Below, in pieces: positions 1-41,593 of a DNA stretch of 41,593 nucleotides; the first letter of the stretch is position 1, and the number at the start of each line of letters is the position of its first letter. The translations under genes were made by a program, and so were the position numbers. The notes below the pieces were generated by a model. It did not search any database and was not told the DNA's origin. It worked only from the letters and a program-made list of their open reading frames with translations. The stretch lies in the IMG/VR virus record IMGVR_UViG_3300046808_000846, positions 1 through 41,593 of that record; one strand, 5' to 3'. Origin of the DNA: a virus.

Positions 1-401
1 GCCTTGGCCTCAGCCTCCCGGCGGGCGGCCTCGGCGGCCTCGCGCCGTTTGCGCTCTTCCTCGGCGGCGTAGGAGGTGACGAGCCCCGCCAACCGCTTCT
101 CCTCCTGGGCGGCATCGCCCCCAAAGGTTTTCGCCGCGTCGTCTATTTTCTTGCCGAGTTCGAGGAGCGGGGCCTTCACGGCCTTTCGACTTTCCTCCAG
201 CCGGTTTCGGAAGCTCGCAAGGTCTCGAATCACCTCGCGGATGGTGACGGACTCGGCGGAATTGGTGCAGGTTTGCAGCTCGTCTGCCCGATCGAGGAGC
301 GACTCGCGCAGCTCGATGGCGGCGCGGTTGGCGGTCAGGCCGAAGCCGTCCCCCGTGAGGCGGAAGACGGTCAACTCAGTGGTTTGTACGGGTGTTGTCA
401 T
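1..401 (-). CDS. Early coiled-coil protein, N-terminal part (runs off left edge)
   Basis: The frame opens with an ATG at 401 and stays open to base 1, giving 133 codons plus two bases. The protein starts MTTPVQTTEL. Its middle is helical and charged, and from about residue 110 it becomes an Ala/Glu/Arg coiled coil (KRREAAEAARREAEAKA). Proteins of this build occur in phage early operons near RecT, but I cannot assign a function. The start overlaps the end of the next gene upstream (376-591) by 26 bases, which suggests a shared transcript. The C-terminal part is probably the frame at 41378-41593 at the other end of the window. If so, the gene is cut by the ends of the sequence and is not truncated in nature. 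Confidence 0.7.
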   Translation of the reverse strand, partial: MTTPVQTTELTVFRLTGDGFGLTANRAAIELRESLLDRADELQTCTNSAESVTIREVIRDLASFRNRLEESRKAVKAPLLELGKKIDDAAKTFGGDAAQEEKRLAGLVTSYAAEEERKRREAAEAARREAEAK

Positions 402-591
402 GGTTTGCAATTTTGTAGTGTTGGTTTGTCAGCCCGAAATTTTTTGCGGCGGCTCGGGCCTCTTCCGCCGTCTCGAAGCGGGTGGCGTGCACCCAGTCCT
501 TTGCGCTCACCCATGCGTCCCGCTGGCGGGGGCCGAAGCCCTCCACGATCAGGAAGCAGCCGGTTTCCCGGTGCTGGATGGTGAACGCCAT
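376..591 (-). CDS. Small hypothetical early protein
   Basis: The gene encodes 71 aa, starting MAFTIQHRET and ending in NHDNTRTNH. The frame is open up to 633, but the ATG at 591 overlaps the TGA of the upstream membrane-protein gene (TGATG). That supports 591 as the start, with translational coupling. The protein has no signal peptide or membrane segment. It contains a short Trp/Phe-rich stretch followed by an EEARAAAKNFG helix. I do not recognise a family. It lies in the minus-strand early operon between a small membrane protein and a coiled-coil protein. Confidence 0.6.
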   Translation of the reverse strand: MAFTIQHRETGCFLIVEGFGPRQRDAWVSAKDWVHATRFETAEEARAAAKNFGLTNQHYKIANHDNTRTNH

Positions 592-848
592 CACCGCAGC
601 GATTTGCCAACCCACGCGGCTCCGCAGCCGCAAGCGAGGGCGAGCAAATACAGTCCTGAAGCGACGCCCTCGGGGAGCCCCGCGAACCGAGCCAGGGCGA
701 AGTCCACGGCGAAAAATCCCGCGAGGATCAGGAACATCCCGAACCTGAACCGCACCCGCCAGCGGCGAAGGTTGCGGGCCTCGATGCCGAGGCGGTCGTG
801 GGCGGGAACGGTGGGGCGAAGAACGCCGGAGTCAGTGGTGAATTTCAT
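591..848 (-). CDS. Small two-helix membrane protein
   Basis: The gene encodes 85 aa from the ATG at 848 (MKFTTDSGVL). An upstream in-frame start at 935 would run through the hairpin at 863-882, so it is less likely. The N-terminal 35 residues are polar and Arg-rich. Two hydrophobic segments follow: FGMFLILAGFFAVDFALA (about residues 40-57) and a Gly/Ala/Leu segment (about 66-80). The charge pattern suggests an inner-membrane protein with a cytoplasmic N-terminus. The function is unknown; small early membrane proteins in temperate phages are often exclusion factors, but nothing here proves that. The stop overlaps the next start. Confidence 0.55.
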   Translation of the reverse strand: MKFTTDSGVLRPTVPAHDRLGIEARNLRRWRVRFRFGMFLILAGFFAVDFALARFAGLPEGVASGLYLLALACGCGAAWVGKSLR

Positions 849-862
849 AGGGTTGGAAAGGT

Positions 863-882
863 GCGCCCCCCGGAGGGGGCGC
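863..882 (-). terminator. GC-rich hairpin after the 893-1204 gene
   Basis: GCGCCCCC and GGGGGCGC form an 8-bp stem with a CGGA loop. On the minus strand it lies 11 bases past the stop of the 893-1204 gene and is followed by ACCTTTCC, so the U tract is weak. It is probably a partial terminator or an mRNA 3'-end stabiliser between two early genes. Confidence 0.5.
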
Positions 883-892
883 GGGTTGCGTG

Positions 893-1204
893 TTACTTGC
901 TGAAGGCGACATAGACACCAAGCTCGGTGAGCCAAAGAGTGTCCCCGTAATCTTCGTCAACGTATCCGATGCCTTTTTGAATGAGGCTTGAAATCAACCC
1001 TCCCGCAGCTTTTTTGCTCCCGTTGAACAAAAACCTCGCCGCTTCTTTCGCCCCAGCGTTGCTGTAATTGTCCGACAACTGGCATTCGAGCTTGTCGTAA
1101 TTCAAAGTCATGGCAATGAAGGCGGCCTCATTTTGGGTAAGGGTTTTCCGAATCTCTGCGGCTTTTGCTGTAAGCTCTGCGGATGGTGCAAACGTGTTGT
1201 TCAT
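893..1204 (-). CDS. Orphan gene under a shared operator, unknown function
   Basis: The gene encodes 103 aa, starting MNNTFAPSAE and ending GVYVAFSK. It is soluble and mostly helical, with a central KEAARFLFNGSKKAAGG stretch and an acidic C-terminal half. I recognise no family. Its GC content is lower than its neighbours, and it has its own upstream signal and a hairpin after the stop, so it looks like a separately transcribed cargo gene. The start at 1204 is supported by the box reading ATTGGCGCCGTTATG on the minus strand. Nearly the same box precedes the genes at 5722 and 6064. The operator-like palindrome at 1218-1231 also matches those two genes and the control region. Confidence 0.65.
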   Translation of the reverse strand: MNNTFAPSAELTAKAAEIRKTLTQNEAAFIAMTLNYDKLECQLSDNYSNAGAKEAARFLFNGSKKAAGGLISSLIQKGIGYVDEDYGDTLWLTELGVYVAFSK

Positions 1205-1217
1205 AACGGCGCCAATA

Positions 1218-1231
1218 CTTGCAAGCGCAAG
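1218..1231 (-). promoter_or_regulatory. Operator-like palindrome CTTGC-N4-GCAAG upstream of 893-1204
   Basis: On the minus strand it reads CTTGCGCTTGCAAG: perfect 5-bp arms around a 4-bp spacer, 13 bases before the start codon. It matches the sites at 3727, 3748, 5683 and 6025. It is probably a binding site for the phage HTH regulator; this is inferred from the shared pattern and position. Confidence 0.6.
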
Positions 1232-1300
1232 CGCCTAAGAAAAGCAGAAAATTCGCTTTTCGTGCATTTTCTTTGCAAGTCCCTCGGGTTGAAAAGCAAA

Positions 1301-1325
1301 GCGCCCCCCGAAAACCGAGGGGCGC
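1301..1325 (-). terminator. Terminator of the RecE/RecT/HTH operon
   Basis: GCGCCCC (1301-1307) pairs with GGGGCGC (1319-1325). On the minus strand the hairpin is followed by TTTGCTTTTC, a usable U-rich tract. It lies just after the stop of the 1332-1532 gene, so it likely ends the minus-strand recombination operon. Confidence 0.65.
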
Positions 1326-1331
1326 CGCACT

Positions 1332-1532
1332 TCATCGCGAATTTTTCTTTTCGTACTCTTCCACCCCCGCCAGAGGGTAAAGCACTTTCCCGCCGACTTT
1401 TACGTAAGGCGGGCCTTGCCTTCGGCTCCGCCACGTCGTGAGGGTTGCGAGTTTGATTTCCTGCCGCCAACGCGCGAGCAACTCGCTTTGCGTCAGGTAC
1501 TTCTTCGGATCAGTCCCACTCGTCGTTTCCAT
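1332..1532 (-). CDS. Excisionase-like helix-turn-helix protein
   Basis: The gene encodes 66 aa, starting METTSGTDPK. The core matches small winged HTH proteins of the excisionase/MerR-like type. YLTQSELLARW and a recognition helix with TLTTWRSRRQGPP are followed by a wing with YVKVGGKVLYPLAGVEEY. Such proteins bind DNA and often act as directionality factors for tyrosine integrases or as small repressors. A good Shine-Dalgarno (GAGGGAG) lies six bases before the ATG, inside the 3' end of recT, so the two genes overlap by 23 bases. An excisionase role fits the integrase in this genome, but the gene is far from it. A transcriptional role is equally possible. Confidence 0.65.
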   Translation of the reverse strand: METTSGTDPKKYLTQSELLARWRQEIKLATLTTWRSRRQGPPYVKVGGKVLYPLAGVEEYEKKNSR

Positions 1533-2445
1533 TTTCTCCCTCTTGAGCGGGTTTTGTTTCTGTTACAGTTTTTGTCGGCGTCGGCAGCAACTCCGCGTCC
1601 ACTTCGGGAGCGGGGGCCGATGCTCTTCTCCGCGTTCTGGGCGCGGGTGGTGGGAGTACCTCTTGCGCGGGCTGGGAGGGCTCCGAAGGGGCCGGAGGCT
1701 CGGGAGCCGACGGCGAACTGGGGGCGGACTGGATCGACGCGTTGAGCGCGTCCACGGCGGAGGATTTGACCGAAACCGGCGTCACGTCGATCGTTCCGGC
1801 GTCCTCGACTTCCTCGGTGGCGTGCATCCCGTTGAGCACGTCCGGCGCGTAGAGCCGACCGAAGAACGCGGCGGCACGGTAACGCCCCATGAGGTCCGGC
1901 ATCGTCTGCCATTTCGAGCCTGGCTTCGTCCACCAGCCCTCGCGGACGGCGGTCTCAAATGAGACCGGCGGCCCTTCAAGCACCTCGCCGGTCGCCTTGT
2001 CGTATGCCCACGCCACGAACTGGGCGTTGCGTTTCAGCTCGGTGCTTTCGGTTTTGAACTGGCGCTTGTTCTCCCGCTTGTCCCACCACGACCGCTCAGA
2101 AACGACCGTCTGGGGCCCGAGTTCTTCGACTCGGAAGCGTAGCGGGGAGAATCTCCCGCAGGCGTTGAGCGCCGCGATGATGAACGAGGAAGACCACGAG
2201 GGGCGGCCCTCGATGATATGAAGGCTTTGCATCACGGCGAGCGGACTCGCTCCGATCCGCTGGGCCATCTCCAGCGCGATGAGGGCGTTCCCGATTTTCT
2301 CCCCGCGATAAGCTTCGGGGACGAGGTCCGAAGAACAAAGGCACCGAGCCATGCGCTGGGCCGCCTCAAAGGCGTCCAAGTTGGCAAATGGGCTCAGGGC
2401 CGACGAAGTGGTCGGTTGGTGGATTGCTAGGGTATTTTCACTCAT
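1510..2445 (-). CDS. recT: RecT-family single-strand annealing protein
   Basis: The gene encodes 311 aa from the ATG at 2445 (MSENTLAIHQ). A GTG at 2484 would add 13 residues but overlaps the end of the exonuclease gene. The conserved RecT core is clear. It has a helical AQRMARCLCSSDLVP segment, then NALIALEMAQRIGASPLAVMQSLHIIEGRPSWSS split over two helices, then an Arg/Lys-rich region with QFVAWAYDKATGEVLEGP and DLMGRYRAAAFFGRLYAPDV. The C-terminal 90 residues are Pro/Ser/Ala-rich and probably flexible. RecT proteins anneal single strands and promote strand exchange after exonuclease resection. The neighbouring RecE-like exonuclease is the usual partner. The gene lies in the minus-strand early operon. 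Confidence 0.88.
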   Translation of the reverse strand: MSENTLAIHQPTTSSALSPFANLDAFEAAQRMARCLCSSDLVPEAYRGEKIGNALIALEMAQRIGASPLAVMQSLHIIEGRPSWSSSFIIAALNACGRFSPLRFRVEELGPQTVVSERSWWDKRENKRQFKTESTELKRNAQFVAWAYDKATGEVLEGPPVSFETAVREGWWTKPGSKWQTMPDLMGRYRAAAFFGRLYAPDVLNGMHATEEVEDAGTIDVTPVSVKSSAVDALNASIQSAPSSPSAPEPPAPSEPSQPAQEVLPPPAPRTRRRASAPAPEVDAELLPTPTKTVTETKPAQEGENGNDEWD

Positions 2446-2459
2446 GGTTTTCTTGGTTT

Positions 2460-3290
2460 TTAGTTTTGGTTTTTCAGTGCCCACGCGGGCGCGGAAAGTG
2501 GTTGGACCTCAGCCGGATAACCGGGCCAGTGATTAGTTTCTAGGCAGCGCGCAAAAGTTGACAAGTCCCGTCGATACGTTTGCCGGCCGATTTCAACAAA
2601 TTCGGATTCCATCACGTAGGCCGCAACGAGGTGCGGGGCCTCCTTCTCGACCGCGATGAAAACAAACGCCTCGGCTTCGCCGCCGCAGGCCCGCAGGGCG
2701 TCGAGGTAGAATGCCGCTTGGACGTGGTACCGATAGTTGAAAGCCGAGCGGCGAAACCCGTCCGGGCTGGCGTCGTCTGTCGTTTTCAGGTCTACGATCA
2801 ACCCGTCACACCGGATGACGTCTGGGCGTGCCCGGCAGGCGATCCCGGTTTCGGAGTCCTCCCAGTAAAGGGAGTTTTCGATTTGCACGTCCCCGGAAAG
2901 GAGTTTCCCAGCAGCGGGGTGCAGGTGCACGGCTTTGGCAATTTGCGCGAGCGTCTGCATCTCAGCCGAAGTGAGGATTTCCCGTCCTGTTTCGGTTATG
3001 GCGTCCCATTCGGCTTTCCCCGCCTTTGTGCGCTTGTCGATGTTGTCCGGCGCAACGATGCAAACCTCGTTGAGAAGGTGAGGCTCAAGGACGGCGAGGT
3101 GAACCAGCGTCCCCCACCGCAGCGCAGGCGTCCGCTTTTCCGGCGGGGCGTGAAGTTTTTTGTAGCGGTACACCGCCGGGGCTTGAGCAATCAGGTCCAG
3201 CCCGTGTTTTGAGATTGTGGTGAGGTCCGAGTGATATTGCTCGGCGGGCAAGTCTCGGACAATTCGATTGGTTGTCAGTTGGTTTTTCAT
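2460..3290 (-). CDS. RecE-like PD-(D/E)XK exonuclease
   Basis: The gene encodes 276 aa, starting MKNQLTTNRI. The PD-(D/E)XK fold is visible: His64 in LVHLAVL, Asp157 in CRARPDVI, Asp167 and Lys169 in VDLKTT, and the later YHVQAAFYLD motif (about 188-197). This matches the RecE/YqaJ-type phage exonucleases (PDDEXK_12/DUF3799 group), which degrade one strand of duplex DNA to load the annealing protein. The start overlaps the stop of the upstream 103-aa gene (ATGA) and the stop lies 14 bases before recT. The pair therefore forms a coupled recombination module, useful for genome circularisation, repair or exchange with other phages. Confidence 0.85.
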   Translation of the reverse strand: MKNQLTTNRIVRDLPAEQYHSDLTTISKHGLDLIAQAPAVYRYKKLHAPPEKRTPALRWGTLVHLAVLEPHLLNEVCIVAPDNIDKRTKAGKAEWDAITETGREILTSAEMQTLAQIAKAVHLHPAAGKLLSGDVQIENSLYWEDSETGIACRARPDVIRCDGLIVDLKTTDDASPDGFRRSAFNYRYHVQAAFYLDALRACGGEAEAFVFIAVEKEAPHLVAAYVMESEFVEIGRQTYRRDLSTFARCLETNHWPGYPAEVQPLSAPAWALKNQN

Positions 3291-3598
3291 GGTTGCGAAA
3301 GCAGCGGCTCAACCCGGAGCCAGTGGGAGCGGGTGAACTCGCGCAGGTGCCCAACGGGACCGCCATGCCAGATGCGCACGGCGTCCTCGGGGGTGGGCAT
3401 CCGCCCTAGCATCGAGGGCCGGGTGAAATGCGAAAGGTACAGTCGCCCGAGCGCCCGAGCTTTGACCGGGTGAGCCAGGTCAGAGGTTTTCCACCGCGTT
3501 CCATACGCGGCGTTGAGCATCGTGATGTATTTCTCCCCGACCGTCAGCGTCCCGCCGTTGGCCCGAGCGATGGCGTCCAGAATTGCGTCGATGTCCAT
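3287..3598 (-). CDS. First gene of the leftward early operon, lysozyme-like motif
   Basis: The gene encodes 103 aa from the ATG at 3598 (MDIDAILDAI), with an excellent Shine-Dalgarno (GGGAGGA) five bases upstream. The frame stays open to 3739, but those starts lie within the operator region and have no ribosome site. The C-terminal half has PTPEDAVRIWHGGPVGHLR. A similar R-x-W-x-GGP-x-G motif occurs in small phage and plasmid proteins thought to have a lysozyme-like fold. There is no export signal, so a cell-wall role is uncertain. As the first gene transcribed leftward from the control region, an early regulatory or host-takeover role is also possible. The stop overlaps the exonuclease start. 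Confidence 0.6.
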   Translation of the reverse strand: MDIDAILDAIARANGGTLTVGEKYITMLNAAYGTRWKTSDLAHPVKARALGRLYLSHFTRPSMLGRMPTPEDAVRIWHGGPVGHLREFTRSHWLRVEPLLSQP

Positions 3599-3726
3599 CC
3601 GTGTCCTCCCGCTGCGAATCAGCGCAACGGGCCGCATGGCAGCGCGGGAAAACCTTCGGCGGAAGGTCGAGTGTGCGGATTCTTGCGGTTTCATGCGGAG
3701 ACTTGTGCAACTCTGCATTGCGTTTC

Positions 3727-3761
3727 CTTGCAAAAGCAAGAAAAAAACTTACGCTTGCAAG
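3727..3761. promoter_or_regulatory. Divergent control region with two operator palindromes
   Basis: Two 14-bp sites lie between the leftward operon (start 3598) and the rightward HTH gene (start 3763). Site 3727-3740 is CTTGCAAAAGCAAG with perfect 5-bp arms. Site 3748-3761 is CTTACGCTTGCAAG with one arm mismatch. They start 21 bp apart, two helical turns, as expected for cooperating dimers. An A7 run separates them. The second site ends one base before the HTH gene's ATG. The layout resembles a lysis-lysogeny switch. Confidence 0.65.
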
Positions 3762-3762
3762 C

Positions 3763-3951
3763 ATGAAGACCGACTTCAAGGCAGTCATCGCGTCGCTCGA
3801 TGAGCGTCGAAAACTCAAACACCTCAGTCGCCGCAAGTGGCTCGCCCGCGCGGACGTGCAGGAGAGCACCTTCTACCGTTGGCTCCAGGGTAAAACGACC
3901 CCGTTGCGAACCACTGTTAAACGCCTATCCGCCGCTTTGGATGAGCGTTGA
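3763..3951 (+). CDS. Small HTH regulator, candidate repressor/Cro
   Basis: The gene encodes 62 aa, starting MKTDFKAVIA. A helix-turn-helix spans about residues 23-45: RRKWLARADVQESTFYRW followed by LQGKTTPLRTTVKRLSAAL. This resembles minimal XRE/Cro-type or plasmid-type HTH proteins, with no separate oligomerisation or cleavage domain. The ATG is the only possible start here and sits directly against an operator-like palindrome, with no Shine-Dalgarno. The message may therefore be leaderless, as lambda cI is from PRM. The gene overlaps the helicase start by 11 bases. It is the best candidate for the protein that binds CTTGC-N4-GCAAG, but the lack of a larger CI-like repressor is notable. Confidence 0.65.
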   Translation: MKTDFKAVIASLDERRKLKHLSRRKWLARADVQESTFYRWLQGKTTPLRTTVKRLSAALDER

Positions 3952-5332
3952 GCTTCGAGACTACCAAGCGGAAGCCGTGCAGGCCGTCCGCGAATCTCTT
4001 CGGTCTGGGAAGCGCGCGCCGCTCCTCGTCGCTCCGACTGGGGCCGGGAAAACAGTCATGTTTTCGCACATTGCCCAAGGTGCGATGAGCAAGGGCAAGC
4101 GAGTGATGGTGCTCGTCCACCGAGAGCGGCTCCTCGATCAGGCGAGCGCCTCGCTCAAACGGCTCGGGGTGGAGCACGGGCTCATCAAGTCGGGCCGCAC
4201 GCCGGACCCGAGGCTTCCCGTCCAAATCGCCGGGGTGGACACGCTCGTGAACCGGCTCGACCGCTACGCGCCCCCGGACCTCATCATCGTGGACGAGGGA
4301 CATCACGCGGTCGCTGGGAAGTGGAAGCGGATCGTGGCGGCGTATCCGAAGGCCCGAGTCCTCGGGGTGACAGCAACGCCCGAACGGCTCGACGGCAAGG
4401 GGCTCGGGGACATTTACGACCACCTCATTCGGGGGCCGGAGGTTTCAGACCTCATCGAGCGCGGCTTTCTCTGCCAGCCGGTTTATTACGGGCCATCCAA
4501 AGTGGACACCGCGGGCCTCCGGGGCTCGGGGGATTTCACCCGCAAGGATGCCGAGCAGGCGGCGGACAAGCCCGTCATCACCGGGTGCGCCGTTTCCCAC
4601 TACCGCAAACTCTGCGACGGGGTGCCAGCGGTAGCGTTTGCCTGTTCGGTCAAACACGCCGAACACGTCGCCAGCGAGTTTCGCGCCGGTGGGTACAACG
4701 CCGCCGTGATCGAGGGCACGCAGGACGCCGCGGTTCAGCAACGGCTCATCGACCAGCTCGCCAGCGGGGCGCTTCAGGTTCTCGTGTCATGCGACCTCAT
4801 CTCCGAGGGGTTTGACCTTCCCCTTGTGACGGCCGCCATCCTCCTTCGCCCCACCAAATCGCTTTCCCTTCACCTCCAGCAGGTGGGGCGCGTCCTCCGC
4901 ACGCACGCCACCAAGACGCACGCCATCATCCTCGATCACGTCGGCAACTGCGAACGCCTCGGCTACGCGGAAGAAATTCGGGAGTGGACGTTGGAAGGGG
5001 CAAGGGCGCGAAAGAAGAGGGCAGGCGCCGACGGGCCGCTCTACCGGCAATGTCCCGCTTGCTACGGGATGCACCGCCCCGCGCCGGTGTGCGCGCTTTG
5101 CGGCCACGTGTACGAAGTGAAGGAGCGCGCGCCCGAGGCCGTGGACGGCGAGCTTCAGCAGCTCAACCCGGAAGGCGTCGCATGGAAGGCCAAGAAGCGC
5201 GAGAACGGCAAAGCGCAATCCCTCCCCGAACTCATCGCTCTGGGCAAACAAAGAGGCTACCGCAACCCGGCGGCGTGGGCCGCCCACATCCTCCGCGCCC
5301 GAGGGTACGGGCCCAAACTCGAAACCGTATGA
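3941..5332 (+). CDS. Superfamily II DNA helicase (DEAH-like)
   Basis: The gene encodes 463 aa from the ATG at 3941 (MSVELRDYQ). A longer frame from 3800 would lie across the HTH gene and is rejected. Helicase motifs are in order: Q-like DYQAEAV (7-13), Walker A APTGAGKT (31-38), Walker B DEGH (118-121), TATPER (144-149), and motif VI QQVGRVLR (313-320). A Cys4 zinc site follows (C371-x2-C374, C384-x2-C387). The type is that of RecG/UvsW/type III res-like phage helicases, which remodel forks or unwind duplexes. The VRR-NUC nuclease gene begins inside its stop codon (ATGA), a pairing common in phages, so the two probably act together at replication or recombination intermediates. Confidence 0.88.
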   Translation: MSVELRDYQAEAVQAVRESLRSGKRAPLLVAPTGAGKTVMFSHIAQGAMSKGKRVMVLVHRERLLDQASASLKRLGVEHGLIKSGRTPDPRLPVQIAGVDTLVNRLDRYAPPDLIIVDEGHHAVAGKWKRIVAAYPKARVLGVTATPERLDGKGLGDIYDHLIRGPEVSDLIERGFLCQPVYYGPSKVDTAGLRGSGDFTRKDAEQAADKPVITGCAVSHYRKLCDGVPAVAFACSVKHAEHVASEFRAGGYNAAVIEGTQDAAVQQRLIDQLASGALQVLVSCDLISEGFDLPLVTAAILLRPTKSLSLHLQQVGRVLRTHATKTHAIILDHVGNCERLGYAEEIREWTLEGARARKKRAGADGPLYRQCPACYGMHRPAPVCALCGHVYEVKERAPEAVDGELQQLNPEGVAWKAKKRENGKAQSLPELIALGKQRGYRNPAAWAAHILRARGYGPKLETV

Positions 5333-5673
5333 GCACCGAAAAACAGATCCAAAGCCAGATCCTCCTCGCCCTGGGCTCCCGGCCCGACGTTCGCCTCTTT
5401 CGAAACCACGTCGGGGGCGTTCGCGGCGAAGATGGCCGGTGGCACGATTTCGGGCTGGCCAAAGGGAGCGCCGACCTCATCGGGTGGCAGTCGATCGAGG
5501 TGACGCCGGAAATGGTGGGGCGTCGGTTAGCCGTGCTTGTCTCGATCGAGGTTAAAGGCCCCGGGGGGCGGGTGCGCCCGGAGCAAAAAAACTGGGCGGA
5601 GCAAGTGGCGCGGGTCGGGGGCGTTGCAGTGATTGCGCGCTCGGTGGAGGAAGCAAAGGCCGCTCTGCTTTGA
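5329..5673 (+). CDS. VRR-NUC domain nuclease
   Basis: The gene encodes 114 aa, starting MSTEKQIQSQ; the ATG overlaps the helicase stop. The short VRR-NUC form of the PD-(D/E)XK fold is visible: an N-terminal E-x2-I-Q helix, RLFRNHVGGVRGEDGRW, the acidic GSADLIGW, then SIEVKGPGGR with the catalytic E-x-K, and a final QKNWAEQVARVGGVAVIARS. Stand-alone VRR-NUC proteins in phages act as structure-specific nucleases and usually sit beside a helicase, as here. It probably resolves branched DNA made during replication or recombination. Its length is normal for the family. Confidence 0.85.
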   Translation: MSTEKQIQSQILLALGSRPDVRLFRNHVGGVRGEDGRWHDFGLAKGSADLIGWQSIEVTPEMVGRRLAVLVSIEVKGPGGRVRPEQKNWAEQVARVGGVAVIARSVEEAKAALL

Positions 5674-5682
5674 AAAAACGGG

Positions 5683-5721
5683 CTTGCATTTGCAGGTGGA
5701 GCGGGAAGAATTGGCGCCGCT
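5683..5721 (+). promoter_or_regulatory. Operator plus start-site box upstream of 5722
   Basis: CTTGCATTTGCAGG (5683-5696) matches CTTGC-N4-GCAAG with one mismatch. It is followed 25 bases later by the start codon, which lies inside the box ATTGGCGCCGCTATG. The gene at 6064 has the same arrangement with the same 25-base spacing. A TTGCAT hexamer and AGAATT with a 17-bp spacer could be a promoter overlapping the operator; that part is tentative. Confidence 0.55.
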
Positions 5722-5913
5722 ATGAAGAAAACGAACAGAATCGATGCCGTCCTTTATCCAAATCGAGGTGAAGCAACTTTGGTTGCGATTGAAGTTTTTG
5801 ATACGGAAAGCCCGAATCAATCTCGAATTTTATTCAGCAACGGAAGTGAAGTCATTGCCGAAAAGGTCGGCAACAACAGGTGGAAAATAAAAGGCGCTGA
5901 ACTCGTAGCCTAA
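5722..5913 (+). CDS. Orphan gene under a shared operator, small beta-rich protein
   Basis: The gene encodes 63 aa, starting MKKTNRIDAV and ending KGAELVA. Its predicted character is beta-rich and soluble: VLYPNRGEATLVAIEVFD, then an NGSEVIAEKVGNNRWKIKG hairpin. No family is recognised. Its base composition is lower in GC than the helicase and nuclease upstream, and its upstream region is near-identical in plan to that of the 6064 gene. This suggests an independently controlled cargo gene and not part of the helicase operon. The start has no Shine-Dalgarno. About 150 bases without a gene follow before the next start. Confidence 0.55.
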   Translation: MKKTNRIDAVLYPNRGEATLVAIEVFDTESPNQSRILFSNGSEVIAEKVGNNRWKIKGAELVA

Positions 5914-6024
5914 AACGGCAACGCGCTTCCCTTGAACTGGCAGCGAAAACCATTTTCCCAACGGGGCAAAAAGCAGGTTCCGCAAGTTCAGTGAAAGAGG
6001 CGACGCGGATCCTCGAATAAAAAG

Positions 6025-6063
6025 CTTGCGCGTGCAAGTGGAATTGCAAGAATTGGCACCGCT
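6025..6063 (+). promoter_or_regulatory. Operator plus start-site box upstream of 6064
   Basis: CTTGCGCGTGCAAG (6025-6038) has perfect 5-bp arms. The following 25 bases closely match those before 5722, ending in ATTGGCACCGCTATG. TTGCGC and AGAATT with 17-bp spacing recur here as well. The repetition suggests one regulator and perhaps one promoter type for both genes. Confidence 0.6.
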
Positions 6064-6477
6064 ATGAAAAACATCGTTGAAATCTTAAATCTGTTCCCGA
6101 GCAACAATCACATCCGCATTGAGGTTGAATGCTTCATGCCTCTTGTAGTTGAGCGTCTCGGATGGTTTGGGCCAAGGGGTTTGCCCCTTGTCTCTGTCGC
6201 TCATTACTTTGAGCAAAACGGTGATCTTTGCAAAGACCCCGAAATGACTTTTGAGGTCATGCCAGACGGTTCTCTCGATCCGATTTCTTTCGAGATGTGG
6301 ACGGGAATTTATTGGGTCGCACTTTGGAAAGACGGGGATGAGGTGATGGTCAAACCGAAGATGAGAAAAGAGCACCGAGCTTTTGCGCGCAGCTGGAACC
6401 AAAACATCGCAGAACAAGGTTTCGTGAAGGCAGCTCGTCAAAAAGCAAAAGTCCAATCCAACAGGGTTCTCGCCTAA
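6064..6477 (+). CDS. DUF6908-like protein
   Basis: The gene encodes 137 aa, starting MKNIVEILNL. The central segment SVAHYFEQNGDLCKDPEMTFEV, split by one turn and followed by ISFEMWTGIYW, is characteristic of the DUF6908 group found on plasmids, phages and integrative elements. No biochemical role is known to me for that group. The C-terminal 35 residues are basic (RKEHRAFARSWNQ and on), which could favour nucleic acid binding. The gene carries its own operator-like upstream region and is followed by a strong terminator, so it is a self-contained unit. Its GC content is lower than the flanking replication genes, which hints at separate acquisition. Confidence 0.65.
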   Translation: MKNIVEILNLFPSNNHIRIEVECFMPLVVERLGWFGPRGLPLVSVAHYFEQNGDLCKDPEMTFEVMPDGSLDPISFEMWTGIYWVALWKDGDEVMVKPKMRKEHRAFARSWNQNIAEQGFVKAARQKAKVQSNRVLA

Positions 6478-6483
6478 AAACCC

Positions 6484-6518
6484 GCCCCCCCCGGCGACCC
6501 CGGGGGGGGCACCACTTT
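6484..6518 (+). terminator. Strong G/C-run terminator
   Basis: The left arm 6484-6494 (G, eight C, GG) pairs perfectly with 6500-6510 (CC, eight G, C). This is an 11-bp stem with a 5-base loop, followed by ACCACTTTTC. It lies seven bases after the stop of the 6064 gene and separates that unit from the primase genes. Confidence 0.75.
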
Positions 6519-6526
6519 TCCAGATC

Positions 6527-6772
6527 ATGCAAATTCAGATCATTTCCCAGACGCACCAAAGCTTGAGGGCAACGTGCGGCAAAAAAACCGCGTTCGTCTT
6601 TCGAGCAAGCACAGGCGTCTGGGTTACTTGCGAGAATGCGTCACACCGAGTTTGGCGCGGCGGAGGACGTGCTTTCAGAACTTGGGACGAGGCTCAAAAT
6701 GGGTACAGGTCACCCGAAATGCGCGCGATCATCAAACTGGCTGAGCAACTGACCACAACAACTGCCGAATGA
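6527..6772 (+). CDS. Small hypothetical protein ahead of the primase
   Basis: The gene encodes 81 aa, starting MQIQIISQTH. It has an N-terminal beta-like region (SLRATCGKKTAFVFRASTG), a Trp/Arg-rich middle (HRVWRGGGRAFRTWDEA) and a C-terminal helix. I do not recognise a family. Its stop overlaps the primase-helicase start (ATGA), so the two are translated together and it may assist replication. Its base composition is less GC-rich than the primase. The start follows the terminator at 6484-6518 by only nine bases, so transcription must restart near here or read through. Confidence 0.55.
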   Translation: MQIQIISQTHQSLRATCGKKTAFVFRASTGVWVTCENASHRVWRGGGRAFRTWDEAQNGYRSPEMRAIIKLAEQLTTTTAE

Positions 6773-9402
6773 GCGTAGACTTTGCCAGAATCAACGAGGC
6801 GGCGCGCGGCTGCCTCGAATCTCTCCTTCACGCGTGGTTTCCAGCCGGGAGGCGTGAAGGCCCGGAGTGGAAGGTGGGCTCCCTTCAGGGCGAGCCTGGG
6901 CGCTCGCTTTCGATTTCCCTTCGCACCGGCGTTTGGAAGGATTTCAGCTCCGACGAGGGCGGATCCGATCCGATCTCCCTCCTCGCAGCCATCAAGGGGT
7001 GCGACATGGGCGCCGCCGCGCGGGAGTTGGACGAACTCCTTCAGCTCGGCGAGTTCCCAAAACGGGAAGCCGCCCAAGCGGTCCCAAAACGGGAAGAGTG
7101 GGAGCCCCTCCCGCACGCTCCGTCCGCAGCGCCGCCCGCGAGTTTCGAACACTTTAAGCACGGGGCGCCGAGCGCCGTGTGGACTTACCGGGACGCCGAG
7201 GGCCGCATCATCGGCCACGTTTGCCGGTTTGACCTCGGGGACGGGAAAAAGGACGTCTGCCCGATGGCATGGTGCCGGAACGCCGAGGGCCGGGAGCGGT
7301 GGAAATGGAAATCCTTCCCAAAGCCGCGCCCCCTTTACGGGCTGGACGAACTCGCCGCGAAACCCGCCGCCCCCGTGCTCGTCGTCGAGGGGGAGAAATG
7401 CGCGGACGCGGCCCGGGCGCTTCTTCAGAACGCCGTCGTCATCTCGTGGCCCGGGGGAGGGAAAGCGGTTGGATACACCGACTGGACCCCCCTTGCCGAG
7501 CGCCGGGTCACCGTTTGGCCCGACGCAGACGAGCCGGGCAGGGCAGCCGCCGAGCGCATCGCCGCGATCCTCGACGCTTCCGCTGCTTCGGTGCGGGTGC
7601 TCGCCGTCTACGGGCGTCCAGAGGGCTGGGACGTGGCCGACGCCATCGGTGAGGGCTGGACCGAGGCGGACATCCGGGGGGCGCTGAAGGCCGGCAGGGT
7701 TGGGGAGCCGGAGCCGGTTTATCAGCCTGAGGAGCAGGAAGCGCCACGCGTGCAACAGGTGCACCCCGCAGACGTGGAGGAACCGCCAGGCTATTCCGGC
7801 GTGCAAGCCGAGGAGCGCACCGATTCAAACGAAGACGACTGGCCTTTTCGCGTCCTCGGCTACAACAAAGGGGCGTATTTCTACTTGCCCGACGGGTCGC
7901 AGCAGATCATCGCGCTCACTCCAAGCGAACACCGCGAGCTTCCCCTCCTCCAGCTCGCCCCAGCGAATTTCTGGGAAGGTCAATTCCCGGCCAAAGAAGG
8001 CGCGAACTACAAAGCCGCCGCGAACTGCCTCATCCAACTTGCCCACCGGCAGGGAATGTTCTCGCACAAGCAGATTCGGGGGCGCGGCGCGTGGATCGAT
8101 GGCGAGGCGACTATCTACCACCTCGGAGACCACCTCGTTGTGGACGGCAACCGCGTTCCGATCCGGCAACACCGAAGCCGCTACGTGTACGAGTTGGCCG
8201 AGCACATCGACGCGCCGGAGGCCGCACCGGCCCCCAACGCCGAGGCCGTGAAGCTCCTCCGGGTTTGCGAACTCATGCCGTGGAAGCATCCGCTCCACGC
8301 GAAATTCCTCGCGGGCTGGCTTGTCTTGGCTCCCATTTCCGGCGTGCTTCAGTGGAGGCCGCACGTCTGGATCAACGGGCCGAGCGGAACGGGCAAAAGC
8401 TGGATCCTCTCGAACGTCGTGCAAAGGCTCGTCGGGTCAGCGTGCATCAACGTCCAATCCGCCACCACCGAGGCGGGCATCCGGCAAAGCCTCGGGTGCG
8501 ATTCACTCCCCGTCATTTTCGACGAGGCCGAGAGCGAAGACAAACGCGGGCAACAGCGGATCCAAGCCATCCTCGAACTCGCGCGCGGAGCGTCGGCCGA
8601 AACTGGCGCAGGCATTGCCAAGGGCACCGCAAGCGGTGAAGCCATGGTGTTTCGGATGCGATCGAGCTTCTGCTTTGCCTCGATCGGCGTGGCGGCGACC
8701 CAAAAGGCAGACGTTTCGCGCATCACCTCCCTTGAGCTTCAAAAGGCGTTCGGAAAAACCGGCGAAGAAGCGTTTGCGCTCCTGAAGCGGCTCGTGAACG
8801 AAACGGCGGCGGATCCGGCTTGGTGCGACTCGGTGCGAAGCCGGTCGCTTTCGATGTCCAAGGTCATCCGGTCAAACGCGGCAGTTTTTGCCGCCTCCGT
8901 TGCAGCGCACCTTGGGGACCAGCGCGTGGGGGATCAGCTCGGGACTCTCCTCGCGGGCGCATTCAGCCTCACGTCAGCGAAGGCAGTCGATCGAGCTTTT
9001 GCAGACGATTGGGTTCGCTCCCAAGATTGGGGCCATTGGGTTCCCGAGGACGCGGACAAGGACGAGATTCGCGCTTTCTCGATGCTCTGCGAGGCGACGC
9101 TCCGCATCGATGGGGACGGCGCTCCGAAGACGGTCTCGGTGGGCGAACTCGTGAAGGCCGGACTGCGGGGCGAAGAGGTGGCGGTCCTCGCCCTCCTTCG
9201 CAACGGGGTGAAGATCCGGCGGGACGGCTCGGTGGCGGTCTCGAACACCCATCACGCGCTTGTCCGCATCTTCGACGAAACACCCTGGGCAAAAAAGTGG
9301 CACCATCAACTCCTCCGGCTCGATGGGGCCGCTCCTTCAGTGGAACGGTTCAACGGGCTTTCGCAGCGCGCGGTTGTCGTCCCGATGCCGTATTTTGAGT
9401 GA
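6769..9402 (+). CDS. Toprim primase-helicase (DUF927/D5-like)
   Basis: The gene encodes 877 aa, starting MSVDFARINE. The N-terminal 90 residues resemble the DNA-binding region of phage primases (GVWKDFSSDEGGSDPISLLA). A Toprim domain follows, with VVEGEKCADAA near residue 205 and WPDADEPG near 250. After an acidic linker comes a DUF927/D5-like region, then an ATPase core with Walker A GPSGTGKSW near 537 and Walker B FDEAESED near 584. It likely primes DNA synthesis and unwinds the template as one polypeptide, the main replication protein of the phage. No DNA polymerase is visible, so the host polymerase is presumably recruited. The putative origin lies directly downstream. Confidence 0.85.
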   Translation: MSVDFARINEAARGCLESLLHAWFPAGRREGPEWKVGSLQGEPGRSLSISLRTGVWKDFSSDEGGSDPISLLAAIKGCDMGAAARELDELLQLGEFPKREAAQAVPKREEWEPLPHAPSAAPPASFEHFKHGAPSAVWTYRDAEGRIIGHVCRFDLGDGKKDVCPMAWCRNAEGRERWKWKSFPKPRPLYGLDELAAKPAAPVLVVEGEKCADAARALLQNAVVISWPGGGKAVGYTDWTPLAERRVTVWPDADEPGRAAAERIAAILDASAASVRVLAVYGRPEGWDVADAIGEGWTEADIRGALKAGRVGEPEPVYQPEEQEAPRVQQVHPADVEEPPGYSGVQAEERTDSNEDDWPFRVLGYNKGAYFYLPDGSQQIIALTPSEHRELPLLQLAPANFWEGQFPAKEGANYKAAANCLIQLAHRQGMFSHKQIRGRGAWIDGEATIYHLGDHLVVDGNRVPIRQHRSRYVYELAEHIDAPEAAPAPNAEAVKLLRVCELMPWKHPLHAKFLAGWLVLAPISGVLQWRPHVWINGPSGTGKSWILSNVVQRLVGSACINVQSATTEAGIRQSLGCDSLPVIFDEAESEDKRGQQRIQAILELARGASAETGAGIAKGTASGEAMVFRMRSSFCFASIGVAATQKADVSRITSLELQKAFGKTGEEAFALLKRLVNETAADPAWCDSVRSRSLSMSKVIRSNAAVFAASVAAHLGDQRVGDQLGTLLAGAFSLTSAKAVDRAFADDWVRSQDWGHWVPEDADKDEIRAFSMLCEATLRIDGDGAPKTVSVGELVKAGLRGEEVAVLALLRNGVKIRRDGSVAVSNTHHALVRIFDETPWAKKWHHQLLRLDGAAPSVERFNGLSQRAVVVPMPYFE

Positions 9403-9459
9403 CAGCAGCGCCGCCGCTCGCATAGTTTGACGCCGCAAGGGTGTCGTTTCATAGCAAAA

Positions 9460-9494
9460 GGCCGGTCCTCGAAAGGGGGCCGGCCAACTTTTTG
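9460..9494 (+). terminator. Terminator after the primase-helicase
   Basis: GGCCGGTCC pairs with GGGCCGGCC-type bases ending at 9485, a stem of about nine pairs including one G-T wobble. AACTTTTTG follows. It lies 57 bases past the primase stop and likely ends the rightward replication transcript. Confidence 0.7.
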
Positions 9495-9575
9495 CCCGGA
9501 TGCCGCGCGGTAGAGGGGGCGCCAAAGGGCATTTCTATGCTTCGAAGGGTGGAGATAGCGGAAAGGCCGTTTTGC

Positions 9576-9772
9576 GCGGGCGCACGCGCGATCCCGCGAT
9601 GCGCAAGCGCGCGCACAGGGGCGCACGCGATCACGCGACGCACGGGGGCGCGTACACGGGCGCACGCCTAGGCGCGACGCGCACGGGCGCACGGGCAGGC
9701 GCGATGCGCGATCACGCACGCGTACACGCGCACAAGCGCACGCGCTCATACGCGCGATCACGCACGCGCGAG
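9576..9772. repeat. GC-rich iteron-like array
   Basis: About 200 bases are built from recurring short units with no convincing reading frame. GGGCGCACG appears four times, GCGATCACGC three times and GCGTACACG twice, with long alternating purine-pyrimidine runs. The units are imperfect and irregularly spaced, unlike CRISPR or microsatellites. The array lies between the replication protein and an AT-rich element, so it may be protein-binding iterons of an origin. Such alternating sequence can also adopt Z-form DNA. Confidence 0.6.
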
Positions 9773-10061
9773 GAGTTTGTTGCAGCGTTGTAACACCTAA
9801 ACCGCTGATTCTGCGGGATTTCCGCGTTTTGCTACATGTAACGCGGCGGGGGATAGACTTATAGAGAGACCTATAGAGAGCCAGACCCTCTTGTATAATA
9901 ATAATAATTTTATGTAATTCTCTATCTCTCTCTCTAAAGGGGCTTGGATCAAGGGTTTGGGCGCTACAGCGATCTTGTAGCAGGGCGTTGCACCTGAAAC
10001 TGCGGGTTTTTGTGGGAAATTCCTTCTGTCCCGCTTCTGATGAAGGCACACTCCGCCAGCC
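9773..10061. other. Non-coding AT-rich segment, candidate origin
   Basis: No gene is seen here. From 9851 there are two TATAGAGAG repeats. They are followed at 9892-9920 by a TAA-repeat AT-rich stretch (TATAATAATAATAATTTTA), then a CT-rich run at 9920-9938 complementary to the GA-rich repeats. The AT-rich part could thus sit in the loop of a cruciform. GCTACA and TGTAGC flank a 7-base spacer near 9962-9980. Two partly matching blocks (CACCT, AAAC, CTGCGGG) occur near 9800 and 9990. With the GC-rich array upstream this looks like an unwinding element and origin. Promoters for the Mor-like gene could also be here. Confidence 0.5.
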
Positions 10062-10424
10062 ATGCACCCCTTGCCCACCTCGGTCGAAGCCGTGGCCCGC
10101 GTCATAGGCGAACCACTTGCCCTTCGGCTCACCGCCCTTGCAACGCACCGGCAGCTCTACGTGCCCCTCAACGCCGCCTCCGATCATCCGCTTGTGCAGG
10201 CGATCGGGCCGCTTGCCTACTCAGCTCTGCGAAAGGAGTTCGGCGGGCAGCTCATCCCGTTCGCCCGGTGCCGCCCCGACTCCCGGGGCGCCGCACGCGT
10301 TCGGGCCATCAAGTCCGCGCTCATGGCGGGGGTGCCTCCTCACGCCGTGGCCCAGCAATTCGGCGTGAGCGCGCGAAGGGTGCAGCAGATCCTTTCCATG
10401 GCTTGTCTGCGGCACAACCCCTGA
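10062..10424 (+). CDS. Mor-like transcription activator
   Basis: The gene encodes 120 aa, starting MHPLPTSVEA. Two short helix-beta units, ending in RQLYVPL and GGQLIPF, are followed by a C-terminal helix-turn-helix (AGVPPHAVAQQFGVSARRVQQI, read in two parts). This is the build of the Mor/C family, which in phage Mu switches on middle and late transcription: a dimerising N-terminal region with a GG-x-Y-I-P strand and an HTH at the end. The gene stands alone between the origin-like region and the first genes of the late block, exactly where a late activator would be expected. The target sites are unknown; the 18-bp late repeat is one candidate. Confidence 0.65.
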   Translation: MHPLPTSVEAVARVIGEPLALRLTALATHRQLYVPLNAASDHPLVQAIGPLAYSALRKEFGGQLIPFARCRPDSRGAARVRAIKSALMAGVPPHAVAQQFGVSARRVQQILSMACLRHNP

Positions 10425-10728
10425 TCGCATGAGAAACCCCCGAAATTCGCCAGCGTGGAGCGACGGCGAGCCGAATGCGGCGGCGAGTCAGGCAGGCCAA
10501 ACGCATCAGTTCGACTGCGCCACCCCCCCCCGCTTAGGTACTTCTCGCCAGGGGGTGCCAGAGGGTGGGAAGGAAGTTGCGGGCAAAAGCCAGATGCAGC
10601 ATTTTTTCGAGGCGTTTTACTTTATGGCAGCCCCGCCAGCACGCCTGACAGAGTAAAATCGGGGTTCAGTAGCGAAGAAAAAAAAGGTGGCCTAGAACAG
10701 CCTGTAAACGCTGCAACTCAAACAAACA
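10425..10728. other. Non-coding gap upstream of the modification/late block
   Basis: About 300 bases hold no gene I can support. A CACCCCC/GGGGGTG inverted repeat (about 10520-10557) could form a hairpin. It has no T tract. An AT-richer part near 10600-10640 (TTTTACTTTATGG, AGTAAAAT) and an A8 run near 10676 could hold the promoter for the rightward genes that follow. A 75-codon frame from 10429 exists but has no recognisable features. Confidence 0.4.
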
Positions 10729-11535
10729 GTGAAAACCAAGACCAATCTAAAACCAGAACTTGAAACCGTGAGCGTCGAGGCGCTCATTCCATACGCTCGC
10801 AACAGTCGAACCCACTCTGACGAACAGGTTGCACAGATTGCTGCTTCGATTCGCGAGTTCGGATTCACCAATCCCGTTCTCATCGGAGCAGAGAACGACA
10901 TCATTGCAGGTCACGGCCGCGTTCTGGCTGCTCGCAAGCTTGAGCTGAAGGATGTCCCCTGCATTCGGCTTGGGCATCTCACTGAAACGCAGAAGCGCGC
11001 TTATGTCATCGCTGACAACAAGCTCGCGCTCAACGCAGGTTGGGACGAGGAGCTTCTTGCAATCGAGCTTTCGTCTCTGCGAGAAGTCGGATTTGACCTT
11101 GGGCTGGTTGGTTTTAATGCAGAGCAGATCGAAGCCGCACTGAACCCGCCCGAGCCAGAAAGCAGTTTGAGCGACAACTACACCCACAAGGTGGAGGCCC
11201 CAGTCTATGAGCCAAACGGGGACAAGCCTGCTGTTTCTGAGTTGATCGACAAAAGTCGCTCAGATGCTTTGATTGCCGAAATTGACAAAGCAAAGGTGCC
11301 GCATGAGGTTGCTTCGTTCCTCAAAGCCGCTGCACTTAGGCACACGGTTTTCAACTTTGAGAAAATCGCAGAGTTTTATTGTCACGCAGACAAAGACATT
11401 CAGGCTCTCATGGAGAACTCAGCCCTTGTGATTATCGACTTCAAAAAGGCGATGCAACTTGGGTATGTAAAACTCAAAGATGAGATAGCGGATGCCCTTG
11501 AAGGGGAGCCTAACGAGGAACAATCCGATGAATAA
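10729..11535 (+). CDS. ParB/sulfiredoxin-like domain protein of modification-type loci
   Basis: The gene encodes 268 aa from a GTG at 10729. The N-terminal 95 residues are a ParB-like nuclease domain: VSVEALIPYARNSRTHSDEQV, then GFTNPVLI, then the GHGRVLAARKL motif (about 64-74) and ADNKLALNAGWDEELL. The C-terminal part has SDALIAEIDKAKVPHEVASF and LMENSALVIIDFKKA, a tail I associate with phage ParB proteins next to glycosyltransferases. Such ParB-like domains may be ATPases, CTPases or nucleases, and in phages often sit beside DNA-modifying enzymes. The next gene overlaps its end by 8 bases. GC content is clearly lower than in the terminase genes. It is not a plasmid partition protein: there is no ParA. 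Confidence 0.75.
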   Translation: MKTKTNLKPELETVSVEALIPYARNSRTHSDEQVAQIAASIREFGFTNPVLIGAENDIIAGHGRVLAARKLELKDVPCIRLGHLTETQKRAYVIADNKLALNAGWDEELLAIELSSLREVGFDLGLVGFNAEQIEAALNPPEPESSLSDNYTHKVEAPVYEPNGDKPAVSELIDKSRSDALIAEIDKAKVPHEVASFLKAAALRHTVFNFEKIAEFYCHADKDIQALMENSALVIIDFKKAMQLGYVKLKDEIADALEGEPNEEQSDE

Positions 11536-12388
11536 AAGCTTTTGCGTGTTTATTATCAGCCACGGGCGGCATGATAAAATTGTTACTCTCAAGACATTAG
11601 CAAAACGCGGATACACCGGGCCGCTTTTTATTGTCTGCGACAATGAAGACAAGACCCTTGTTGAATACAGAAACAACTATGGATCAAAACTCCTTGTTTT
11701 TGACAAACTATCGTACGCGCAGAAGGTAGACAGCTGCGACAATTTTCAAAACCGCAGGACAACAACTCATGCGCGAAATGCTTGTTTCGATTTTGCAAAA
11801 CAACTTGGCTATGAGTTTTTTCTAGTGTTGGATGACGACTACACAGATTTTCGCTATACGTTCAACCGTCAGGGTGAATTTATCCGCAAACAGACTAAAG
11901 ACCTCAACGGCGTCTTTGCTGCCATAATCAACTTCCTCGATTCTGATGAGCGAATCGACTCCATTTGCATGATGCAGACGGGGGACATGATTGGAGGAGA
12001 AAACTCCAGTCTTTGGAAGGGAAATTATTTCCCGTTCAAAAACAGAAAGGCAATGAACTCGTTTTTCTGTAAGACGTCCCGGCGCTTTTGGTTCTTCAGC
12101 CGATTAAATGAAGACGTCAATACCTACCTGACTCTTGGAAATCGCGGTCGGTTGTTTTTTACGCTCCCAGAGGTGTACCTTCAGCAAGCGCAAACGCAAG
12201 CAACGGCGGGCGGTATGTCGGACGCTTATCTTGCAAGCGGCACGTATGTGAAGTCATTTTATACGGTTATGTTGTGCCCGTCCTTTGCCATTGCAACGGT
12301 AACAAGCAGCATGAAAAGACTTCATCACAAGATCAGCTGGAATAATGCGATCCCAAAAATTCTCGATGAATCATACAGGAAAGCATGA
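11528..12388 (+). CDS. Putative TET-associated-type (TAGT) DNA-base glycosyltransferase
   Basis: The gene encodes 286 aa from the ATG at 11528 (MNKSFCVFII), with GAGGA about nine bases upstream. It has a GT-A-like glycosyltransferase build. FIISHGRHDKIVTLKTL and GPLFIVCDNEDKT form the nucleotide-sugar half. A conserved TTHARNACFDFAKQLGYEFF helix leads into FLVLDDDYTDF, an acidic DxD-type metal site near residue 100. This pattern resembles the TAGT family proposed to sugar-modify hydroxymethylated bases in phage DNA. The assignment is by motif only. The gene overlaps the ParB-like gene before it and the small terminase after it, so it is expressed with packaging. Its GC content is near 45 percent, unlike its neighbours, which points to horizontal transfer. 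Confidence 0.65.
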   Translation: MNKSFCVFIISHGRHDKIVTLKTLAKRGYTGPLFIVCDNEDKTLVEYRNNYGSKLLVFDKLSYAQKVDSCDNFQNRRTTTHARNACFDFAKQLGYEFFLVLDDDYTDFRYTFNRQGEFIRKQTKDLNGVFAAIINFLDSDERIDSICMMQTGDMIGGENSSLWKGNYFPFKNRKAMNSFFCKTSRRFWFFSRLNEDVNTYLTLGNRGRLFFTLPEVYLQQAQTQATAGGMSDAYLASGTYVKSFYTVMLCPSFAIATVTSSMKRLHHKISWNNAIPKILDESYRKA

Positions 12389-12948
12389 GCGCGCAAGCCC
12401 AGTCACCACACGTTCCAGCAGCCACGTTAGCGAAGCTGTTTGAGGTTACCGCTCAGAGGATTCACCAGCTTGCCGCAGATGGGATTCTAGTGAAGGCCGG
12501 GCGAGGGCAGTTTGAGCTTTGGCCCTCGGTGAGAAATTACATCCGTTTTCTTCGGGAGCGAAAGGTCAACCAGTATGGAGGCGGGAAAGACACTGACGAA
12601 AAAGATGCAGCGCAGGTGCGACTTACGAAAGCGAAAGCCGAAATCGCTGAAATGAACGCGGCGCGGATGCGCGGCGAGTCGCTCGAAGCGGAAACCGTGG
12701 AGCGATTCGTAGGCGGCATGGTCATGGACGCAAAGGTGAAGCTGGAAGCGTTTGCACACAAACTCAGCGGCCAGCTTGAGGGGGCCGATACACTCCCAAA
12801 GCGGCACGCCATCATCGATGCCGCCGTCACAGACGTTTTGAATGAACTCTCCAAATTCGACACTCGCCTCATCGTTGACGATTACGTCGCAACGCATCGT
12901 GAGCTTGTGGAAGCGCAGGCCGAGGCTGACGCCGAGTCAGTGGGCTGA
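12385..12948 (+). CDS. Terminase small subunit (Nu1-like)
   Basis: The gene encodes 187 aa, starting MSAQAQSPHV. An N-terminal winged HTH (TLAKLFEVTAQRIHQLAADG, then ILVKAGRGQFELWPSVRNYI) is like lambda Nu1. It is followed by KAKAEIAEMNAARMRGE and a helical C-terminal part that would contact the large subunit. Nu1-type proteins bind the packaging site and load the large subunit. The ATG overlaps the glycosyltransferase stop, and the large-subunit gene starts within its last 50 bases. The cos or pac site is not obvious; a search in 9403-10728 would be logical. Confidence 0.82.
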   Translation: MSAQAQSPHVPAATLAKLFEVTAQRIHQLAADGILVKAGRGQFELWPSVRNYIRFLRERKVNQYGGGKDTDEKDAAQVRLTKAKAEIAEMNAARMRGESLEAETVERFVGGMVMDAKVKLEAFAHKLSGQLEGADTLPKRHAIIDAAVTDVLNELSKFDTRLIVDDYVATHRELVEAQAEADAESVG

Positions 12949-14815
12949 CGCATACCGGCGGCTTTCGAGCGAGGCGAGCGCAGAGCCAGGGCGATGGGAC
13001 ACGTCCCGGGCCGAATACCAGCGCGGCATGATGGATGCCGTCGTCGACCCCGAGACGGAACAGATCATCATCATGAGTTCGGCGCAGGTTGGGAAAACGG
13101 AGCTTCTCAACAACGTCCTCGGCTTCTTCATCGACTACGACCCCTGTCCGATCCTCGTTTCGCAGGCGACCAAGGACATGGCCGAGGCGTACTCGAAGGA
13201 CCGGCTCGCGCCGATGGTTCGAGACTCCCCAGCGCTGGCTTCGAAGGTCAGCGATTCGAAGAGCCGGGACTCGGGGAACACGATCCTGCACAAGACCTTC
13301 CCAGGGGGGCACGTCACCATCATCGGCGCCGAGTCCCCCACGGGGCTCCGCTCGCGCCCGATCCGAGTGCTTCTCATGGACGAGGTGGACTCCTATCCGG
13401 CAAGCGCCGGGGCCGAGGGCGACCCGGTTTCCTTGGCGATCAAGCGGACGACAACCTTCTGGAATCGGAAGGTCATCCTGACCTCCACCCCGACGATCAA
13501 GGGCTTCTCCCGCATCGAGGCGGCTTACCTCGAAACGGACCAGCGGCGATTTTTTGTCCCGTGCCCGCTCTGCGAGGAACCCCACACCTTGCAATGGGGG
13601 AACGTCGTCTGGGGCGAGAAGACGCCGGCCAAAGGGGATCCGGCCCGGGCCGTTTTCCAGTGCCCGCATTGTTCTGGCTTCTACACGACCGGCCAGAAGA
13701 ACGCGGCGGTCCGCCGGGGGCGCTGGATTGCAGCGGCTCCCTTCCGGGGCAAGGCCGGGTTCCACCTGAGCGAGCTTTACTCACCCTGGCGCACGCTGGC
13801 CGAGACCGTGCGGGACTTCCTTGAAAGCAAGTCCTCCCCCGAGCGGCTGAAGACGTTCGTGAACACGGCCCTCGGGGAGACGTGGGAAGACGCCGGGGAG
13901 GTGGTGCACGATCACGAGCTTCAGGCGCGGGCCGAAACCTACCCCGCCGAGGTGCCCGCCCGGGCGCTCTACCTCACCGCAGGGATCGACACGCAGCGGG
14001 ACCGGTTGGAAGTGGAGGTGGTCGGCTGGGGCTCCGGGGAGGAGTCGTGGAGCATCGCTCACCACGTAGTTTTTGGCGACCCGGACATTCCCGAGGGCAC
14101 CAAGGGCTCGCCGTGGGACGCGCTCACCGACTTCATCCGCCGCCGGTGGAAGCACGAAAGCGGGGTGGACGTATCCGTCTCCCACGCGCTCATCGACTCC
14201 GGCGGCTCGAACACCTCGGCGGTGTACGCCTATTGCAAGCGGCACAAGGGCGACCGGGTTTACCCGATCAAGGGCAAGGGCGGGGACGGCCTTCCGATCA
14301 TCGGGCAGCGGCAGCGGACCCGGACGGCCAAGAGCAAGACCCCGGTGGACCTCTTCATCGTCGGGACGGACAACGCAAAGCACGTCATCCACCGGCGGCT
14401 TCGCATCAACGAGCCGGGCCCAGGTTACTGCCATTTCCCCGCCGGGCGGGATCCCGAGTGGTTCCGGCAGCTCACGGCAGAGAAGTGCATCACCAAATTC
14501 GTCCGGGGGTTCCCGAAGCGGGAGTGGATCAAGGCGGACGGGCGTCGCAACGAGGCGCTCGATTGCCGGGTGTACGCATTCGCCGCGTTCGTGCTCGCGG
14601 CGCCCCAGCTCGACCGCGTCGCCTTCCGGTTGAAGCAGCAGGCCGAGCGGCTCCCCAAGCCCAAGGCGACACCGGTGAAGGCTCCCACGGAAGCCCCTCA
14701 ACAGGAGGCGGAGGAAGAAAACGCACAAGACGCGCCCCCTGAGGAGGGGCACGCTAAAGCCAAACCTGCCCGCGCTCGCAGGAGAAGCGGCTTTGTCCAC
14801 TCATGGCGACTTTAA
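12899..14815 (+). CDS. Terminase large subunit (GpA family)
   Basis: The gene encodes 638 aa. I chose the GTG at 12899 because the family's conserved N-terminus (RPRLTPSQWADAYRRLSSEA) begins just after it. An ATG at 12842 would add 19 residues out of family. The ATPase has SSAQVGKTELL (Walker A-like, near residue 60) and VLLMDEVDSYP (Walker B, near 157). A Cys4 zinc site (CPLC, CPHC) lies near 222-258. The nuclease region has AGIDTQRDRLEVEVVGWG, ALIDSGGSNTSAVY and a final EALDCRVYAFAAFVLA. It cuts concatemers and drives DNA into the prohead. The C-terminal 50 residues are a Pro/Glu/Ala/Lys tail containing the first copy of the 18-bp repeat. Confidence 0.92.
   Translation: MSLWKRRPRLTPSQWADAYRRLSSEASAEPGRWDTSRAEYQRGMMDAVVDPETEQIIIMSSAQVGKTELLNNVLGFFIDYDPCPILVSQATKDMAEAYSKDRLAPMVRDSPALASKVSDSKSRDSGNTILHKTFPGGHVTIIGAESPTGLRSRPIRVLLMDEVDSYPASAGAEGDPVSLAIKRTTTFWNRKVILTSTPTIKGFSRIEAAYLETDQRRFFVPCPLCEEPHTLQWGNVVWGEKTPAKGDPARAVFQCPHCSGFYTTGQKNAAVRRGRWIAAAPFRGKAGFHLSELYSPWRTLAETVRDFLESKSSPERLKTFVNTALGETWEDAGEVVHDHELQARAETYPAEVPARALYLTAGIDTQRDRLEVEVVGWGSGEESWSIAHHVVFGDPDIPEGTKGSPWDALTDFIRRRWKHESGVDVSVSHALIDSGGSNTSAVYAYCKRHKGDRVYPIKGKGGDGLPIIGQRQRTRTAKSKTPVDLFIVGTDNAKHVIHRRLRINEPGPGYCHFPAGRDPEWFRQLTAEKCITKFVRGFPKREWIKADGRRNEALDCRVYAFAAFVLAAPQLDRVAFRLKQQAERLPKPKATPVKAPTEAPQQEAEEENAQDAPPEEGHAKAKPARARRRSGFVHSWRL
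14714..14731 (+). repeat. 18-bp late repeat, copy 1
   Basis: GAAGAAAACGCACAAGAC lies inside the 3' end of the terminase gene, 71 bases before the next start codon. A CCCC/GGGG hairpin follows it. Three identical copies lie at 17291, 24605 and 30955. Confidence 0.85.
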
Positions 14816-15339
14816 CCAAAGGCGAAACCTTCACACTCTCCTGCACGGCGCGACCCGACTCGACCGTTCAGGCGAAGTTCGGCGGGCCCGAGGTGCACAC
14901 CGTCAACGGGACGCTGACGAGCGAGCTTCAGGTTGACCCCGCAACGGGGACGCAGGCGCAGGTGTGGGTTGTCAACGCCGACACGACCGCATGGGCGCTC
15001 GGAAACTACGGTTACGAACTCTGGGTGACGTTTGCGGACGGGACCAAGCGCATCGCGCTCCGGGGCAACCTAGTGCTCTCCGCGTCGTTCTCCGCGCTCC
15101 CCAGCGGATCGAGCGCCGTCTCGAAGCTCCAAACCATCGTGGACTCTTTGGAGTCGATGATTGCGGGCAACGCCCCGGACGGGGTGAAGCGATACAAGAT
15201 CAACAACCGCGAACTGGAACGTTACTCGGCGGTCGAACTCCTCAGCCTCCTCAAATACTGGCGCGGGCGGCTCCTGGCTGAAAAGCGGCGTGCTGCGGGT
15301 GAATCCCGGATCGGGCGCCGTATCGAAATGCACTTCTAA
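14803..15339 (+). CDS. Head-completion candidate (gpW-like C-terminus, Ig-like N-terminus)
   Basis: The gene encodes 178 aa, starting MATLTKGETF. Residues 1-100 look like an immunoglobulin-like beta sandwich (FTLSCTARPDSTVQAKFGG, YGYELWVTFADGTK, LRGNLVLS), as in phage baseplate or head proteins of the BppU kind. Residues 105-178 are helical and include YKINNRELERYSAVELLSLL and KYWRGRLLAEKRR, resembling lambda gpW-type head-joining proteins. Lambda also places W between terminase A and portal B, as here. The start overlaps the terminase end by 13 bases. Role: probably stabilises the packaged head for tail attachment; the fused N-terminal domain is unusual. Confidence 0.55.
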   Translation: MATLTKGETFTLSCTARPDSTVQAKFGGPEVHTVNGTLTSELQVDPATGTQAQVWVVNADTTAWALGNYGYELWVTFADGTKRIALRGNLVLSASFSALPSGSSAVSKLQTIVDSLESMIAGNAPDGVKRYKINNRELERYSAVELLSLLKYWRGRLLAEKRRAAGESRIGRRIEMHF

Positions 15340-15342
15340 GAA

Positions 15343-16866
15343 ATGGGCTTCCTCTCGAAACTGTTTGGCGGCGGGGGAACCGAAGAACGCTCGGCGACCG
15401 TTGTCGGAAAGCGCGCCGGGCGCATGATGAACGCGGCGGGGCTTCTTCAGCAGGCCGCCGCCACGGGCCGCCTTGAGCAGTCTTGGCAAACGTGGCCGAC
15501 GACCCCGGACGCTCTGATTTACCAGAACTGGCGCGTCCTCGTGGCCCGCTCGCGGGAGCAGTACGAGAACAACGACCACGCCCGCAAATTCATTCAGATG
15601 GTCCGCGAAAACGTCGTCGGGCCGTGCGGCTTTGAGCTTCAGGCCGGGATCAAGGATCCGAACGGGACCACGGACATCCTCGCTTCCAAGGCGATCGAAG
15701 AGGCGTTTGACGCCTTCAGCCGCAAGGGGACGTTTGAAATCACCGGCACAATGTCCCGCGCCGAAGTCGAGCGGCTCATCGTTTCGACGGTAGCCATCGA
15801 CGGCGAGGTGTTTGCGGTGAAGGTCCGGGGATCCGAAGCGCCGAACGGAGCTTTTTGCGTCCAGCTCATGGACCCGATGCTTGTGCATCCACAGCACTTC
15901 GAACCCCTCGGGAATGGAAACTCCATCCGGCACGGCATCGAGTTCACCCCCGCAGGCCGCCCGGTGGCGTATTACTTCCAGCAATACGACGAGCGCCAAG
16001 TGGGCTACGTCCAAATGACGTGGAAAAGCGCCATGCGGATCCCGGCGGAAGACGTCATCCACCTCTTCGTCCCCGAGAAGATCGGGCAGAAGCGCGGGCT
16101 GCCGTGGATGCGGACGGCGCTCTGGAGGATGCGAATGCTCTCCGGCTTTGAAGACGCGGCGGTCACCAACGCGCGGATCGGGGCGGCCAAGATGGGGTTC
16201 TTCCGCGACCCCAACATGGACAGCGAACCCGGGGACGAGCCTTTCCAAATGGACGCGGAGCCCGGCGTTTTCGAAGACATCGGGAGCAAGGAGTTCGTTC
16301 AGTTCAACCCGCAGTTCCCGAGCGACAATTTCGACCCGTTTGTCAAAGCCATGCTTCGCAGCATCGCAAGCGGCTTGGGCGTTTCGTACAACAACATCGC
16401 CAACGACCTCACCTCGGTCAACTTCAGCTCGATCCGGCAGGGGGCGCTTGACGAGCGCGAGGTTTGGAAGGGGCTTCAGGAGTGGTTCATCTCGTCTTGG
16501 TGCTGGCCGGTGTACGAGGCTTGGCTCCAGATGGGCCTCCTCTCCAACAGCATCACCGTCGCGGGCAAGCCGCTGAAATTCGAGCGGCTTGAGAAATACA
16601 AGGCCGTCTCGTGGCAGGGCCGCCGGTGGAGTTGGATTGACCCGGCGTCCGAGATGAGCGCGAACCAAATCGCCCTCGGCCTCAACCTCACCTCGCCCTC
16701 CGCCATCATCCGGGATTCCGGGCGCGACCCCGAAGACGTCTTCGAGGAAATCGCGCGGGACAAAAAGGAGAAGGCGCGCCTCGGCATCGAAGACGTTCCG
16801 CTCCCAGGCTCGCCCCAGGCGCAACAGCAGCAGCAGAAACAAAAACCAAAACCAAGCAATGAGTGA
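15343..16866 (+). CDS. Portal protein (lambda family)
   Basis: The gene encodes 507 aa, starting MGFLSKLFGG. Family landmarks include SREQYENNDHARKFIQMVRENVVGP near residue 70 (split by a turn), the VSTVAIDGEVFAVKV core, ADEDVIHL-like PAEDVIHLFVPEKIGQKRGLPW near 235-257, and ASGLGVSYNNIANDLTSVNFSS near 345. The C-terminus is Gln/Lys/Pro-rich. Portal proteins form the dodecameric ring through which DNA enters and leaves the head. Length and motifs are normal for the lambda portal group. The stop overlaps the next gene by 8 bases. The gene follows the gpW-like gene by three bases, in the lambda W-B order. Confidence 0.92.
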   Translation: MGFLSKLFGGGGTEERSATVVGKRAGRMMNAAGLLQQAAATGRLEQSWQTWPTTPDALIYQNWRVLVARSREQYENNDHARKFIQMVRENVVGPCGFELQAGIKDPNGTTDILASKAIEEAFDAFSRKGTFEITGTMSRAEVERLIVSTVAIDGEVFAVKVRGSEAPNGAFCVQLMDPMLVHPQHFEPLGNGNSIRHGIEFTPAGRPVAYYFQQYDERQVGYVQMTWKSAMRIPAEDVIHLFVPEKIGQKRGLPWMRTALWRMRMLSGFEDAAVTNARIGAAKMGFFRDPNMDSEPGDEPFQMDAEPGVFEDIGSKEFVQFNPQFPSDNFDPFVKAMLRSIASGLGVSYNNIANDLTSVNFSSIRQGALDEREVWKGLQEWFISSWCWPVYEAWLQMGLLSNSITVAGKPLKFERLEKYKAVSWQGRRWSWIDPASEMSANQIALGLNLTSPSAIIRDSGRDPEDVFEEIARDKKEKARLGIEDVPLPGSPQAQQQQQKQKPKPSNE

Positions 16867-17329
16867 CGAACAGCAGCAGCCGCAGGAACAGCCGAACCCC
16901 GAGCACGATCTCGCCGTGCAACGATCTCAGGCCGTGATGGCCGTGGCGCGCGCGTGGGGCATCGAAACGCACGTGGGCCTCACCGCCCTCGTGACAGCGA
17001 TCGGCAACATCCAACTCCTCGACTCCAAGAACAAGGACTACGGGACGCAGAACATCGCGCGCTTTGGCGAAATCGGCGTCGTGGTGCGGGCCTCGGACAA
17101 ACTCGCGCGGCTCGAAACTCTGGCCTTCTCGGGCCGTCAGCCAAACCACGAAAGCGTCCTCGACTCATGGCGGGATCTCTCGCTTTACGGCCTCATCGGG
17201 CAGCTTTGCCACGCCGGGACGTGGCCGGGCGTAGCGCGCCCCCAACAGCAGGCGCCGCAGGTTGTCACGATCGGCGGGCCGGAGGGCGGTGAAGAAAACG
17301 CACAAGACCCCGAGCAGCCGCAACCTTAG
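16859..17329 (+). CDS. DUF1599-like protein (nucleotide modification-associated)
   Basis: The gene encodes 156 aa, starting MSDEQQQPQE. The conserved block, about residues 55-110, reads LLDSKNKDYG, then FGEIGVVVRASDKLARLETL, then ESVLDSWRDLSLYGLIG. These features (K-x-DYG, a DK-x-x-RL helix, an E-x-x-x-D-x2-x-DL helix) match DUF1599, called nucleotide modification-associated domain 1 in family lists. It is a helical fold related in style to MazG/dUTPase-like pyrophosphatases. The gene sits between portal and capsid, where lambda has no such gene. With the glycosyltransferase and ParB-like genes it suggests modified DNA. The C-terminal tail carries repeat copy 2. Confidence 0.65.
   Translation: MSDEQQQPQEQPNPEHDLAVQRSQAVMAVARAWGIETHVGLTALVTAIGNIQLLDSKNKDYGTQNIARFGEIGVVVRASDKLARLETLAFSGRQPNHESVLDSWRDLSLYGLIGQLCHAGTWPGVARPQQQAPQVVTIGGPEGGEENAQDPEQPQP
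17291..17308 (+). repeat. 18-bp late repeat, copy 2
   Basis: GAAGAAAACGCACAAGAC lies 30 bases before the capsid start codon, inside the 3' end of the DUF1599-like gene. The leader between repeat and ATG ends TAGTTTGCCACCATG, similar to that before the tail sheath gene. Confidence 0.85.
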
Positions 17330-17338
17330 TTTGCCACC

Positions 17339-19186
17339 ATGGAAGCCGACCTCGAATCTTTTCTCGCCGAACCGCAGCGGCGGAGCGGCGTTTTTGAGGC
17401 GTCCACCGCGAACGCTGAAAAGCGAACCATAGAGCTTTCCTTCAGTTCGGAAATCGAACTGGAACGCTGGCCGGGCATGATCGAAGTCCTGAGCCACGAA
17501 GCCGGAGCCGTGCAGCTCGACCGCCTCAACAGCGGAGCGCCGCTCCTCTTCAACCACGACCTTGACGAGGTGCTCGGAGTCGTCGAATCCGCGAGCATCG
17601 GGGCAGATCGGAAAGGCCGGGCGGTTGTCCGGTTTGGAAATTCCGAGCGCGCCACCGAAGCATTCCGCGACGTGCAGGACGGAATCCTGCGCAACGTCTC
17701 CGTGGGCTACCGCATCAAGGAAGTCAAACTCGACGAAAGCCGCGACGACGTTGACCGCTACGAGGTCCGCAAGTGGGAGCCTTACGAGGTTTCCATCGTG
17801 ACGGTCCCGGCGGACACCTCCGTCGGCGTCGGTCGCTCGCTCAAACCCCAAACTCATCCCAAAACTATGGAATCCAATCAAAACGCCTCCTCTGGGGGCG
17901 CGCAGGCTCCCGACCTTGAGCACGTTCGCTCCGAGGCGGGAAAACAGGCAATCGCGGGCGAACAGGCTCGCGTGGCCGCAATTCTGGACGCTGGCACCCA
18001 ATTCGGTCAGCGTGAACTCGCCGAGAAGGCTCTCCGCGAAGGTGTAAGCGTGGAACAGTTCCGCGTGATGCTCCTCGAAGCCGTTTCCAAGAGCAACGCC
18101 CGCATCGTCGAATCCTCCAAGATCGGCATGAGCGACAAGGAAGCGCGCGGGTTCTCCCTCGTGAAGCTCCTCCGCGCTCTGGCCGCCGAAAACCCCGAGG
18201 ATCGGAAGCGGTTCGCCGAACAGGCATCCTTTGAACTCGAAGCGTGCCGCGCCGCCGCCGACCGTTACCACGGATCGGTCCGCGACAACGGAACCGTGCT
18301 TCCCGTCGAGGTGATGCTCAGCGGAACCCGTGCGGGCGAAATCATCTCCGCCTCCGCGATCAGCGGCGGCATCACGACCGGCCCTAATGCCGTGCCCACG
18401 ACCCTGCAAAGCGGCTCGTTCATCGACGTGCTGCGGAACAAGGCCAAGCTCCTGAAGCACACGACCGAACTCGCCGGGCTCGTCGGCAACATCGACATCC
18501 CGAAGAAAACCGACGCCTCCACCGCCACCTGGGTGGGTGAAGACACCGCAGGCTCCCGGCAGGCGGTAAACTTCGGGCTCGTGTCGCTGCGGCCCAAGAC
18601 CGTCACCAACTACGCGGAAATCACTCGCCGGATGCTCATGCAAACCGCGATCGGCGTGGAAGGCGTGGTGCGCGAAGACCTCATGGCTCAGCTCGGGTTG
18701 GAAATCGACCGCGTGGGCTTCTACGGCACGGGGTTGAGCAACCAGCCGACCGGGCTCAAGAACGTGTCCGGCATTGGCAGCGTCACCTTTGCGACCACCA
18801 ACAAGCCGACGTTCGCCGAACTCGTGCAAATGGAAACCCTTGTTGCGTTGGCGAATGCCGACGTGGACGGGATGGTTATGTTCGCTCGCCCCGACTTCCG
18901 TGGGTACGCGAAGACGACCCGCCGCCTCAGCACAGCGACCGACTCGAACACCATCTGGGAGCCGGGCAACACCGTGAACGGCTACCCCGTCGAGGTCACA
19001 AACCAGATCGTTTCCGGGGACGTGTTCTTTGGAAACTTCCGCGACCTCGTCATCGGGATGTGGGGCGGGCTCCAGATCACCGTGGACCCCTACACGTTCA
19101 GCACGCAGGGCCGCATCCGCGTCGTCCAGTTCCAGGACATCGACTACGCGGTTCGCCGCGCCGCTTCGTTCGCATACGGAGCGTAA
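17339..19186 (+). CDS. Prohead protease fused to HK97-type major capsid protein
   Basis: The gene encodes 615 aa, starting MEADLESFLA. Residues 1-170 are an S78-type prohead protease: LLFNHD (catalytic His near 66) and ILRNVSVGYRI (catalytic Ser near 121). A helical scaffold-like stretch follows (about 190-300). The capsid proper starts near 310 with EIISASAISGGITT and runs through TWVGEDTAGSRQ, RRMLMQTAIGVEGVVREDL and GYPVEVTNQI. These are usually separate genes. An in-frame ATG at 17867 (residue 177, MESNQNASS) follows an A/C-rich leader like those of other genes here. A 439-aa scaffold-capsid protein may therefore also be made, giving the excess of capsid over protease that assembly needs. 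Confidence 0.88.
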   Translation: MEADLESFLAEPQRRSGVFEASTANAEKRTIELSFSSEIELERWPGMIEVLSHEAGAVQLDRLNSGAPLLFNHDLDEVLGVVESASIGADRKGRAVVRFGNSERATEAFRDVQDGILRNVSVGYRIKEVKLDESRDDVDRYEVRKWEPYEVSIVTVPADTSVGVGRSLKPQTHPKTMESNQNASSGGAQAPDLEHVRSEAGKQAIAGEQARVAAILDAGTQFGQRELAEKALREGVSVEQFRVMLLEAVSKSNARIVESSKIGMSDKEARGFSLVKLLRALAAENPEDRKRFAEQASFELEACRAAADRYHGSVRDNGTVLPVEVMLSGTRAGEIISASAISGGITTGPNAVPTTLQSGSFIDVLRNKAKLLKHTTELAGLVGNIDIPKKTDASTATWVGEDTAGSRQAVNFGLVSLRPKTVTNYAEITRRMLMQTAIGVEGVVREDLMAQLGLEIDRVGFYGTGLSNQPTGLKNVSGIGSVTFATTNKPTFAELVQMETLVALANADVDGMVMFARPDFRGYAKTTRRLSTATDSNTIWEPGNTVNGYPVEVTNQIVSGDVFFGNFRDLVIGMWGGLQITVDPYTFSTQGRIRVVQFQDIDYAVRRAASFAYGA

Positions 19187-19202
19187 CGATCCCTAGCTAG
19201 GC

Positions 19203-19247
19203 GGGGCGGGGGGGGGTTTCTTGGTTGCTCCTCCCGCCCCAACTTTT
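19203..19247 (+). terminator. Terminator after the capsid gene
   Basis: GGGGCGGGGGG (19203-19213) pairs with CCTCCCGCCCC (19230-19240), 11 pairs with one wobble, followed by AACTTTTAAC. It lies 17 bases after the capsid stop. It may lower expression of the genes behind the capsid. A CCTAGCTAGG palindrome just precedes it. Confidence 0.65.
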
Positions 19248-19263
19248 AACCAAGCCGCCTCTT

Positions 19264-19455
19264 ATGAAGATTCGCTGCACTCAACAGTTTTTGCACCAAG
19301 GCGCTCCCGTGAAAGTCGGGGAAACGGTCGAAATGGAAGATTTCACCGCGCGCTCGATCATCCATCAGGGCTCCGCCGTCGAGGTGGCGGGGGAATCCGA
19401 AGCGCCCCCAGCGGCTAAAGCCGAACCCAAACGCGCGGCCAAATCGAATGAATGA
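19264..19455 (+). CDS. Small hypothetical protein behind capsid
   Basis: The gene encodes 63 aa from the ATG at 19264 (MKIRCTQQFL). The first 40 residues are a compact beta-like unit (FLHQGAPVKVGETVEMEDFT) and the tail is Ala/Glu/Lys/Pro-rich. Small proteins of this kind often follow HK97-type capsid genes and may be minor head proteins. I cannot assign a function. The stop overlaps the next start by 8 bases. Confidence 0.55.
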   Translation: MKIRCTQQFLHQGAPVKVGETVEMEDFTARSIIHQGSAVEVAGESEAPPAAKAEPKRAAKSNE

Positions 19456-19744
19456 TTTTCGCCCCAACCCTTCTCAGCCGCACACGCAGCTTGCGGTTGA
19501 AACAAGCGCCCAAACTCTTTTGGAGCTTGGGCTTTCGGTGCACCCAAACACGGCTTTCATGCAGATTTACGTGGAAGGCTCAGACGTGCGAGTAACAGTC
19601 AACGGAGACGAACCAACATCGGAAATCGGCATCCGTTGGAACGCAGGATCGCTTTGGGAAATTGGTTACTCCGAAGCCCTCGCGCTGAAAGTTGTCGGCG
19701 TCAACGGTCCGGCAACGCTTCAAGTTGCAGCTTTCAAACAGTGA
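19448..19744 (+). CDS. Small beta-rich head-region protein, unknown
   Basis: The gene encodes 98 aa, starting MNDFRPNPSQ. Short alternating hydrophobic strands (MQIYVEGSDVRVTVNG, GIRWNAGSLWEIG, LALKVVGVNGPATLQVAAF) suggest an all-beta domain with a jelly-roll-like feel. Such proteins can be head decoration proteins. It lies between the capsid and a 687-aa structural protein. Its base composition is less GC-rich than the capsid and matches the next gene, so the two may have arrived together. The function is unproven. Confidence 0.55.
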   Translation: MNDFRPNPSQPHTQLAVETSAQTLLELGLSVHPNTAFMQIYVEGSDVRVTVNGDEPTSEIGIRWNAGSLWEIGYSEALALKVVGVNGPATLQVAAFKQ

Positions 19745-19750
19745 TTTCCA

Positions 19751-21814
19751 ATGCGCCAAATCAACTCGGATTCCTTCAAAACCAGCTCGAACATCTCTTC
19801 GAAATTTCGAGAGACCTTTGAGACGTGGCCGTCTTCGTCCTGGAACCAGAGCAAGGCGTCCGGGGACATCATCACAGTAGACGGGAACGCCCTTGGAGCG
19901 TCCTACCTTGTCATTTCGGTCGACCCGCTAAGTTCTGGCACCGAAAGCTTTGTAGACACGGTTCAGTCTTTTCAGATGCCGATTGAGTTGGCGATTGGCG
20001 CTCATCTTTCGCAAAACGCTTGGGGTCAAGACGCGTCAATCGAATTTATTGACAGGGATTTCATCACGCCATCCGTTGCGGATATTGAAATCGCCAGCAT
20101 CACGCAAGCCACGACCACTTTAACGGTCGACACGGTTTTGCCGCACAACCTTGCGGTCGGAAAACGAATCGGCATCCGTGATTGCAGCAACGCGGTCGCC
20201 AACTACCCATCGCTCGTCATTGCAACGGTCAACTCGCCAACTCAATTCACTTGCACAGGCGGGCCCAACTCGACCATCCCGTCTCAGACGATCACGAACC
20301 CTGTAGGAGCAAAAGGGTTTGTGTATTTCCGCCCGGCTTTGAGTAACAGCCGGAATGGCTCTTCTCTGCACTTCGAAAGCTCGACCGCGACGCTTGGGTT
20401 TATCTATGGAAGAGCATCCGCAGGCGATGCAATCGCCTTCGGTTCTGGAAGCGGCAACGCAATCAACGCGCGGCAAGCCACAACGGTCGGAACAACGGCT
20501 TCGGTGGCGCTTGTATCTTCGCCATTCACTTACTCTTGGACGCCGACAAACGAGTATCGTTTAACCATGATGGCCGACAGGCTTCAGTGGTCCGACGCGC
20601 TTATTGACTCGGTTGCGGCAAGCACAAACAGGTTGCTGCGGACTCAAGTCGTCCCTAATCCTTCGAAGGACTATTTCCTTCGCCTAAAGGTCAGAACAGA
20701 GCCTTCTACCACCAAGCCTTCGGCGCAAATTGTTACCGTTAGCAAAGCCGGGGCAACGACGGCCACGGTCACAACGGACGTTCCGCACGGACTTGTCACC
20801 GGCGATCTTGTTATCGGGTACGGCGTTCGCGATACGGGGACAGGTTTTTATCCGGCCCTTACCACGCCAGCCGCTGTTACTGTCCTGACTCCGACAACCT
20901 TCACGGTTGTTTGGGGGACCGCCGCAACAAACACAAGTTACGGCGGGTTTGTCTGCAAGGTAAACGCTGCTTGCCCGCTGCCCGGAGCCATCTCGCAATC
21001 CATTCAGTCCGCCGTCAAAACGACTTTGGTGGACGGACAAAGCCAAATTGTTTTGGTTGGTTCTGCAAACTGGTCCGGCTTCTTTGTCGGGGACTACGTG
21101 AACCTGCTTGGAGTTCGGGACACAGCAACAGGCGCAAGCATCGGAATTGACGGCGCTTGGAAGGTTGCCAACATTTCCACGACGTCGCTCACACTGGTGA
21201 ACATTCCCGGCAACTCTCCAACGGTTGCTGACTTCTCGATTATCAACTGCGGCGGCGGCGTCATAAAACGAACCGATTTCCGTATTTCGTATGCCCGCAT
21301 CTTTGACTTCGATCGCGAGCGCGTGGAAATCCTTCCTCGCCCAACTGGCGACATCGCAAACGCCGCTCCCGTTGCAGTCCAGAACACTCCGGCGGTAACG
21401 GTATCGAGCGGAACCATCACGACCGTTTCCGCCGTAACGGCCGCAGGCACGCCCACAGCGCCGGCGACCCCGTATTTCCTAAACAGCACGGCCAGCACAA
21501 ACGGGAACCTAATTGTTACCGGGACGAGTGGGCTGCAAGCCTTCTATGCAACCAACACGGGGGCGGCAGTTGCTTATGTTAAGCTGTACAACAAAGCCAC
21601 GGCGCCGACGGTTGGAACAGACATTCCTGAAATGGTCATTCCTATTCCCGCAGCGGTTGGGGGTGTTCCAGGATGGGTTGAGCTAACGCCCGGATTTAAC
21701 GCCTACCGATTTGCGCTTGGGCTGGGAATTGCAATCACTGGCGGGGTTGCGGACAGTGACACAACCGCCGTTGCAGCAGGACAAGTGAAAGTGAAACTTT
21801 CCCGAACCGTTTAA
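19751..21814 (+). CDS. Large repeat-bearing virion protein, candidate capsid decoration/adhesin
   Basis: The gene encodes 687 aa, starting MRQINSDSFK. It is rich in Thr, Ser, Ala, Val and Gly with almost no charge clusters, like fibres and adhesins. Three diverged copies of a beta repeat are visible (about 117-175, 325-390, 430-495). They share LP/VPH-N/G-L-x2-G-x2-(I/V)-G, a VRD-type turn and P-T-x-FT. The first 110 residues (SSSWNQSKASGDIITVDGNA and on) look like a glycan-binding or attachment region. The last 90 residues form another beta domain ending KVKLSRTV. Its position between capsid and head-tail joining genes argues for a head decoration protein, not a tail fibre. It is lower in GC than its neighbours. 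Confidence 0.55.
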   Translation: MRQINSDSFKTSSNISSKFRETFETWPSSSWNQSKASGDIITVDGNALGASYLVISVDPLSSGTESFVDTVQSFQMPIELAIGAHLSQNAWGQDASIEFIDRDFITPSVADIEIASITQATTTLTVDTVLPHNLAVGKRIGIRDCSNAVANYPSLVIATVNSPTQFTCTGGPNSTIPSQTITNPVGAKGFVYFRPALSNSRNGSSLHFESSTATLGFIYGRASAGDAIAFGSGSGNAINARQATTVGTTASVALVSSPFTYSWTPTNEYRLTMMADRLQWSDALIDSVAASTNRLLRTQVVPNPSKDYFLRLKVRTEPSTTKPSAQIVTVSKAGATTATVTTDVPHGLVTGDLVIGYGVRDTGTGFYPALTTPAAVTVLTPTTFTVVWGTAATNTSYGGFVCKVNAACPLPGAISQSIQSAVKTTLVDGQSQIVLVGSANWSGFFVGDYVNLLGVRDTATGASIGIDGAWKVANISTTSLTLVNIPGNSPTVADFSIINCGGGVIKRTDFRISYARIFDFDRERVEILPRPTGDIANAAPVAVQNTPAVTVSSGTITTVSAVTAAGTPTAPATPYFLNSTASTNGNLIVTGTSGLQAFYATNTGAAVAYVKLYNKATAPTVGTDIPEMVIPIPAAVGGVPGWVELTPGFNAYRFALGLGIAITGGVADSDTTAVAAGQVKVKLSRTV

Positions 21815-21818
21815 TCCA

Positions 21819-22031
21819 ATGAAGATCAAAACAATTTCAATCAGAATTGGAACCGGGGTTGTTGATTGCGTTGCAACCTTAAACGTCACGGGGATCGAAA
21901 ATCAGATCAGCTTCACGTTGAACGAATTGGATTTGTACTCTTTGGCCAAAGAGAGGGGCGAAGTGGAGTGGTCAAATTCCGACGTTTGTGAACTGGCCTC
22001 AAGGTTGTTAGACACCGAAGTCACAGAATGA
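21819..22031 (+). CDS. Small hypothetical protein
   Basis: The gene encodes 70 aa, starting MKIKTISIRI. The first half is beta-like (GTGVVDCVATLNVTGIENQISF) and the second half acidic and helical (ERGEVEWSNSDVCELASRLLD). No family is recognised. It starts four bases after the large repeat protein and overlaps the head-tail joining gene by four bases (ATGA). Its lower GC content matches the upstream gene, so it may be a chaperone or partner of that protein. Confidence 0.5.
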   Translation: MKIKTISIRIGTGVVDCVATLNVTGIENQISFTLNELDLYSLAKERGEVEWSNSDVCELASRLLDTEVTE

Positions 22032-22318
22032 TTGAGAATCTGAACGTGTTCTTTGCGGGCCTCGATGCTGCGGAAATGGTTTTCGCAACGTCCCCCGTGA
22101 AGCACGTGACGGCCTACTTCGACAACGCCTTTCAGGACATCAACCTCGGCGAAACGATCATGGACACGACCACGCCCAGGCTCACCGCCAAATGGTCGGA
22201 CGTGAAAGACATCCCGCGCGGAACCGCCGTTACCGTGGGCGATGCGAGCTTTTCCGTGGTGCAGATTCAGCCCGAGGGGACTGGGCTCGCCACGATCACG
22301 CTCGCGCACGAAGATTGA
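22028..22318 (+). CDS. Head-tail joining protein (lambda FII-like)
   Basis: The gene encodes 96 aa, starting MIENLNVFFA. The order of strands, AYFDNAFQDINLGETIMD, then PRLTAKWSDVKDIPRGTAVTVG, then SFSVVQIQPEGTGLATITL, matches the phage tail-attachment family to which lambda gpFII belongs. These proteins sit at the head-tail interface and are needed to connect the two. Length is slightly below lambda FII (117 aa). The gene marks the change from head genes to connector and tail genes, and precedes a gpZ-like protein, as in lambda. Confidence 0.7.
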   Translation: MIENLNVFFAGLDAAEMVFATSPVKHVTAYFDNAFQDINLGETIMDTTTPRLTAKWSDVKDIPRGTAVTVGDASFSVVQIQPEGTGLATITLAHED

Positions 22319-22322
22319 AGCC

Positions 22323-22901
22323 ATGGCGCTCTCCTTCGATGCTTCCAATGGGCTTTTTGAGGTCATGGGGCACGGGGATTTCTCCCGCGCCGAAAACCTC
22401 CTTGGGCTCCTACCGGAGCAAGTCACCAAGGCCGTCCGCACGGCTACCACGAAGGCGATGCGCTGGGCCGAGCGGGAAGGGGCCAAACGGCTGGCAAACG
22501 TCACCAAGCTCTCGGTGCGCCAGCTCCGCGAGGCGACCCGCTACAAGGCGAAGATCCGCAACCGGCAAGGGCAGGTTCAAGGGCGCGTGTGGTTCGGGTT
22601 GAATGACGTTGCGCTGAAATGGGCCGGGGCCACGCAAACCCCCTCCGGCGTCTCCTCGCGCGTTGGCGAATACCGCGATGCGTTCATTGTCGAAAAGCTC
22701 AACCAGCACGTCTTCCGCCGCAAAGGGGCAACACGGCTCCCCATTCAGAAAGTCACCTACGGCATCCTGGGCACTTCCGAGGCGGTTCTGGCAAAGGTCG
22801 CGGATGAGGCGGCTCGAATGTTCCAGCAGCTCCTTTTCTCCGAACTCGACAAACTCACCGGCAAAGGTGAAGGCACCTCCGCCGCAATCCTTGGCGCATG
22901 A
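22323..22901 (+). CDS. Minor tail protein Z-like
   Basis: The gene encodes 192 aa from the ATG at 22323 (MALSFDASNG). An upstream in-frame start at 22242 lies within the previous gene. Landmarks are a helical VRTATTKAMRWAEREGAKRL, then SVRQLREATRYKAKI, VWFGLNDVALKWAG and GVSSRVGEYRDAFIV. These fit the prophage minor tail protein Z family (lambda gpZ, HK97 gp10-like). Lambda Z helps position the DNA end and completes the tail. In this myovirus-type genome it probably works at the neck. The stop overlaps the next start by four bases. Confidence 0.7.
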   Translation: MALSFDASNGLFEVMGHGDFSRAENLLGLLPEQVTKAVRTATTKAMRWAEREGAKRLANVTKLSVRQLREATRYKAKIRNRQGQVQGRVWFGLNDVALKWAGATQTPSGVSSRVGEYRDAFIVEKLNQHVFRRKGATRLPIQKVTYGILGTSEAVLAKVADEAARMFQQLLFSELDKLTGKGEGTSAAILGA

Positions 22902-23440
22902 GCGACAACCCTTCCGTCAACATCGAAAGCCTTCACGCCGCGATGCTCGCGGCGATTCAGGCTCAATTCCCAACGCTGGCGACGGTCGCCTATTACCCGC
23001 GCCCCGGGGAGAAGATCGAAACTCCGGCGGTCCTCCTCGAACTAGACAGCATCGAGGCGGATTCGCCGTCAGATACCGGAACCGAGCAGCTTTCGGTTTT
23101 GCTCCGCTTTGCGGCGTATTGCGTCGGCTCCTACCACGACGGGCAGAAGCTTGCGATCCGCACGCTGGCGACCTCGCTTATGGCCTTTATCAGCCGCCAG
23201 CAATGGGGGCAGCCGGTCCGCGCCGCATCCATCGTTGACGCGCGCCCGGACAACTTCCGGCAGGAGGGGAACAAAGAATACGAGGTGCTTCGGGTGGAGT
23301 TCACCCATGACGCGCTCCTCGGCTCAGACGTGTGGCCAGATACCGGCAGCGTTCCGACGCAGGTGTTCGCCTCGGGCGACGCCGAGCCCAACACGCGGAT
23401 CGGTGCACCGTTCCTGCCCGAATACGTGCAGGTGAAATGA
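22898..23440 (+). CDS. Neck/tail terminator-like protein
   Basis: The gene encodes 180 aa, starting MSDNPSVNIE. A helical start (SLHAAMLAAIQAQFP) followed by beta strands (VAYYPRPGEKIETPAVLLEL, TEQLSVLLRFAAYCVG, AASIVDARP, YEVLRVEFTHDA) resembles tail-completion or tail-terminator proteins that cap the tube and join it to the head. The final 45 residues (VWPDTGSVPTQVFASGD) are less conserved in kind. Its location between the gpZ-like gene and gpV supports a neck role. The stop shares bases with the gpV start (ATGA). The assignment is by fold pattern and position only. Confidence 0.5.
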   Translation: MSDNPSVNIESLHAAMLAAIQAQFPTLATVAYYPRPGEKIETPAVLLELDSIEADSPSDTGTEQLSVLLRFAAYCVGSYHDGQKLAIRTLATSLMAFISRQQWGQPVRAASIVDARPDNFRQEGNKEYEVLRVEFTHDALLGSDVWPDTGSVPTQVFASGDAEPNTRIGAPFLPEYVQVK

Positions 23441-24108
23441 GCGCCGAGATTTCAGACATCGCCCGGCGGCTTGCATCGATGGTGCGCGTGGGGCGCGTGG
23501 CCGAGGTGAACCATGCCCAGGTGCGCGTCCGGGTGACGTTCGGACCGGACGGCGGCAACAAGACCGCATGGCTCCCGTGGATGGCGGGCCGGGCCGGAGC
23601 GACGAAGGAGTGGAACCCTCCGAGCGTTGGCGAACAGGTGGTGGTTCTCTCGCCCTCGGGCAATCCGGCGGCGGGCTTCATTCTGGCCGGCTCGATCAAC
23701 TGGAATTCCAACCCCGCCCCAGCATCGTCGGGCAACATCACCAAGACCGTCTTCGCGGACGGGACAACGATCACGCAGGACGCAACCTCGAAGGCGTACT
23801 CGGTGAGCGTGCCCGCAGGCGGTCAAATCAGCCTGGCGTGCGGCTCCTCCTCGATCACCATCGCGGACGGCCAGATCACCCTCAACACGCCGAACCTCGT
23901 CCTCGCCGCCAACAGCATCTCCGCCGCGAGCACCTCGGGCGGCTCCGCCTCGGCAACGTTCACCGGCGACATCAACCAAACCGGCAACATCAACCAAACC
24001 GGCTCGATCACCTCCACGGGCGACCACGTGGCCGGCTCAATCTCCCTCAAGACGCATCGCCACGGCGGCGTCCAGTCGGGCGGCAGCAACACCGGAACCC
24101 CAGTCTAA
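23437..24108 (+). CDS. V: Baseplate spike protein (P2 gpV-like)
   Basis: The gene encodes 223 aa from the ATG at 23437 (MSAEISDIAR). The N-terminal OB-fold is typical of gpV: VRVGRVAEVNHAQVRVRVTFG, then WLPWMAGRAGATKEWNPPSVG, EQVVVLSPSG and AAGFILAGS. A triple beta-helix region follows, with the repeat GDINQTGNINQTGSIT. The C-terminal HRHGGVQSGGSNTG carries the His-x-His motif that binds a metal at the spike tip. The trimer forms the membrane-piercing needle below the baseplate. The frame is open upstream to 23332, but the start at 23437 overlaps the previous stop and fits the family. Confidence 0.88.
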   Translation: MSAEISDIARRLASMVRVGRVAEVNHAQVRVRVTFGPDGGNKTAWLPWMAGRAGATKEWNPPSVGEQVVVLSPSGNPAAGFILAGSINWNSNPAPASSGNITKTVFADGTTITQDATSKAYSVSVPAGGQISLACGSSSITIADGQITLNTPNLVLAANSISAASTSGGSASATFTGDINQTGNINQTGSITSTGDHVAGSISLKTHRHGGVQSGGSNTGTPV

Positions 24109-24120
24109 CCAAAAAGGAAC

Positions 24121-24600
24121 ATGAGCAACCCACAGTTCACCCTCGCCAAGATTGCAGCGCGCGACCTCGGAGCACGGGAGCAGCCCCCGGGCTCAAACAA
24201 AGGGCCGCAGATCGAGAAATTCCTTCGGGCCACCGACCTCGACGGGGACGGGTGGCCGTGGTGCGCGGCGGCGGTCAGCTATTGGGTCCAGCAGTGGGCC
24301 AAGCTCAACGGATGGAAGGGCAAGGTGCCCCGCATCGCGGGCGTCTCCCAGTTCCCCGTATGGGCGCAGAAGAACGGGCTCAAATGCGGCTACGCGCCGA
24401 AGACAAACGACATCGTGATTTTCACCTTCTCCCACATCGGCGTTGTCGAAAACATCGGGCCGGATTGGGTGGACACGATCGAGGGCAACACCAACGACGA
24501 AGGCTCTCGGGAGGGCTATGAAGTCGCACGGCGGCGCCGCCCCCTCACTCAGTGCAGGCTCTTCATCAGCCTCCCGCCGATCGTCACCGTCTCGGCGTAG
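24121..24600 (+). CDS. CHAP-type peptidoglycan hydrolase
   Basis: The gene encodes 159 aa, starting MSNPQFTLAK. It belongs to the short CHAP/TIGR02594-like hydrolases: DLGAREQPPGSNKGPQI, catalytic Cys48 in GWPWCAAAVSYW, His105 in FSHIGVVE, and EGNTNDEG near residue 122. It should cut peptide stem or crosslink bonds. There is no signal peptide. Its place inside the baseplate operon, between gpV and gpW, suggests a tail-borne lysin that opens the wall during infection. It could equally be the endolysin, since no other clear one is seen. The A-rich leader (CCAAAAAGGAAC) gives a Shine-Dalgarno. Repeat copy 3 follows its stop. Confidence 0.8.
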   Translation: MSNPQFTLAKIAARDLGAREQPPGSNKGPQIEKFLRATDLDGDGWPWCAAAVSYWVQQWAKLNGWKGKVPRIAGVSQFPVWAQKNGLKCGYAPKTNDIVIFTFSHIGVVENIGPDWVDTIEGNTNDEGSREGYEVARRRRPLTQCRLFISLPPIVTVSA

Positions 24601-24604
24601 GGAA

Positions 24605-24622
24605 GAAGAAAACGCACAAGAC
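24605..24622 (+). repeat. 18-bp late repeat, copy 3 (non-coding)
   Basis: GAAGAAAACGCACAAGAC lies four bases after the hydrolase stop codon and 32 bases before the gpW start. Being outside any gene, it shows that the nucleotide sequence, not an encoded peptide, is what is kept. CCCC-N9-GGGG and CCTTTAATC follow it. Confidence 0.85.
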
Positions 24623-24654
24623 CCCAGAAGCGGCGGGGCCTTTAATCGTTCCCG

Positions 24655-24990
24655 ATGCGCGGGCTCGATGCCACCACCGGGAAGCCGCTTGAGGGCTTCG
24701 ACCACCTAGTCCAGTCGATCCGGGACATTCTCACGACCCCGATCGGCACTCGCGTCATGCGCAGAGACTACGGCTCGCGGCTCTTCCAGCTTATCGACGC
24801 CCCGCTGAACCCCCGCACGATTCTGGAAATCTACGCGGCTACGGTGGAGGCGCTCATCCGCTGGGAGCCCCGCATTTCCGTGCAGAGGGTCAGCACGGCG
24901 CAGGTGCAGCCGGGGAGCATCACGTTGACCCTTGAGGCGTTGGACGTCAGCACCGGAGAGCAGGTGATTGTGGACGGGATTGTCGTATGA
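24655..24990 (+). CDS. W: Baseplate wedge protein (gpW/gp25-like)
   Basis: The gene encodes 111 aa, starting MRGLDATTGK. Landmarks of the gpW/gp25 family are clear: LVQSIRDILTTPIGTRVMRRDYGSRLFQLID (read in parts, residues 19-50), RTILEIYAATVEALIRWEPRI (57-77) and strands to the end. This small lysozyme-like protein bridges the baseplate hub and wedge in P2 and T4. It follows repeat copy 3 and overlaps the next gene by four bases, starting the P2-type W-J-I cluster. Confidence 0.9.
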   Translation: MRGLDATTGKPLEGFDHLVQSIRDILTTPIGTRVMRRDYGSRLFQLIDAPLNPRTILEIYAATVEALIRWEPRISVQRVSTAQVQPGSITLTLEALDVSTGEQVIVDGIVV

Positions 24991-25901
24991 GCGGATCGTT
25001 TTCTCCCGTTGACCTCACTGGAATTCCCGCCCCGACGGTGGTGGAGACGCTTTCCTATGAGACGGTCCTCGCCGCCATGCTCGCGGACCTTCAGGCGCGC
25101 GACCCCGCCTTTTCGGCCCTCGTCGAATCGGATCCGGCTTACAAAGTCCTCGAAGTGGCAGCCTACCGGGAGACGCTCATCCGGCAGCGCGTCAACGACG
25201 CGGCAAAGGCCGTCATGCTCACTTACGCGCTGGGGACTGACCTCGAAAACCTCGGGGCGCTCTTTGGCGTCACGCGCAAGGTGCTCGATCCGGGCGACCC
25301 GACGGCTTACCCGCCCGTGGATCCGACTTATGAGGGGGACGAGTCCCTTCGCTACCGGATCACTCTGGCGCTCGAAGGGCTCTCTACAGCAGGGCCGGAA
25401 GGCTCCTACATTTTCCACGCTTTGAAGGTCGCCTCGATTGTGGACGTGGCCGTGGCTGGGCCGCCCGAAACAAGCCCCGGGGTGGTGCGCGTGACGGTCC
25501 TCAGCAGCACGGGCAGCGGGCAGGCAACCAGCGCCGAAATCTCCGCCGTCCAGACCGAACTCAACGCCGACGACGTGCGCCCGCTCACGGATCAAGTCGT
25601 CGTCCAGAGCGCCGTCATCGTGAGCTACGCGCTCGCGGTGAAGCTCTTCGTTTTCCCCGGGCCGGACCCGGCGGTGATTCAGGCGCAGGCGCTCGCCAAC
25701 CTTCAGACCTACGTGGCAGCCGCGCACAAGATTGGGCAGGACGTGCGCGTCTCCGCGATCTACGCAGCCGCCCAGGTTTCCGGCGTGGAGCACGTCGAAC
25801 TCCTCGCAACCGGCGGGGCTATCACCGGCGACCTCCTCGTCTCGAACGTGCAAGCATCCTACTGCACCGGCATCACCGTCACCTATCAACTTGCCTCCTA
25901 G
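24987..25901 (+). CDS. J: Baseplate assembly protein J
   Basis: The gene encodes 304 aa, starting MSGSFSPVDL. It belongs to the baseplate J/gp47 family: VVETLSYETVLAAMLADLQ at the start, AAYRETLIRQRVNDAAKAV, then the typical GTDLENLGALFGVTRKV, DESLRYRITLALEGLSTAGPEGSYIFHAL (two parts), and VRVTVLSSTGSGQAT. The C-terminal third carries the beta domain ending in GITVTYQLAS. The protein forms wedges around the spike and transmits the contraction signal. Length is close to P2 gpJ (302 aa). The stop overlaps the GTG of gpI. Confidence 0.92.
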   Translation: MSGSFSPVDLTGIPAPTVVETLSYETVLAAMLADLQARDPAFSALVESDPAYKVLEVAAYRETLIRQRVNDAAKAVMLTYALGTDLENLGALFGVTRKVLDPGDPTAYPPVDPTYEGDESLRYRITLALEGLSTAGPEGSYIFHALKVASIVDVAVAGPPETSPGVVRVTVLSSTGSGQATSAEISAVQTELNADDVRPLTDQVVVQSAVIVSYALAVKLFVFPGPDPAVIQAQALANLQTYVAAAHKIGQDVRVSAIYAAAQVSGVEHVELLATGGAITGDLLVSNVQASYCTGITVTYQLAS

Positions 25902-26578
25902 TGGACCTCCTACCTCCCAACGCAACGCCGCAGGAGCGGGCGCTGTCTGAAGCGACGGCGCGCGTGGGGGACGTGCTTGTTCCGATCCGCTCGCTATGGA
26001 ACCCGCAGACGTGTCCCGCTGCACTCCTGCCTTGGCTGGCTTGGGCAATGTCGGTGGAAGACTGGGACTCGACGTGGACCGAGCAGCAGAAGCGCGACGT
26101 CATCGCCGCCTCCGTTGAGGTGCACCGGCACAAGGGCACCATCGGCGCGATGAAGGCGGCCTTGCGCCCGTTGAATTACGAAGTCCAGATCGACGAACCG
26201 AGCGCGCTCCCGTACCAGTTCCGCATCCGGCTCGACCCCGGGCGCTCCTCCTCGGTGGACGTGACGCAGCTTACTTACTCGCGCGCGATTGAAATCGCCC
26301 TTCGAGTCAAAAACGTGCGCTCCTGGCTCATCGGGGTGCAGGCCATGCGGCAGAGCACCTCCGCGATCTACTTCGGCGCGGCGACCGTCTCCGGGCTCCT
26401 CGCCTCGATCTATCCCTACATCGTCACCAGCATCATCCAATCCTCCGGCCTCTTCTTCGCGTTGGCCGTATACAGCAAAGCGGTCGCCTCGGTTTACCCG
26501 CAAGTCCTGCCCGCGAGGCTCTTGGAAGACGGCTCTTATAGGCTCCTCGAAAACGGCGCTCTCCGGTCGCTCGAATAA
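25901..26578 (+). CDS. I: Tail protein I (baseplate wedge)
   Basis: The gene encodes 225 aa from a GTG at 25901 that shares a base with the gpJ stop. The P2 gpI pattern is visible: LLPPNATPQERALSEATARV, IRSLWNPQTCPAALLPWLAWAMSVEDWD (in parts) and VIAASVEVHRHKGTIGAMKAAL. The C-terminal 70 residues (SAIYFGAATVSGLLASIY and on, ending RLLEDGSYRLLENGALRSLE) are a fibre-like extension. They contain two back-to-back LLE(D/N)G repeats. gpI links the wedge to the tail fibre, so the extension may dock the fibre encoded next. Confidence 0.85.
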   Translation: MDLLPPNATPQERALSEATARVGDVLVPIRSLWNPQTCPAALLPWLAWAMSVEDWDSTWTEQQKRDVIAASVEVHRHKGTIGAMKAALRPLNYEVQIDEPSALPYQFRIRLDPGRSSSVDVTQLTYSRAIEIALRVKNVRSWLIGVQAMRQSTSAIYFGAATVSGLLASIYPYIVTSIIQSSGLFFALAVYSKAVASVYPQVLPARLLEDGSYRLLENGALRSLE

Positions 26579-26581
26579 CGT

Positions 26582-27892
26582 ATGCCAACAGACTCGAAAC
26601 TCTCTCAGCTTCCATCCGTCGGCTCCTACCCGGTGCCGGACACGTTCATTTTCGAGTTGGTCTCGGCAGGGATCGGCAACTTTCAGGCCGTGTTCAACTC
26701 CGCCGTGCGCGGGAACCGGCTGGACCAAATGGCGACCCCGACGGCGGCGGTTTCCATGGGCGGGCAGCGCATCACCAACCTCGGGACGCCGACCGCCTCC
26801 ACGGACGCCGTGACAAAGGCGTATTGCGACGCCTTCCTTTTGGGCCTCGACCCCAAGGCATCCGTTTTTTGCGCCTCGACCGCCAACCTTGCGGGGACGC
26901 TGGACGGCACCGGCCAAATCCTCACCGCGTCGGCAAACGGCGTTCTGACCATGGACGGCCAGAGCCCCGCCGTGGGGAAACGGGTGCTCGTCAAAAACAA
27001 CTCCACGGCGGCGCAGAACGGAATTTACACGGTCACCAACGCGGGCAGCGTCAGCACTCCATGGGTTCTCACCCGGGCCACGGACGCAAACAGCGGGACC
27101 GTCCTCACCACTGGCAGCTTCTTCTTTGTTGAAGCGGGCACGACCCAAGCGACGACCCAATGGGCGCTCCAAACGCAAGACCCGATCACGGTCGGGACCA
27201 CGGCGCTCACCTTTGTGCAGGTAAACGGGGGCGCAACCTACTCCGCAGGGACCGGGCTCTCCCTCGCGGGCAATGTCTTCTCGGTCAATTACGGCACCAC
27301 GGCGGGCACCGCGCTCCAGGGCGCGGGGGCGCTTGGCACTCCTGCCAGTGGGACGCTCACGAACTGCACCGGGCTCCCCGTCTCAACAGGCATCTCCGGG
27401 CTCGCGGCCAACGTCGCGGCCTTTCTGGCGACGCCCAGCAGCGCCAACTTAGCGGCGGCGGTGACAAACGAAACCGGCACCGGCGGCGCTTTGGTGTTCG
27501 CAAGCAACCCGACTCTCGCGGGGGTGACGCTCTCGGGGACTGCCAATCTGAAGGCCGCCACGGACACGATCACCACGGTTTCTCCGGTTGCGGGCGTGGT
27601 CACCCTGGACCTTTCTCAAGGGCAGGAGTTCCTTGTGAACCTCACGGGAAACGTCACCTCGTGGACGCTCACCAACGCCCCGACCGGCGCGTTTTCCTTT
27701 TCGGTTTCACTGAAGCAAGACGCCACCGGCGGGCGCACGGTTGCTTGGACGTTTACGGGCAAGACGCTTTCGTGGCAGGGCAATGCAGCTCCGACAGTCA
27801 CCTCGGTTGCCAACAAAGAAGACGAGTTCGCCTTCAAGTCCCGGGACAGCGGGGCGACTTTCAAGGGCTACATAGCAGGGCAGAATTTCTAA
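26582..27892 (+). CDS. Tail fibre protein
   Basis: The gene encodes 436 aa, starting MPTDSKLSQL. The first 90 residues hold a fibre motif (MGGQRITNLGTPTASTDAVTK) also found in many phage fibres. The next 110 form a beta domain seen in fibre shafts (LVKNNSTAAQNGIYTVTNAG and WALQTQDPITVGTTAL). A Gly/Thr/Ala-rich shaft follows, with ANVAAFLATPSSANLAAAVTNE, a repeat widespread in phage fibres. The C-terminus has a beta-sandwich tip (SLKQDATGGRTVAWTF and on). No collagen repeats or lectin signature are clear. It probably contacts the host surface together with the two proteins that follow. Confidence 0.75.
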   Translation: MPTDSKLSQLPSVGSYPVPDTFIFELVSAGIGNFQAVFNSAVRGNRLDQMATPTAAVSMGGQRITNLGTPTASTDAVTKAYCDAFLLGLDPKASVFCASTANLAGTLDGTGQILTASANGVLTMDGQSPAVGKRVLVKNNSTAAQNGIYTVTNAGSVSTPWVLTRATDANSGTVLTTGSFFFVEAGTTQATTQWALQTQDPITVGTTALTFVQVNGGATYSAGTGLSLAGNVFSVNYGTTAGTALQGAGALGTPASGTLTNCTGLPVSTGISGLAANVAAFLATPSSANLAAAVTNETGTGGALVFASNPTLAGVTLSGTANLKAATDTITTVSPVAGVVTLDLSQGQEFLVNLTGNVTSWTLTNAPTGAFSFSVSLKQDATGGRTVAWTFTGKTLSWQGNAAPTVTSVANKEDEFAFKSRDSGATFKGYIAGQNF

Positions 27893-28539
27893 TGATTGCC
27901 GGACCACGAGTCGCAGTTTTCGCGCAGCGCAAGAGCGGGATCTTGACCCGCTCTAACGTGACGAACAACGCGGACACGCCGTTTACGGGCTTGGACGGCT
28001 CCGTGGCGATGACGGCGAGCCCGGCCTCGGCTCTTTCTGTCCCGTTGGCCGCAACTCAGTGGGGCACCTTGGATTACTGCCTTGAGGGCTTCGTGAAGAT
28101 TTCCTCCTTCGGTGGAAGTTACACTCAAATTTACTCCGACGGAGCGAACTGGACGCTTTATTGCAACCACGCGACATTGGGGTCCGGCCAGTGGGTTTGC
28201 CAAACCGTCTCGAACAGCGGACTGGGGGCAACAACGCTCAACGCATGGCTGCACTTCGCGGCGACAAAGCAAGGCACGACCACGCGGTTTTTCGTTCAAG
28301 GCGCGCTTCTCGGGACCGGGAGTTCCGGCGGGGCTTCGCTCAACGGAAACTCTTCAGCGTCCTTTGGATTCGGGACCGGCGGCAACTGCCCGAACTGCCT
28401 CTTTTCCAACCTCCGCATCGTGGTGGGAAGCCCGGTTTACACGAGCGCATTCACGCCGCCGTCCGGCCCGCTCGGTGTGATTCCGGGAACGAAATACCTC
28501 TACCGAGCCCCATACGGAACCAACTACCTCACCGACTGA
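27892..28539 (+). CDS. LamG/concanavalin-like tail protein
   Basis: The gene encodes 215 aa from the ATG at 27892 (MIAGPRVAVF), overlapping the fibre stop. The core resembles a LamG-type jelly roll: YCLEGFVKISSFGGSYTQIY, NAWLHFAATKQGTTTRFFVQG, and NLRIVVGSPVYTSAFTPPSGP near the end. Such domains bind sugars and are used by phages as receptor-binding tips. The gene lies between a shaft-type fibre and the collar-domain fibre, so it may be a side-adhesin. A longer frame from 27160 exists but would run through the fibre gene. Confidence 0.65.
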   Translation: MIAGPRVAVFAQRKSGILTRSNVTNNADTPFTGLDGSVAMTASPASALSVPLAATQWGTLDYCLEGFVKISSFGGSYTQIYSDGANWTLYCNHATLGSGQWVCQTVSNSGLGATTLNAWLHFAATKQGTTTRFFVQGALLGTGSSGGASLNGNSSASFGFGTGGNCPNCLFSNLRIVVGSPVYTSAFTPPSGPLGVIPGTKYLYRAPYGTNYLTD

Positions 28540-28542
28540 CCT

Positions 28543-30477
28543 ATGCCAGCAACCTACCAGACTCTCCTCACAAACTACGGGCAGGCCGCGCTTGCGACCG
28601 CGATTTCAAACGGAACCGCAGTCAACATCGCCACCCTCGTCGTGGGGGACGGCGGCGGCTCAGCGACGACCCCAAGCGCGTCCCAGACCGCGTTGGTGAA
28701 CCAAGTCTATTCCGTTGCAATCAACTCGGTAACGGTGGACCCTTCCAACCCCAACTACGTTGTGGCGGAAGCAACCATCCCGAGCAACGTCGGCGGCTGG
28801 ACGATCCGCGAGGCGGGCCTCAAAGACGCCTCCGGGAACCTCTTCGCGGTTGCCAACTACGCGGACACCATCAAGCCCGTGGTGGCATCCGGCACGGCTG
28901 CGGACCTTGTCATCCGGTTCATCTTCCAAGTGTCGAACACGGCGGCGGTCACGCTCCTCATCGACCCGGCGGTGGTTATGGCTTCCCAATCGTGGGTGCT
29001 GAGCCAGGCCTACGTGAAGCGAGACGGAAGCTTGGCGATGACTGGGCCGTTGACGCTTTTGGGTGATCCGACGCTTGCGAACCACGCCGCCAGCAAAAAC
29101 TACGTGGACAGTCGATCGGGCGTCGATTCCGTGCCGATCGGATCCGTGTTTTGGACGGCGATGAACACCGCCCCGGCGGGTTCACTTGTGTGCGATGGCT
29201 CGGCGGTTTCTCGGACCACCTATTCGGCCCTCTTCTCCAAGATCGGGACCGTTTACGGCTCCGGGGACGGATCAACGACGTTCAACCTGCCCGATCTTCG
29301 CGGGCAGTTTGTGCGCGGCTGGGACAACGGGCGCGGCAAAGACATCTCGGTCTTCACCGGCAACCAGACCAACCTCAGCACGACCATCTCCGGGCTTTCG
29401 AGCACGGCGACGATGTACGTGGGGCAGCCGGTTTCGGGCACGAACATCCCAAACGGGACGACCATTGCCAGCATCACCAACAGCACGACCATCGTGCTCT
29501 CCGCTGCGGCTACGGCCACCATCACGGGCAACTCGCTGACGTTCACGGGCCGCGCGTTCGCCTCCGCTCAGAGCGACGATTTCAAGAGCCACGCGCACCG
29601 CTTTGCCACGATTGCAAACATCGTCAACGGGGCAAGCCCAACCACGGCAACGCTTGCGGACTGGGAAGCCGGTGGCGCAACGCAGGGGCCGGGCAACGTC
29701 GAACCGCTCGGCGGCGCGGAAACTCGCCCAACCAACGTGGCGATGCTCCCGTGCATTAAGGCGTACCTCCTGAGCAACGTGGACATCGCGCTCATCAACT
29801 CGGCAATCACGCTCTACGTGGCGAAGGCCGGGGACACGATGACGGGGCCGTTGGTGCTCTCCGGCGCGCCGACGCTCAACCTGCACGCCGCCACCAAGTC
29901 CTACGTGGACGGCCTCATTGCCACCTGCCAAGCGGCTCTTGGGTTCACCCCGGTGAACAGGGCCGGGGACACGATGACGGGCTTGCTGACCCTCTCGGGG
30001 ATGCCCACAGCAACGATGCACGCAGCCCCGAAGCAATACGTGGATACGGCGGTCACATCCGCAGTTCCGGCGGGCACCGTGATTTACGTAGCAATGGCGT
30101 CCGCCCCTTCTGGGTATTTGAAAGCAAACGGCGCGGCGGTCAGTCGAACGACTTATGCGGTTTTGTTTGCAGCAATCGGAACGACATTCGGATCCGGTGA
30201 CGGCTCGACGACCTTCAACCTGCCGGATTTGCGATCCGAATTTATTCGCGGCCTTGACGACGGGCGCGGGGTAGACACGGGACGCGCGCTCGGATCAAGC
30301 CAAGCGGACGAGCTAAAGAGCCACACTCACACCTATTTGACTCGCGCATACACCGCCGTCCAATCCGGCAGCAACCTTGCTTGCTGGGTTGGTGACGCTA
30401 CCGCAAACACAGGGGCGACCGGCGGAACGGAAACTCGTCCTCGCAACGTTGCTCTTCTCGCAGTGATTAAATTCTAA
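28543..30477 (+). CDS. P2 gpH-like tail fibre with two tail-collar domains
   Basis: The gene encodes 644 aa, starting MPATYQTLLT. The N-terminal 150 residues match the gpH attachment domain (LLTNYGQAALATAISNG, VNIATLVVGDGGG, GGWTIREAGLKDASGNLFAVANY in parts). Three linker repeats of the type GDTMTGPL-x3-G-x-P-T-x5-A-x-K-x-YVD follow. Two tail-collar domains, near residues 200-265 and 510-580, share YGSGDGSTTFNLPDLR, and each is followed by a KSHAH/KSHTH motif and a GG-(A/T)-ETRP-(T/R)-NVA block. The gene therefore carries an internal duplication of the collar unit. It should form the distal host-recognition fibre. No chaperone (gpG-like) gene follows. Confidence 0.85.
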   Translation: MPATYQTLLTNYGQAALATAISNGTAVNIATLVVGDGGGSATTPSASQTALVNQVYSVAINSVTVDPSNPNYVVAEATIPSNVGGWTIREAGLKDASGNLFAVANYADTIKPVVASGTAADLVIRFIFQVSNTAAVTLLIDPAVVMASQSWVLSQAYVKRDGSLAMTGPLTLLGDPTLANHAASKNYVDSRSGVDSVPIGSVFWTAMNTAPAGSLVCDGSAVSRTTYSALFSKIGTVYGSGDGSTTFNLPDLRGQFVRGWDNGRGKDISVFTGNQTNLSTTISGLSSTATMYVGQPVSGTNIPNGTTIASITNSTTIVLSAAATATITGNSLTFTGRAFASAQSDDFKSHAHRFATIANIVNGASPTTATLADWEAGGATQGPGNVEPLGGAETRPTNVAMLPCIKAYLLSNVDIALINSAITLYVAKAGDTMTGPLVLSGAPTLNLHAATKSYVDGLIATCQAALGFTPVNRAGDTMTGLLTLSGMPTATMHAAPKQYVDTAVTSAVPAGTVIYVAMASAPSGYLKANGAAVSRTTYAVLFAAIGTTFGSGDGSTTFNLPDLRSEFIRGLDDGRGVDTGRALGSSQADELKSHTHTYLTRAYTAVQSGSNLACWVGDATANTGATGGTETRPRNVALLAVIKF

Positions 30478-30496
30478 CCACCAACCACCGAAACAA

Positions 30497-30664
30497 ATGA
30501 AAGCACTGATCGCACGTCTCGCCGAACCGTCCTCCTGGGCAGGAATCTCCGCGTTCCTCGGAATGCTCGGTATTCAAATCCCAACCGACACATACAGAGC
30601 CATTACCCTTGCCGGCTCTGGAATCGCCGCCGCCGCCGCCGTCTTGCTGCCTGAAAAGAAATGA
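30497..30664 (+). CDS. Small holin-like membrane protein
   Basis: The gene encodes 55 aa, starting MKALIARLAE and ending LLPEKK. WAGISAFLGMLGIQIP and ITLAGSGIAAAAAVLL are two hydrophobic segments separated by a short polar turn. The pattern LAEPSSWAG-x-AF-LG and a final LPEKK is common in small phage proteins annotated as holins. The start follows an A/C-rich leader. The stop overlaps the next gene (ATGA), which encodes a membrane-anchored coiled coil, so the pair looks like a lysis cassette placed between fibre and sheath genes. Confidence 0.65.
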   Translation: MKALIARLAEPSSWAGISAFLGMLGIQIPTDTYRAITLAGSGIAAAAAVLLPEKK

Positions 30665-30993
30665 TCGACCCCGCTGCTTCCTCCTCGCCGGACATCCTCC
30701 ACACGATCACTGCGCAGGGGCCGCTTGTGGCGGTCCTCGTGGTGGCGATTGTCTGGCTTCAGAAAACGATGTCCACGCAGGCGAGCGAGGCGGCGGCGGC
30801 TCTTCGCGCCGCGAACGAGCTTTTCCAGAAAGAGCGCGACGCTCGGCTGGACGCGATGGACGAGCACATTCGGAACCTCGATGCGCGCTCGCAGGCGTGC
30901 GAGACGGATCGGATAAAGCTTTGGCAAATGCTCGCCCGTCGCCCCGTGCCCAAAGAAGAAAACGCACAAGACGCACACCCTTCCCACTCCTAA
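30661..30993 (+). CDS. Membrane-anchored coiled coil, spanin- or holin-like
   Basis: The gene encodes 110 aa, starting MIDPAASSSP. One hydrophobic segment (GPLVAVLVVAIVWLQ, about residues 20-34) is followed by a charged coiled coil (ALRAANELFQKERDARLDAM, ARSQACETDRIKLWQM). This is the shape of inner-membrane spanins or holin partners, and the gene sits right after a holin-like gene. No outer-membrane lipoprotein partner is embedded in it, although a small lipoprotein is encoded elsewhere (40633-40779). The last 15 residues are encoded by repeat copy 4 and the flanking bases, so they may not matter to the protein. Confidence 0.55.
   Translation: MIDPAASSSPDILHTITAQGPLVAVLVVAIVWLQKTMSTQASEAAAALRAANELFQKERDARLDAMDEHIRNLDARSQACETDRIKLWQMLARRPVPKEENAQDAHPSHS
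30955..30972 (+). repeat. 18-bp late repeat, copy 4
   Basis: GAAGAAAACGCACAAGAC lies inside the 3' end of the coiled-coil gene and 30 bases before the sheath start, the same distance as copy 2 to the capsid. The leader ends TAATTTTGCACCATG, close to that of the capsid. Confidence 0.85.
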
Positions 30994-31002
30994 TTTTGCA
31001 CC

Positions 31003-32523
31003 ATGCCTGACCAATTTCTCCACGGCGTACAGGTTTCGGAAATTACTTCCGGGCCGCGCCCGATACGCACCGTCAACAGCGCCATCATCGGGCTCGTGGG
31101 GACTGCCCCGAACTCCGAAGCCGCAACGTCCGCCTCGCTTACGGTCGGGGCCGCAGCGACCAACAACGGCATCAAATTCACGGCGGCAACTGCCGGGATC
31201 ATCGGCAACAACACCGCCGTCCGCATTTTCAACCCCGGCACCAACTCGGCCTCGCTGGCCGTGACGGTGACGACCGGCGCGACCAACCTCATTTCCATCT
31301 CCCTCGCCACGGACGGGACCGGCGCAGCGACCACAACCGCCACCGCGCTCCTGACCAACCTCAACTCCAACTCGGCGGTGACGGCCCTTGTCACCCCGAC
31401 GGCGGTCGCGGGATCGTCCGGCGCTGGCGTGGTGCTCACGCAGGCTTCGACCTTCCTCAGTGACGGCAAAGACGCGGCGTTCCCGCTCGACACCCCCGTT
31501 CTTGTCGCCGCTGACCGCGCCCTTGCGGCTCGCCTCGGAACCGGCGGCACCTTGCCTGCCGCGCTCAACGCCATTTTCGCCCAGGCTGGCGCCGTCGTCG
31601 TTGTGGTGCGCGTTGCTCAGGCGAGCGGCTCCGACACCAGCGCGGGCACGCTCACCAACGTCATCGGCTCCGTTTCCGGCTCCGGCCAATACCTCGGGAT
31701 GCAGGCGCTCCTTGGCGCGGAATCCCAGCTCGGCGTTGTGCCTCGCATCCTTTGCGCCCCGGGCTTCACGCATCAGGCGGCGGGCCTCACCGCGATGGTT
31801 TCCATCGCCGACCGGCTCCGCGCCGTCATCGTGGCGGACGGTCCCAACACCACGGACGCAGCCGCCCAGGCTTACGCTGGCAACTTCGGTTCGTCCCGAA
31901 TCTTCCTCGTGGACCCCGGCGTCCAGATCCTCAACACGGACGGCTCCGTCGGCTACGATTACGCTTCCGCCTACGTGGCTGGCGTGGTGGCCAAGACGGA
32001 CAACGACCTCGGCTTTTGGTGGTCGCCTTCAAACAAGGAAATCCTCGGCATCACCGGCACCAAGCGCGCGATCGACTTCGTGCTGGGCGACGTGAACAGC
32101 CGGGCCAACATCCTCAACTCACAGAACGTTTGCACGATCGTCCGCCAGAACGGTTACCGAGTTTGGGGCAACCGCTCGCTCTCCAGCGATCCTAAGTTCG
32201 CCTTCCTTTGCGTGCGGCGGACGGCGGATATGATTAACGACTCGATCCTCCGCGCTCACCTTTGGGCCGTGGACCGGGCAATCTCGAAGACCTACCTCCG
32301 CGACGTGGTGGAGAGCGTCAACGGCTACCTCCGCACGTTGGAGGCGCTCGGGGCGATCCTCGGCGGGCGTTGCTGGGCGGATCCCACGCTCAACACCCCG
32401 GCGAATATCAGCCAGGGCAAGGTCTACTTCAATTTCGAGTTCACGCCTCCTTACCCGGCGGAGAACATCACGTTCCAGTCGCTCCTCACCAACAACTATC
32501 TGTCCGACCTCGTTGTCTCCTAA
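31003..32523 (+). CDS. FI: Tail sheath protein (P2 FI-like)
   Basis: The gene encodes 506 aa, starting MPDQFLHGVQ. The N-terminus (VSEITSGPRPIRTVNSAIIGLVG, in parts) and DAAFPLDTPVLVAADRALAARLG are typical of contractile sheaths. The conserved C-terminal core includes VDPGVQILNTDGSVGYDYASAY, VAGVVAKTDNDLGFWWSPSNKEI, NGYRVWGNRSLSSDPKFAF and VVESVNGYLRTLEALGAI. An inserted beta domain (about 40-140, VGAAATNNGIKFTAATAG) makes it longer than P2 FI (396 aa) and may sit on the outside of the sheath. The protein polymerises around the tube and contracts at infection, which defines this phage as a myovirus type. Confidence 0.93.
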   Translation: MPDQFLHGVQVSEITSGPRPIRTVNSAIIGLVGTAPNSEAATSASLTVGAAATNNGIKFTAATAGIIGNNTAVRIFNPGTNSASLAVTVTTGATNLISISLATDGTGAATTTATALLTNLNSNSAVTALVTPTAVAGSSGAGVVLTQASTFLSDGKDAAFPLDTPVLVAADRALAARLGTGGTLPAALNAIFAQAGAVVVVVRVAQASGSDTSAGTLTNVIGSVSGSGQYLGMQALLGAESQLGVVPRILCAPGFTHQAAGLTAMVSIADRLRAVIVADGPNTTDAAAQAYAGNFGSSRIFLVDPGVQILNTDGSVGYDYASAYVAGVVAKTDNDLGFWWSPSNKEILGITGTKRAIDFVLGDVNSRANILNSQNVCTIVRQNGYRVWGNRSLSSDPKFAFLCVRRTADMINDSILRAHLWAVDRAISKTYLRDVVESVNGYLRTLEALGAILGGRCWADPTLNTPANISQGKVYFNFEFTPPYPAENITFQSLLTNNYLSDLVVS

Positions 32524-32536
32524 CCTTCCCTGACGT

Positions 32537-33049
32537 ATGCCCGCAGCCGCTCAAATCCTCAAAAACTTTGCGATGTTCATCGACGGGCGCGTGTACGCTG
32601 GGAACGTCGATTCCGTGCAGCTCCCCGCCCTCACCCTCAAGCTCGAAGACTACCGGGCCGGGGGGATGGACGCGCCCGTGGCGCTCGACATGGGCATGGA
32701 AAAGATGGAGTCGACGATCAAGATGTCCAACTGGAACCGCGACGTGGCGGGCCTCTGGGGCGTCGGGCCGGGCTTGCCTAAAATGTTCGTCTTCCGGGGC
32801 GCGCTCGAATCGTTGAACGGCACCGTCGAACCCGTGGAGGTGATGATGGAGGGCACGCTCGACGACATTCAGCACGACGACGTAACGCCCGGCGCAAAAG
32901 CGGGCGTGACGCTCAAGGTCAGCGTCCGGGCCTACCGCTACACGCAAAACGGGCAGGAGGTGCACAACATCGACGTCGTGAACATGAAGCGCGTCGTGAA
33001 CGGCGTGGACCGCCTCACCTCGGTGCGCACCGCGCTCGGCTTGAACTAA
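32537..33049 (+). CDS. FII: Tail tube protein (P2 FII-like)
   Basis: The gene encodes 170 aa, starting MPAAAQILKN. The P2 tube pattern is clear: LKNFAMFIDGRVYAGNVDSVQLPAL, LKLEDYRAGGMDAPVALDMGMEKME and TIKMSNWNRDVAGLWG (in parts), then VKVSVRAYRYTQNGQEVHNIDVVNM. Length equals that of P2 FII (172 aa). The protein forms the rigid inner tube of the tail. It follows the sheath gene by 13 bases, as in P2. Tetranucleotide repeats begin at its stop codon. Confidence 0.92.
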   Translation: MPAAAQILKNFAMFIDGRVYAGNVDSVQLPALTLKLEDYRAGGMDAPVALDMGMEKMESTIKMSNWNRDVAGLWGVGPGLPKMFVFRGALESLNGTVEPVEVMMEGTLDDIQHDDVTPGAKAGVTLKVSVRAYRYTQNGQEVHNIDVVNMKRVVNGVDRLTSVRTALGLN

Positions 33050-33067
33050 CCAACCAACCAACCAACC
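33048..33067 (+). repeat. (AACC)5 tract in the leader of gpE
   Basis: Five AACC units lie between the tube stop and the gpE start, 10 bases before the ATG. No Shine-Dalgarno is present. Slippage could change spacing and so translation; similar A/C-rich leaders precede several other genes here. Confidence 0.8.
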
Positions 33068-33077
33068 AAGACAGCCA

Positions 33078-33326
33078 ATGGCTCCCGATTACCTCGACGT
33101 CCAGCTCGACCACCCCGTCACCATCAACGGGGCGGTCGTCAGCACGCTCCGCGTTCGCAACCCCTCCGCCCGAGACGTGTTCTCGGCGCGGAAAGCGGCG
33201 GCGGACAAGGACACGCAGCAGCTCAACTTGTTAGCCTCGCTTACAGGTTGGTCGCCCGACGACCTCCTCGAACTCCGAGCGGCTGACTTCGTGAAGGCAT
33301 CCGAGACGCTCGACAGTTTTTTCTAA
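33078..33326 (+). CDS. E: Tail assembly chaperone gpE
   Basis: The gene encodes 82 aa, starting MAPDYLDVQL. It matches the P2 gpE/phage tail chaperone type: VQLDHPVTINGAVVSTLRVRNPSARDVFSARKAA (in parts), then LNLLASLTGWSPDDLLELRAADFVK. It helps fold the tape measure protein and set tail length, and is not in the virion. Its last codons (AGT TTT TTC TAA) contain a slippery heptamer, and the next frame begins inside the stop codon, so a longer E-E' form is expected. Confidence 0.85.
   Translation: MAPDYLDVQLDHPVTINGAVVSTLRVRNPSARDVFSARKAAADKDTQQLNLLASLTGWSPDDLLELRAADFVKASETLDSFF
33317..33323 (+). promoter_or_regulatory. Slippery heptamer for -1 frameshift
   Basis: T TTT TTC is read as (AG)T TTT TTC in the gpE frame, just before its stop. 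A -1 slip continues through CTA into the gpE' frame at 33326. P2 uses a similar T-rich slip at the same place in its E/E' genes. Confidence 0.75.
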
Positions 33327-33457
33327 TGTCCGAGGAAGAGTGCCGCCGGGCCATCCTCTTCCTCGCAAACTTCACCGGATGGCCGCTCTCAGAATTGGAG
33401 CGGCTTTCTCTTTCCGAGCTTCGGGAATGGGTGGTGTTAGTGCCCAAGCCTCAGTGA
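33326..33457 (+). CDS. E': Tail chaperone extension gpE'
   Basis: The gene encodes 43 aa from the ATG at 33326 (MSEEECRRAI); the ATG overlaps the gpE stop. LFLANFTGWPLSELERLSLSELREW (in parts) matches the P2 gpE' pattern, where a Trp-Pro and a Leu-x2-W helix are conserved. It is in the -1 frame of gpE. It is most likely made mainly as the C-terminal part of an E-E' fusion of about 126 aa. The tape measure gene starts four bases after its stop. Confidence 0.8.
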   Translation: MSEEECRRAILFLANFTGWPLSELERLSLSELREWVVLVPKPQ

Positions 33458-33460
33458 TTT

Positions 33461-35395
33461 ATGGCCAACCGCAATTTCTCCGCCACCATCTCGATCGGCG
33501 CCAAACTTGAACAGTCGTTCAAGGGCGTCTTCGGCGGCGTAAAGCGGGACATCGAGGCGCTCGGCAAATCCGTGGCGGCAGCCCGTGGCCAGCGGGATCT
33601 CATCTCCGGCGTGGTGGGGGCGCGCTCGCGGTTCTCCGCCGCCTCGCAGGCTCTCACCGAGGCGCAGGAGTCCGTTGTGCTCTCCCGCAAATTTGGCGAC
33701 AAAGCGGACGTTCGAGCGTCGCAGAAACTCGAAGCCGCCGCGATGAAGCAGGCTCTTGCCGAGCGGCGGGCGCTGAACGAAATCACGGCCCACGCCAAGG
33801 CCGCCGGGATCAACGTCAAAAAGCTCACCGAGGAAGAGCGCAAGGCGACCGAGCAGCTCGGCAAGCTCGAAACGGAAATGCAGCGGCTCCAGCAGCGGAG
33901 CGACCGCATCGACTCCGTGGGGCGCGTGTTCCGTCGGGTTGGTGACGCCGCGCAGCACGTCGGGCAACGTTTCGGGCGGGCTGCGGAAGCATTCAGCGGC
34001 GCACGCAACCGGATGCTCCTCTTTACGGCGGCAGCGACCGCTGCGGGATACGCGGTTTACAAGCTGACCAAGGGCTTCATCGACTCGGAAGACAGCCTGG
34101 GCGACACCGCCGAGGCGCTCAACATCACCACGGGCAGCCTCAAACAATGGCAGGTGATGGCCGCCACCGTCGGGATCGGCGACGAGAAGCTCAACAAGTC
34201 GTTTGCCAAATTCTCGGCATCCATCGAGGAGGGCAGCGAGAAGACGATCAAGGTTCTCAACGAACTCGGCCTTTCCCAAGAGAAGCTGAAGGGGCTTCCG
34301 CTCGGGCAGCAAATCGCCATCATCGCGGACAAATTCAGAAACTACTCGGGGAAAATGAACCAAGCGGCGATGGTTCAGGCGCTCTTTGGCAAAGGGGCGA
34401 CCAACCTTGCCACCGTGTTCCACATGAGCCGGGCGGAGTTAGACGGATTCCTAGAACGCTCAAAAAAAATCGGGTACATCCTCGACAAAGAGGGGGTGCA
34501 AAAGGTCGGCGCGATGGCCGCCAGCATGGACACGCTGGACATCACCCTCAAAGGCACGCGCAACACCATCGCGCTCGGGCTCGCCCCGGCGATCACCCGC
34601 GTCGGCGAAGCCATCACCAAATTCCTCACCGAGCACAACGACGACATTCGGAAGTGGGCGACGGAGTTCGGGCAGACGCTCGAAAAAGAGCTTCTCCCGG
34701 CGGTCAAAAACTTCCTCGTGGAGCTTCCCGGAATGGCTCAGAAATTCGGCGAGTTCGCCGGTGGCGTTTGGAAGGTTGTCACCGCAGTCAGGGACCTCAT
34801 GGGCGGCTGGGGCGGGCTGGCTACGGCTCTCACCATTGCCAACTTCACCCCCGTCTTCGCCGCGTTTGGGCCGTGGGGCCTCGCCGTTGAGGCGGTCGCC
34901 ATTGCAGTCGTGGCTTTGTACAACAACTGGGACAAGGTGCAGGCCAAGGTTTCCGAGTGGGGCAAGGCGACGGCGGACATCATCCGCGAGGCGGCGGGCA
35001 TCTTGAAAGAGGCGTGGGGCCCGGCCTTCGACTGGATCGAGGCGAAATTCAAGGCGATTGGCGGCTTCATCAAAACTTGGGTCGTCGACCCGTTCCTTTC
35101 GTTTGCGGACAGACTGGAAAAGCTCATCCCCGACGTGAGCAAATACCTCCCGAGCGCCCCCACCGGCGCCTCAGGCGCTTACATGGGGATGACCGGCGCG
35201 CCGGGCCTCGGACTCATCTCGCAGGAGCAAATGAAGCGGCTCGCGCCGGGGGCGGGGACGATGAACAACAACGTGAGCGTCACGATCAACGCGCCGGGAG
35301 CCAACGGGGACGAAATTGCCCGCAAACTCCGCGAAAACCTGCAACGTAAACCGCTTTACGACCAGAACAACGTCCTCGTGCCTAGCACCCCATGA
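33461..35395 (+). CDS. T: Tape measure protein (P2 gpT-like)
   Basis: The gene encodes 644 aa, starting MANRNFSATI. The P2-type opening is present (SATISIGAKLEQSFKGVFGGVKRDI, in parts), followed by a long helical region with coiled coil (TEEERKATEQLGKLETEMQRL). Then come the conserved TEALNITTGSLKQWQVMAATV-like block (residues about 205-225) and KFRNYSGKMNQAAMVQALFGKGA. Hydrophobic segments near 455-490 (GPWGLAVEAVAIAVVALY) could enter the host membrane. It sets tail length. With 644 codons the tail should be somewhat shorter than that of P2 (gpT 815 aa). The stop overlaps the gpU start. Confidence 0.92.
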   Translation: MANRNFSATISIGAKLEQSFKGVFGGVKRDIEALGKSVAAARGQRDLISGVVGARSRFSAASQALTEAQESVVLSRKFGDKADVRASQKLEAAAMKQALAERRALNEITAHAKAAGINVKKLTEEERKATEQLGKLETEMQRLQQRSDRIDSVGRVFRRVGDAAQHVGQRFGRAAEAFSGARNRMLLFTAAATAAGYAVYKLTKGFIDSEDSLGDTAEALNITTGSLKQWQVMAATVGIGDEKLNKSFAKFSASIEEGSEKTIKVLNELGLSQEKLKGLPLGQQIAIIADKFRNYSGKMNQAAMVQALFGKGATNLATVFHMSRAELDGFLERSKKIGYILDKEGVQKVGAMAASMDTLDITLKGTRNTIALGLAPAITRVGEAITKFLTEHNDDIRKWATEFGQTLEKELLPAVKNFLVELPGMAQKFGEFAGGVWKVVTAVRDLMGGWGGLATALTIANFTPVFAAFGPWGLAVEAVAIAVVALYNNWDKVQAKVSEWGKATADIIREAAGILKEAWGPAFDWIEAKFKAIGGFIKTWVVDPFLSFADRLEKLIPDVSKYLPSAPTGASGAYMGMTGAPGLGLISQEQMKRLAPGAGTMNNNVSVTINAPGANGDEIARKLRENLQRKPLYDQNNVLVPSTP

Positions 35396-35835
35396 GCGTC
35401 CAAATGATTCTCGGGTTTTTCCCGTTCAGCGTTTCAACCGCCGCCTACGACGAACTCACCCGCGCGCACTCCTACGACTGGGCCGAGCAGCGCCGCGTGG
35501 GCCAGCTCCCCCGTCTCCAATTCACCGGGCCGAACTCGCCCGTCATTCAGCTCCGGGGAACCCTCATCCCACCATTCACCGGCACCAGGGCGAACGTCGC
35601 TCGGATCCGGCTCATGGCGGAGCAGGGCAAGCCGCTCCTCCTCATCGCCGGGACGGGGCTTGTGCTGGGGCGCTGGGTCATCATCGAAATCAGCGACACG
35701 GGGACTTTCTTCGCCCCTAACGGGCAGCCGAGGCGGACCGAGTTCAACCTTGCGCTCAAAAAATACGACGACGGGGCCGGGCCGTTCCAGCAGGCCCTCA
35801 CCAAGATTTCCAACATCGCGGCGTCAATCGTTTAG
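35392..35835 (+). CDS. U: Tail protein U
   Basis: The gene encodes 147 aa, starting MSVQMILGFF. P2 gpU features: GFFPFSVSTAAYDELTRAHSYDWAEQRRVG (in parts), PVIQLRGTLIPPFTGTRANVARIRLMAEQGKPLLL (in parts), then RWVIIEISDTGTFF. It acts in tail tube completion or baseplate assembly in P2. The gene overlaps the tape measure gene by four bases and is followed by gpX, then gpD, in the P2 order. Confidence 0.88.
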   Translation: MSVQMILGFFPFSVSTAAYDELTRAHSYDWAEQRRVGQLPRLQFTGPNSPVIQLRGTLIPPFTGTRANVARIRLMAEQGKPLLLIAGTGLVLGRWVIIEISDTGTFFAPNGQPRRTEFNLALKKYDDGAGPFQQALTKISNIAASIV

Positions 35836-35838
35836 GCC

Positions 35839-36048
35839 ATGCAATACCGGACCAAACAGGACGAAATGCTCGACGAAATCCTTTGGCGCGTGTTTGACAC
35901 GACCGAGAAGCAGGTGCTCGAAAAGACGCTGGCGCTCAACCCTGGGCTCGCGGACTACGGGCCGACGCTGCCCCCCGGGCTCCTCCTCGAACTGCCCGAG
36001 AAGCCGCTCAAAGACGTGACGGCCAGCACGCCTATCCTCTACGCATGA
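35839..36048 (+). CDS. X: Tail protein X (LysM-like)
   Basis: The gene encodes 69 aa, starting MQYRTKQDEM. DEMLDEILWRVFDTTEKQVLEKTLALNPGLADYGPTLPPG, read in parts, is the small LysM-like tail protein X fold; a typical second strand ends ILLELPE-like LLLELPE. P2 gpX is 67 aa. It probably binds peptidoglycan or helps hold the hub at the tube end. The ATG of gpD overlaps its stop. Confidence 0.9.
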   Translation: MQYRTKQDEMLDEILWRVFDTTEKQVLEKTLALNPGLADYGPTLPPGLLLELPEKPLKDVTASTPILYA

Positions 36049-36821
36049 CGCCGCAATTCCGCATCCTTTCCAACGGGAGCGACCTCACGACGGACTACGC
36101 GCCCCGGCTGCTTTCGCTCGAAGTGGTGGACTCCACCGACGAGCAGAGCGACTCGCTCAGCCTGACGCTCGATTGCGCGCGCGACGGCGAGAAGCTCCTA
36201 CCCATCCCGCAGCGGGGCGACCGGATCGAAGTTTGGATCGGCTACGGCAACGCCCTCGTCCGGGTGGCGAACGCCTTCGTCGTGGACGAAATCGAAATTG
36301 AGGGGCCGCCCGACACGCTTTCCGTCCGGTGCAGCTCCACCGCCTTCACTGCCGACACGTTCAAGGGCACGAAGTCGCTCGTCACCCGGCGCTCGGCCTC
36401 CTACGACAACACGACGGTCGCTGAAATCGTGAACGCCGTGGCGAAGCGGAACGGGCTCCAGGCATCCGTGGCGGACGAGATTGGAAGCCTTCAGATCCCG
36501 CACCTCGACCAGACGAACGAGAGCGACACCTCATTCATCCTCCGCGTTGTCCGGCAGGCGGGCGGCATCCTCAAGCCGCAGGACGGGCGCATCGTGGTGC
36601 TCGCCGAGGCTGGAGGGACGACGACAAGCGGGGAGAACGCCTCGATCACCATTACGCCGGACGTGGTGACGCGCTGGCGCGTGCAGCACGGGACAAAGCT
36701 CAACGACGTGAAGAAGGTGAAGGTGCAGCACCACGACTACAACGCCGCGCAGACGCTTTCGGTCAGCGCCGAACTGAAGAAGTCGGCCACGTGGAAAGAA
36801 GCGACGGAGGGGGTGGAATAA
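36045..36821 (+). CDS. D: Baseplate hub gpD, N-terminal part
   Basis: The gene encodes 258 aa, starting MTPQFRILSN. It is the phage late-control D/gp27-like hub: LTTDYAPRLLSLEVVDSTDEQSDSLSLTLD (in parts), RGDRIEVWIGYGNALVRVANAFVVDEIEIEGPP (in parts) and TVAEIVNAVAKRNGLQASV. P2 gpD has 387 aa in one chain. Here the frame ends at 36821, after WKEATEGVE, and the rest of the domain continues in the -1 frame from an ATG overlapping the stop (TAATG). Together the two have about 380 aa. This can be a stable split gene with coupled translation, a frameshift, or a sequencing error in the GGAGGGGGTGG run before the stop. Confidence 0.85.
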   Translation: MTPQFRILSNGSDLTTDYAPRLLSLEVVDSTDEQSDSLSLTLDCARDGEKLLPIPQRGDRIEVWIGYGNALVRVANAFVVDEIEIEGPPDTLSVRCSSTAFTADTFKGTKSLVTRRSASYDNTTVAEIVNAVAKRNGLQASVADEIGSLQIPHLDQTNESDTSFILRVVRQAGGILKPQDGRIVVLAEAGGTTTSGENASITITPDVVTRWRVQHGTKLNDVKKVKVQHHDYNAAQTLSVSAELKKSATWKEATEGVE

Positions 36822-37192
36822 TGGCCGGCACGATGACAGAAGCGACCGGGGAAGAGGGCGACATGGCTCTTCTCTACCACGCCGCAGACGGGACCAACGC
36901 CCAGCAGGAAGCGGAATCGTGCGCCCGCCGGATCGAGCGCCGTGGGCGCGCCTTTGAGGTCGAAATGCCGGGGAACCCGGACGTGGCGGCGGGCATGAAC
37001 ATCACCCTCTACGGCTTCCGGGACGGCGTGGATGGGGAGTGGGTTGCCAAGATCGTCCGGCATCGAATATCACGAGACGGCTGGCGGACGGTGATTCAGG
37101 GCGAGGGCACCGACGGCGCTTTCCTCGCGCAGAAAGCCAAGCGGCTCGGGGGCGAATTCCAACCCCGGGCAAAGAGCACTCCAACCGAATAG
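36821..37192 (+). CDS. Baseplate hub gpD, C-terminal part
   Basis: The gene encodes 123 aa from the ATG at 36821 (MAGTMTEATG). From residue 16 on it matches the end of gpD: MALLYHAADGTNAQQEAESCARRIERRG, read in parts, then FEVEMPGNPDVAAGMNITLYGF and GEWVAKIVRHRISRDGWRTVIQG. The gpD C-terminal half completes the hub ring that holds the spike. Its stop ends the late operon; the integrase comes in from the other strand. Confidence 0.8.
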   Translation: MAGTMTEATGEEGDMALLYHAADGTNAQQEAESCARRIERRGRAFEVEMPGNPDVAAGMNITLYGFRDGVDGEWVAKIVRHRISRDGWRTVIQGEGTDGAFLAQKAKRLGGEFQPRAKSTPTE

Positions 37193-37196
37193 CGGA

Positions 37197-37295
37197 ATGT
37201 TTTGGGGGATTTTCGGCTTCTACTTAGGCGTTTGCTTTGGATGGTTCTGGGCGGCGGTCTTCATCGCTGCGGACGATGGAGAGGATTGCACCTGA
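37197..37295 (+). CDS. Possible 32-aa membrane peptide
   Basis: A 32-codon frame starts four bases after gpD-C (MFWGIFGFYLGVCFGWFW) and ends DDGEDCT. It is almost wholly a hydrophobic helix with an acidic end. The GCGGA before the ATG is a weak ribosome site. It overlaps the integrase 3' end in antisense by 72 bases. The base composition fits a real gene, but length and overlap make it doubtful. Confidence 0.3.
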   Translation: MFWGIFGFYLGVCFGWFWAAVFIAADDGEDCT

Positions 37296-38408
37296 CGCCC
37301 GCGCGGCGTTTCGGTGCTTCTCGCTTTGCGGCCCGTGAATGTATCGGGCGGCGGTCGCCATCTGGCGATGCCCTAGGAGGTCCGCAACCTCCCGCTGGCT
37401 CGCCCCGGCGCGGTGAGCGAGCGAGCCGACCGTGTGGCGGATGTCATGGAGGCGCACTTCGGGCCGGATCCGCGCGGCGGCTTTGAGGTTGCGCCACATC
37501 CGTTGGTGCCCTTCGACGGGGCCGCCATCGCGCCCCGGCAGGACGAAGAGCGACGTGCGCGGCAGCGCGGCCAGCAGCTCGACGACCTCGGGCGGAAGCG
37601 GCACGTCTCGCGCCCCCGTTTTGCTTTCCTCGTGCGGGATCCGCAGCCGGGCGTTTGGCAGGTCCACCCACGACCAGAGCGCGCGCCTCCACTCCCCGCA
37701 GCGGCAGCCGGTCAGGAGGAGCAGCCGGACGAGTGTGGCGAAGGACGGCATCCAACGGGGCGAGTCCAGCTCCGCCCAAAGGCTGGCAACCTCGTCGGGC
37801 TCCAGCAGCGCCTCCCGGGGGGCCTCGGGGAAGTCCTCGATGTCCTCGCACGGGTTCGAGTGCCGGGGGCGCATCCCCCACTTCTCGGCGAGGCGGAACG
37901 CCACCCGGAGCATCTCAAACACGCGGTTGCAGTTTGTGGGGCGCGGCGCGAGCTTGCGGTGGAGGCGCAGGAGGTCAGCCTGGGCGATGTCTGCCACGGC
38001 GGGGTTTCCGAGCGCGGGCAGCACGTGCAGCCGCCACGCGATCTCATAGTTTCGGGCCGTGCCCCGGCGCTTCTGGGCGGCGTGCTCGATCATAAAGCGG
38101 TCCCGCAGCTCCTCCAGCCGAGCCGCTTGGCGGCGCCGCGTCCGATCGGCTTTCGGGTCGCCCCCGGCCCGCACGGCTTTGAACGCCTCCCGGGCCATCT
38201 CGCGCGCCTCCTCGGGGTGCAGCTCCTCGGCGGTCCCGAGGGTCAGCAGCCGCCCCGTCCCCGTGTGGGTTCGGTAACGGACGACAAACGACCGGCGCCC
38301 CGACTCCAAGACGCGCAGGCCGAAGCCGGGCAGCACCGAATCCCAAGTGAACCCGACCGCAGCGGCTTCGACACTGCGGACGGTTAGTTTCTGGCGGTTT
38401 TCGGGCAA
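37224..38408 (-). CDS. int: Tyrosine integrase
   Basis: The gene encodes 394 aa. The start is a TTG at 38408 (MPENRQKLTV) with AAGGAG about seven bases upstream. The N-terminal arm-binding region is of the P4/DUF4102 type (DSVLPGFGLRVLESGRRSFVVRYR, in parts). A core-binding domain follows (about 110-195). The catalytic domain shows Arg in TGCRCGEWRRALW, Lys in EESKTGARDVPL, HDIRHTVGS (His-x2-Arg), GHRQMATAARYIHG with His and the nucleophile Tyr. All catalytic residues are present. It recombines attP with a host site; the tRNA-derived core at 39520-39572 and flanking repeats lie about 1.1 kb upstream. The last 45 residues are non-conserved and Arg/Asp-rich. Confidence 0.92.
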   Translation of the reverse strand: MPENRQKLTVRSVEAAAVGFTWDSVLPGFGLRVLESGRRSFVVRYRTHTGTGRLLTLGTAEELHPEEAREMAREAFKAVRAGGDPKADRTRRRQAARLEELRDRFMIEHAAQKRRGTARNYEIAWRLHVLPALGNPAVADIAQADLLRLHRKLAPRPTNCNRVFEMLRVAFRLAEKWGMRPRHSNPCEDIEDFPEAPREALLEPDEVASLWAELDSPRWMPSFATLVRLLLLTGCRCGEWRRALWSWVDLPNARLRIPHEESKTGARDVPLPPEVVELLAALPRTSLFVLPGRDGGPVEGHQRMWRNLKAAARIRPEVRLHDIRHTVGSLAHRAGASQREVADLLGHRQMATAARYIHGPQSEKHRNAARASGAILSIVRSDEDRRPEPSKANA

Positions 38409-38632
38409 GGGGGCGCTCCTTGGTTTGGCGGGATGAACAGGCGGAACGCCTGCACCGTCTCGGCGGTGTTGCGGATCACAGCGCGGGCTTCATCAAGCTC
38501 AGCGCGGAGGGCGTGAATGGTTTCGCGCAGTGTGGCGTTGAGCTTTTCCGACGTAGACAGGCGCGAGCAATAAACGCCCGAATGGATATTCTCAACGACG
38601 CCGCACCTCGGGCAATAAGGTTCGCGGCTCAT
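38384..38632 (-). CDS. Zinc-finger/coiled-coil early protein
   Basis: The gene encodes 82 aa, starting MSREPYCPRC. A zinc-like knuckle (CPRCGVV, then GVYCSRL) at residues 7-24 is followed by a helix (LNATLRETIHALRAELDEARAVI) and a polar tail. The start overlaps the previous stop (ATGA) and the end overlaps the integrase start by 25 bases. Such small proteins in phage early operons may bind DNA or host factors; the function is unknown. Confidence 0.6.
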   Translation of the reverse strand: MSREPYCPRCGVVENIHSGVYCSRLSTSEKLNATLRETIHALRAELDEARAVIRNTAETVQAFRLFIPPNQGAPPCPKTARN

Positions 38633-38817
38633 TGCGCCTCCTCCTTTGACTCGTTATTACTGCCGATTGGCACAAGCACCTCAATCAATCGCTTCTCCTT
38701 GCCATCAATAAAGCCAGCGCCAGCTCCTTTTAGAGTGGCTCCCTTTGGCAAAGCCGCAGCCAATTTCGCGAGGTCATCTGTAGAAATGCCTCCGATTATC
38801 GTAAACATGACCCTCAT
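38629..38817 (-). CDS. Small hypothetical early protein
   Basis: The gene encodes 62 aa, starting MRVMFTIIGG and ending ESKEEAQ. A compact alpha/beta unit (ISTDDLAKLAAALPKGATLKG, then KRLIEVLVPIG) is visible; no family is recognised. The start and stop each overlap the neighbouring gene by four bases, so it is part of a coupled chain of small leftward genes. Its base composition is less GC-rich than the integrase. Confidence 0.55.
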   Translation of the reverse strand: MRVMFTIIGGISTDDLAKLAAALPKGATLKGAGAGFIDGKEKRLIEVLVPIGSNNESKEEAQ

Positions 38818-39401
38818 TTCCCCACCTCCTCTTTGGCGGCGGCGATTAGCTTGTCGGCGTCATCCAGCGCGCAAATAACCTCGTCTTCTATTACCCAAAC
38901 ATTGTTAACTGTCTTATTCAGACTCGCAGCCAGTAACATCGCCGCAATCTCCAGCCGCGAGGGCTCGGGTCTTGCCACCATCGCGCTGATTTTTTCCTTG
39001 CGATGCTCCGCGATTCTTTTCCAGTGCTTCCATTCGCCCTCGGCGTTTTTTAGCTCGGCTTTGAGCTTATCCACCTCAGTGCGGGCTTTGTCGCATTCGT
39101 TTTCCAGCCATTCAACGCGCTCACGGAGAAGCATAGGTTTACGCTCCGCCGCTCCAATGTCGGGGTGTAAAGTCGGCACTTCGGCGGCGTTTAGGGCGTC
39201 GTCAATTTGCGCAAGCAGCGCTTTTGCAACGTCTCCGCGAGTCACCTCAGCGCGGGCTTCGTCGCGTTCATCTTCAGCTTTTGAACGTGCAACGAGGAGC
39301 ATTGCGGAAAATGCCTCTTCGTGTGCGAGTTTCGCTTTCAGCTGCTCAATCGTTGCGCGCGCTGTATGCGGGCAGGTTTCGGTGTTTTGGTGTTCGCTCA
39401 T
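38814..39401 (-). CDS. Coiled-coil early protein
   Basis: The gene encodes 195 aa, starting MSEHQNTETC. Two long charged helices (EEAFSAMLLVARSKAEDERDEA and WLENECDKARTEVDKLKAELK) indicate coiled-coil dimers. The C-terminal 50 residues (LEIAAMLLAASLNKTVNNVW, VICALDDADKLIAAAKEE) may form a separate helical domain. No function is known to me. The gene starts directly next to the first TTGTMCGCA repeat, so its transcription begins in, or passes through, the attP region. Confidence 0.6.
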   Translation of the reverse strand: MSEHQNTETCPHTARATIEQLKAKLAHEEAFSAMLLVARSKAEDERDEARAEVTRGDVAKALLAQIDDALNAAEVPTLHPDIGAAERKPMLLRERVEWLENECDKARTEVDKLKAELKNAEGEWKHWKRIAEHRKEKISAMVARPEPSRLEIAAMLLAASLNKTVNNVWVIEDEVICALDDADKLIAAAKEEVGK

Positions 39402-39429
39402 TGTACGCAGTTGGGTTCAATTGTCCGCA
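39401..39429 (+). promoter_or_regulatory. Left pair of putative integrase arm sites
   Basis: TTGTACGCA (39401-39409) and TTGTCCGCA (39421-39429) lie 20 bases apart in direct orientation. Matching copies lie at 39621 and 39632 on the other side of the tRNA-like core. Position and repetition fit integrase or excisionase arm-binding sites. Confidence 0.6.
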
Positions 39430-39519
39430 AACGCCCGCAAATGGGCGCAAGCGGCTCGCGTTCAGTTTCTTAGGTTTTGCAATGGGTTGCAAGTGGGGGC
39501 AATCCCCCTCAAGGGGATA

Positions 39520-39572
39520 CCTTCAGGCTCATAACCTGAAGGTCACAGGTTCAAATCCTGTCCCCGCAACCA
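39520..39572 (+). other. attP: attP core: 3' half of a tRNA(CAT) gene
   Basis: From the anticodon arm (TCAGG-CTCATAA-CCTGA) through the T arm (CAGG-TTCAAAT-CCTG) to CCCCGCAACCA the sequence is tRNA-like and ends with an encoded CCA. Upstream, acceptor and D-arm partners do not match, so it is not a working tRNA. Its 3' end resembles initiator tRNA, although the anticodon stem has TCAGG/CCTGA and not three G-C pairs. Phages that insert into a tRNA gene carry such a 3' half to restore the gene. Confidence 0.82.
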
Positions 39573-39578
39573 ATGTTT

Positions 39579-39998
39579 TCAGGCACTTAAGTCGGTTCCG
39601 CTCTCCGGGGCGGCGCTGGCTTGTCCGCAGGTTGTACGCATTTTTTCCGGCGCGGGCGGCAGCGGCATCCAATGCGTGACGGCCTTGAACTCGTGCGCGC
39701 CCGATTCGTCCCACCAGCTCGCGTTCGGCGGAGGATAGAAATCCGCCGACCACATCCAGCCGCCTCTCGCCACCAGGTACGTGCCGCGTTTCTCCGGCAG
39801 CCGTTCCGTCACCGGGATCCACCTAGGCACCTCGGCCTCCAACTTTGCGACACGTGCCTTCAGCTCGTCCAGTCGGCGGATGAGCGCAAGGATGCTCGGG
39901 GGCTCCGGTGGAAGCTTGCTTCCAACGACCTCAACCACCGAGGTCAGCGTTGGCAGCGCGCCCCAGAATCCGTCGGGGTTCACAGGTTGGTCGCTCAT
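39579..39998 (-). CDS. DUF551-domain protein
   Basis: The gene encodes 139 aa, starting MSDQPVNPDG. Residues 59-118 are the DUF551 pattern: RWIPVTERLPEKRGTYLVARGG, then the central strand, then VTHWMPLPPAPE. DUF551 proteins are common in phage early regions with no known activity. The first 55 residues contain a predicted coiled-coil helix (ILALIRRLDELKARVAKLEAE). The C-terminal 15 codons contain two of the TTGTMCGCA repeats in antisense, so these bases serve both roles. The stop lies six bases from the att core. Confidence 0.72.
   Translation of the reverse strand: MSDQPVNPDGFWGALPTLTSVVEVVGSKLPPEPPSILALIRRLDELKARVAKLEAEVPRWIPVTERLPEKRGTYLVARGGWMWSADFYPPPNASWWDESGAHEFKAVTHWMPLPPAPEKMRTTCGQASAAPESGTDLSA
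39621..39640 (+). promoter_or_regulatory. Right pair of putative integrase arm sites
   Basis: TTGTCCGCA (39621-39629) and TTGTACGCA (39632-39640) lie 11 bases apart, in the same orientation as the left pair. They begin 48 bases after the tRNA-like core and lie in the 3' end of the DUF551 gene. Confidence 0.6.
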
Positions 39999-40252
39999 TG
40001 CTGCACCTCCTCCCCTTCGGGGTCAGGAGCGCCTTTGTATTGCTCCCACCGTTCCTCAATCCAAGCCTCCACGGCAGCGCGCGCAGATTCCTCGTCGTGC
40101 GCCAGGACTGAAGGCCACGGCCCGAAGACGTGGTGGCTTTGATTGAAGAGCCAAACGCTGGCGCCAATCCCGTCCGCTTTGCATCGGATGTCCGCCGCCG
40201 CCGTTTTCCAGTTTTTCGCGCCCCAATTAGGGGCAGTTTTTGAGACGCTCAT
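39995..40252 (-). CDS. Small hypothetical early protein
   Basis: The gene encodes 85 aa from the ATG at 40252 (MSVSKTAPNW). A further 14 in-frame codons are open upstream, but this ATG overlaps the stop of the zinc-ribbon gene. A Trp-rich first half (NWGAKNWKTAAADIRCKADGIGASVWLF) and a helical second half (ESARAAVEAWIEERWEQY) are visible. No family is recognised. The end overlaps the DUF551 gene by four bases. Confidence 0.6.
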   Translation of the reverse strand: MSVSKTAPNWGAKNWKTAAADIRCKADGIGASVWLFNQSHHVFGPWPSVLAHDEESARAAVEAWIEERWEQYKGAPDPEGEEVQQ

Positions 40253-40401
40253 TGCGGGCACTCCGGGTTGAGGCACACAAACACCCCTCCGCAAACGTAG
40301 GGCCGCCCGTTTTCGCCGACTTCAACGTCCGGCTCCTCCGTCATCACCCACCCGCAAACCACGCACTCTTCCTCATCGGCTTCGTTTTGGGGGTCGTTCA
40401 T
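40249..40401 (-). CDS. Small zinc-ribbon protein
   Basis: The gene encodes 50 aa, starting MNDPQNEADE. EEECVVCGWVMTEEPDVEVG and VCGGVFVCLNPECPQ give two Cys pairs (C-x2-C at 13-16, C-x4-C at 44-49) with another Cys at 38, a zinc-ribbon layout. The start and stop each overlap the neighbouring gene (ATGA), so it belongs to the coupled chain. It is too short to judge function; such ribbons often contact RNA polymerase or nucleic acid. Confidence 0.6.
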   Translation of the reverse strand: MNDPQNEADEEECVVCGWVMTEEPDVEVGENGRPYVCGGVFVCLNPECPQ

Positions 40402-40640
40402 TGCGCCACCTCCTCTGTTTCCTCAATCAATTCCTCTCCCCCATTGCGGGAAAGCAAATCCGCCGCGTGCCGAATAAGCAGTCGATTAACAACCCCGGCC
40501 ACATCCTGAACGCTTCCCCAAGACCTTTTTCGTGCTTTGTCATTTTGAATTGTGAAAAGCACGACCACTTCAGCTCCGGTTGCTCTGAGCGCATTTGCCA
40601 TTGCGTCGGCTACGATGTCCTCAGGTGTTTTTTCAGACAT
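40398..40640 (-). CDS. Small hypothetical early protein
   Basis: The gene encodes 80 aa from the ATG at 40640 (MSEKTPEDIV). The upstream frame to 40691 lies inside the lipoprotein gene. A helix with DAMANALRATGAEVVVLFTIQ and a second with DVAGVVNRLLIRHAADLLSR are visible; the end is acidic. No family is recognised. It overlaps the lipoprotein gene by eight bases upstream and the zinc-ribbon gene by four bases downstream. Confidence 0.55.
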   Translation of the reverse strand: MSEKTPEDIVADAMANALRATGAEVVVLFTIQNDKARKRSWGSVQDVAGVVNRLLIRHAADLLSRNGGEELIEETEEVAQ

Positions 40641-40779
40641 AAAGCTTCGGGCCTTCGGTGTATTTCGGGGTTTCTGGCACAATCGGGACAATGGAGCGCA
40701 GGTTTCGCAGCCCCTCTTGTTTTACGGCAGCGCAGCCGCTCAAAACCAAGGCGGCAAAGATGTAAAAGAGGAGCTTCAT
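40633..40779 (-). CDS. Small lipoprotein
   Basis: The gene encodes 48 aa, starting MKLLFYIFAA. A type II signal peptide with the lipobox LSGC (Cys16) is clear, leaving a mature chain of 33 residues with Pro-rich IVPIVPETPKYTEGP. It would be lipid-anchored in the periplasm or outer membrane, which suggests a Gram-negative type host. Small phage lipoproteins are either outer-membrane spanins or superinfection blockers. Its place in the early operon, far from the lysis genes, favours a lysogeny or exclusion role. The start overlaps the 40776 gene by four bases. Confidence 0.65.
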   Translation of the reverse strand: MKLLFYIFAALVLSGCAAVKQEGLRNLRSIVPIVPETPKYTEGPKLYV

Positions 40780-41009
40780 TCCGCCGCCTCCTTTTCTTTC
40801 TCCTCGCGCTTTTTCTTCCTCATGTAGTGGGCAACCCGGTGCGGCAAGGTGGCTTGTTCGATTTCGATGAACCGGCTCGAAAAGCCTTCAATTTTCCCGG
40901 GTGGAACGGAAAAGCAAAGCTGGATAAGCTCGCTCAGGTAGCCAGCGAGTTCGTCTCGCTCGTCTTCGATTTGTTTGGCGAATAACGCCGATACGGTTTG
41001 GTTTGTCAT
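40776..41009 (-). CDS. Small hypothetical early protein
   Basis: The gene encodes 77 aa, starting MTNQTVSALF. It is helical: KQIEDERDELAGYLSELIQL, then SSRFIEIEQATLPHRVAHYM, then a highly charged KKKREEKEKEAAE tail. No family is recognised. The ATG directly follows the stop of the zinc-finger gene upstream, and the end overlaps the lipoprotein start by four bases. Confidence 0.55.
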   Translation of the reverse strand: MTNQTVSALFAKQIEDERDELAGYLSELIQLCFSVPPGKIEGFSSRFIEIEQATLPHRVAHYMRKKKREEKEKEAAE

Positions 41010-41381
41010 TCAGTCTTCTTTGGTTACGCGGCGCCAGACCTTACAGGCAATGGCGCCACAAGTGATTTGGTCTTTTCTCTGCATCGCAAAAGTCTTCCCG
41101 CAGCCACCGCAAACCTGCGGGGACTTCATGAGTTCGGACGTGTAAGCGTCGTGGCATTCGAAGCAAAGCTTCCGCCGCCCGCCCCCAGCGAAAACTCGCC
41201 CGCATTTGCACTCGGTCGGAACCGGGGCGTTCGCGGGGCGGCTGTATTTCCCGGACGCCTCCTCGGCCAGCAGCGCGGCGTGGAATTCCTCGGCGAGAGA
41301 AACCGCCCGTTTCGCCGTCCCCCGCTGCGGGGCAACGCGGTGAATGTACGTGGGTTTCCCGTTGAGAAGGGCGATGTTCAT
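41010..41381 (-). CDS. Zinc-finger early protein
   Basis: The gene encodes 123 aa, starting MNIALLNGKP. Three Cys clusters are visible: CKCGRVFAGGGRRKLCFEC (near 58-76), VCGGCGKTFAMQ (near 90) and ITCGAIACKVWRR (near 107). This is a multi-zinc protein with the layout of two treble-clef or ribbon fingers. A nucleic acid-binding role is likely, but the target is unknown. The start overlaps the end of the coiled-coil gene by four bases (ATGA), and it is the second gene after the junction of the two window ends. Confidence 0.6.
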   Translation of the reverse strand: MNIALLNGKPTYIHRVAPQRGTAKRAVSLAEEFHAALLAEEASGKYSRPANAPVPTECKCGRVFAGGGRRKLCFECHDAYTSELMKSPQVCGGCGKTFAMQRKDQITCGAIACKVWRRVTKED

Positions 41382-41593
41382 TTCGTCACCTTGAGTTTTT
41401 CGACAACCCGGATCCCAGGCAGCCCGACCACGTGCCCGGCGTCGCGCATCCGTTTCAATTCGGCGAGGATGGCCGCCCGGCGCGGCAGCACCTCCACCAA
41501 CATGGGCGCGATTTCATACAGTTTGCGGATGTCCTCGACCTCGAAGTCCAGCTCGGCCTTCACCCCCGAGACTGCCGGGGCGCTGAAGCGGGT
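41378..41593 (-). CDS. Coiled-coil protein, C-terminal part (runs off right edge)
   Basis: The frame is open from the right edge to a stop at 41378, giving 71 codons. The visible part reads TRFSAPAVSGVKAELDFEV, then IRKLYEIAPMLVEVLPRRAAI, and ends GLPGIRVVEKLKVTK. A GTG at 41563 could be a start but has no ribosome site. The pattern (SGV, a FEV strand, PRRAAIL, GLPGIRV-x-E) fits the C-terminal domain of the phage coiled-coil proteins whose N-terminal part is at 1-401. If the molecule is circular the two belong together. The reading phases need a missing piece of 3n+1 bases between the ends. Confidence 0.6.
   Translation of the reverse strand, partial: TRFSAPAVSGVKAELDFEVEDIRKLYEIAPMLVEVLPRRAAILAELKRMRDAGHVVGLPGIRVVEKLKVTK

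Follow-up and report, generated by a model that had tools for sequence, protein, structure and literature searches.

The C1 regulon of phage P1 is a case of one phage regulator acting at several dispersed sites, and classical morons, autonomous cargo genes of phages, are independent of a phage regulator. The stoperators of mycobacteriophage L5 are likewise several dispersed sites of one phage regulator (PMC9283540). Aca proteins are small HTH repressors that act on inverted repeats within acr core promoters, with one or two repeats per promoter (PMC9410906). Here we compare with these systems the IMG/VR virus record IMGVR_UViG_3300046808_000846 (41,593 bases, GC 61.5%), which was analysed in full and is called the window below, and in which copies of one palindrome lie before a small HTH gene and before accessory genes that differ between related phages.

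The window contains phage genes for terminase, portal, tail sheath and baseplate, and it encodes a tyrosine integrase, so the phage is probably temperate. A divergent control region (3695-3762) separates two operons. The leftward one has genes for a PD-(D/E)XK nuclease and for an annealing protein of RecT-like type; the rightward one encodes the HTH protein, a helicase, an endonuclease/resolvase-like protein and a primase. Among bacterial genomes, the closest relatives of the primase are in a Verrucomicrobiales MAG (43%), which is not a host assignment. A contig of a sister phage, IMGVR_UViG_3300047546_002090 (L007/L008), crosses the joined ends of the window (L008 matches 1-9510 and 35779-41593), so that in the window we probably have an almost complete genome, circularly permuted. 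At 10729-12388, a ParB-like/DNA-methyltransferase-like ORF adjoins an ORF that matches a phage HMC-glucosyltransferase family; these are possible DNA-modification genes.

Positions, frequency and promoter context of the palindromes

The original prediction had described five CTTGC-N4-GCAAG palindromes upstream of genes and none elsewhere. All five are present where it had placed them (Table 1), three perfect and two with one mismatch, and a scan of the whole 41.6-kb record gave zero further sites at <=1 mismatch. As it had also expected, the sites avoid coding sequence, 5/5 being intergenic on a rough gene map.

Table 1. Features of the window and, in the last line, of the sister phage
Feature	Coordinates	Strand	Remark
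Putative left-slot operator, CTTGCAAGCGCAAG, 0 mismatches	1218..1231	-	13 nt before ATG of gene 893-1204
Putative control-region operator 1, CTTGCAAAAGCAAG, 0 mismatches	3727..3740	.	overlaps -35-like TTGCAA of putative HTH promoter
Putative control-region operator 2, CTTACGCTTGCAAG, 1 mismatch	3748..3761	.	covers -10-like hexamer; ends one base before HTH ATG
Putative right-slot operator 1, CTTGCATTTGCAGG, 1 mismatch	5683..5696	+	TTGCAT at -35-like position, N16, AAGAAT
Putative right-slot operator 2, CTTGCGCGTGCAAG, 0 mismatches	6025..6038	+	
Left-slot gene, 103 aa, GC 49%	893..1204	-	unrelated AcrIE4-family gene in its place in sister
First gene of leftward operon	3287..3694	-	start not certain
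Candidate regulator, 62-aa HTH protein, predicted Cro/C1-like fold	3763..3951	+	first gene of rightward early operon
Superfamily-2 helicase gene	3941..5332	+	in rightward operon proposed as HTH-regulated
Endonuclease/resolvase-like gene (VRR-NUC-like)	5329..5673	+	before right slot
Right-slot gene 1, 63 aa, no family, GC 43%	5722..5913	+	absent from sister
Recombination scar, 3' end of sister-type nuclease gene	5930..6020	+	between two right-slot modules
Right-slot gene 2, 137 aa, DUF6908 (PF21849), GC 48%	6064..6477	+	
Tyrosine integrase	37224..38408	-	context gene
AcrIE4/AcrF31-family anti-CRISPR homologue, 61 aa, sister left slot	L008:7271-7453	-	Pfam and PDB matches

Counted with up to 2 mismatches, the motif is about as frequent in the record as chance predicts (25 observed, 27 expected). 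At <=1 mismatch, the five observed sites compare with ~2.3 in order-3 Markov sequences, and five were reached in 20 of 200 simulations; taken alone, this count is weak evidence for real sites. The perfect sites are strong evidence against chance, with three observed and 0.1 expected, a number reached in 0 of 200 simulations. An empirical background of 1.88 Mb from other loci contained 6 perfect N4 sites and 8 perfect N6 sites; the former figure corresponds to 0.13 perfect N4 sites expected in a window of 41.6 kb (P ~3.5e-4). The intergenic share of the window is ~6.6% on the rough gene map, so that the location of all five sites there has P ~1e-6 under uniform placement. The perfect N4 sites of cyanobacterial loci were set aside, as they mostly represent one recurring conserved context and were not linked to this HTH.

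The three outlying sites have the start region ATTGGCRCCGYTATGA in common, and 5682-5729 and 6024-6071 are 48-nt copies of one operator-leader module, 79% identical. Across the sites of the window and its relatives, the left arm supplies a -35-like TTGCNN, followed at most sites by a -10-like hexamer 16-17 bp downstream (TAGAGT, TACTTT, TATACT, TAAATT, AAGAAT, TACGCT or TATCGT). These hexamers are weak, matching at 3-5 of 6 positions, and a generic promoter scan gave no consensus promoter at any of the operator sites. The distance from operator start to start codon is 35-39 nt at 13/21 sites, regardless of arm spacing; at the left slot, in both the window and its sister, it is 27 nt to the ATG, which lies outside the -35 geometry. 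Several transcripts may be leaderless. Since the left arm occupies a -35-like position, the putative operators probably serve repression.

Covariation of site spacing with the HTH protein

The 62-aa HTH protein is the sole Cro/C1-type HTH detected within the record, and a search of the record for an S24-type repressor found none. Its Pfam matches to Cro/C1-type families are sub-threshold. The AF2 model is confident (pLDDT 89.7), and Foldseek with this model gave weak matches to 434 Cro, P22 c2 and restriction-modification C-proteins, none at E <=0.001; Aca proteins are not among the PDB sequence or fold matches listed. By predicted fold and gene position, the protein resembles a Cro protein. 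Searches for it in bacterial genome contigs and in INPHARED phages gave no match, and its profile gave weak matches only, without sites, in 387 genomes from the phylum of the nearest primase-bearing MAG.

The sister phage is 76-96% identical to the window over shared stretches, and its HTH is 98% identical. It has four sites, at the orthologous left slot (L008:7467), at both control-region operators and at the DUF6908 slot. Both control-region operators are identical in the two phages; the spacers differ at 2/4 bases in the left slot and at 3/4 in the DUF6908 slot, and the arms are unchanged. When the window/sister comparison was pooled with that of two more distant phages (L060/L061), arm positions were unchanged in 70/70 cases and spacer positions were changed in 11/34 (Fisher P 1.3e-6).

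More distant relatives, L059-L062, were found by HTH profile, besides L042 and L045. Within the matched stretch the HTH proteins of L059-L062 have 53% identity, and those of L060, L061 and L062 are 49% identical to the window HTH. Each of the latter three phages has three perfect sites, one each upstream of the left-slot gene, of the HTH gene and of the gene that follows the nuclease gene. Every one of these is CTTGC-N6-GCAAG, with zero N4. L045 and L059 have CTTGC-N6-GCAAG just 5' of the HTH gene, L045 with one additional N6 site that is apparently coding, and L042 has only degenerate TTGCA repeats near its HTH or small genes. A still more diverged HTH (30% identical, L023) is accompanied by two N6 sites, each 5' of a small gene; at these two putative operators (L023:2513 and L023:6218) there are good -10-like boxes, and the small genes, both acidic and of 71 and 66 aa, add to the list of candidate slot genes. 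The N4 version was seen in two phages only, the window and its sister. Across 8/8 aligned HTH sequences, S35, T36, R39, W40, G43 and P47 are invariant.

Where relatives share the helicase and primase but lack this HTH, no such site precedes the helicase gene, and related loci without an HTH of the ST-x-x-RW type have no promoter-region site. The HTH relatives L065-L069 have no CTTGC/GCAAG site before the HTH gene. A collection-wide scan with the N6 operator plus -10 pattern gave, among the matches listed, none that pairs two promoter-region sites with such an HTH; the N6 sites of L197 were rejected as operators, as they lie within coding sequence.

In the sequences compared, site spacing is altered at all sites of a phage together, tracking the HTH version. 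This covariation of sites and HTH between phages is the main evidence for the HTH protein as the cognate regulator, and it lends good support to the one-repressor regulon of the original prediction. The sites, their conservation and the concerted change of spacing are established by sequence.

Turnover of the slot genes and an anti-CRISPR homologue

The slot genes are mostly unrelated between close relatives, and operators and leaders are conserved. Left-slot proteins have 103 aa in the window, 61 aa in the sister, 63 aa in L060 and 107-108 aa in L061 and L062, the last two being 72% identical to each other. The right slot holds the 63-aa and DUF6908 proteins in the window and a DUF6908 protein, 47-50% identical, in the sister; the right-slot proteins of L060, L061 and L062 have 116, 61 and 78 aa. 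The GC content of the window slot genes is 43-49%, as against 61.5% for the record. The stretch at 5930-6020 duplicates the 3' end of the sister-type nuclease gene, and the end of the intact gene upstream of it (5329-5673) has diverged. GC-rich, terminator-like hairpins lie near slot genes at 1300-1326 and 6482-6511.

The window slot proteins gave no match in PADLOC and NCBIfam, no recognisable anti-defence family was found among the window's own cargo genes, and no literature on DUF6908 was found. Homologues of the 103-aa protein (40-46%) occur, among phage records, only in the Bordetella phages CN1, CN2, MW2 and FP1, and the MW2 homologue is part of a longer hypothetical protein. No function was gained from this context, where the neighbours are metabolic and hypothetical genes.

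The left slot of the sister holds a recognisable gene. Its protein matches PF25703 AcrF31 at 36.1 bits (cut-off 27). It also aligns with the AcrIE4 part of AcrIE4-F7, a dual inhibitor (PDB 7vzm, residues 3-53, E 8e-7), and shares 42% identity with an ORF of Pseudomonas phage LESphi4 that carries an anti-CRISPR annotation and adjoins AcrIF3 and AcrIF5 genes. The residues mapped for Cas8e binding by AcrIE4 are E19, Y20, D22, D30 and E31, with E19 essential (PMC8887544). They align with T21, Y22, D24, E32 and A33 of the sister protein, so that Y20 and D22 are kept, D30 is replaced by E, and E19 and E31 are lost. Since these residues are kept only in part, anti-CRISPR activity of the sister protein cannot be assumed. 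PF25703 gave no match in the 387 genomes named above, but positive controls gave none there either, so this negative carries no weight. Gene turnover in the slots and the presence of an anti-CRISPR homologue in the sister are likewise established.

The original prediction had further suggested that the orphan genes behind the sites are perhaps lysogenic cargo. This is not supported as worded, because genes with the operator of an early regulator at a -35-like element should be expressed at infection, while the regulator has yet to accumulate, and because the sole slot gene with a recognisable function family, that of the sister, is an anti-CRISPR homologue.

Proposed working, alternatives and known systems

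Judged from sequence comparison, we consider it quite likely that the five palindromes are operators of an Aca-like/Cro-like HTH autorepressor that heads the early operon and acts in trans on two exchangeable anti-defence slots. The 62-aa HTH protein would bind the palindromes, presumably as dimers, and the operators would lie at the promoters of two accessory slots and at those of the divergent early control region, that of the HTH gene included. At infection, when no HTH protein would be present, the slot promoters and the early operon could fire at once, giving a burst of small anti-defence proteins; accumulating HTH protein would then cover the -35 elements and turn its own operon and the slots off together. 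Slot genes would be exchanged via recombination between related phages, with operator and leader retained. HTH binding, repression, its timing and an anti-defence role of the window's own cargo are what we infer here.

The main rival assumes the same regulon, with the HTH as a lysogenic (CI-like) repressor and the slot genes as ordinary lytic accessory or host-takeover genes that are silent in the prophage. It would suit the encoded integrase, the failure of the record search to give an S24 or other Cro/C1-type repressor, and the location of the operators at early promoters. However, the HTH heads the replication operon that it would silence, an arrangement that Cro/Aca-like autorepression fits better, and the one recognisable slot gene, in the sister, is an anti-CRISPR homologue. 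As the HTH gene is the first of the replication operon, an early-shutoff (Cro/Aca-like) repressor is favoured, and we regard the lysogenic role as less likely, if still the strongest competitor. There could also be a lysogenic repressor elsewhere, of a type that escapes recognition.

That a host regulator, or host promoter elements, account for the palindromes and that the phage HTH is unrelated to them is improbable. The -35-like hexamer does coincide with the left arm, but a -35 alone leaves the conserved right arm unexplained; moreover, the spacing shifts at all sites of one phage jointly, tracking the HTH version, and the sites are missing in relatives without this HTH. We give still less weight to RNA hairpins in 5' leaders that would control translation or termination in place of DNA operators. 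The 5-bp stems and 4- or 6-nt spacers are able to form hairpins, but control-region operator 2 stops a single base short of the ATG, operator 1 sits between divergent genes, most promoters have the site upstream of their predicted transcription start, and the arms are kept base for base, without a compensatory change among 70 arm positions. A chance origin, or recent duplication of sequence that has no regulatory meaning, with which the simulated <=1-mismatch count (reached in 20/200) and the duplicated module of the right-slot pair would agree, is hardly credible against the perfect-site excess, the intergenic placement, the conservation of arms over spacers and the recurrence with altered spacing in independent phages.

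The proposed early-shutoff regulon bears on how anti-defence genes, which are short, fast-changing and difficult to recognise, might be found. Should the operator be a marker of the slots, all genes that follow it in these phages become candidate anti-defence genes; these would be the 103-aa, 63-aa and DUF6908 proteins of the window and ~8 other types of protein from relatives. The regulon would also mean acr-type control by a core early regulator in trans, with no dedicated aca gene. The phages form a natural series in which the ST-x-x-RW recognition-helix core and the half-site are constant and the spacing is 4 or 6, and which lends itself to the study of concerted change in a whole operator set. 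A wider reading, to which we would give slightly less than an even chance, is of a temperate phage family with two dedicated anti-defence slots under the operator of its own early regulator, in which newcomers to a slot receive an immediate-early burst followed by shutoff, operator and regulator coevolve (N4 to N6), and the operator is a tag for counter-defence genes. The operator sign could then serve to find new counter-defence genes in uncultured phages.

Among known systems, the Aca systems share with this locus a small HTH protein (62 aa, predicted Cro/C1-like fold here), inverted repeats and, in the sister phage, a putatively regulated slot with an anti-CRISPR-family gene. The Aca inverted repeat lies in the core promoter; here the left arm is -35-like at most sites, the -10 hexamers are weak and the left slot of window and sister is a misfit. 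In contrast to Aca systems, this HTH would act in trans on two slots plus its own promoter, and its gene lies outside any acr operon, heading the early replication operon ~2-2.5 kb away, so we do not class it as Aca. As to AcrIE4 and AcrIE4-F7, the sister protein is alike over the AcrIE4 domain, whereas the left slot of the window holds another gene.

Cro and C1 of the 434/P22 type are alike in predicted fold, in having two operators (putative ones here) within a divergent early control region and in the Cro-like gene position, but here putative operators also lie at distant accessory genes and no second C1-type repressor was found. Like morons, the slot genes have low GC, a putative promoter of their own, end hairpins and different genes in their place in close relatives; unlike them, they share the putative operator of a phage regulator. 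With the P1 C1 regulon and the L5 stoperators, this locus has in common one regulator and several dispersed sites, here five putative sites with comparative support; it differs in that the palindromic sites are few and lie at promoters of exchangeable small genes, with none inside operons.

Follow-up and report, generated by a model that had tools for sequence, protein, structure and literature searches.

The C-terminal tail of a ParB-like phage protein accompanies a TAGT glycosyltransferase: a probable DNA-tethered glycosylation module without a recognized hydroxylase gene

The window analyzed here is the whole IMG/VR record IMGVR_UViG_3300046808_000846 with a length of 41,593 bases, which is marked linear and is possibly a fragment. 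Genes coding for sheath, tube, gpU, baseplate J and gp25 proteins assign it to a contractile-tailed phage. Near-identical DNA was essentially absent from the phage collection, where a single local match of 142 bases was found. A 687-aa protein encoded in the structural region (19751–21814) has no match in Pfam or PHROG.

Three overlapping genes were found on the plus strand upstream of the genes for the terminase large subunit, the portal and the capsid, which were assigned by profile matches. The first one (10729–11535) codes for a ParB-like protein of 268 aa, which matches ParB_N (PF02195, E = 6e-7) and, over its full length, phrog_620 (E = 1e-61). The second one (11528–12388) starts 8 nt inside the parB gene and codes for a TAGT glycosyltransferase of 286 aa, whose match to PF20691 (E = 1e-38; 133.7 bits) lies well above the curated cut-off of 27.5 bits. 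Its stop codon overlaps the start of the third gene, coding for the terminase small subunit (12385–12948; phrog_57, E = 9e-25), which belongs to the context and not to the module described below. A preliminary description had placed a ParB-like protein whose C-terminal tail is modification-associated, and a TAGT-type enzyme, at these positions, and the profile searches confirm both genes. The G+C content is 44% in the TAGT gene and 47% in the tail-coding region, compared to 61.5% in the window, which makes a foreign origin of the module probable.

In the alignment of the TAGT, the residues D102-D103-D104 (DxD) and N194-E195-D196 were identified as motifs, with D102–D104 being invariant. The DxD motif, which is the metal and nucleotide-sugar motif, is thus intact in the window enzyme. 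A dN/dS of about 0.065 between the window and a 99% relative, and of about 0.07 also in Escherichia coli, shows purifying selection and, judged by these substitution ratios, a gene that is in use. Convincing sequence relatives of the TAGT or of the tail were not found in the PDB, and a search of the PLSDB plasmids for the TAGT yielded zero matches.

ParB is a CTP-gated DNA clamp. The AlphaFold2 model of the ParB-like protein (pLDDT 87) has the CDP/CTP-bound ParB structures 6sdk and 7bnr as its best PDB matches, and the ParB_N fold matches CDP-bound ParB with a Foldseek E of 5e-8. This domain (residues ~1–140; 10729–11148, plus strand) keeps the nucleotide-binding motif G61-x-x-R64, with G61 invariant and R64 present in at least 90% of the 78–84 homologs, as well as a conserved N97. 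ParB partition proteins also have a central helix-turn-helix domain binding parS. The C-terminal part of the window protein is the tail (residues 151–255; 11179–11493, plus strand), an unnamed domain of about 105 residues which is predicted by the model to form five helices. A known fold was not recognized for it, as the best Foldseek match had an E of 2.6 or more and the VIA-align rows reached Z 3.1 at most, which does not show the fold to be a new one.

In annotated relatives the ParB and TAGT genes are paired as well, usually directly before the terminase genes. The carriers comprise E. coli lambdoid phages, the Lactobacillus phages jlb1 and c5, the Nocardia phage NTR1, a Porphyromonas phage and the haloarchaeal virus HHTV-2. 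For a wider survey, 180 TAGT loci were gathered by the TAGT sequence only and the upstream DNA was then inspected; the sample covers the subfamily nearest to the window, with T6 and Aeromonas phage 65 serving as distant TAGTs, and most of the records are fragments. The tail was found upstream of the TAGT in each of the 177 loci with enough upstream DNA. It is not immediately adjacent in 10 of them, in part because the reading frame is broken or because a methyltransferase gene or another TAGT copy intervenes. Of the 177 loci, 128 encode the tail as a fusion with ParB_N and three as a fusion with a divergent long N-terminus; ParB_N and tail lie in separate frames in two, and seven are cut at the contig end. 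In the remaining 37 loci the tail is a stand-alone protein of about 130 aa.

The linkage also holds in the opposite direction. With the tail alone as query, 74 loci were retrieved, of which 73 carry a TAGT directly downstream; in the single exception the TAGT is fused to a methyltransferase and lies 3 kb away. In an annotated collection of 50,697 phage records, tail matches occur in 28, all from TAGT-bearing phages. ParB_N and tail are parts of one polypeptide, yet only the divergence of the tail tracks that of the TAGT (r = 0.44, vs. r = 0.02 for ParB_N; determined for ParB-tail proteins, where shared inheritance may contribute). A gene fusion of tail and TAGT was not found among the loci examined. 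TAGT and the C-terminal tail of the ParB protein make up the conserved unit, and ParB_N is replaceable. The ParB protein had been proposed before as a member of a modification gene set, and its pairing with the TAGT bears this out, but treating it as a mere neighbor of the TAGT was incomplete, since the tail is obligate and ParB_N is not. In Lactobacillus phage LL-Ku an in-frame deletion has joined the N-terminus of ParB to the central part of the TAGT (ORF1; L009:90-938), leaving a decayed module, which is thus dispensable there.

Annotators name the ParB-like protein a partition protein, and it could accordingly serve prophage partition or regulation, with the TAGT as a passenger without a linked role. 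This seems hardly credible, as the linkage between tail and TAGT is obligate in both directions, ParB_N can be missing and the tail cannot, the TAGT is under purifying selection, and ParA is not annotated beside the ParB-like gene in the annotated carriers.

The tail-only proteins start with sequences like MKQINLFG or MFKQPTLDIFD, and the bacterial beta-clamp-binding motif is QL[SD]LF with its variants. In its broad form, this QxxLF-type motif was found in 40 of 47 distinct tail-only proteins, compared to 1 of 149 ParB forms (Fisher's test, 3e-33) and to an expectation of 1.0 after shuffling; the motif itself is short, and seven of the 47 lack it. On the TAGT tree, the state changes between ParB_N and tail-only at least nine times, six of these changes being forced by supported branches. 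A DnaN-like sliding clamp is encoded by the gene following the TAGT in six tail-only loci, with weak Pfam E-values of 4e-6 to 7e-4. Based on the motif swap, the changes on the tree, the divergence distances, the clamp genes and the ParB-like model, two unrelated tethers to DNA rings appear to serve one adaptor.

Some of the tail-only copies are located among replication or sliding-clamp genes. The assumption that modification takes place just before packaging, which was derived from the overlap with the terminase genes, is for this reason not general; the overlap of TAGT and terminase marks the point where the late operon begins, as in many temperate phages. The same positions bear on the possibility that the TAGT modifies a protein, i.e., terminase, portal, capsid or the ParB-tail protein, instead of DNA. 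Most copies of the module do indeed lie beside genes for terminase and head proteins. However, the partner of the TAGT carries either ParB_N or a clamp motif, tail-only copies lie beside replication or clamp genes and the terminases which follow the module belong to many different families, so that a protein substrate is very unlikely. A link of the ParB-tail/TAGT pair to DNA modification, as put forward in the preliminary description, is likely.

Glycosylation of DNA is thought to require a hydroxyl handle made beforehand. A glycosyltransferase needs a nucleophile, and for the TAGT family none is known on plain DNA. In the window, neither TET/JBP (PF12851) nor thymidylate synthase/dCMP hydroxymethylase (PF00303) was matched, and the scanned proteins showed no other nucleotide-modifying family. 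The lack of TET/JBP and thymidylate synthase-like genes noted in the preliminary description is thereby upheld, with both detectors positive on controls: PF12851 found the TET/JBP of mycobacteriophage Nigel, and PF00303 found the thymidylate synthase (TS)-family genes of T6, one of which adjoins the T6 TAGT. In the whole records of relatives, TET/JBP was found above the cut-off in none of 60 and a TS-type gene in one of 60, a T4-like Vibrio phage; in the many incomplete ones among these records, a hydroxylase gene may have been lost. Hydroxylase genes are also missing in small, well-annotated carriers, namely c5 (31.8 kb), jlb1 (38 kb), an E. coli phage (38.7 kb) and HHTV-2 (52.6 kb). Methylation at C5 by a phage enzyme was rejected as a general first step, as a C5-methyltransferase is present in only 2 of 50 records. 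The profile searches over these 60 and 50 records, respectively, likewise led to the rejection of a hidden TET/JBP, TS or C5-methyltransferase in the carriers. Published modified-base chemistry was not found for any carrier, including Pv27, c5/LL-Ku and HHTV-2.

The acceptor could still be a conventional hydroxymethyl or hydroxy base provided by an unrecognized phage enzyme or by a host enzyme, which would make this an ordinary TAGT system. Characterized TAGTs do use hydroxymethyl-derived bases (T6; PMC13216743), the T4-like Vibrio carrier has a TS-family gene, and most survey records are incomplete. Nevertheless, we regard this as unlikely, because no such enzyme is present in c5, jlb1, the E. 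coli phage or HHTV-2, and the absence holds for hosts of many phyla and also for an archaeal virus, while the detectors were positive on Nigel and T6.

The tail is absent from T6, Aeromonas phage 65 and Nigel, and the first two encode TS-family enzymes; thus, the tail accompanies those TAGTs for which no hydroxylase is visible. This would also fit a tail which itself creates the acceptor group in place of TET/JBP, with the TAGT glycosylating the product. The tail is obligate here and missing both in T6, where hydroxymethyl bases are supplied, and in Aeromonas phage 65, and R204, Y217, E229 and D237 are invariant in it, as is A214. A helical domain of about 105 residues without a known cofactor motif or a clear fold match is nevertheless a poor candidate for an enzyme. 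A diiron or other metal site was rejected, since the histidines lack strict conservation. Conservation is highest in the segment SALVIID, which forms a lower-confidence loop in the model of the isolated tail and is more like what is expected of a docking surface. A catalytic tail is therefore considered quite improbable.

The best explanation, which we consider fairly probable, is a two-component, DNA-tethered glycosylation module consisting of TAGT and tail that works without a phage-encoded hydroxylase. The tail would bind the TAGT and hold it on the DNA, which it would reach either by the fused ParB_N, as in the window phage, or by an N-terminal QxxLF peptide docking on the replication sliding clamp. 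The TAGT, a GT-A type enzyme, would use a host nucleotide sugar as donor to glycosylate the phage DNA during or after replication, which presumably blocks restriction or CRISPR. As a phage-encoded base hydroxylase was not found, the acceptor group would either be present on DNA that is ordinary or methylated by the host, with an exocyclic amine as the simplest candidate, or be made by an unrecognized enzyme. The stronger claim that these phages and E. coli Rac prophages glycosylate bases which were never hydroxylated, the tail with its two sliding-clamp tethers letting the TAGT use an ordinary base (e.g., at an exocyclic amine), is put forward tentatively and falls somewhat short of probable.

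Nucleotide-sugar enzymes encoded beside the TAGT support its role as a genuine sugar transferase and suggest that the sugars vary. A UDP-galactopyranose mutase (L177:10828-11973) and a member of the GDP-mannose-dehydratase/epimerase family (L150:3417-4415) were each found directly after the TAGT, hinting at unusual sugar donors, and a second glycosyltransferase is located beside it in three loci (L058, L053, L061). A radical SAM gene (PF04055, some with SPASM) adjoins the TAGT in 10 loci, e.g., L007:13941-14900; some of these also show two tandem TAGT copies. A methyltransferase lies between tail and TAGT in L086, L123, L128 and L131, and the class I methyltransferase fused to a TAGT in L262 (8427-10250) is related to it.

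The preliminary description had counted a DUF1599-like protein (16859–17329, plus strand) as a third member of the set. It matches PF07659 (DUF1599/Nmad1) over a sub-segment only, with E = 0.14 and 12.9 bits against a cut-off of 25, and resembles a phage "nucleotide modification associated domain protein" (E = 2e-7). Judged from these matches it is a distant DUF1599 relative standing apart from the module, and since only 3 of the roughly 255 loci with a TAGT or tail contain such a gene, it was excluded from the set.

Several known systems share parts of this arrangement. The T6 beta-glucosyl-HMC-alpha-glucosyltransferase is likewise a single-domain PF20691 enzyme of about 280 aa, but it acts on a hydroxymethyl-derived base without a tail partner, whereas the window shows no hydroxylase gene and has the tail as an obligate partner. 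"Solitary" TAGTs, without alpha- or beta-glucosyltransferase, were described in 288 of 753 phage genomes in a study which does not mention ParB (PMC13216743); they probably include enzymes of the window type, for which the present analysis adds the partner domain and the exchange of tethers. The T4 alpha-glucosyltransferase also modifies DNA and co-purifies with the sliding clamp gp45 (PMC13216743), but in contrast to the window module it binds the clamp directly, has a GT-B fold and uses hydroxymethyl-C. ParB_N beside or fused to a phage DNA-modifying enzyme is also known from ParBc genes occurring with the cytosine C5-carboxymethyltransferase CmoX and from ParB-methyltransferase fusions (PMC12783734; phrog_498), although the chemistry differs. 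In mycobacteriophage Nigel, gp1 and gp2 encode ParB_N and TET/JBP in the same slot and layout before the terminase, but without tail and TAGT, the enzyme being a dioxygenase. Nigel gp2 (NC_011044; L189:776-1744) is annotated as "queuine tRNA-ribosyltransferase" and, as it matches Tet_JBP (PF12851, E = 4e-6), is likely a misannotated TET/JBP dioxygenase.

The intact module was found in 885 of 5,426 complete E. coli genomes at a coverage of at least 80%, and 1,572 of them show any match. Its location in the Rac prophage was read in one matching E. coli genome and in K-12. K-12 MG1655 contains ynaK (b1365, 87 aa; L265:16378-16641) and lacks tail, TAGT and terminase; going by its sequence, ynaK is the N-terminal ParB_N remnant of the module's ParB-tail protein, so that the module explains this gene. 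Because intact copies are present in E. coli prophages, the module can be tested at once in this host. A conserved, widespread two-gene unit without a recognizable handle-making enzyme suggests that either the acceptor or an enzyme is new. The module may also explain why ParB domains, long a puzzle, stand next to phage enzymes that modify DNA: they would be a tether interchangeable with one to the replication clamp. Carried by hundreds of phages and by the Rac prophage of many E. coli strains, the module suggests an undescribed route of DNA glycosylation.

Follow-up and report, generated by a model that had tools for sequence, protein, structure and literature searches.

The window, the whole 41,593-nt stretch of DNA that forms IMG/VR virus record IMGVR_UViG_3300046808_000846, carries on its plus strand four blocks of late genes, each preceded by one copy of an 18-bp element, GAAGAAAACGCACAAGAC. 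The gene names at the four junctions are backed by PHROGs matches. The features at issue, with the elements listed as candidate operators, are as follows:

10062..10424, plus strand: late transcriptional activator, proposed reader of the operator (phrog_836, E 6e-16)
14714..14731, plus strand: operator copy 1, exact repeat, in the 3' end of the terminase large subunit gene, with the gpW-like/portal block 71 nt on
14755..14760, plus strand: possible -10 of copy 1, TAAAGC, read from the sequence; weak, about 3 nt off the usual register
14803..16866, plus strand: head genes of block 1, gpW-like head-tail joining protein and portal (PHROGs)
17291..17308, plus strand: operator copy 2, exact repeat, ahead of the capsid/protease gene
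17327..17332, plus strand: -10-like box TAGTTT, separated by 18 nt from the operator and by 6 nt from the capsid ATG (17339); coincides with the stop of the upstream gene
17339..19186, plus strand: first gene of block 2, protease/major capsid (PHROGs)
24605..24622, plus strand: operator copy 3, exact repeat, intergenic, ahead of baseplate W
24643..24648, plus strand: -10-like box TAATCG, separated by 20 nt from the operator and by 6 nt from the baseplate-W ATG (24655)
24655..26578, plus strand: head genes of block 3, baseplate W, J and I-like (PHROGs)
30955..30972, plus strand: operator copy 4, exact repeat, ahead of the sheath gene
30991..30996, plus strand: -10-like box TAATTT, separated by 18 nt from the operator and by 6 nt from the sheath ATG (31003); shares bases with the upstream gene's stop codon
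31003..33049, plus strand: head genes of block 4, tail sheath and the next gene, of major tail tube/head-closure type (PHROGs)

The element occurs exactly four times in the window and on the plus strand only. A recount agrees with the sequence-only reading that identical copies start at 14714, 17291, 24605 and 30955, and that 71, 30, 32 and 30 nt separate their ends from the start codons of the gpW-like, capsid/protease, baseplate-W and sheath genes, respectively. No further site with up to three mismatches was found on either strand of the window, and dinucleotide shuffles yield a mean of 0.07 such sites. As had been reported, copies 1, 2 and 4 encode EENAQD in the last codons of the preceding gene, while copy 3 comes after the stop codon of the endolysin gene at 24600. 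A conserved C-terminal peptide would account for those three copies, but as an explanation of the repeat it is almost inconceivable: copy 3 lies outside the upstream gene, copies in relatives follow stop codons, synonymous positions are invariant among the four copies, and other phages would encode different peptides at the same sites. The earlier argument that the DNA and not the peptide is conserved was thus right.

Alignment of related phages at the four junctions, which had been proposed as a check, returns the exact 18-mer at the same junctions in close relatives. It is also present in G006 (IMGVR_UViG_3300032239_000473), where the capsid protein is 63% identical to that of the window; the flanks of these copies differ. 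Of 13 viral-contig matches to the exact 18-mer, four (L005, L010, L011, L013) are single copies in unrelated-looking contexts and were taken as chance. More distant relatives carry an altered element, altered at all junctions together: GAAACCAACGCACAAGAC in four copies in G003, and GAAGCAACCGCACAAGAC in three copies, plus one two-base variant, in G004. Such concerted change at all junctions of a phage is what is expected of a site read by a single trans-acting factor.

This pattern extends across the 20 phages analysed, six isolates (including the E. coli phage HeidiAbel) and IMG/VR contigs. Each possesses its own element of about 18 bp, usually found at the end of the terminase gene and at the capsid, baseplate-W and sheath genes. 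Scanning each genome with its own element recovers four to five sites in most phages (two in G023) and almost none on the reverse strand; at the terminase-end junction a copy is present in 19 of these phages, all except G020. A de novo repeat search in the isolates (Mano, FoX1, HeidiAbel Bas97, MQ-4, Arya and PPpW-3) gives a different private element in each. Its copies lie at the terminase end, within the capsid gene as annotated, and ahead of both the baseplate-W and the sheath gene; five of the six isolates have an extra copy at the 3' end of the late-activator gene, directly ahead of the lysis genes. Core identity is 0.93 within phages versus 0.56 between them, and the flanks are unrelated (upstream flank identity within phages, 0.29).

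A junction test, in which the region upstream of baseplate W was compared with the sheath, terminase-end and capsid regions against 200 random placements, supports the same distribution. In most element-bearing contigs only 0-3 of the 200 placements scored as well; the weakest cases were Mano (7/200) and G023 (13/200), partly owing to wrongly extrapolated sheath starts, and sheath sites missed here were recovered by the rescan with each phage's own element. No shared element was found at the tested junctions of ZRG1, G014, G021, G022 and G024. Three of these, the Mu-like contigs G021, G022 and G024, encode a phrog_836 protein and lack the element at these junctions, which counts against a promoter reading. 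Prophage-like loci in contigs of Billgrantia, Alcaligenaceae, Bordetella, Castellaniella, Pararhodobacter, Fuscibacter, Marinobacterium, Haematospirillum, Microvirga, Limnohabitans and Salinisphaera share an element before the sheath gene and 30-35 nt before baseplate W; with 1-5 of 100 random placements as good in each, single cases are only suggestive, and the constant distance is more so.

The position of the element at module borders would suit a recombination linker that lets related phages swap gene blocks. That is extremely unlikely, since a crossover point common to several phages would need the reverse of the pattern seen, in which the element is uniform inside each phage and differs at about half of its positions from one phage to another; moreover, the flanks are unrelated and some copies lie inside the capsid gene.

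The spacing around the element is that of an activator-dependent promoter of the Mu type, with the element at about -50 to -31, an in-register -10-like box and no good -35. When the baseplate-W ATG is set as +1, the element falls at about -50 to -31 and an A occupies -11 in 18 of 24 phages. The same register was carried to 68 other sites, none of them anchored on an ATG. There, AT content at -12 to -8 rises to 0.57-0.78, with flanking positions at roughly 0.25-0.4, and the best match to TATAAT scores 3.49 of 6 in register versus 1.7-2.7 at control offsets. A sigma-70 scan of the plus strand of the late region found no promoter-like site, which fits the requirement for an activator. Furthermore, of nine phages whose sheath leader is long, eight have an intrinsic terminator (GC hairpin and T run) whose end lies 8-12 nt before the sheath element, and in Mano a terminator upstream of the sheath gene is annotated in the record itself. 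A gene block directly behind a terminator requires its own promoter.

An element acting at the RNA level, as a translation enhancer or as an antitermination or processing signal in the leader, would explain the fixed distance of 30-34 nt to the baseplate-W start in all phages and the missing Shine-Dalgarno sequence there. It is nevertheless very unlikely, because elsewhere the distance to the start codon varies (71-135 nt at the terminase end; 71-101 nt at the sheath and capsid sites of the isolates) while the -10 box keeps its register, most phages with a long leader have a terminator directly ahead of the sheath element, and RNA folding of the window copies gave no significant fold. Among the roles originally offered for the 18-mer, a phage-specific internal promoter or activator site is therefore strongly supported; a processing site and a linker for block exchange both lack support, given the unrelated flanks, the concerted change at all sites of a phage and the -10 box at fixed spacing.

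The proposed reader of these promoters is the protein encoded at 10062-10424. Of 38 related records, 25 encode a phrog_836 member, among them nearly all of the long records that bear the element, and Mu's own Mor and C carry the same phrog_836 label. Pfam Mor is matched by seven of 13 phrog_836 relatives (best 5.8e-14), and a Pfam Mor search with the window activator itself gave no match. In hhalign, its similarity to Mu Mor is weak (E 0.001) and to Mu C weaker still. The earlier label "Mor-like" suits the family, whereas the window protein lacks an individual Pfam Mor match; it likely belongs to the Mor/C family proper. Its AlphaFold model reaches a pTM of 0.51 and returned no Foldseek PDB match with E below 0.7, so the fold lends no support.

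Divergence of the element tracks that of the activator (Mantel r 0.66, p 0.0002, 16 phages) more closely than that of any of seven structural proteins (r 0.40-0.52), and the partial correlation given the mean of the seven is 0.43 (p=0.0006). For the C-terminal DNA-binding part of the activator the partial correlation is 0.42 (p 0.0005), and for the N-terminal part 0.20 (p 0.09); the signal sits in the C-terminal part. A first test, restricted to the HTH columns with a rigid element alignment and one control protein, gave a partial correlation of 0.12 that did not reach significance (p about 0.1). The later design (best-shift element comparison, whole protein, seven control proteins, G020 and G040 left out) was chosen after that result, and Mantel tests on related sequences are in any case suggestive rather than conclusive. 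The identification of the 10062-10424 protein as the activator is thus backed both by phrog_836 membership and by co-divergence with the element. The evidence for promoters holds whoever reads them, and the window activator is small, divergent and without an individual Mor match; another factor, such as a different phage regulator or a phage-modified sigma factor, could be the reader. We consider this unlikely, given that phrog_836 divergence follows the element better than that of seven other proteins, beyond shared phylogeny, and that the gene accompanies nearly all of the long element-bearing records. Directly upstream of the activator gene, positions 9612-9742 of the window hold short, tandem-like GC-rich repeats with GGGCGCACG units.

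The 18-mer is very probably the operator of four coordinately switched, activator-dependent late promoters, with the 10062-10424 protein as its reader. This reading brings together what was computed for the element: it is repeated, sits at conserved junctions, changes in concert, is followed at fixed spacing by a -10 box, stands in a terminator context and co-diverges with the activator. From these features we infer binding, activation, the exact +1 and leaderless translation. The activator would bind the 18-mer at about -50 to -31 and bring host RNA polymerase to a -10 box with no usable -35. Every assembly block (joining/portal, capsid, baseplate and sheath) would have one such promoter, switched on late in infection. 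For baseplate W, capsid and sheath of the window, the predicted +1 lies at the start codon or within about 2 nt of it, which would give leaderless messages. Operator copies and activator would then drift together in each lineage, producing a phage-private code.

At baseplate W, the distance from element to ATG is nearly constant in all element-bearing phages (26-34 nt, depending on how the element is cut), and the predicted +1 is the ATG itself. None of the six isolates has a 4-nt Shine-Dalgarno match at baseplate W, compared with 31-73% of their other genes. From the A at -11 and the missing Shine-Dalgarno match, the baseplate-W message is predicted to be leaderless. In the window, a 4-nt match is found in two of 27 start regions checked between 10062 and 36821. 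As this phage does nearly everywhere without Shine-Dalgarno sequences, their absence at its own baseplate W is an uninformative argument; the scarcity may reflect a host that initiates without them. An inverted repeat around the -10 box, covering the baseplate-W ATG, was observed in HeidiAbel (L163:9496-9519, z -4.7) and in G006 (L200, about 4246-4275, minus strand, z -2.9). Such a repeat would hide the start codon in read-through RNA and expose it in leaderless RNA.

Activator-dependent late promoters are ordinary in principle. Mu has four that depend on C (Plys, PI, PP and Pmom), with the C site upstream of the -35 (PMC4461284), and its Mor site at the middle promoter Pm spans -51 to -36 (PMC4287176). 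P2 likewise places four Ogr-dependent late promoters, PP, PO, PV and PF, at comparable operon heads (PMC3931495), so the statement that P2 has no such element was wrong as to function. The system described here resembles Mu in its four proposed late promoters without a good -35, in a candidate activator site just upstream of or overlapping the -35, in an activator of the phrog_836 family and, in the isolates, in an activator gene that lies directly ahead of the lysis genes. It differs in that Mu sites are dyads and the elements here mostly are not: in a test against shuffles, no dyad in the window element rose above the shuffles, and only the element of G019 is clearly palindromic. By gene content these phages are not transposable, and a near-exact private element within each phage and predicted leaderless starts also set them apart from Mu. 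With P2 they share separate, here predicted, promoters for the packaging/head, baseplate (VWJI) and sheath (FI) operons (PMC3931495). Unlike its P2 counterpart, however, the window activator is not a zinc-finger protein. The P2-type site TGT-N12-ACA matches three times in the window, with 3.6 matches expected by chance, and never at the junctions. Lacking both the dyad of Mu and the site of P2, the element system is filed under neither.

The closest parallels are the isolates of Jilinvirus, Foxunavirus, Manovirus and Hiroshimavirus (HeidiAbel, Arya, FoX1, Mano, PPpW-3 and MQ-4), which share the late gene order and the junctions of the window and each have a phrog_836 activator and a repeated element of their own. 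They differ from the window in the sequence of the element, in the location of the capsid element within the protease-capsid gene, in a longer sheath leader, usually with a terminator upstream, and, in most, in an additional lysis element. No published description of the element in these phages was found, in a search mostly outside subscription journals; as far as searched, the private co-drifting code and the predicted leaderless starts are previously undescribed.

A broader generalization is possible, and we lean slightly against it: that in an entire clade of contractile-tailed phages and prophages with small genomes, activator and operators drift in concert as a private code unreadable to diverged co-infecting relatives, with a leaderless baseplate-W message throughout, E. 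coli phages included. The analysis offers a promoter map with base-level predicted starts for a phage clade that is large and little studied. It also supplies about 16 natural pairs of activator and operator in which to follow how a regulator and four or five sites change jointly while the regulon is kept. If the pairs are orthogonal, they would be candidates for activator-promoter tools and might act as a barrier to gene exchange among related phages. For an E. coli phage, a structural message without a leader would, if true, be an uncommon natural case.

Further features were observed. In all six isolates (L163:5164-5261 in HeidiAbel; equivalents in L161, L162, L164, L165 and L166) the capsid element lies inside the annotated protease-capsid gene, and an in-frame ATG at codon 186-225, with a conserved start that mostly reads RDAxGNLVR, is found 79-101 nt downstream of where the element begins. 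This suggests a nested coat-protein start in the six isolates, with a predicted product of 455-479 aa. Xanthomonas phage FoX1 contains related 45-bp repeat units at two far-apart loci (L162:21822-22120 and 32017-32220). In the window, the gene at 11492-12388 matches Pfam TAGT (TET-associated glycosyltransferase) and phrog_842 and adjoins a ParB-like gene; a role in DNA hypermodification is possible.
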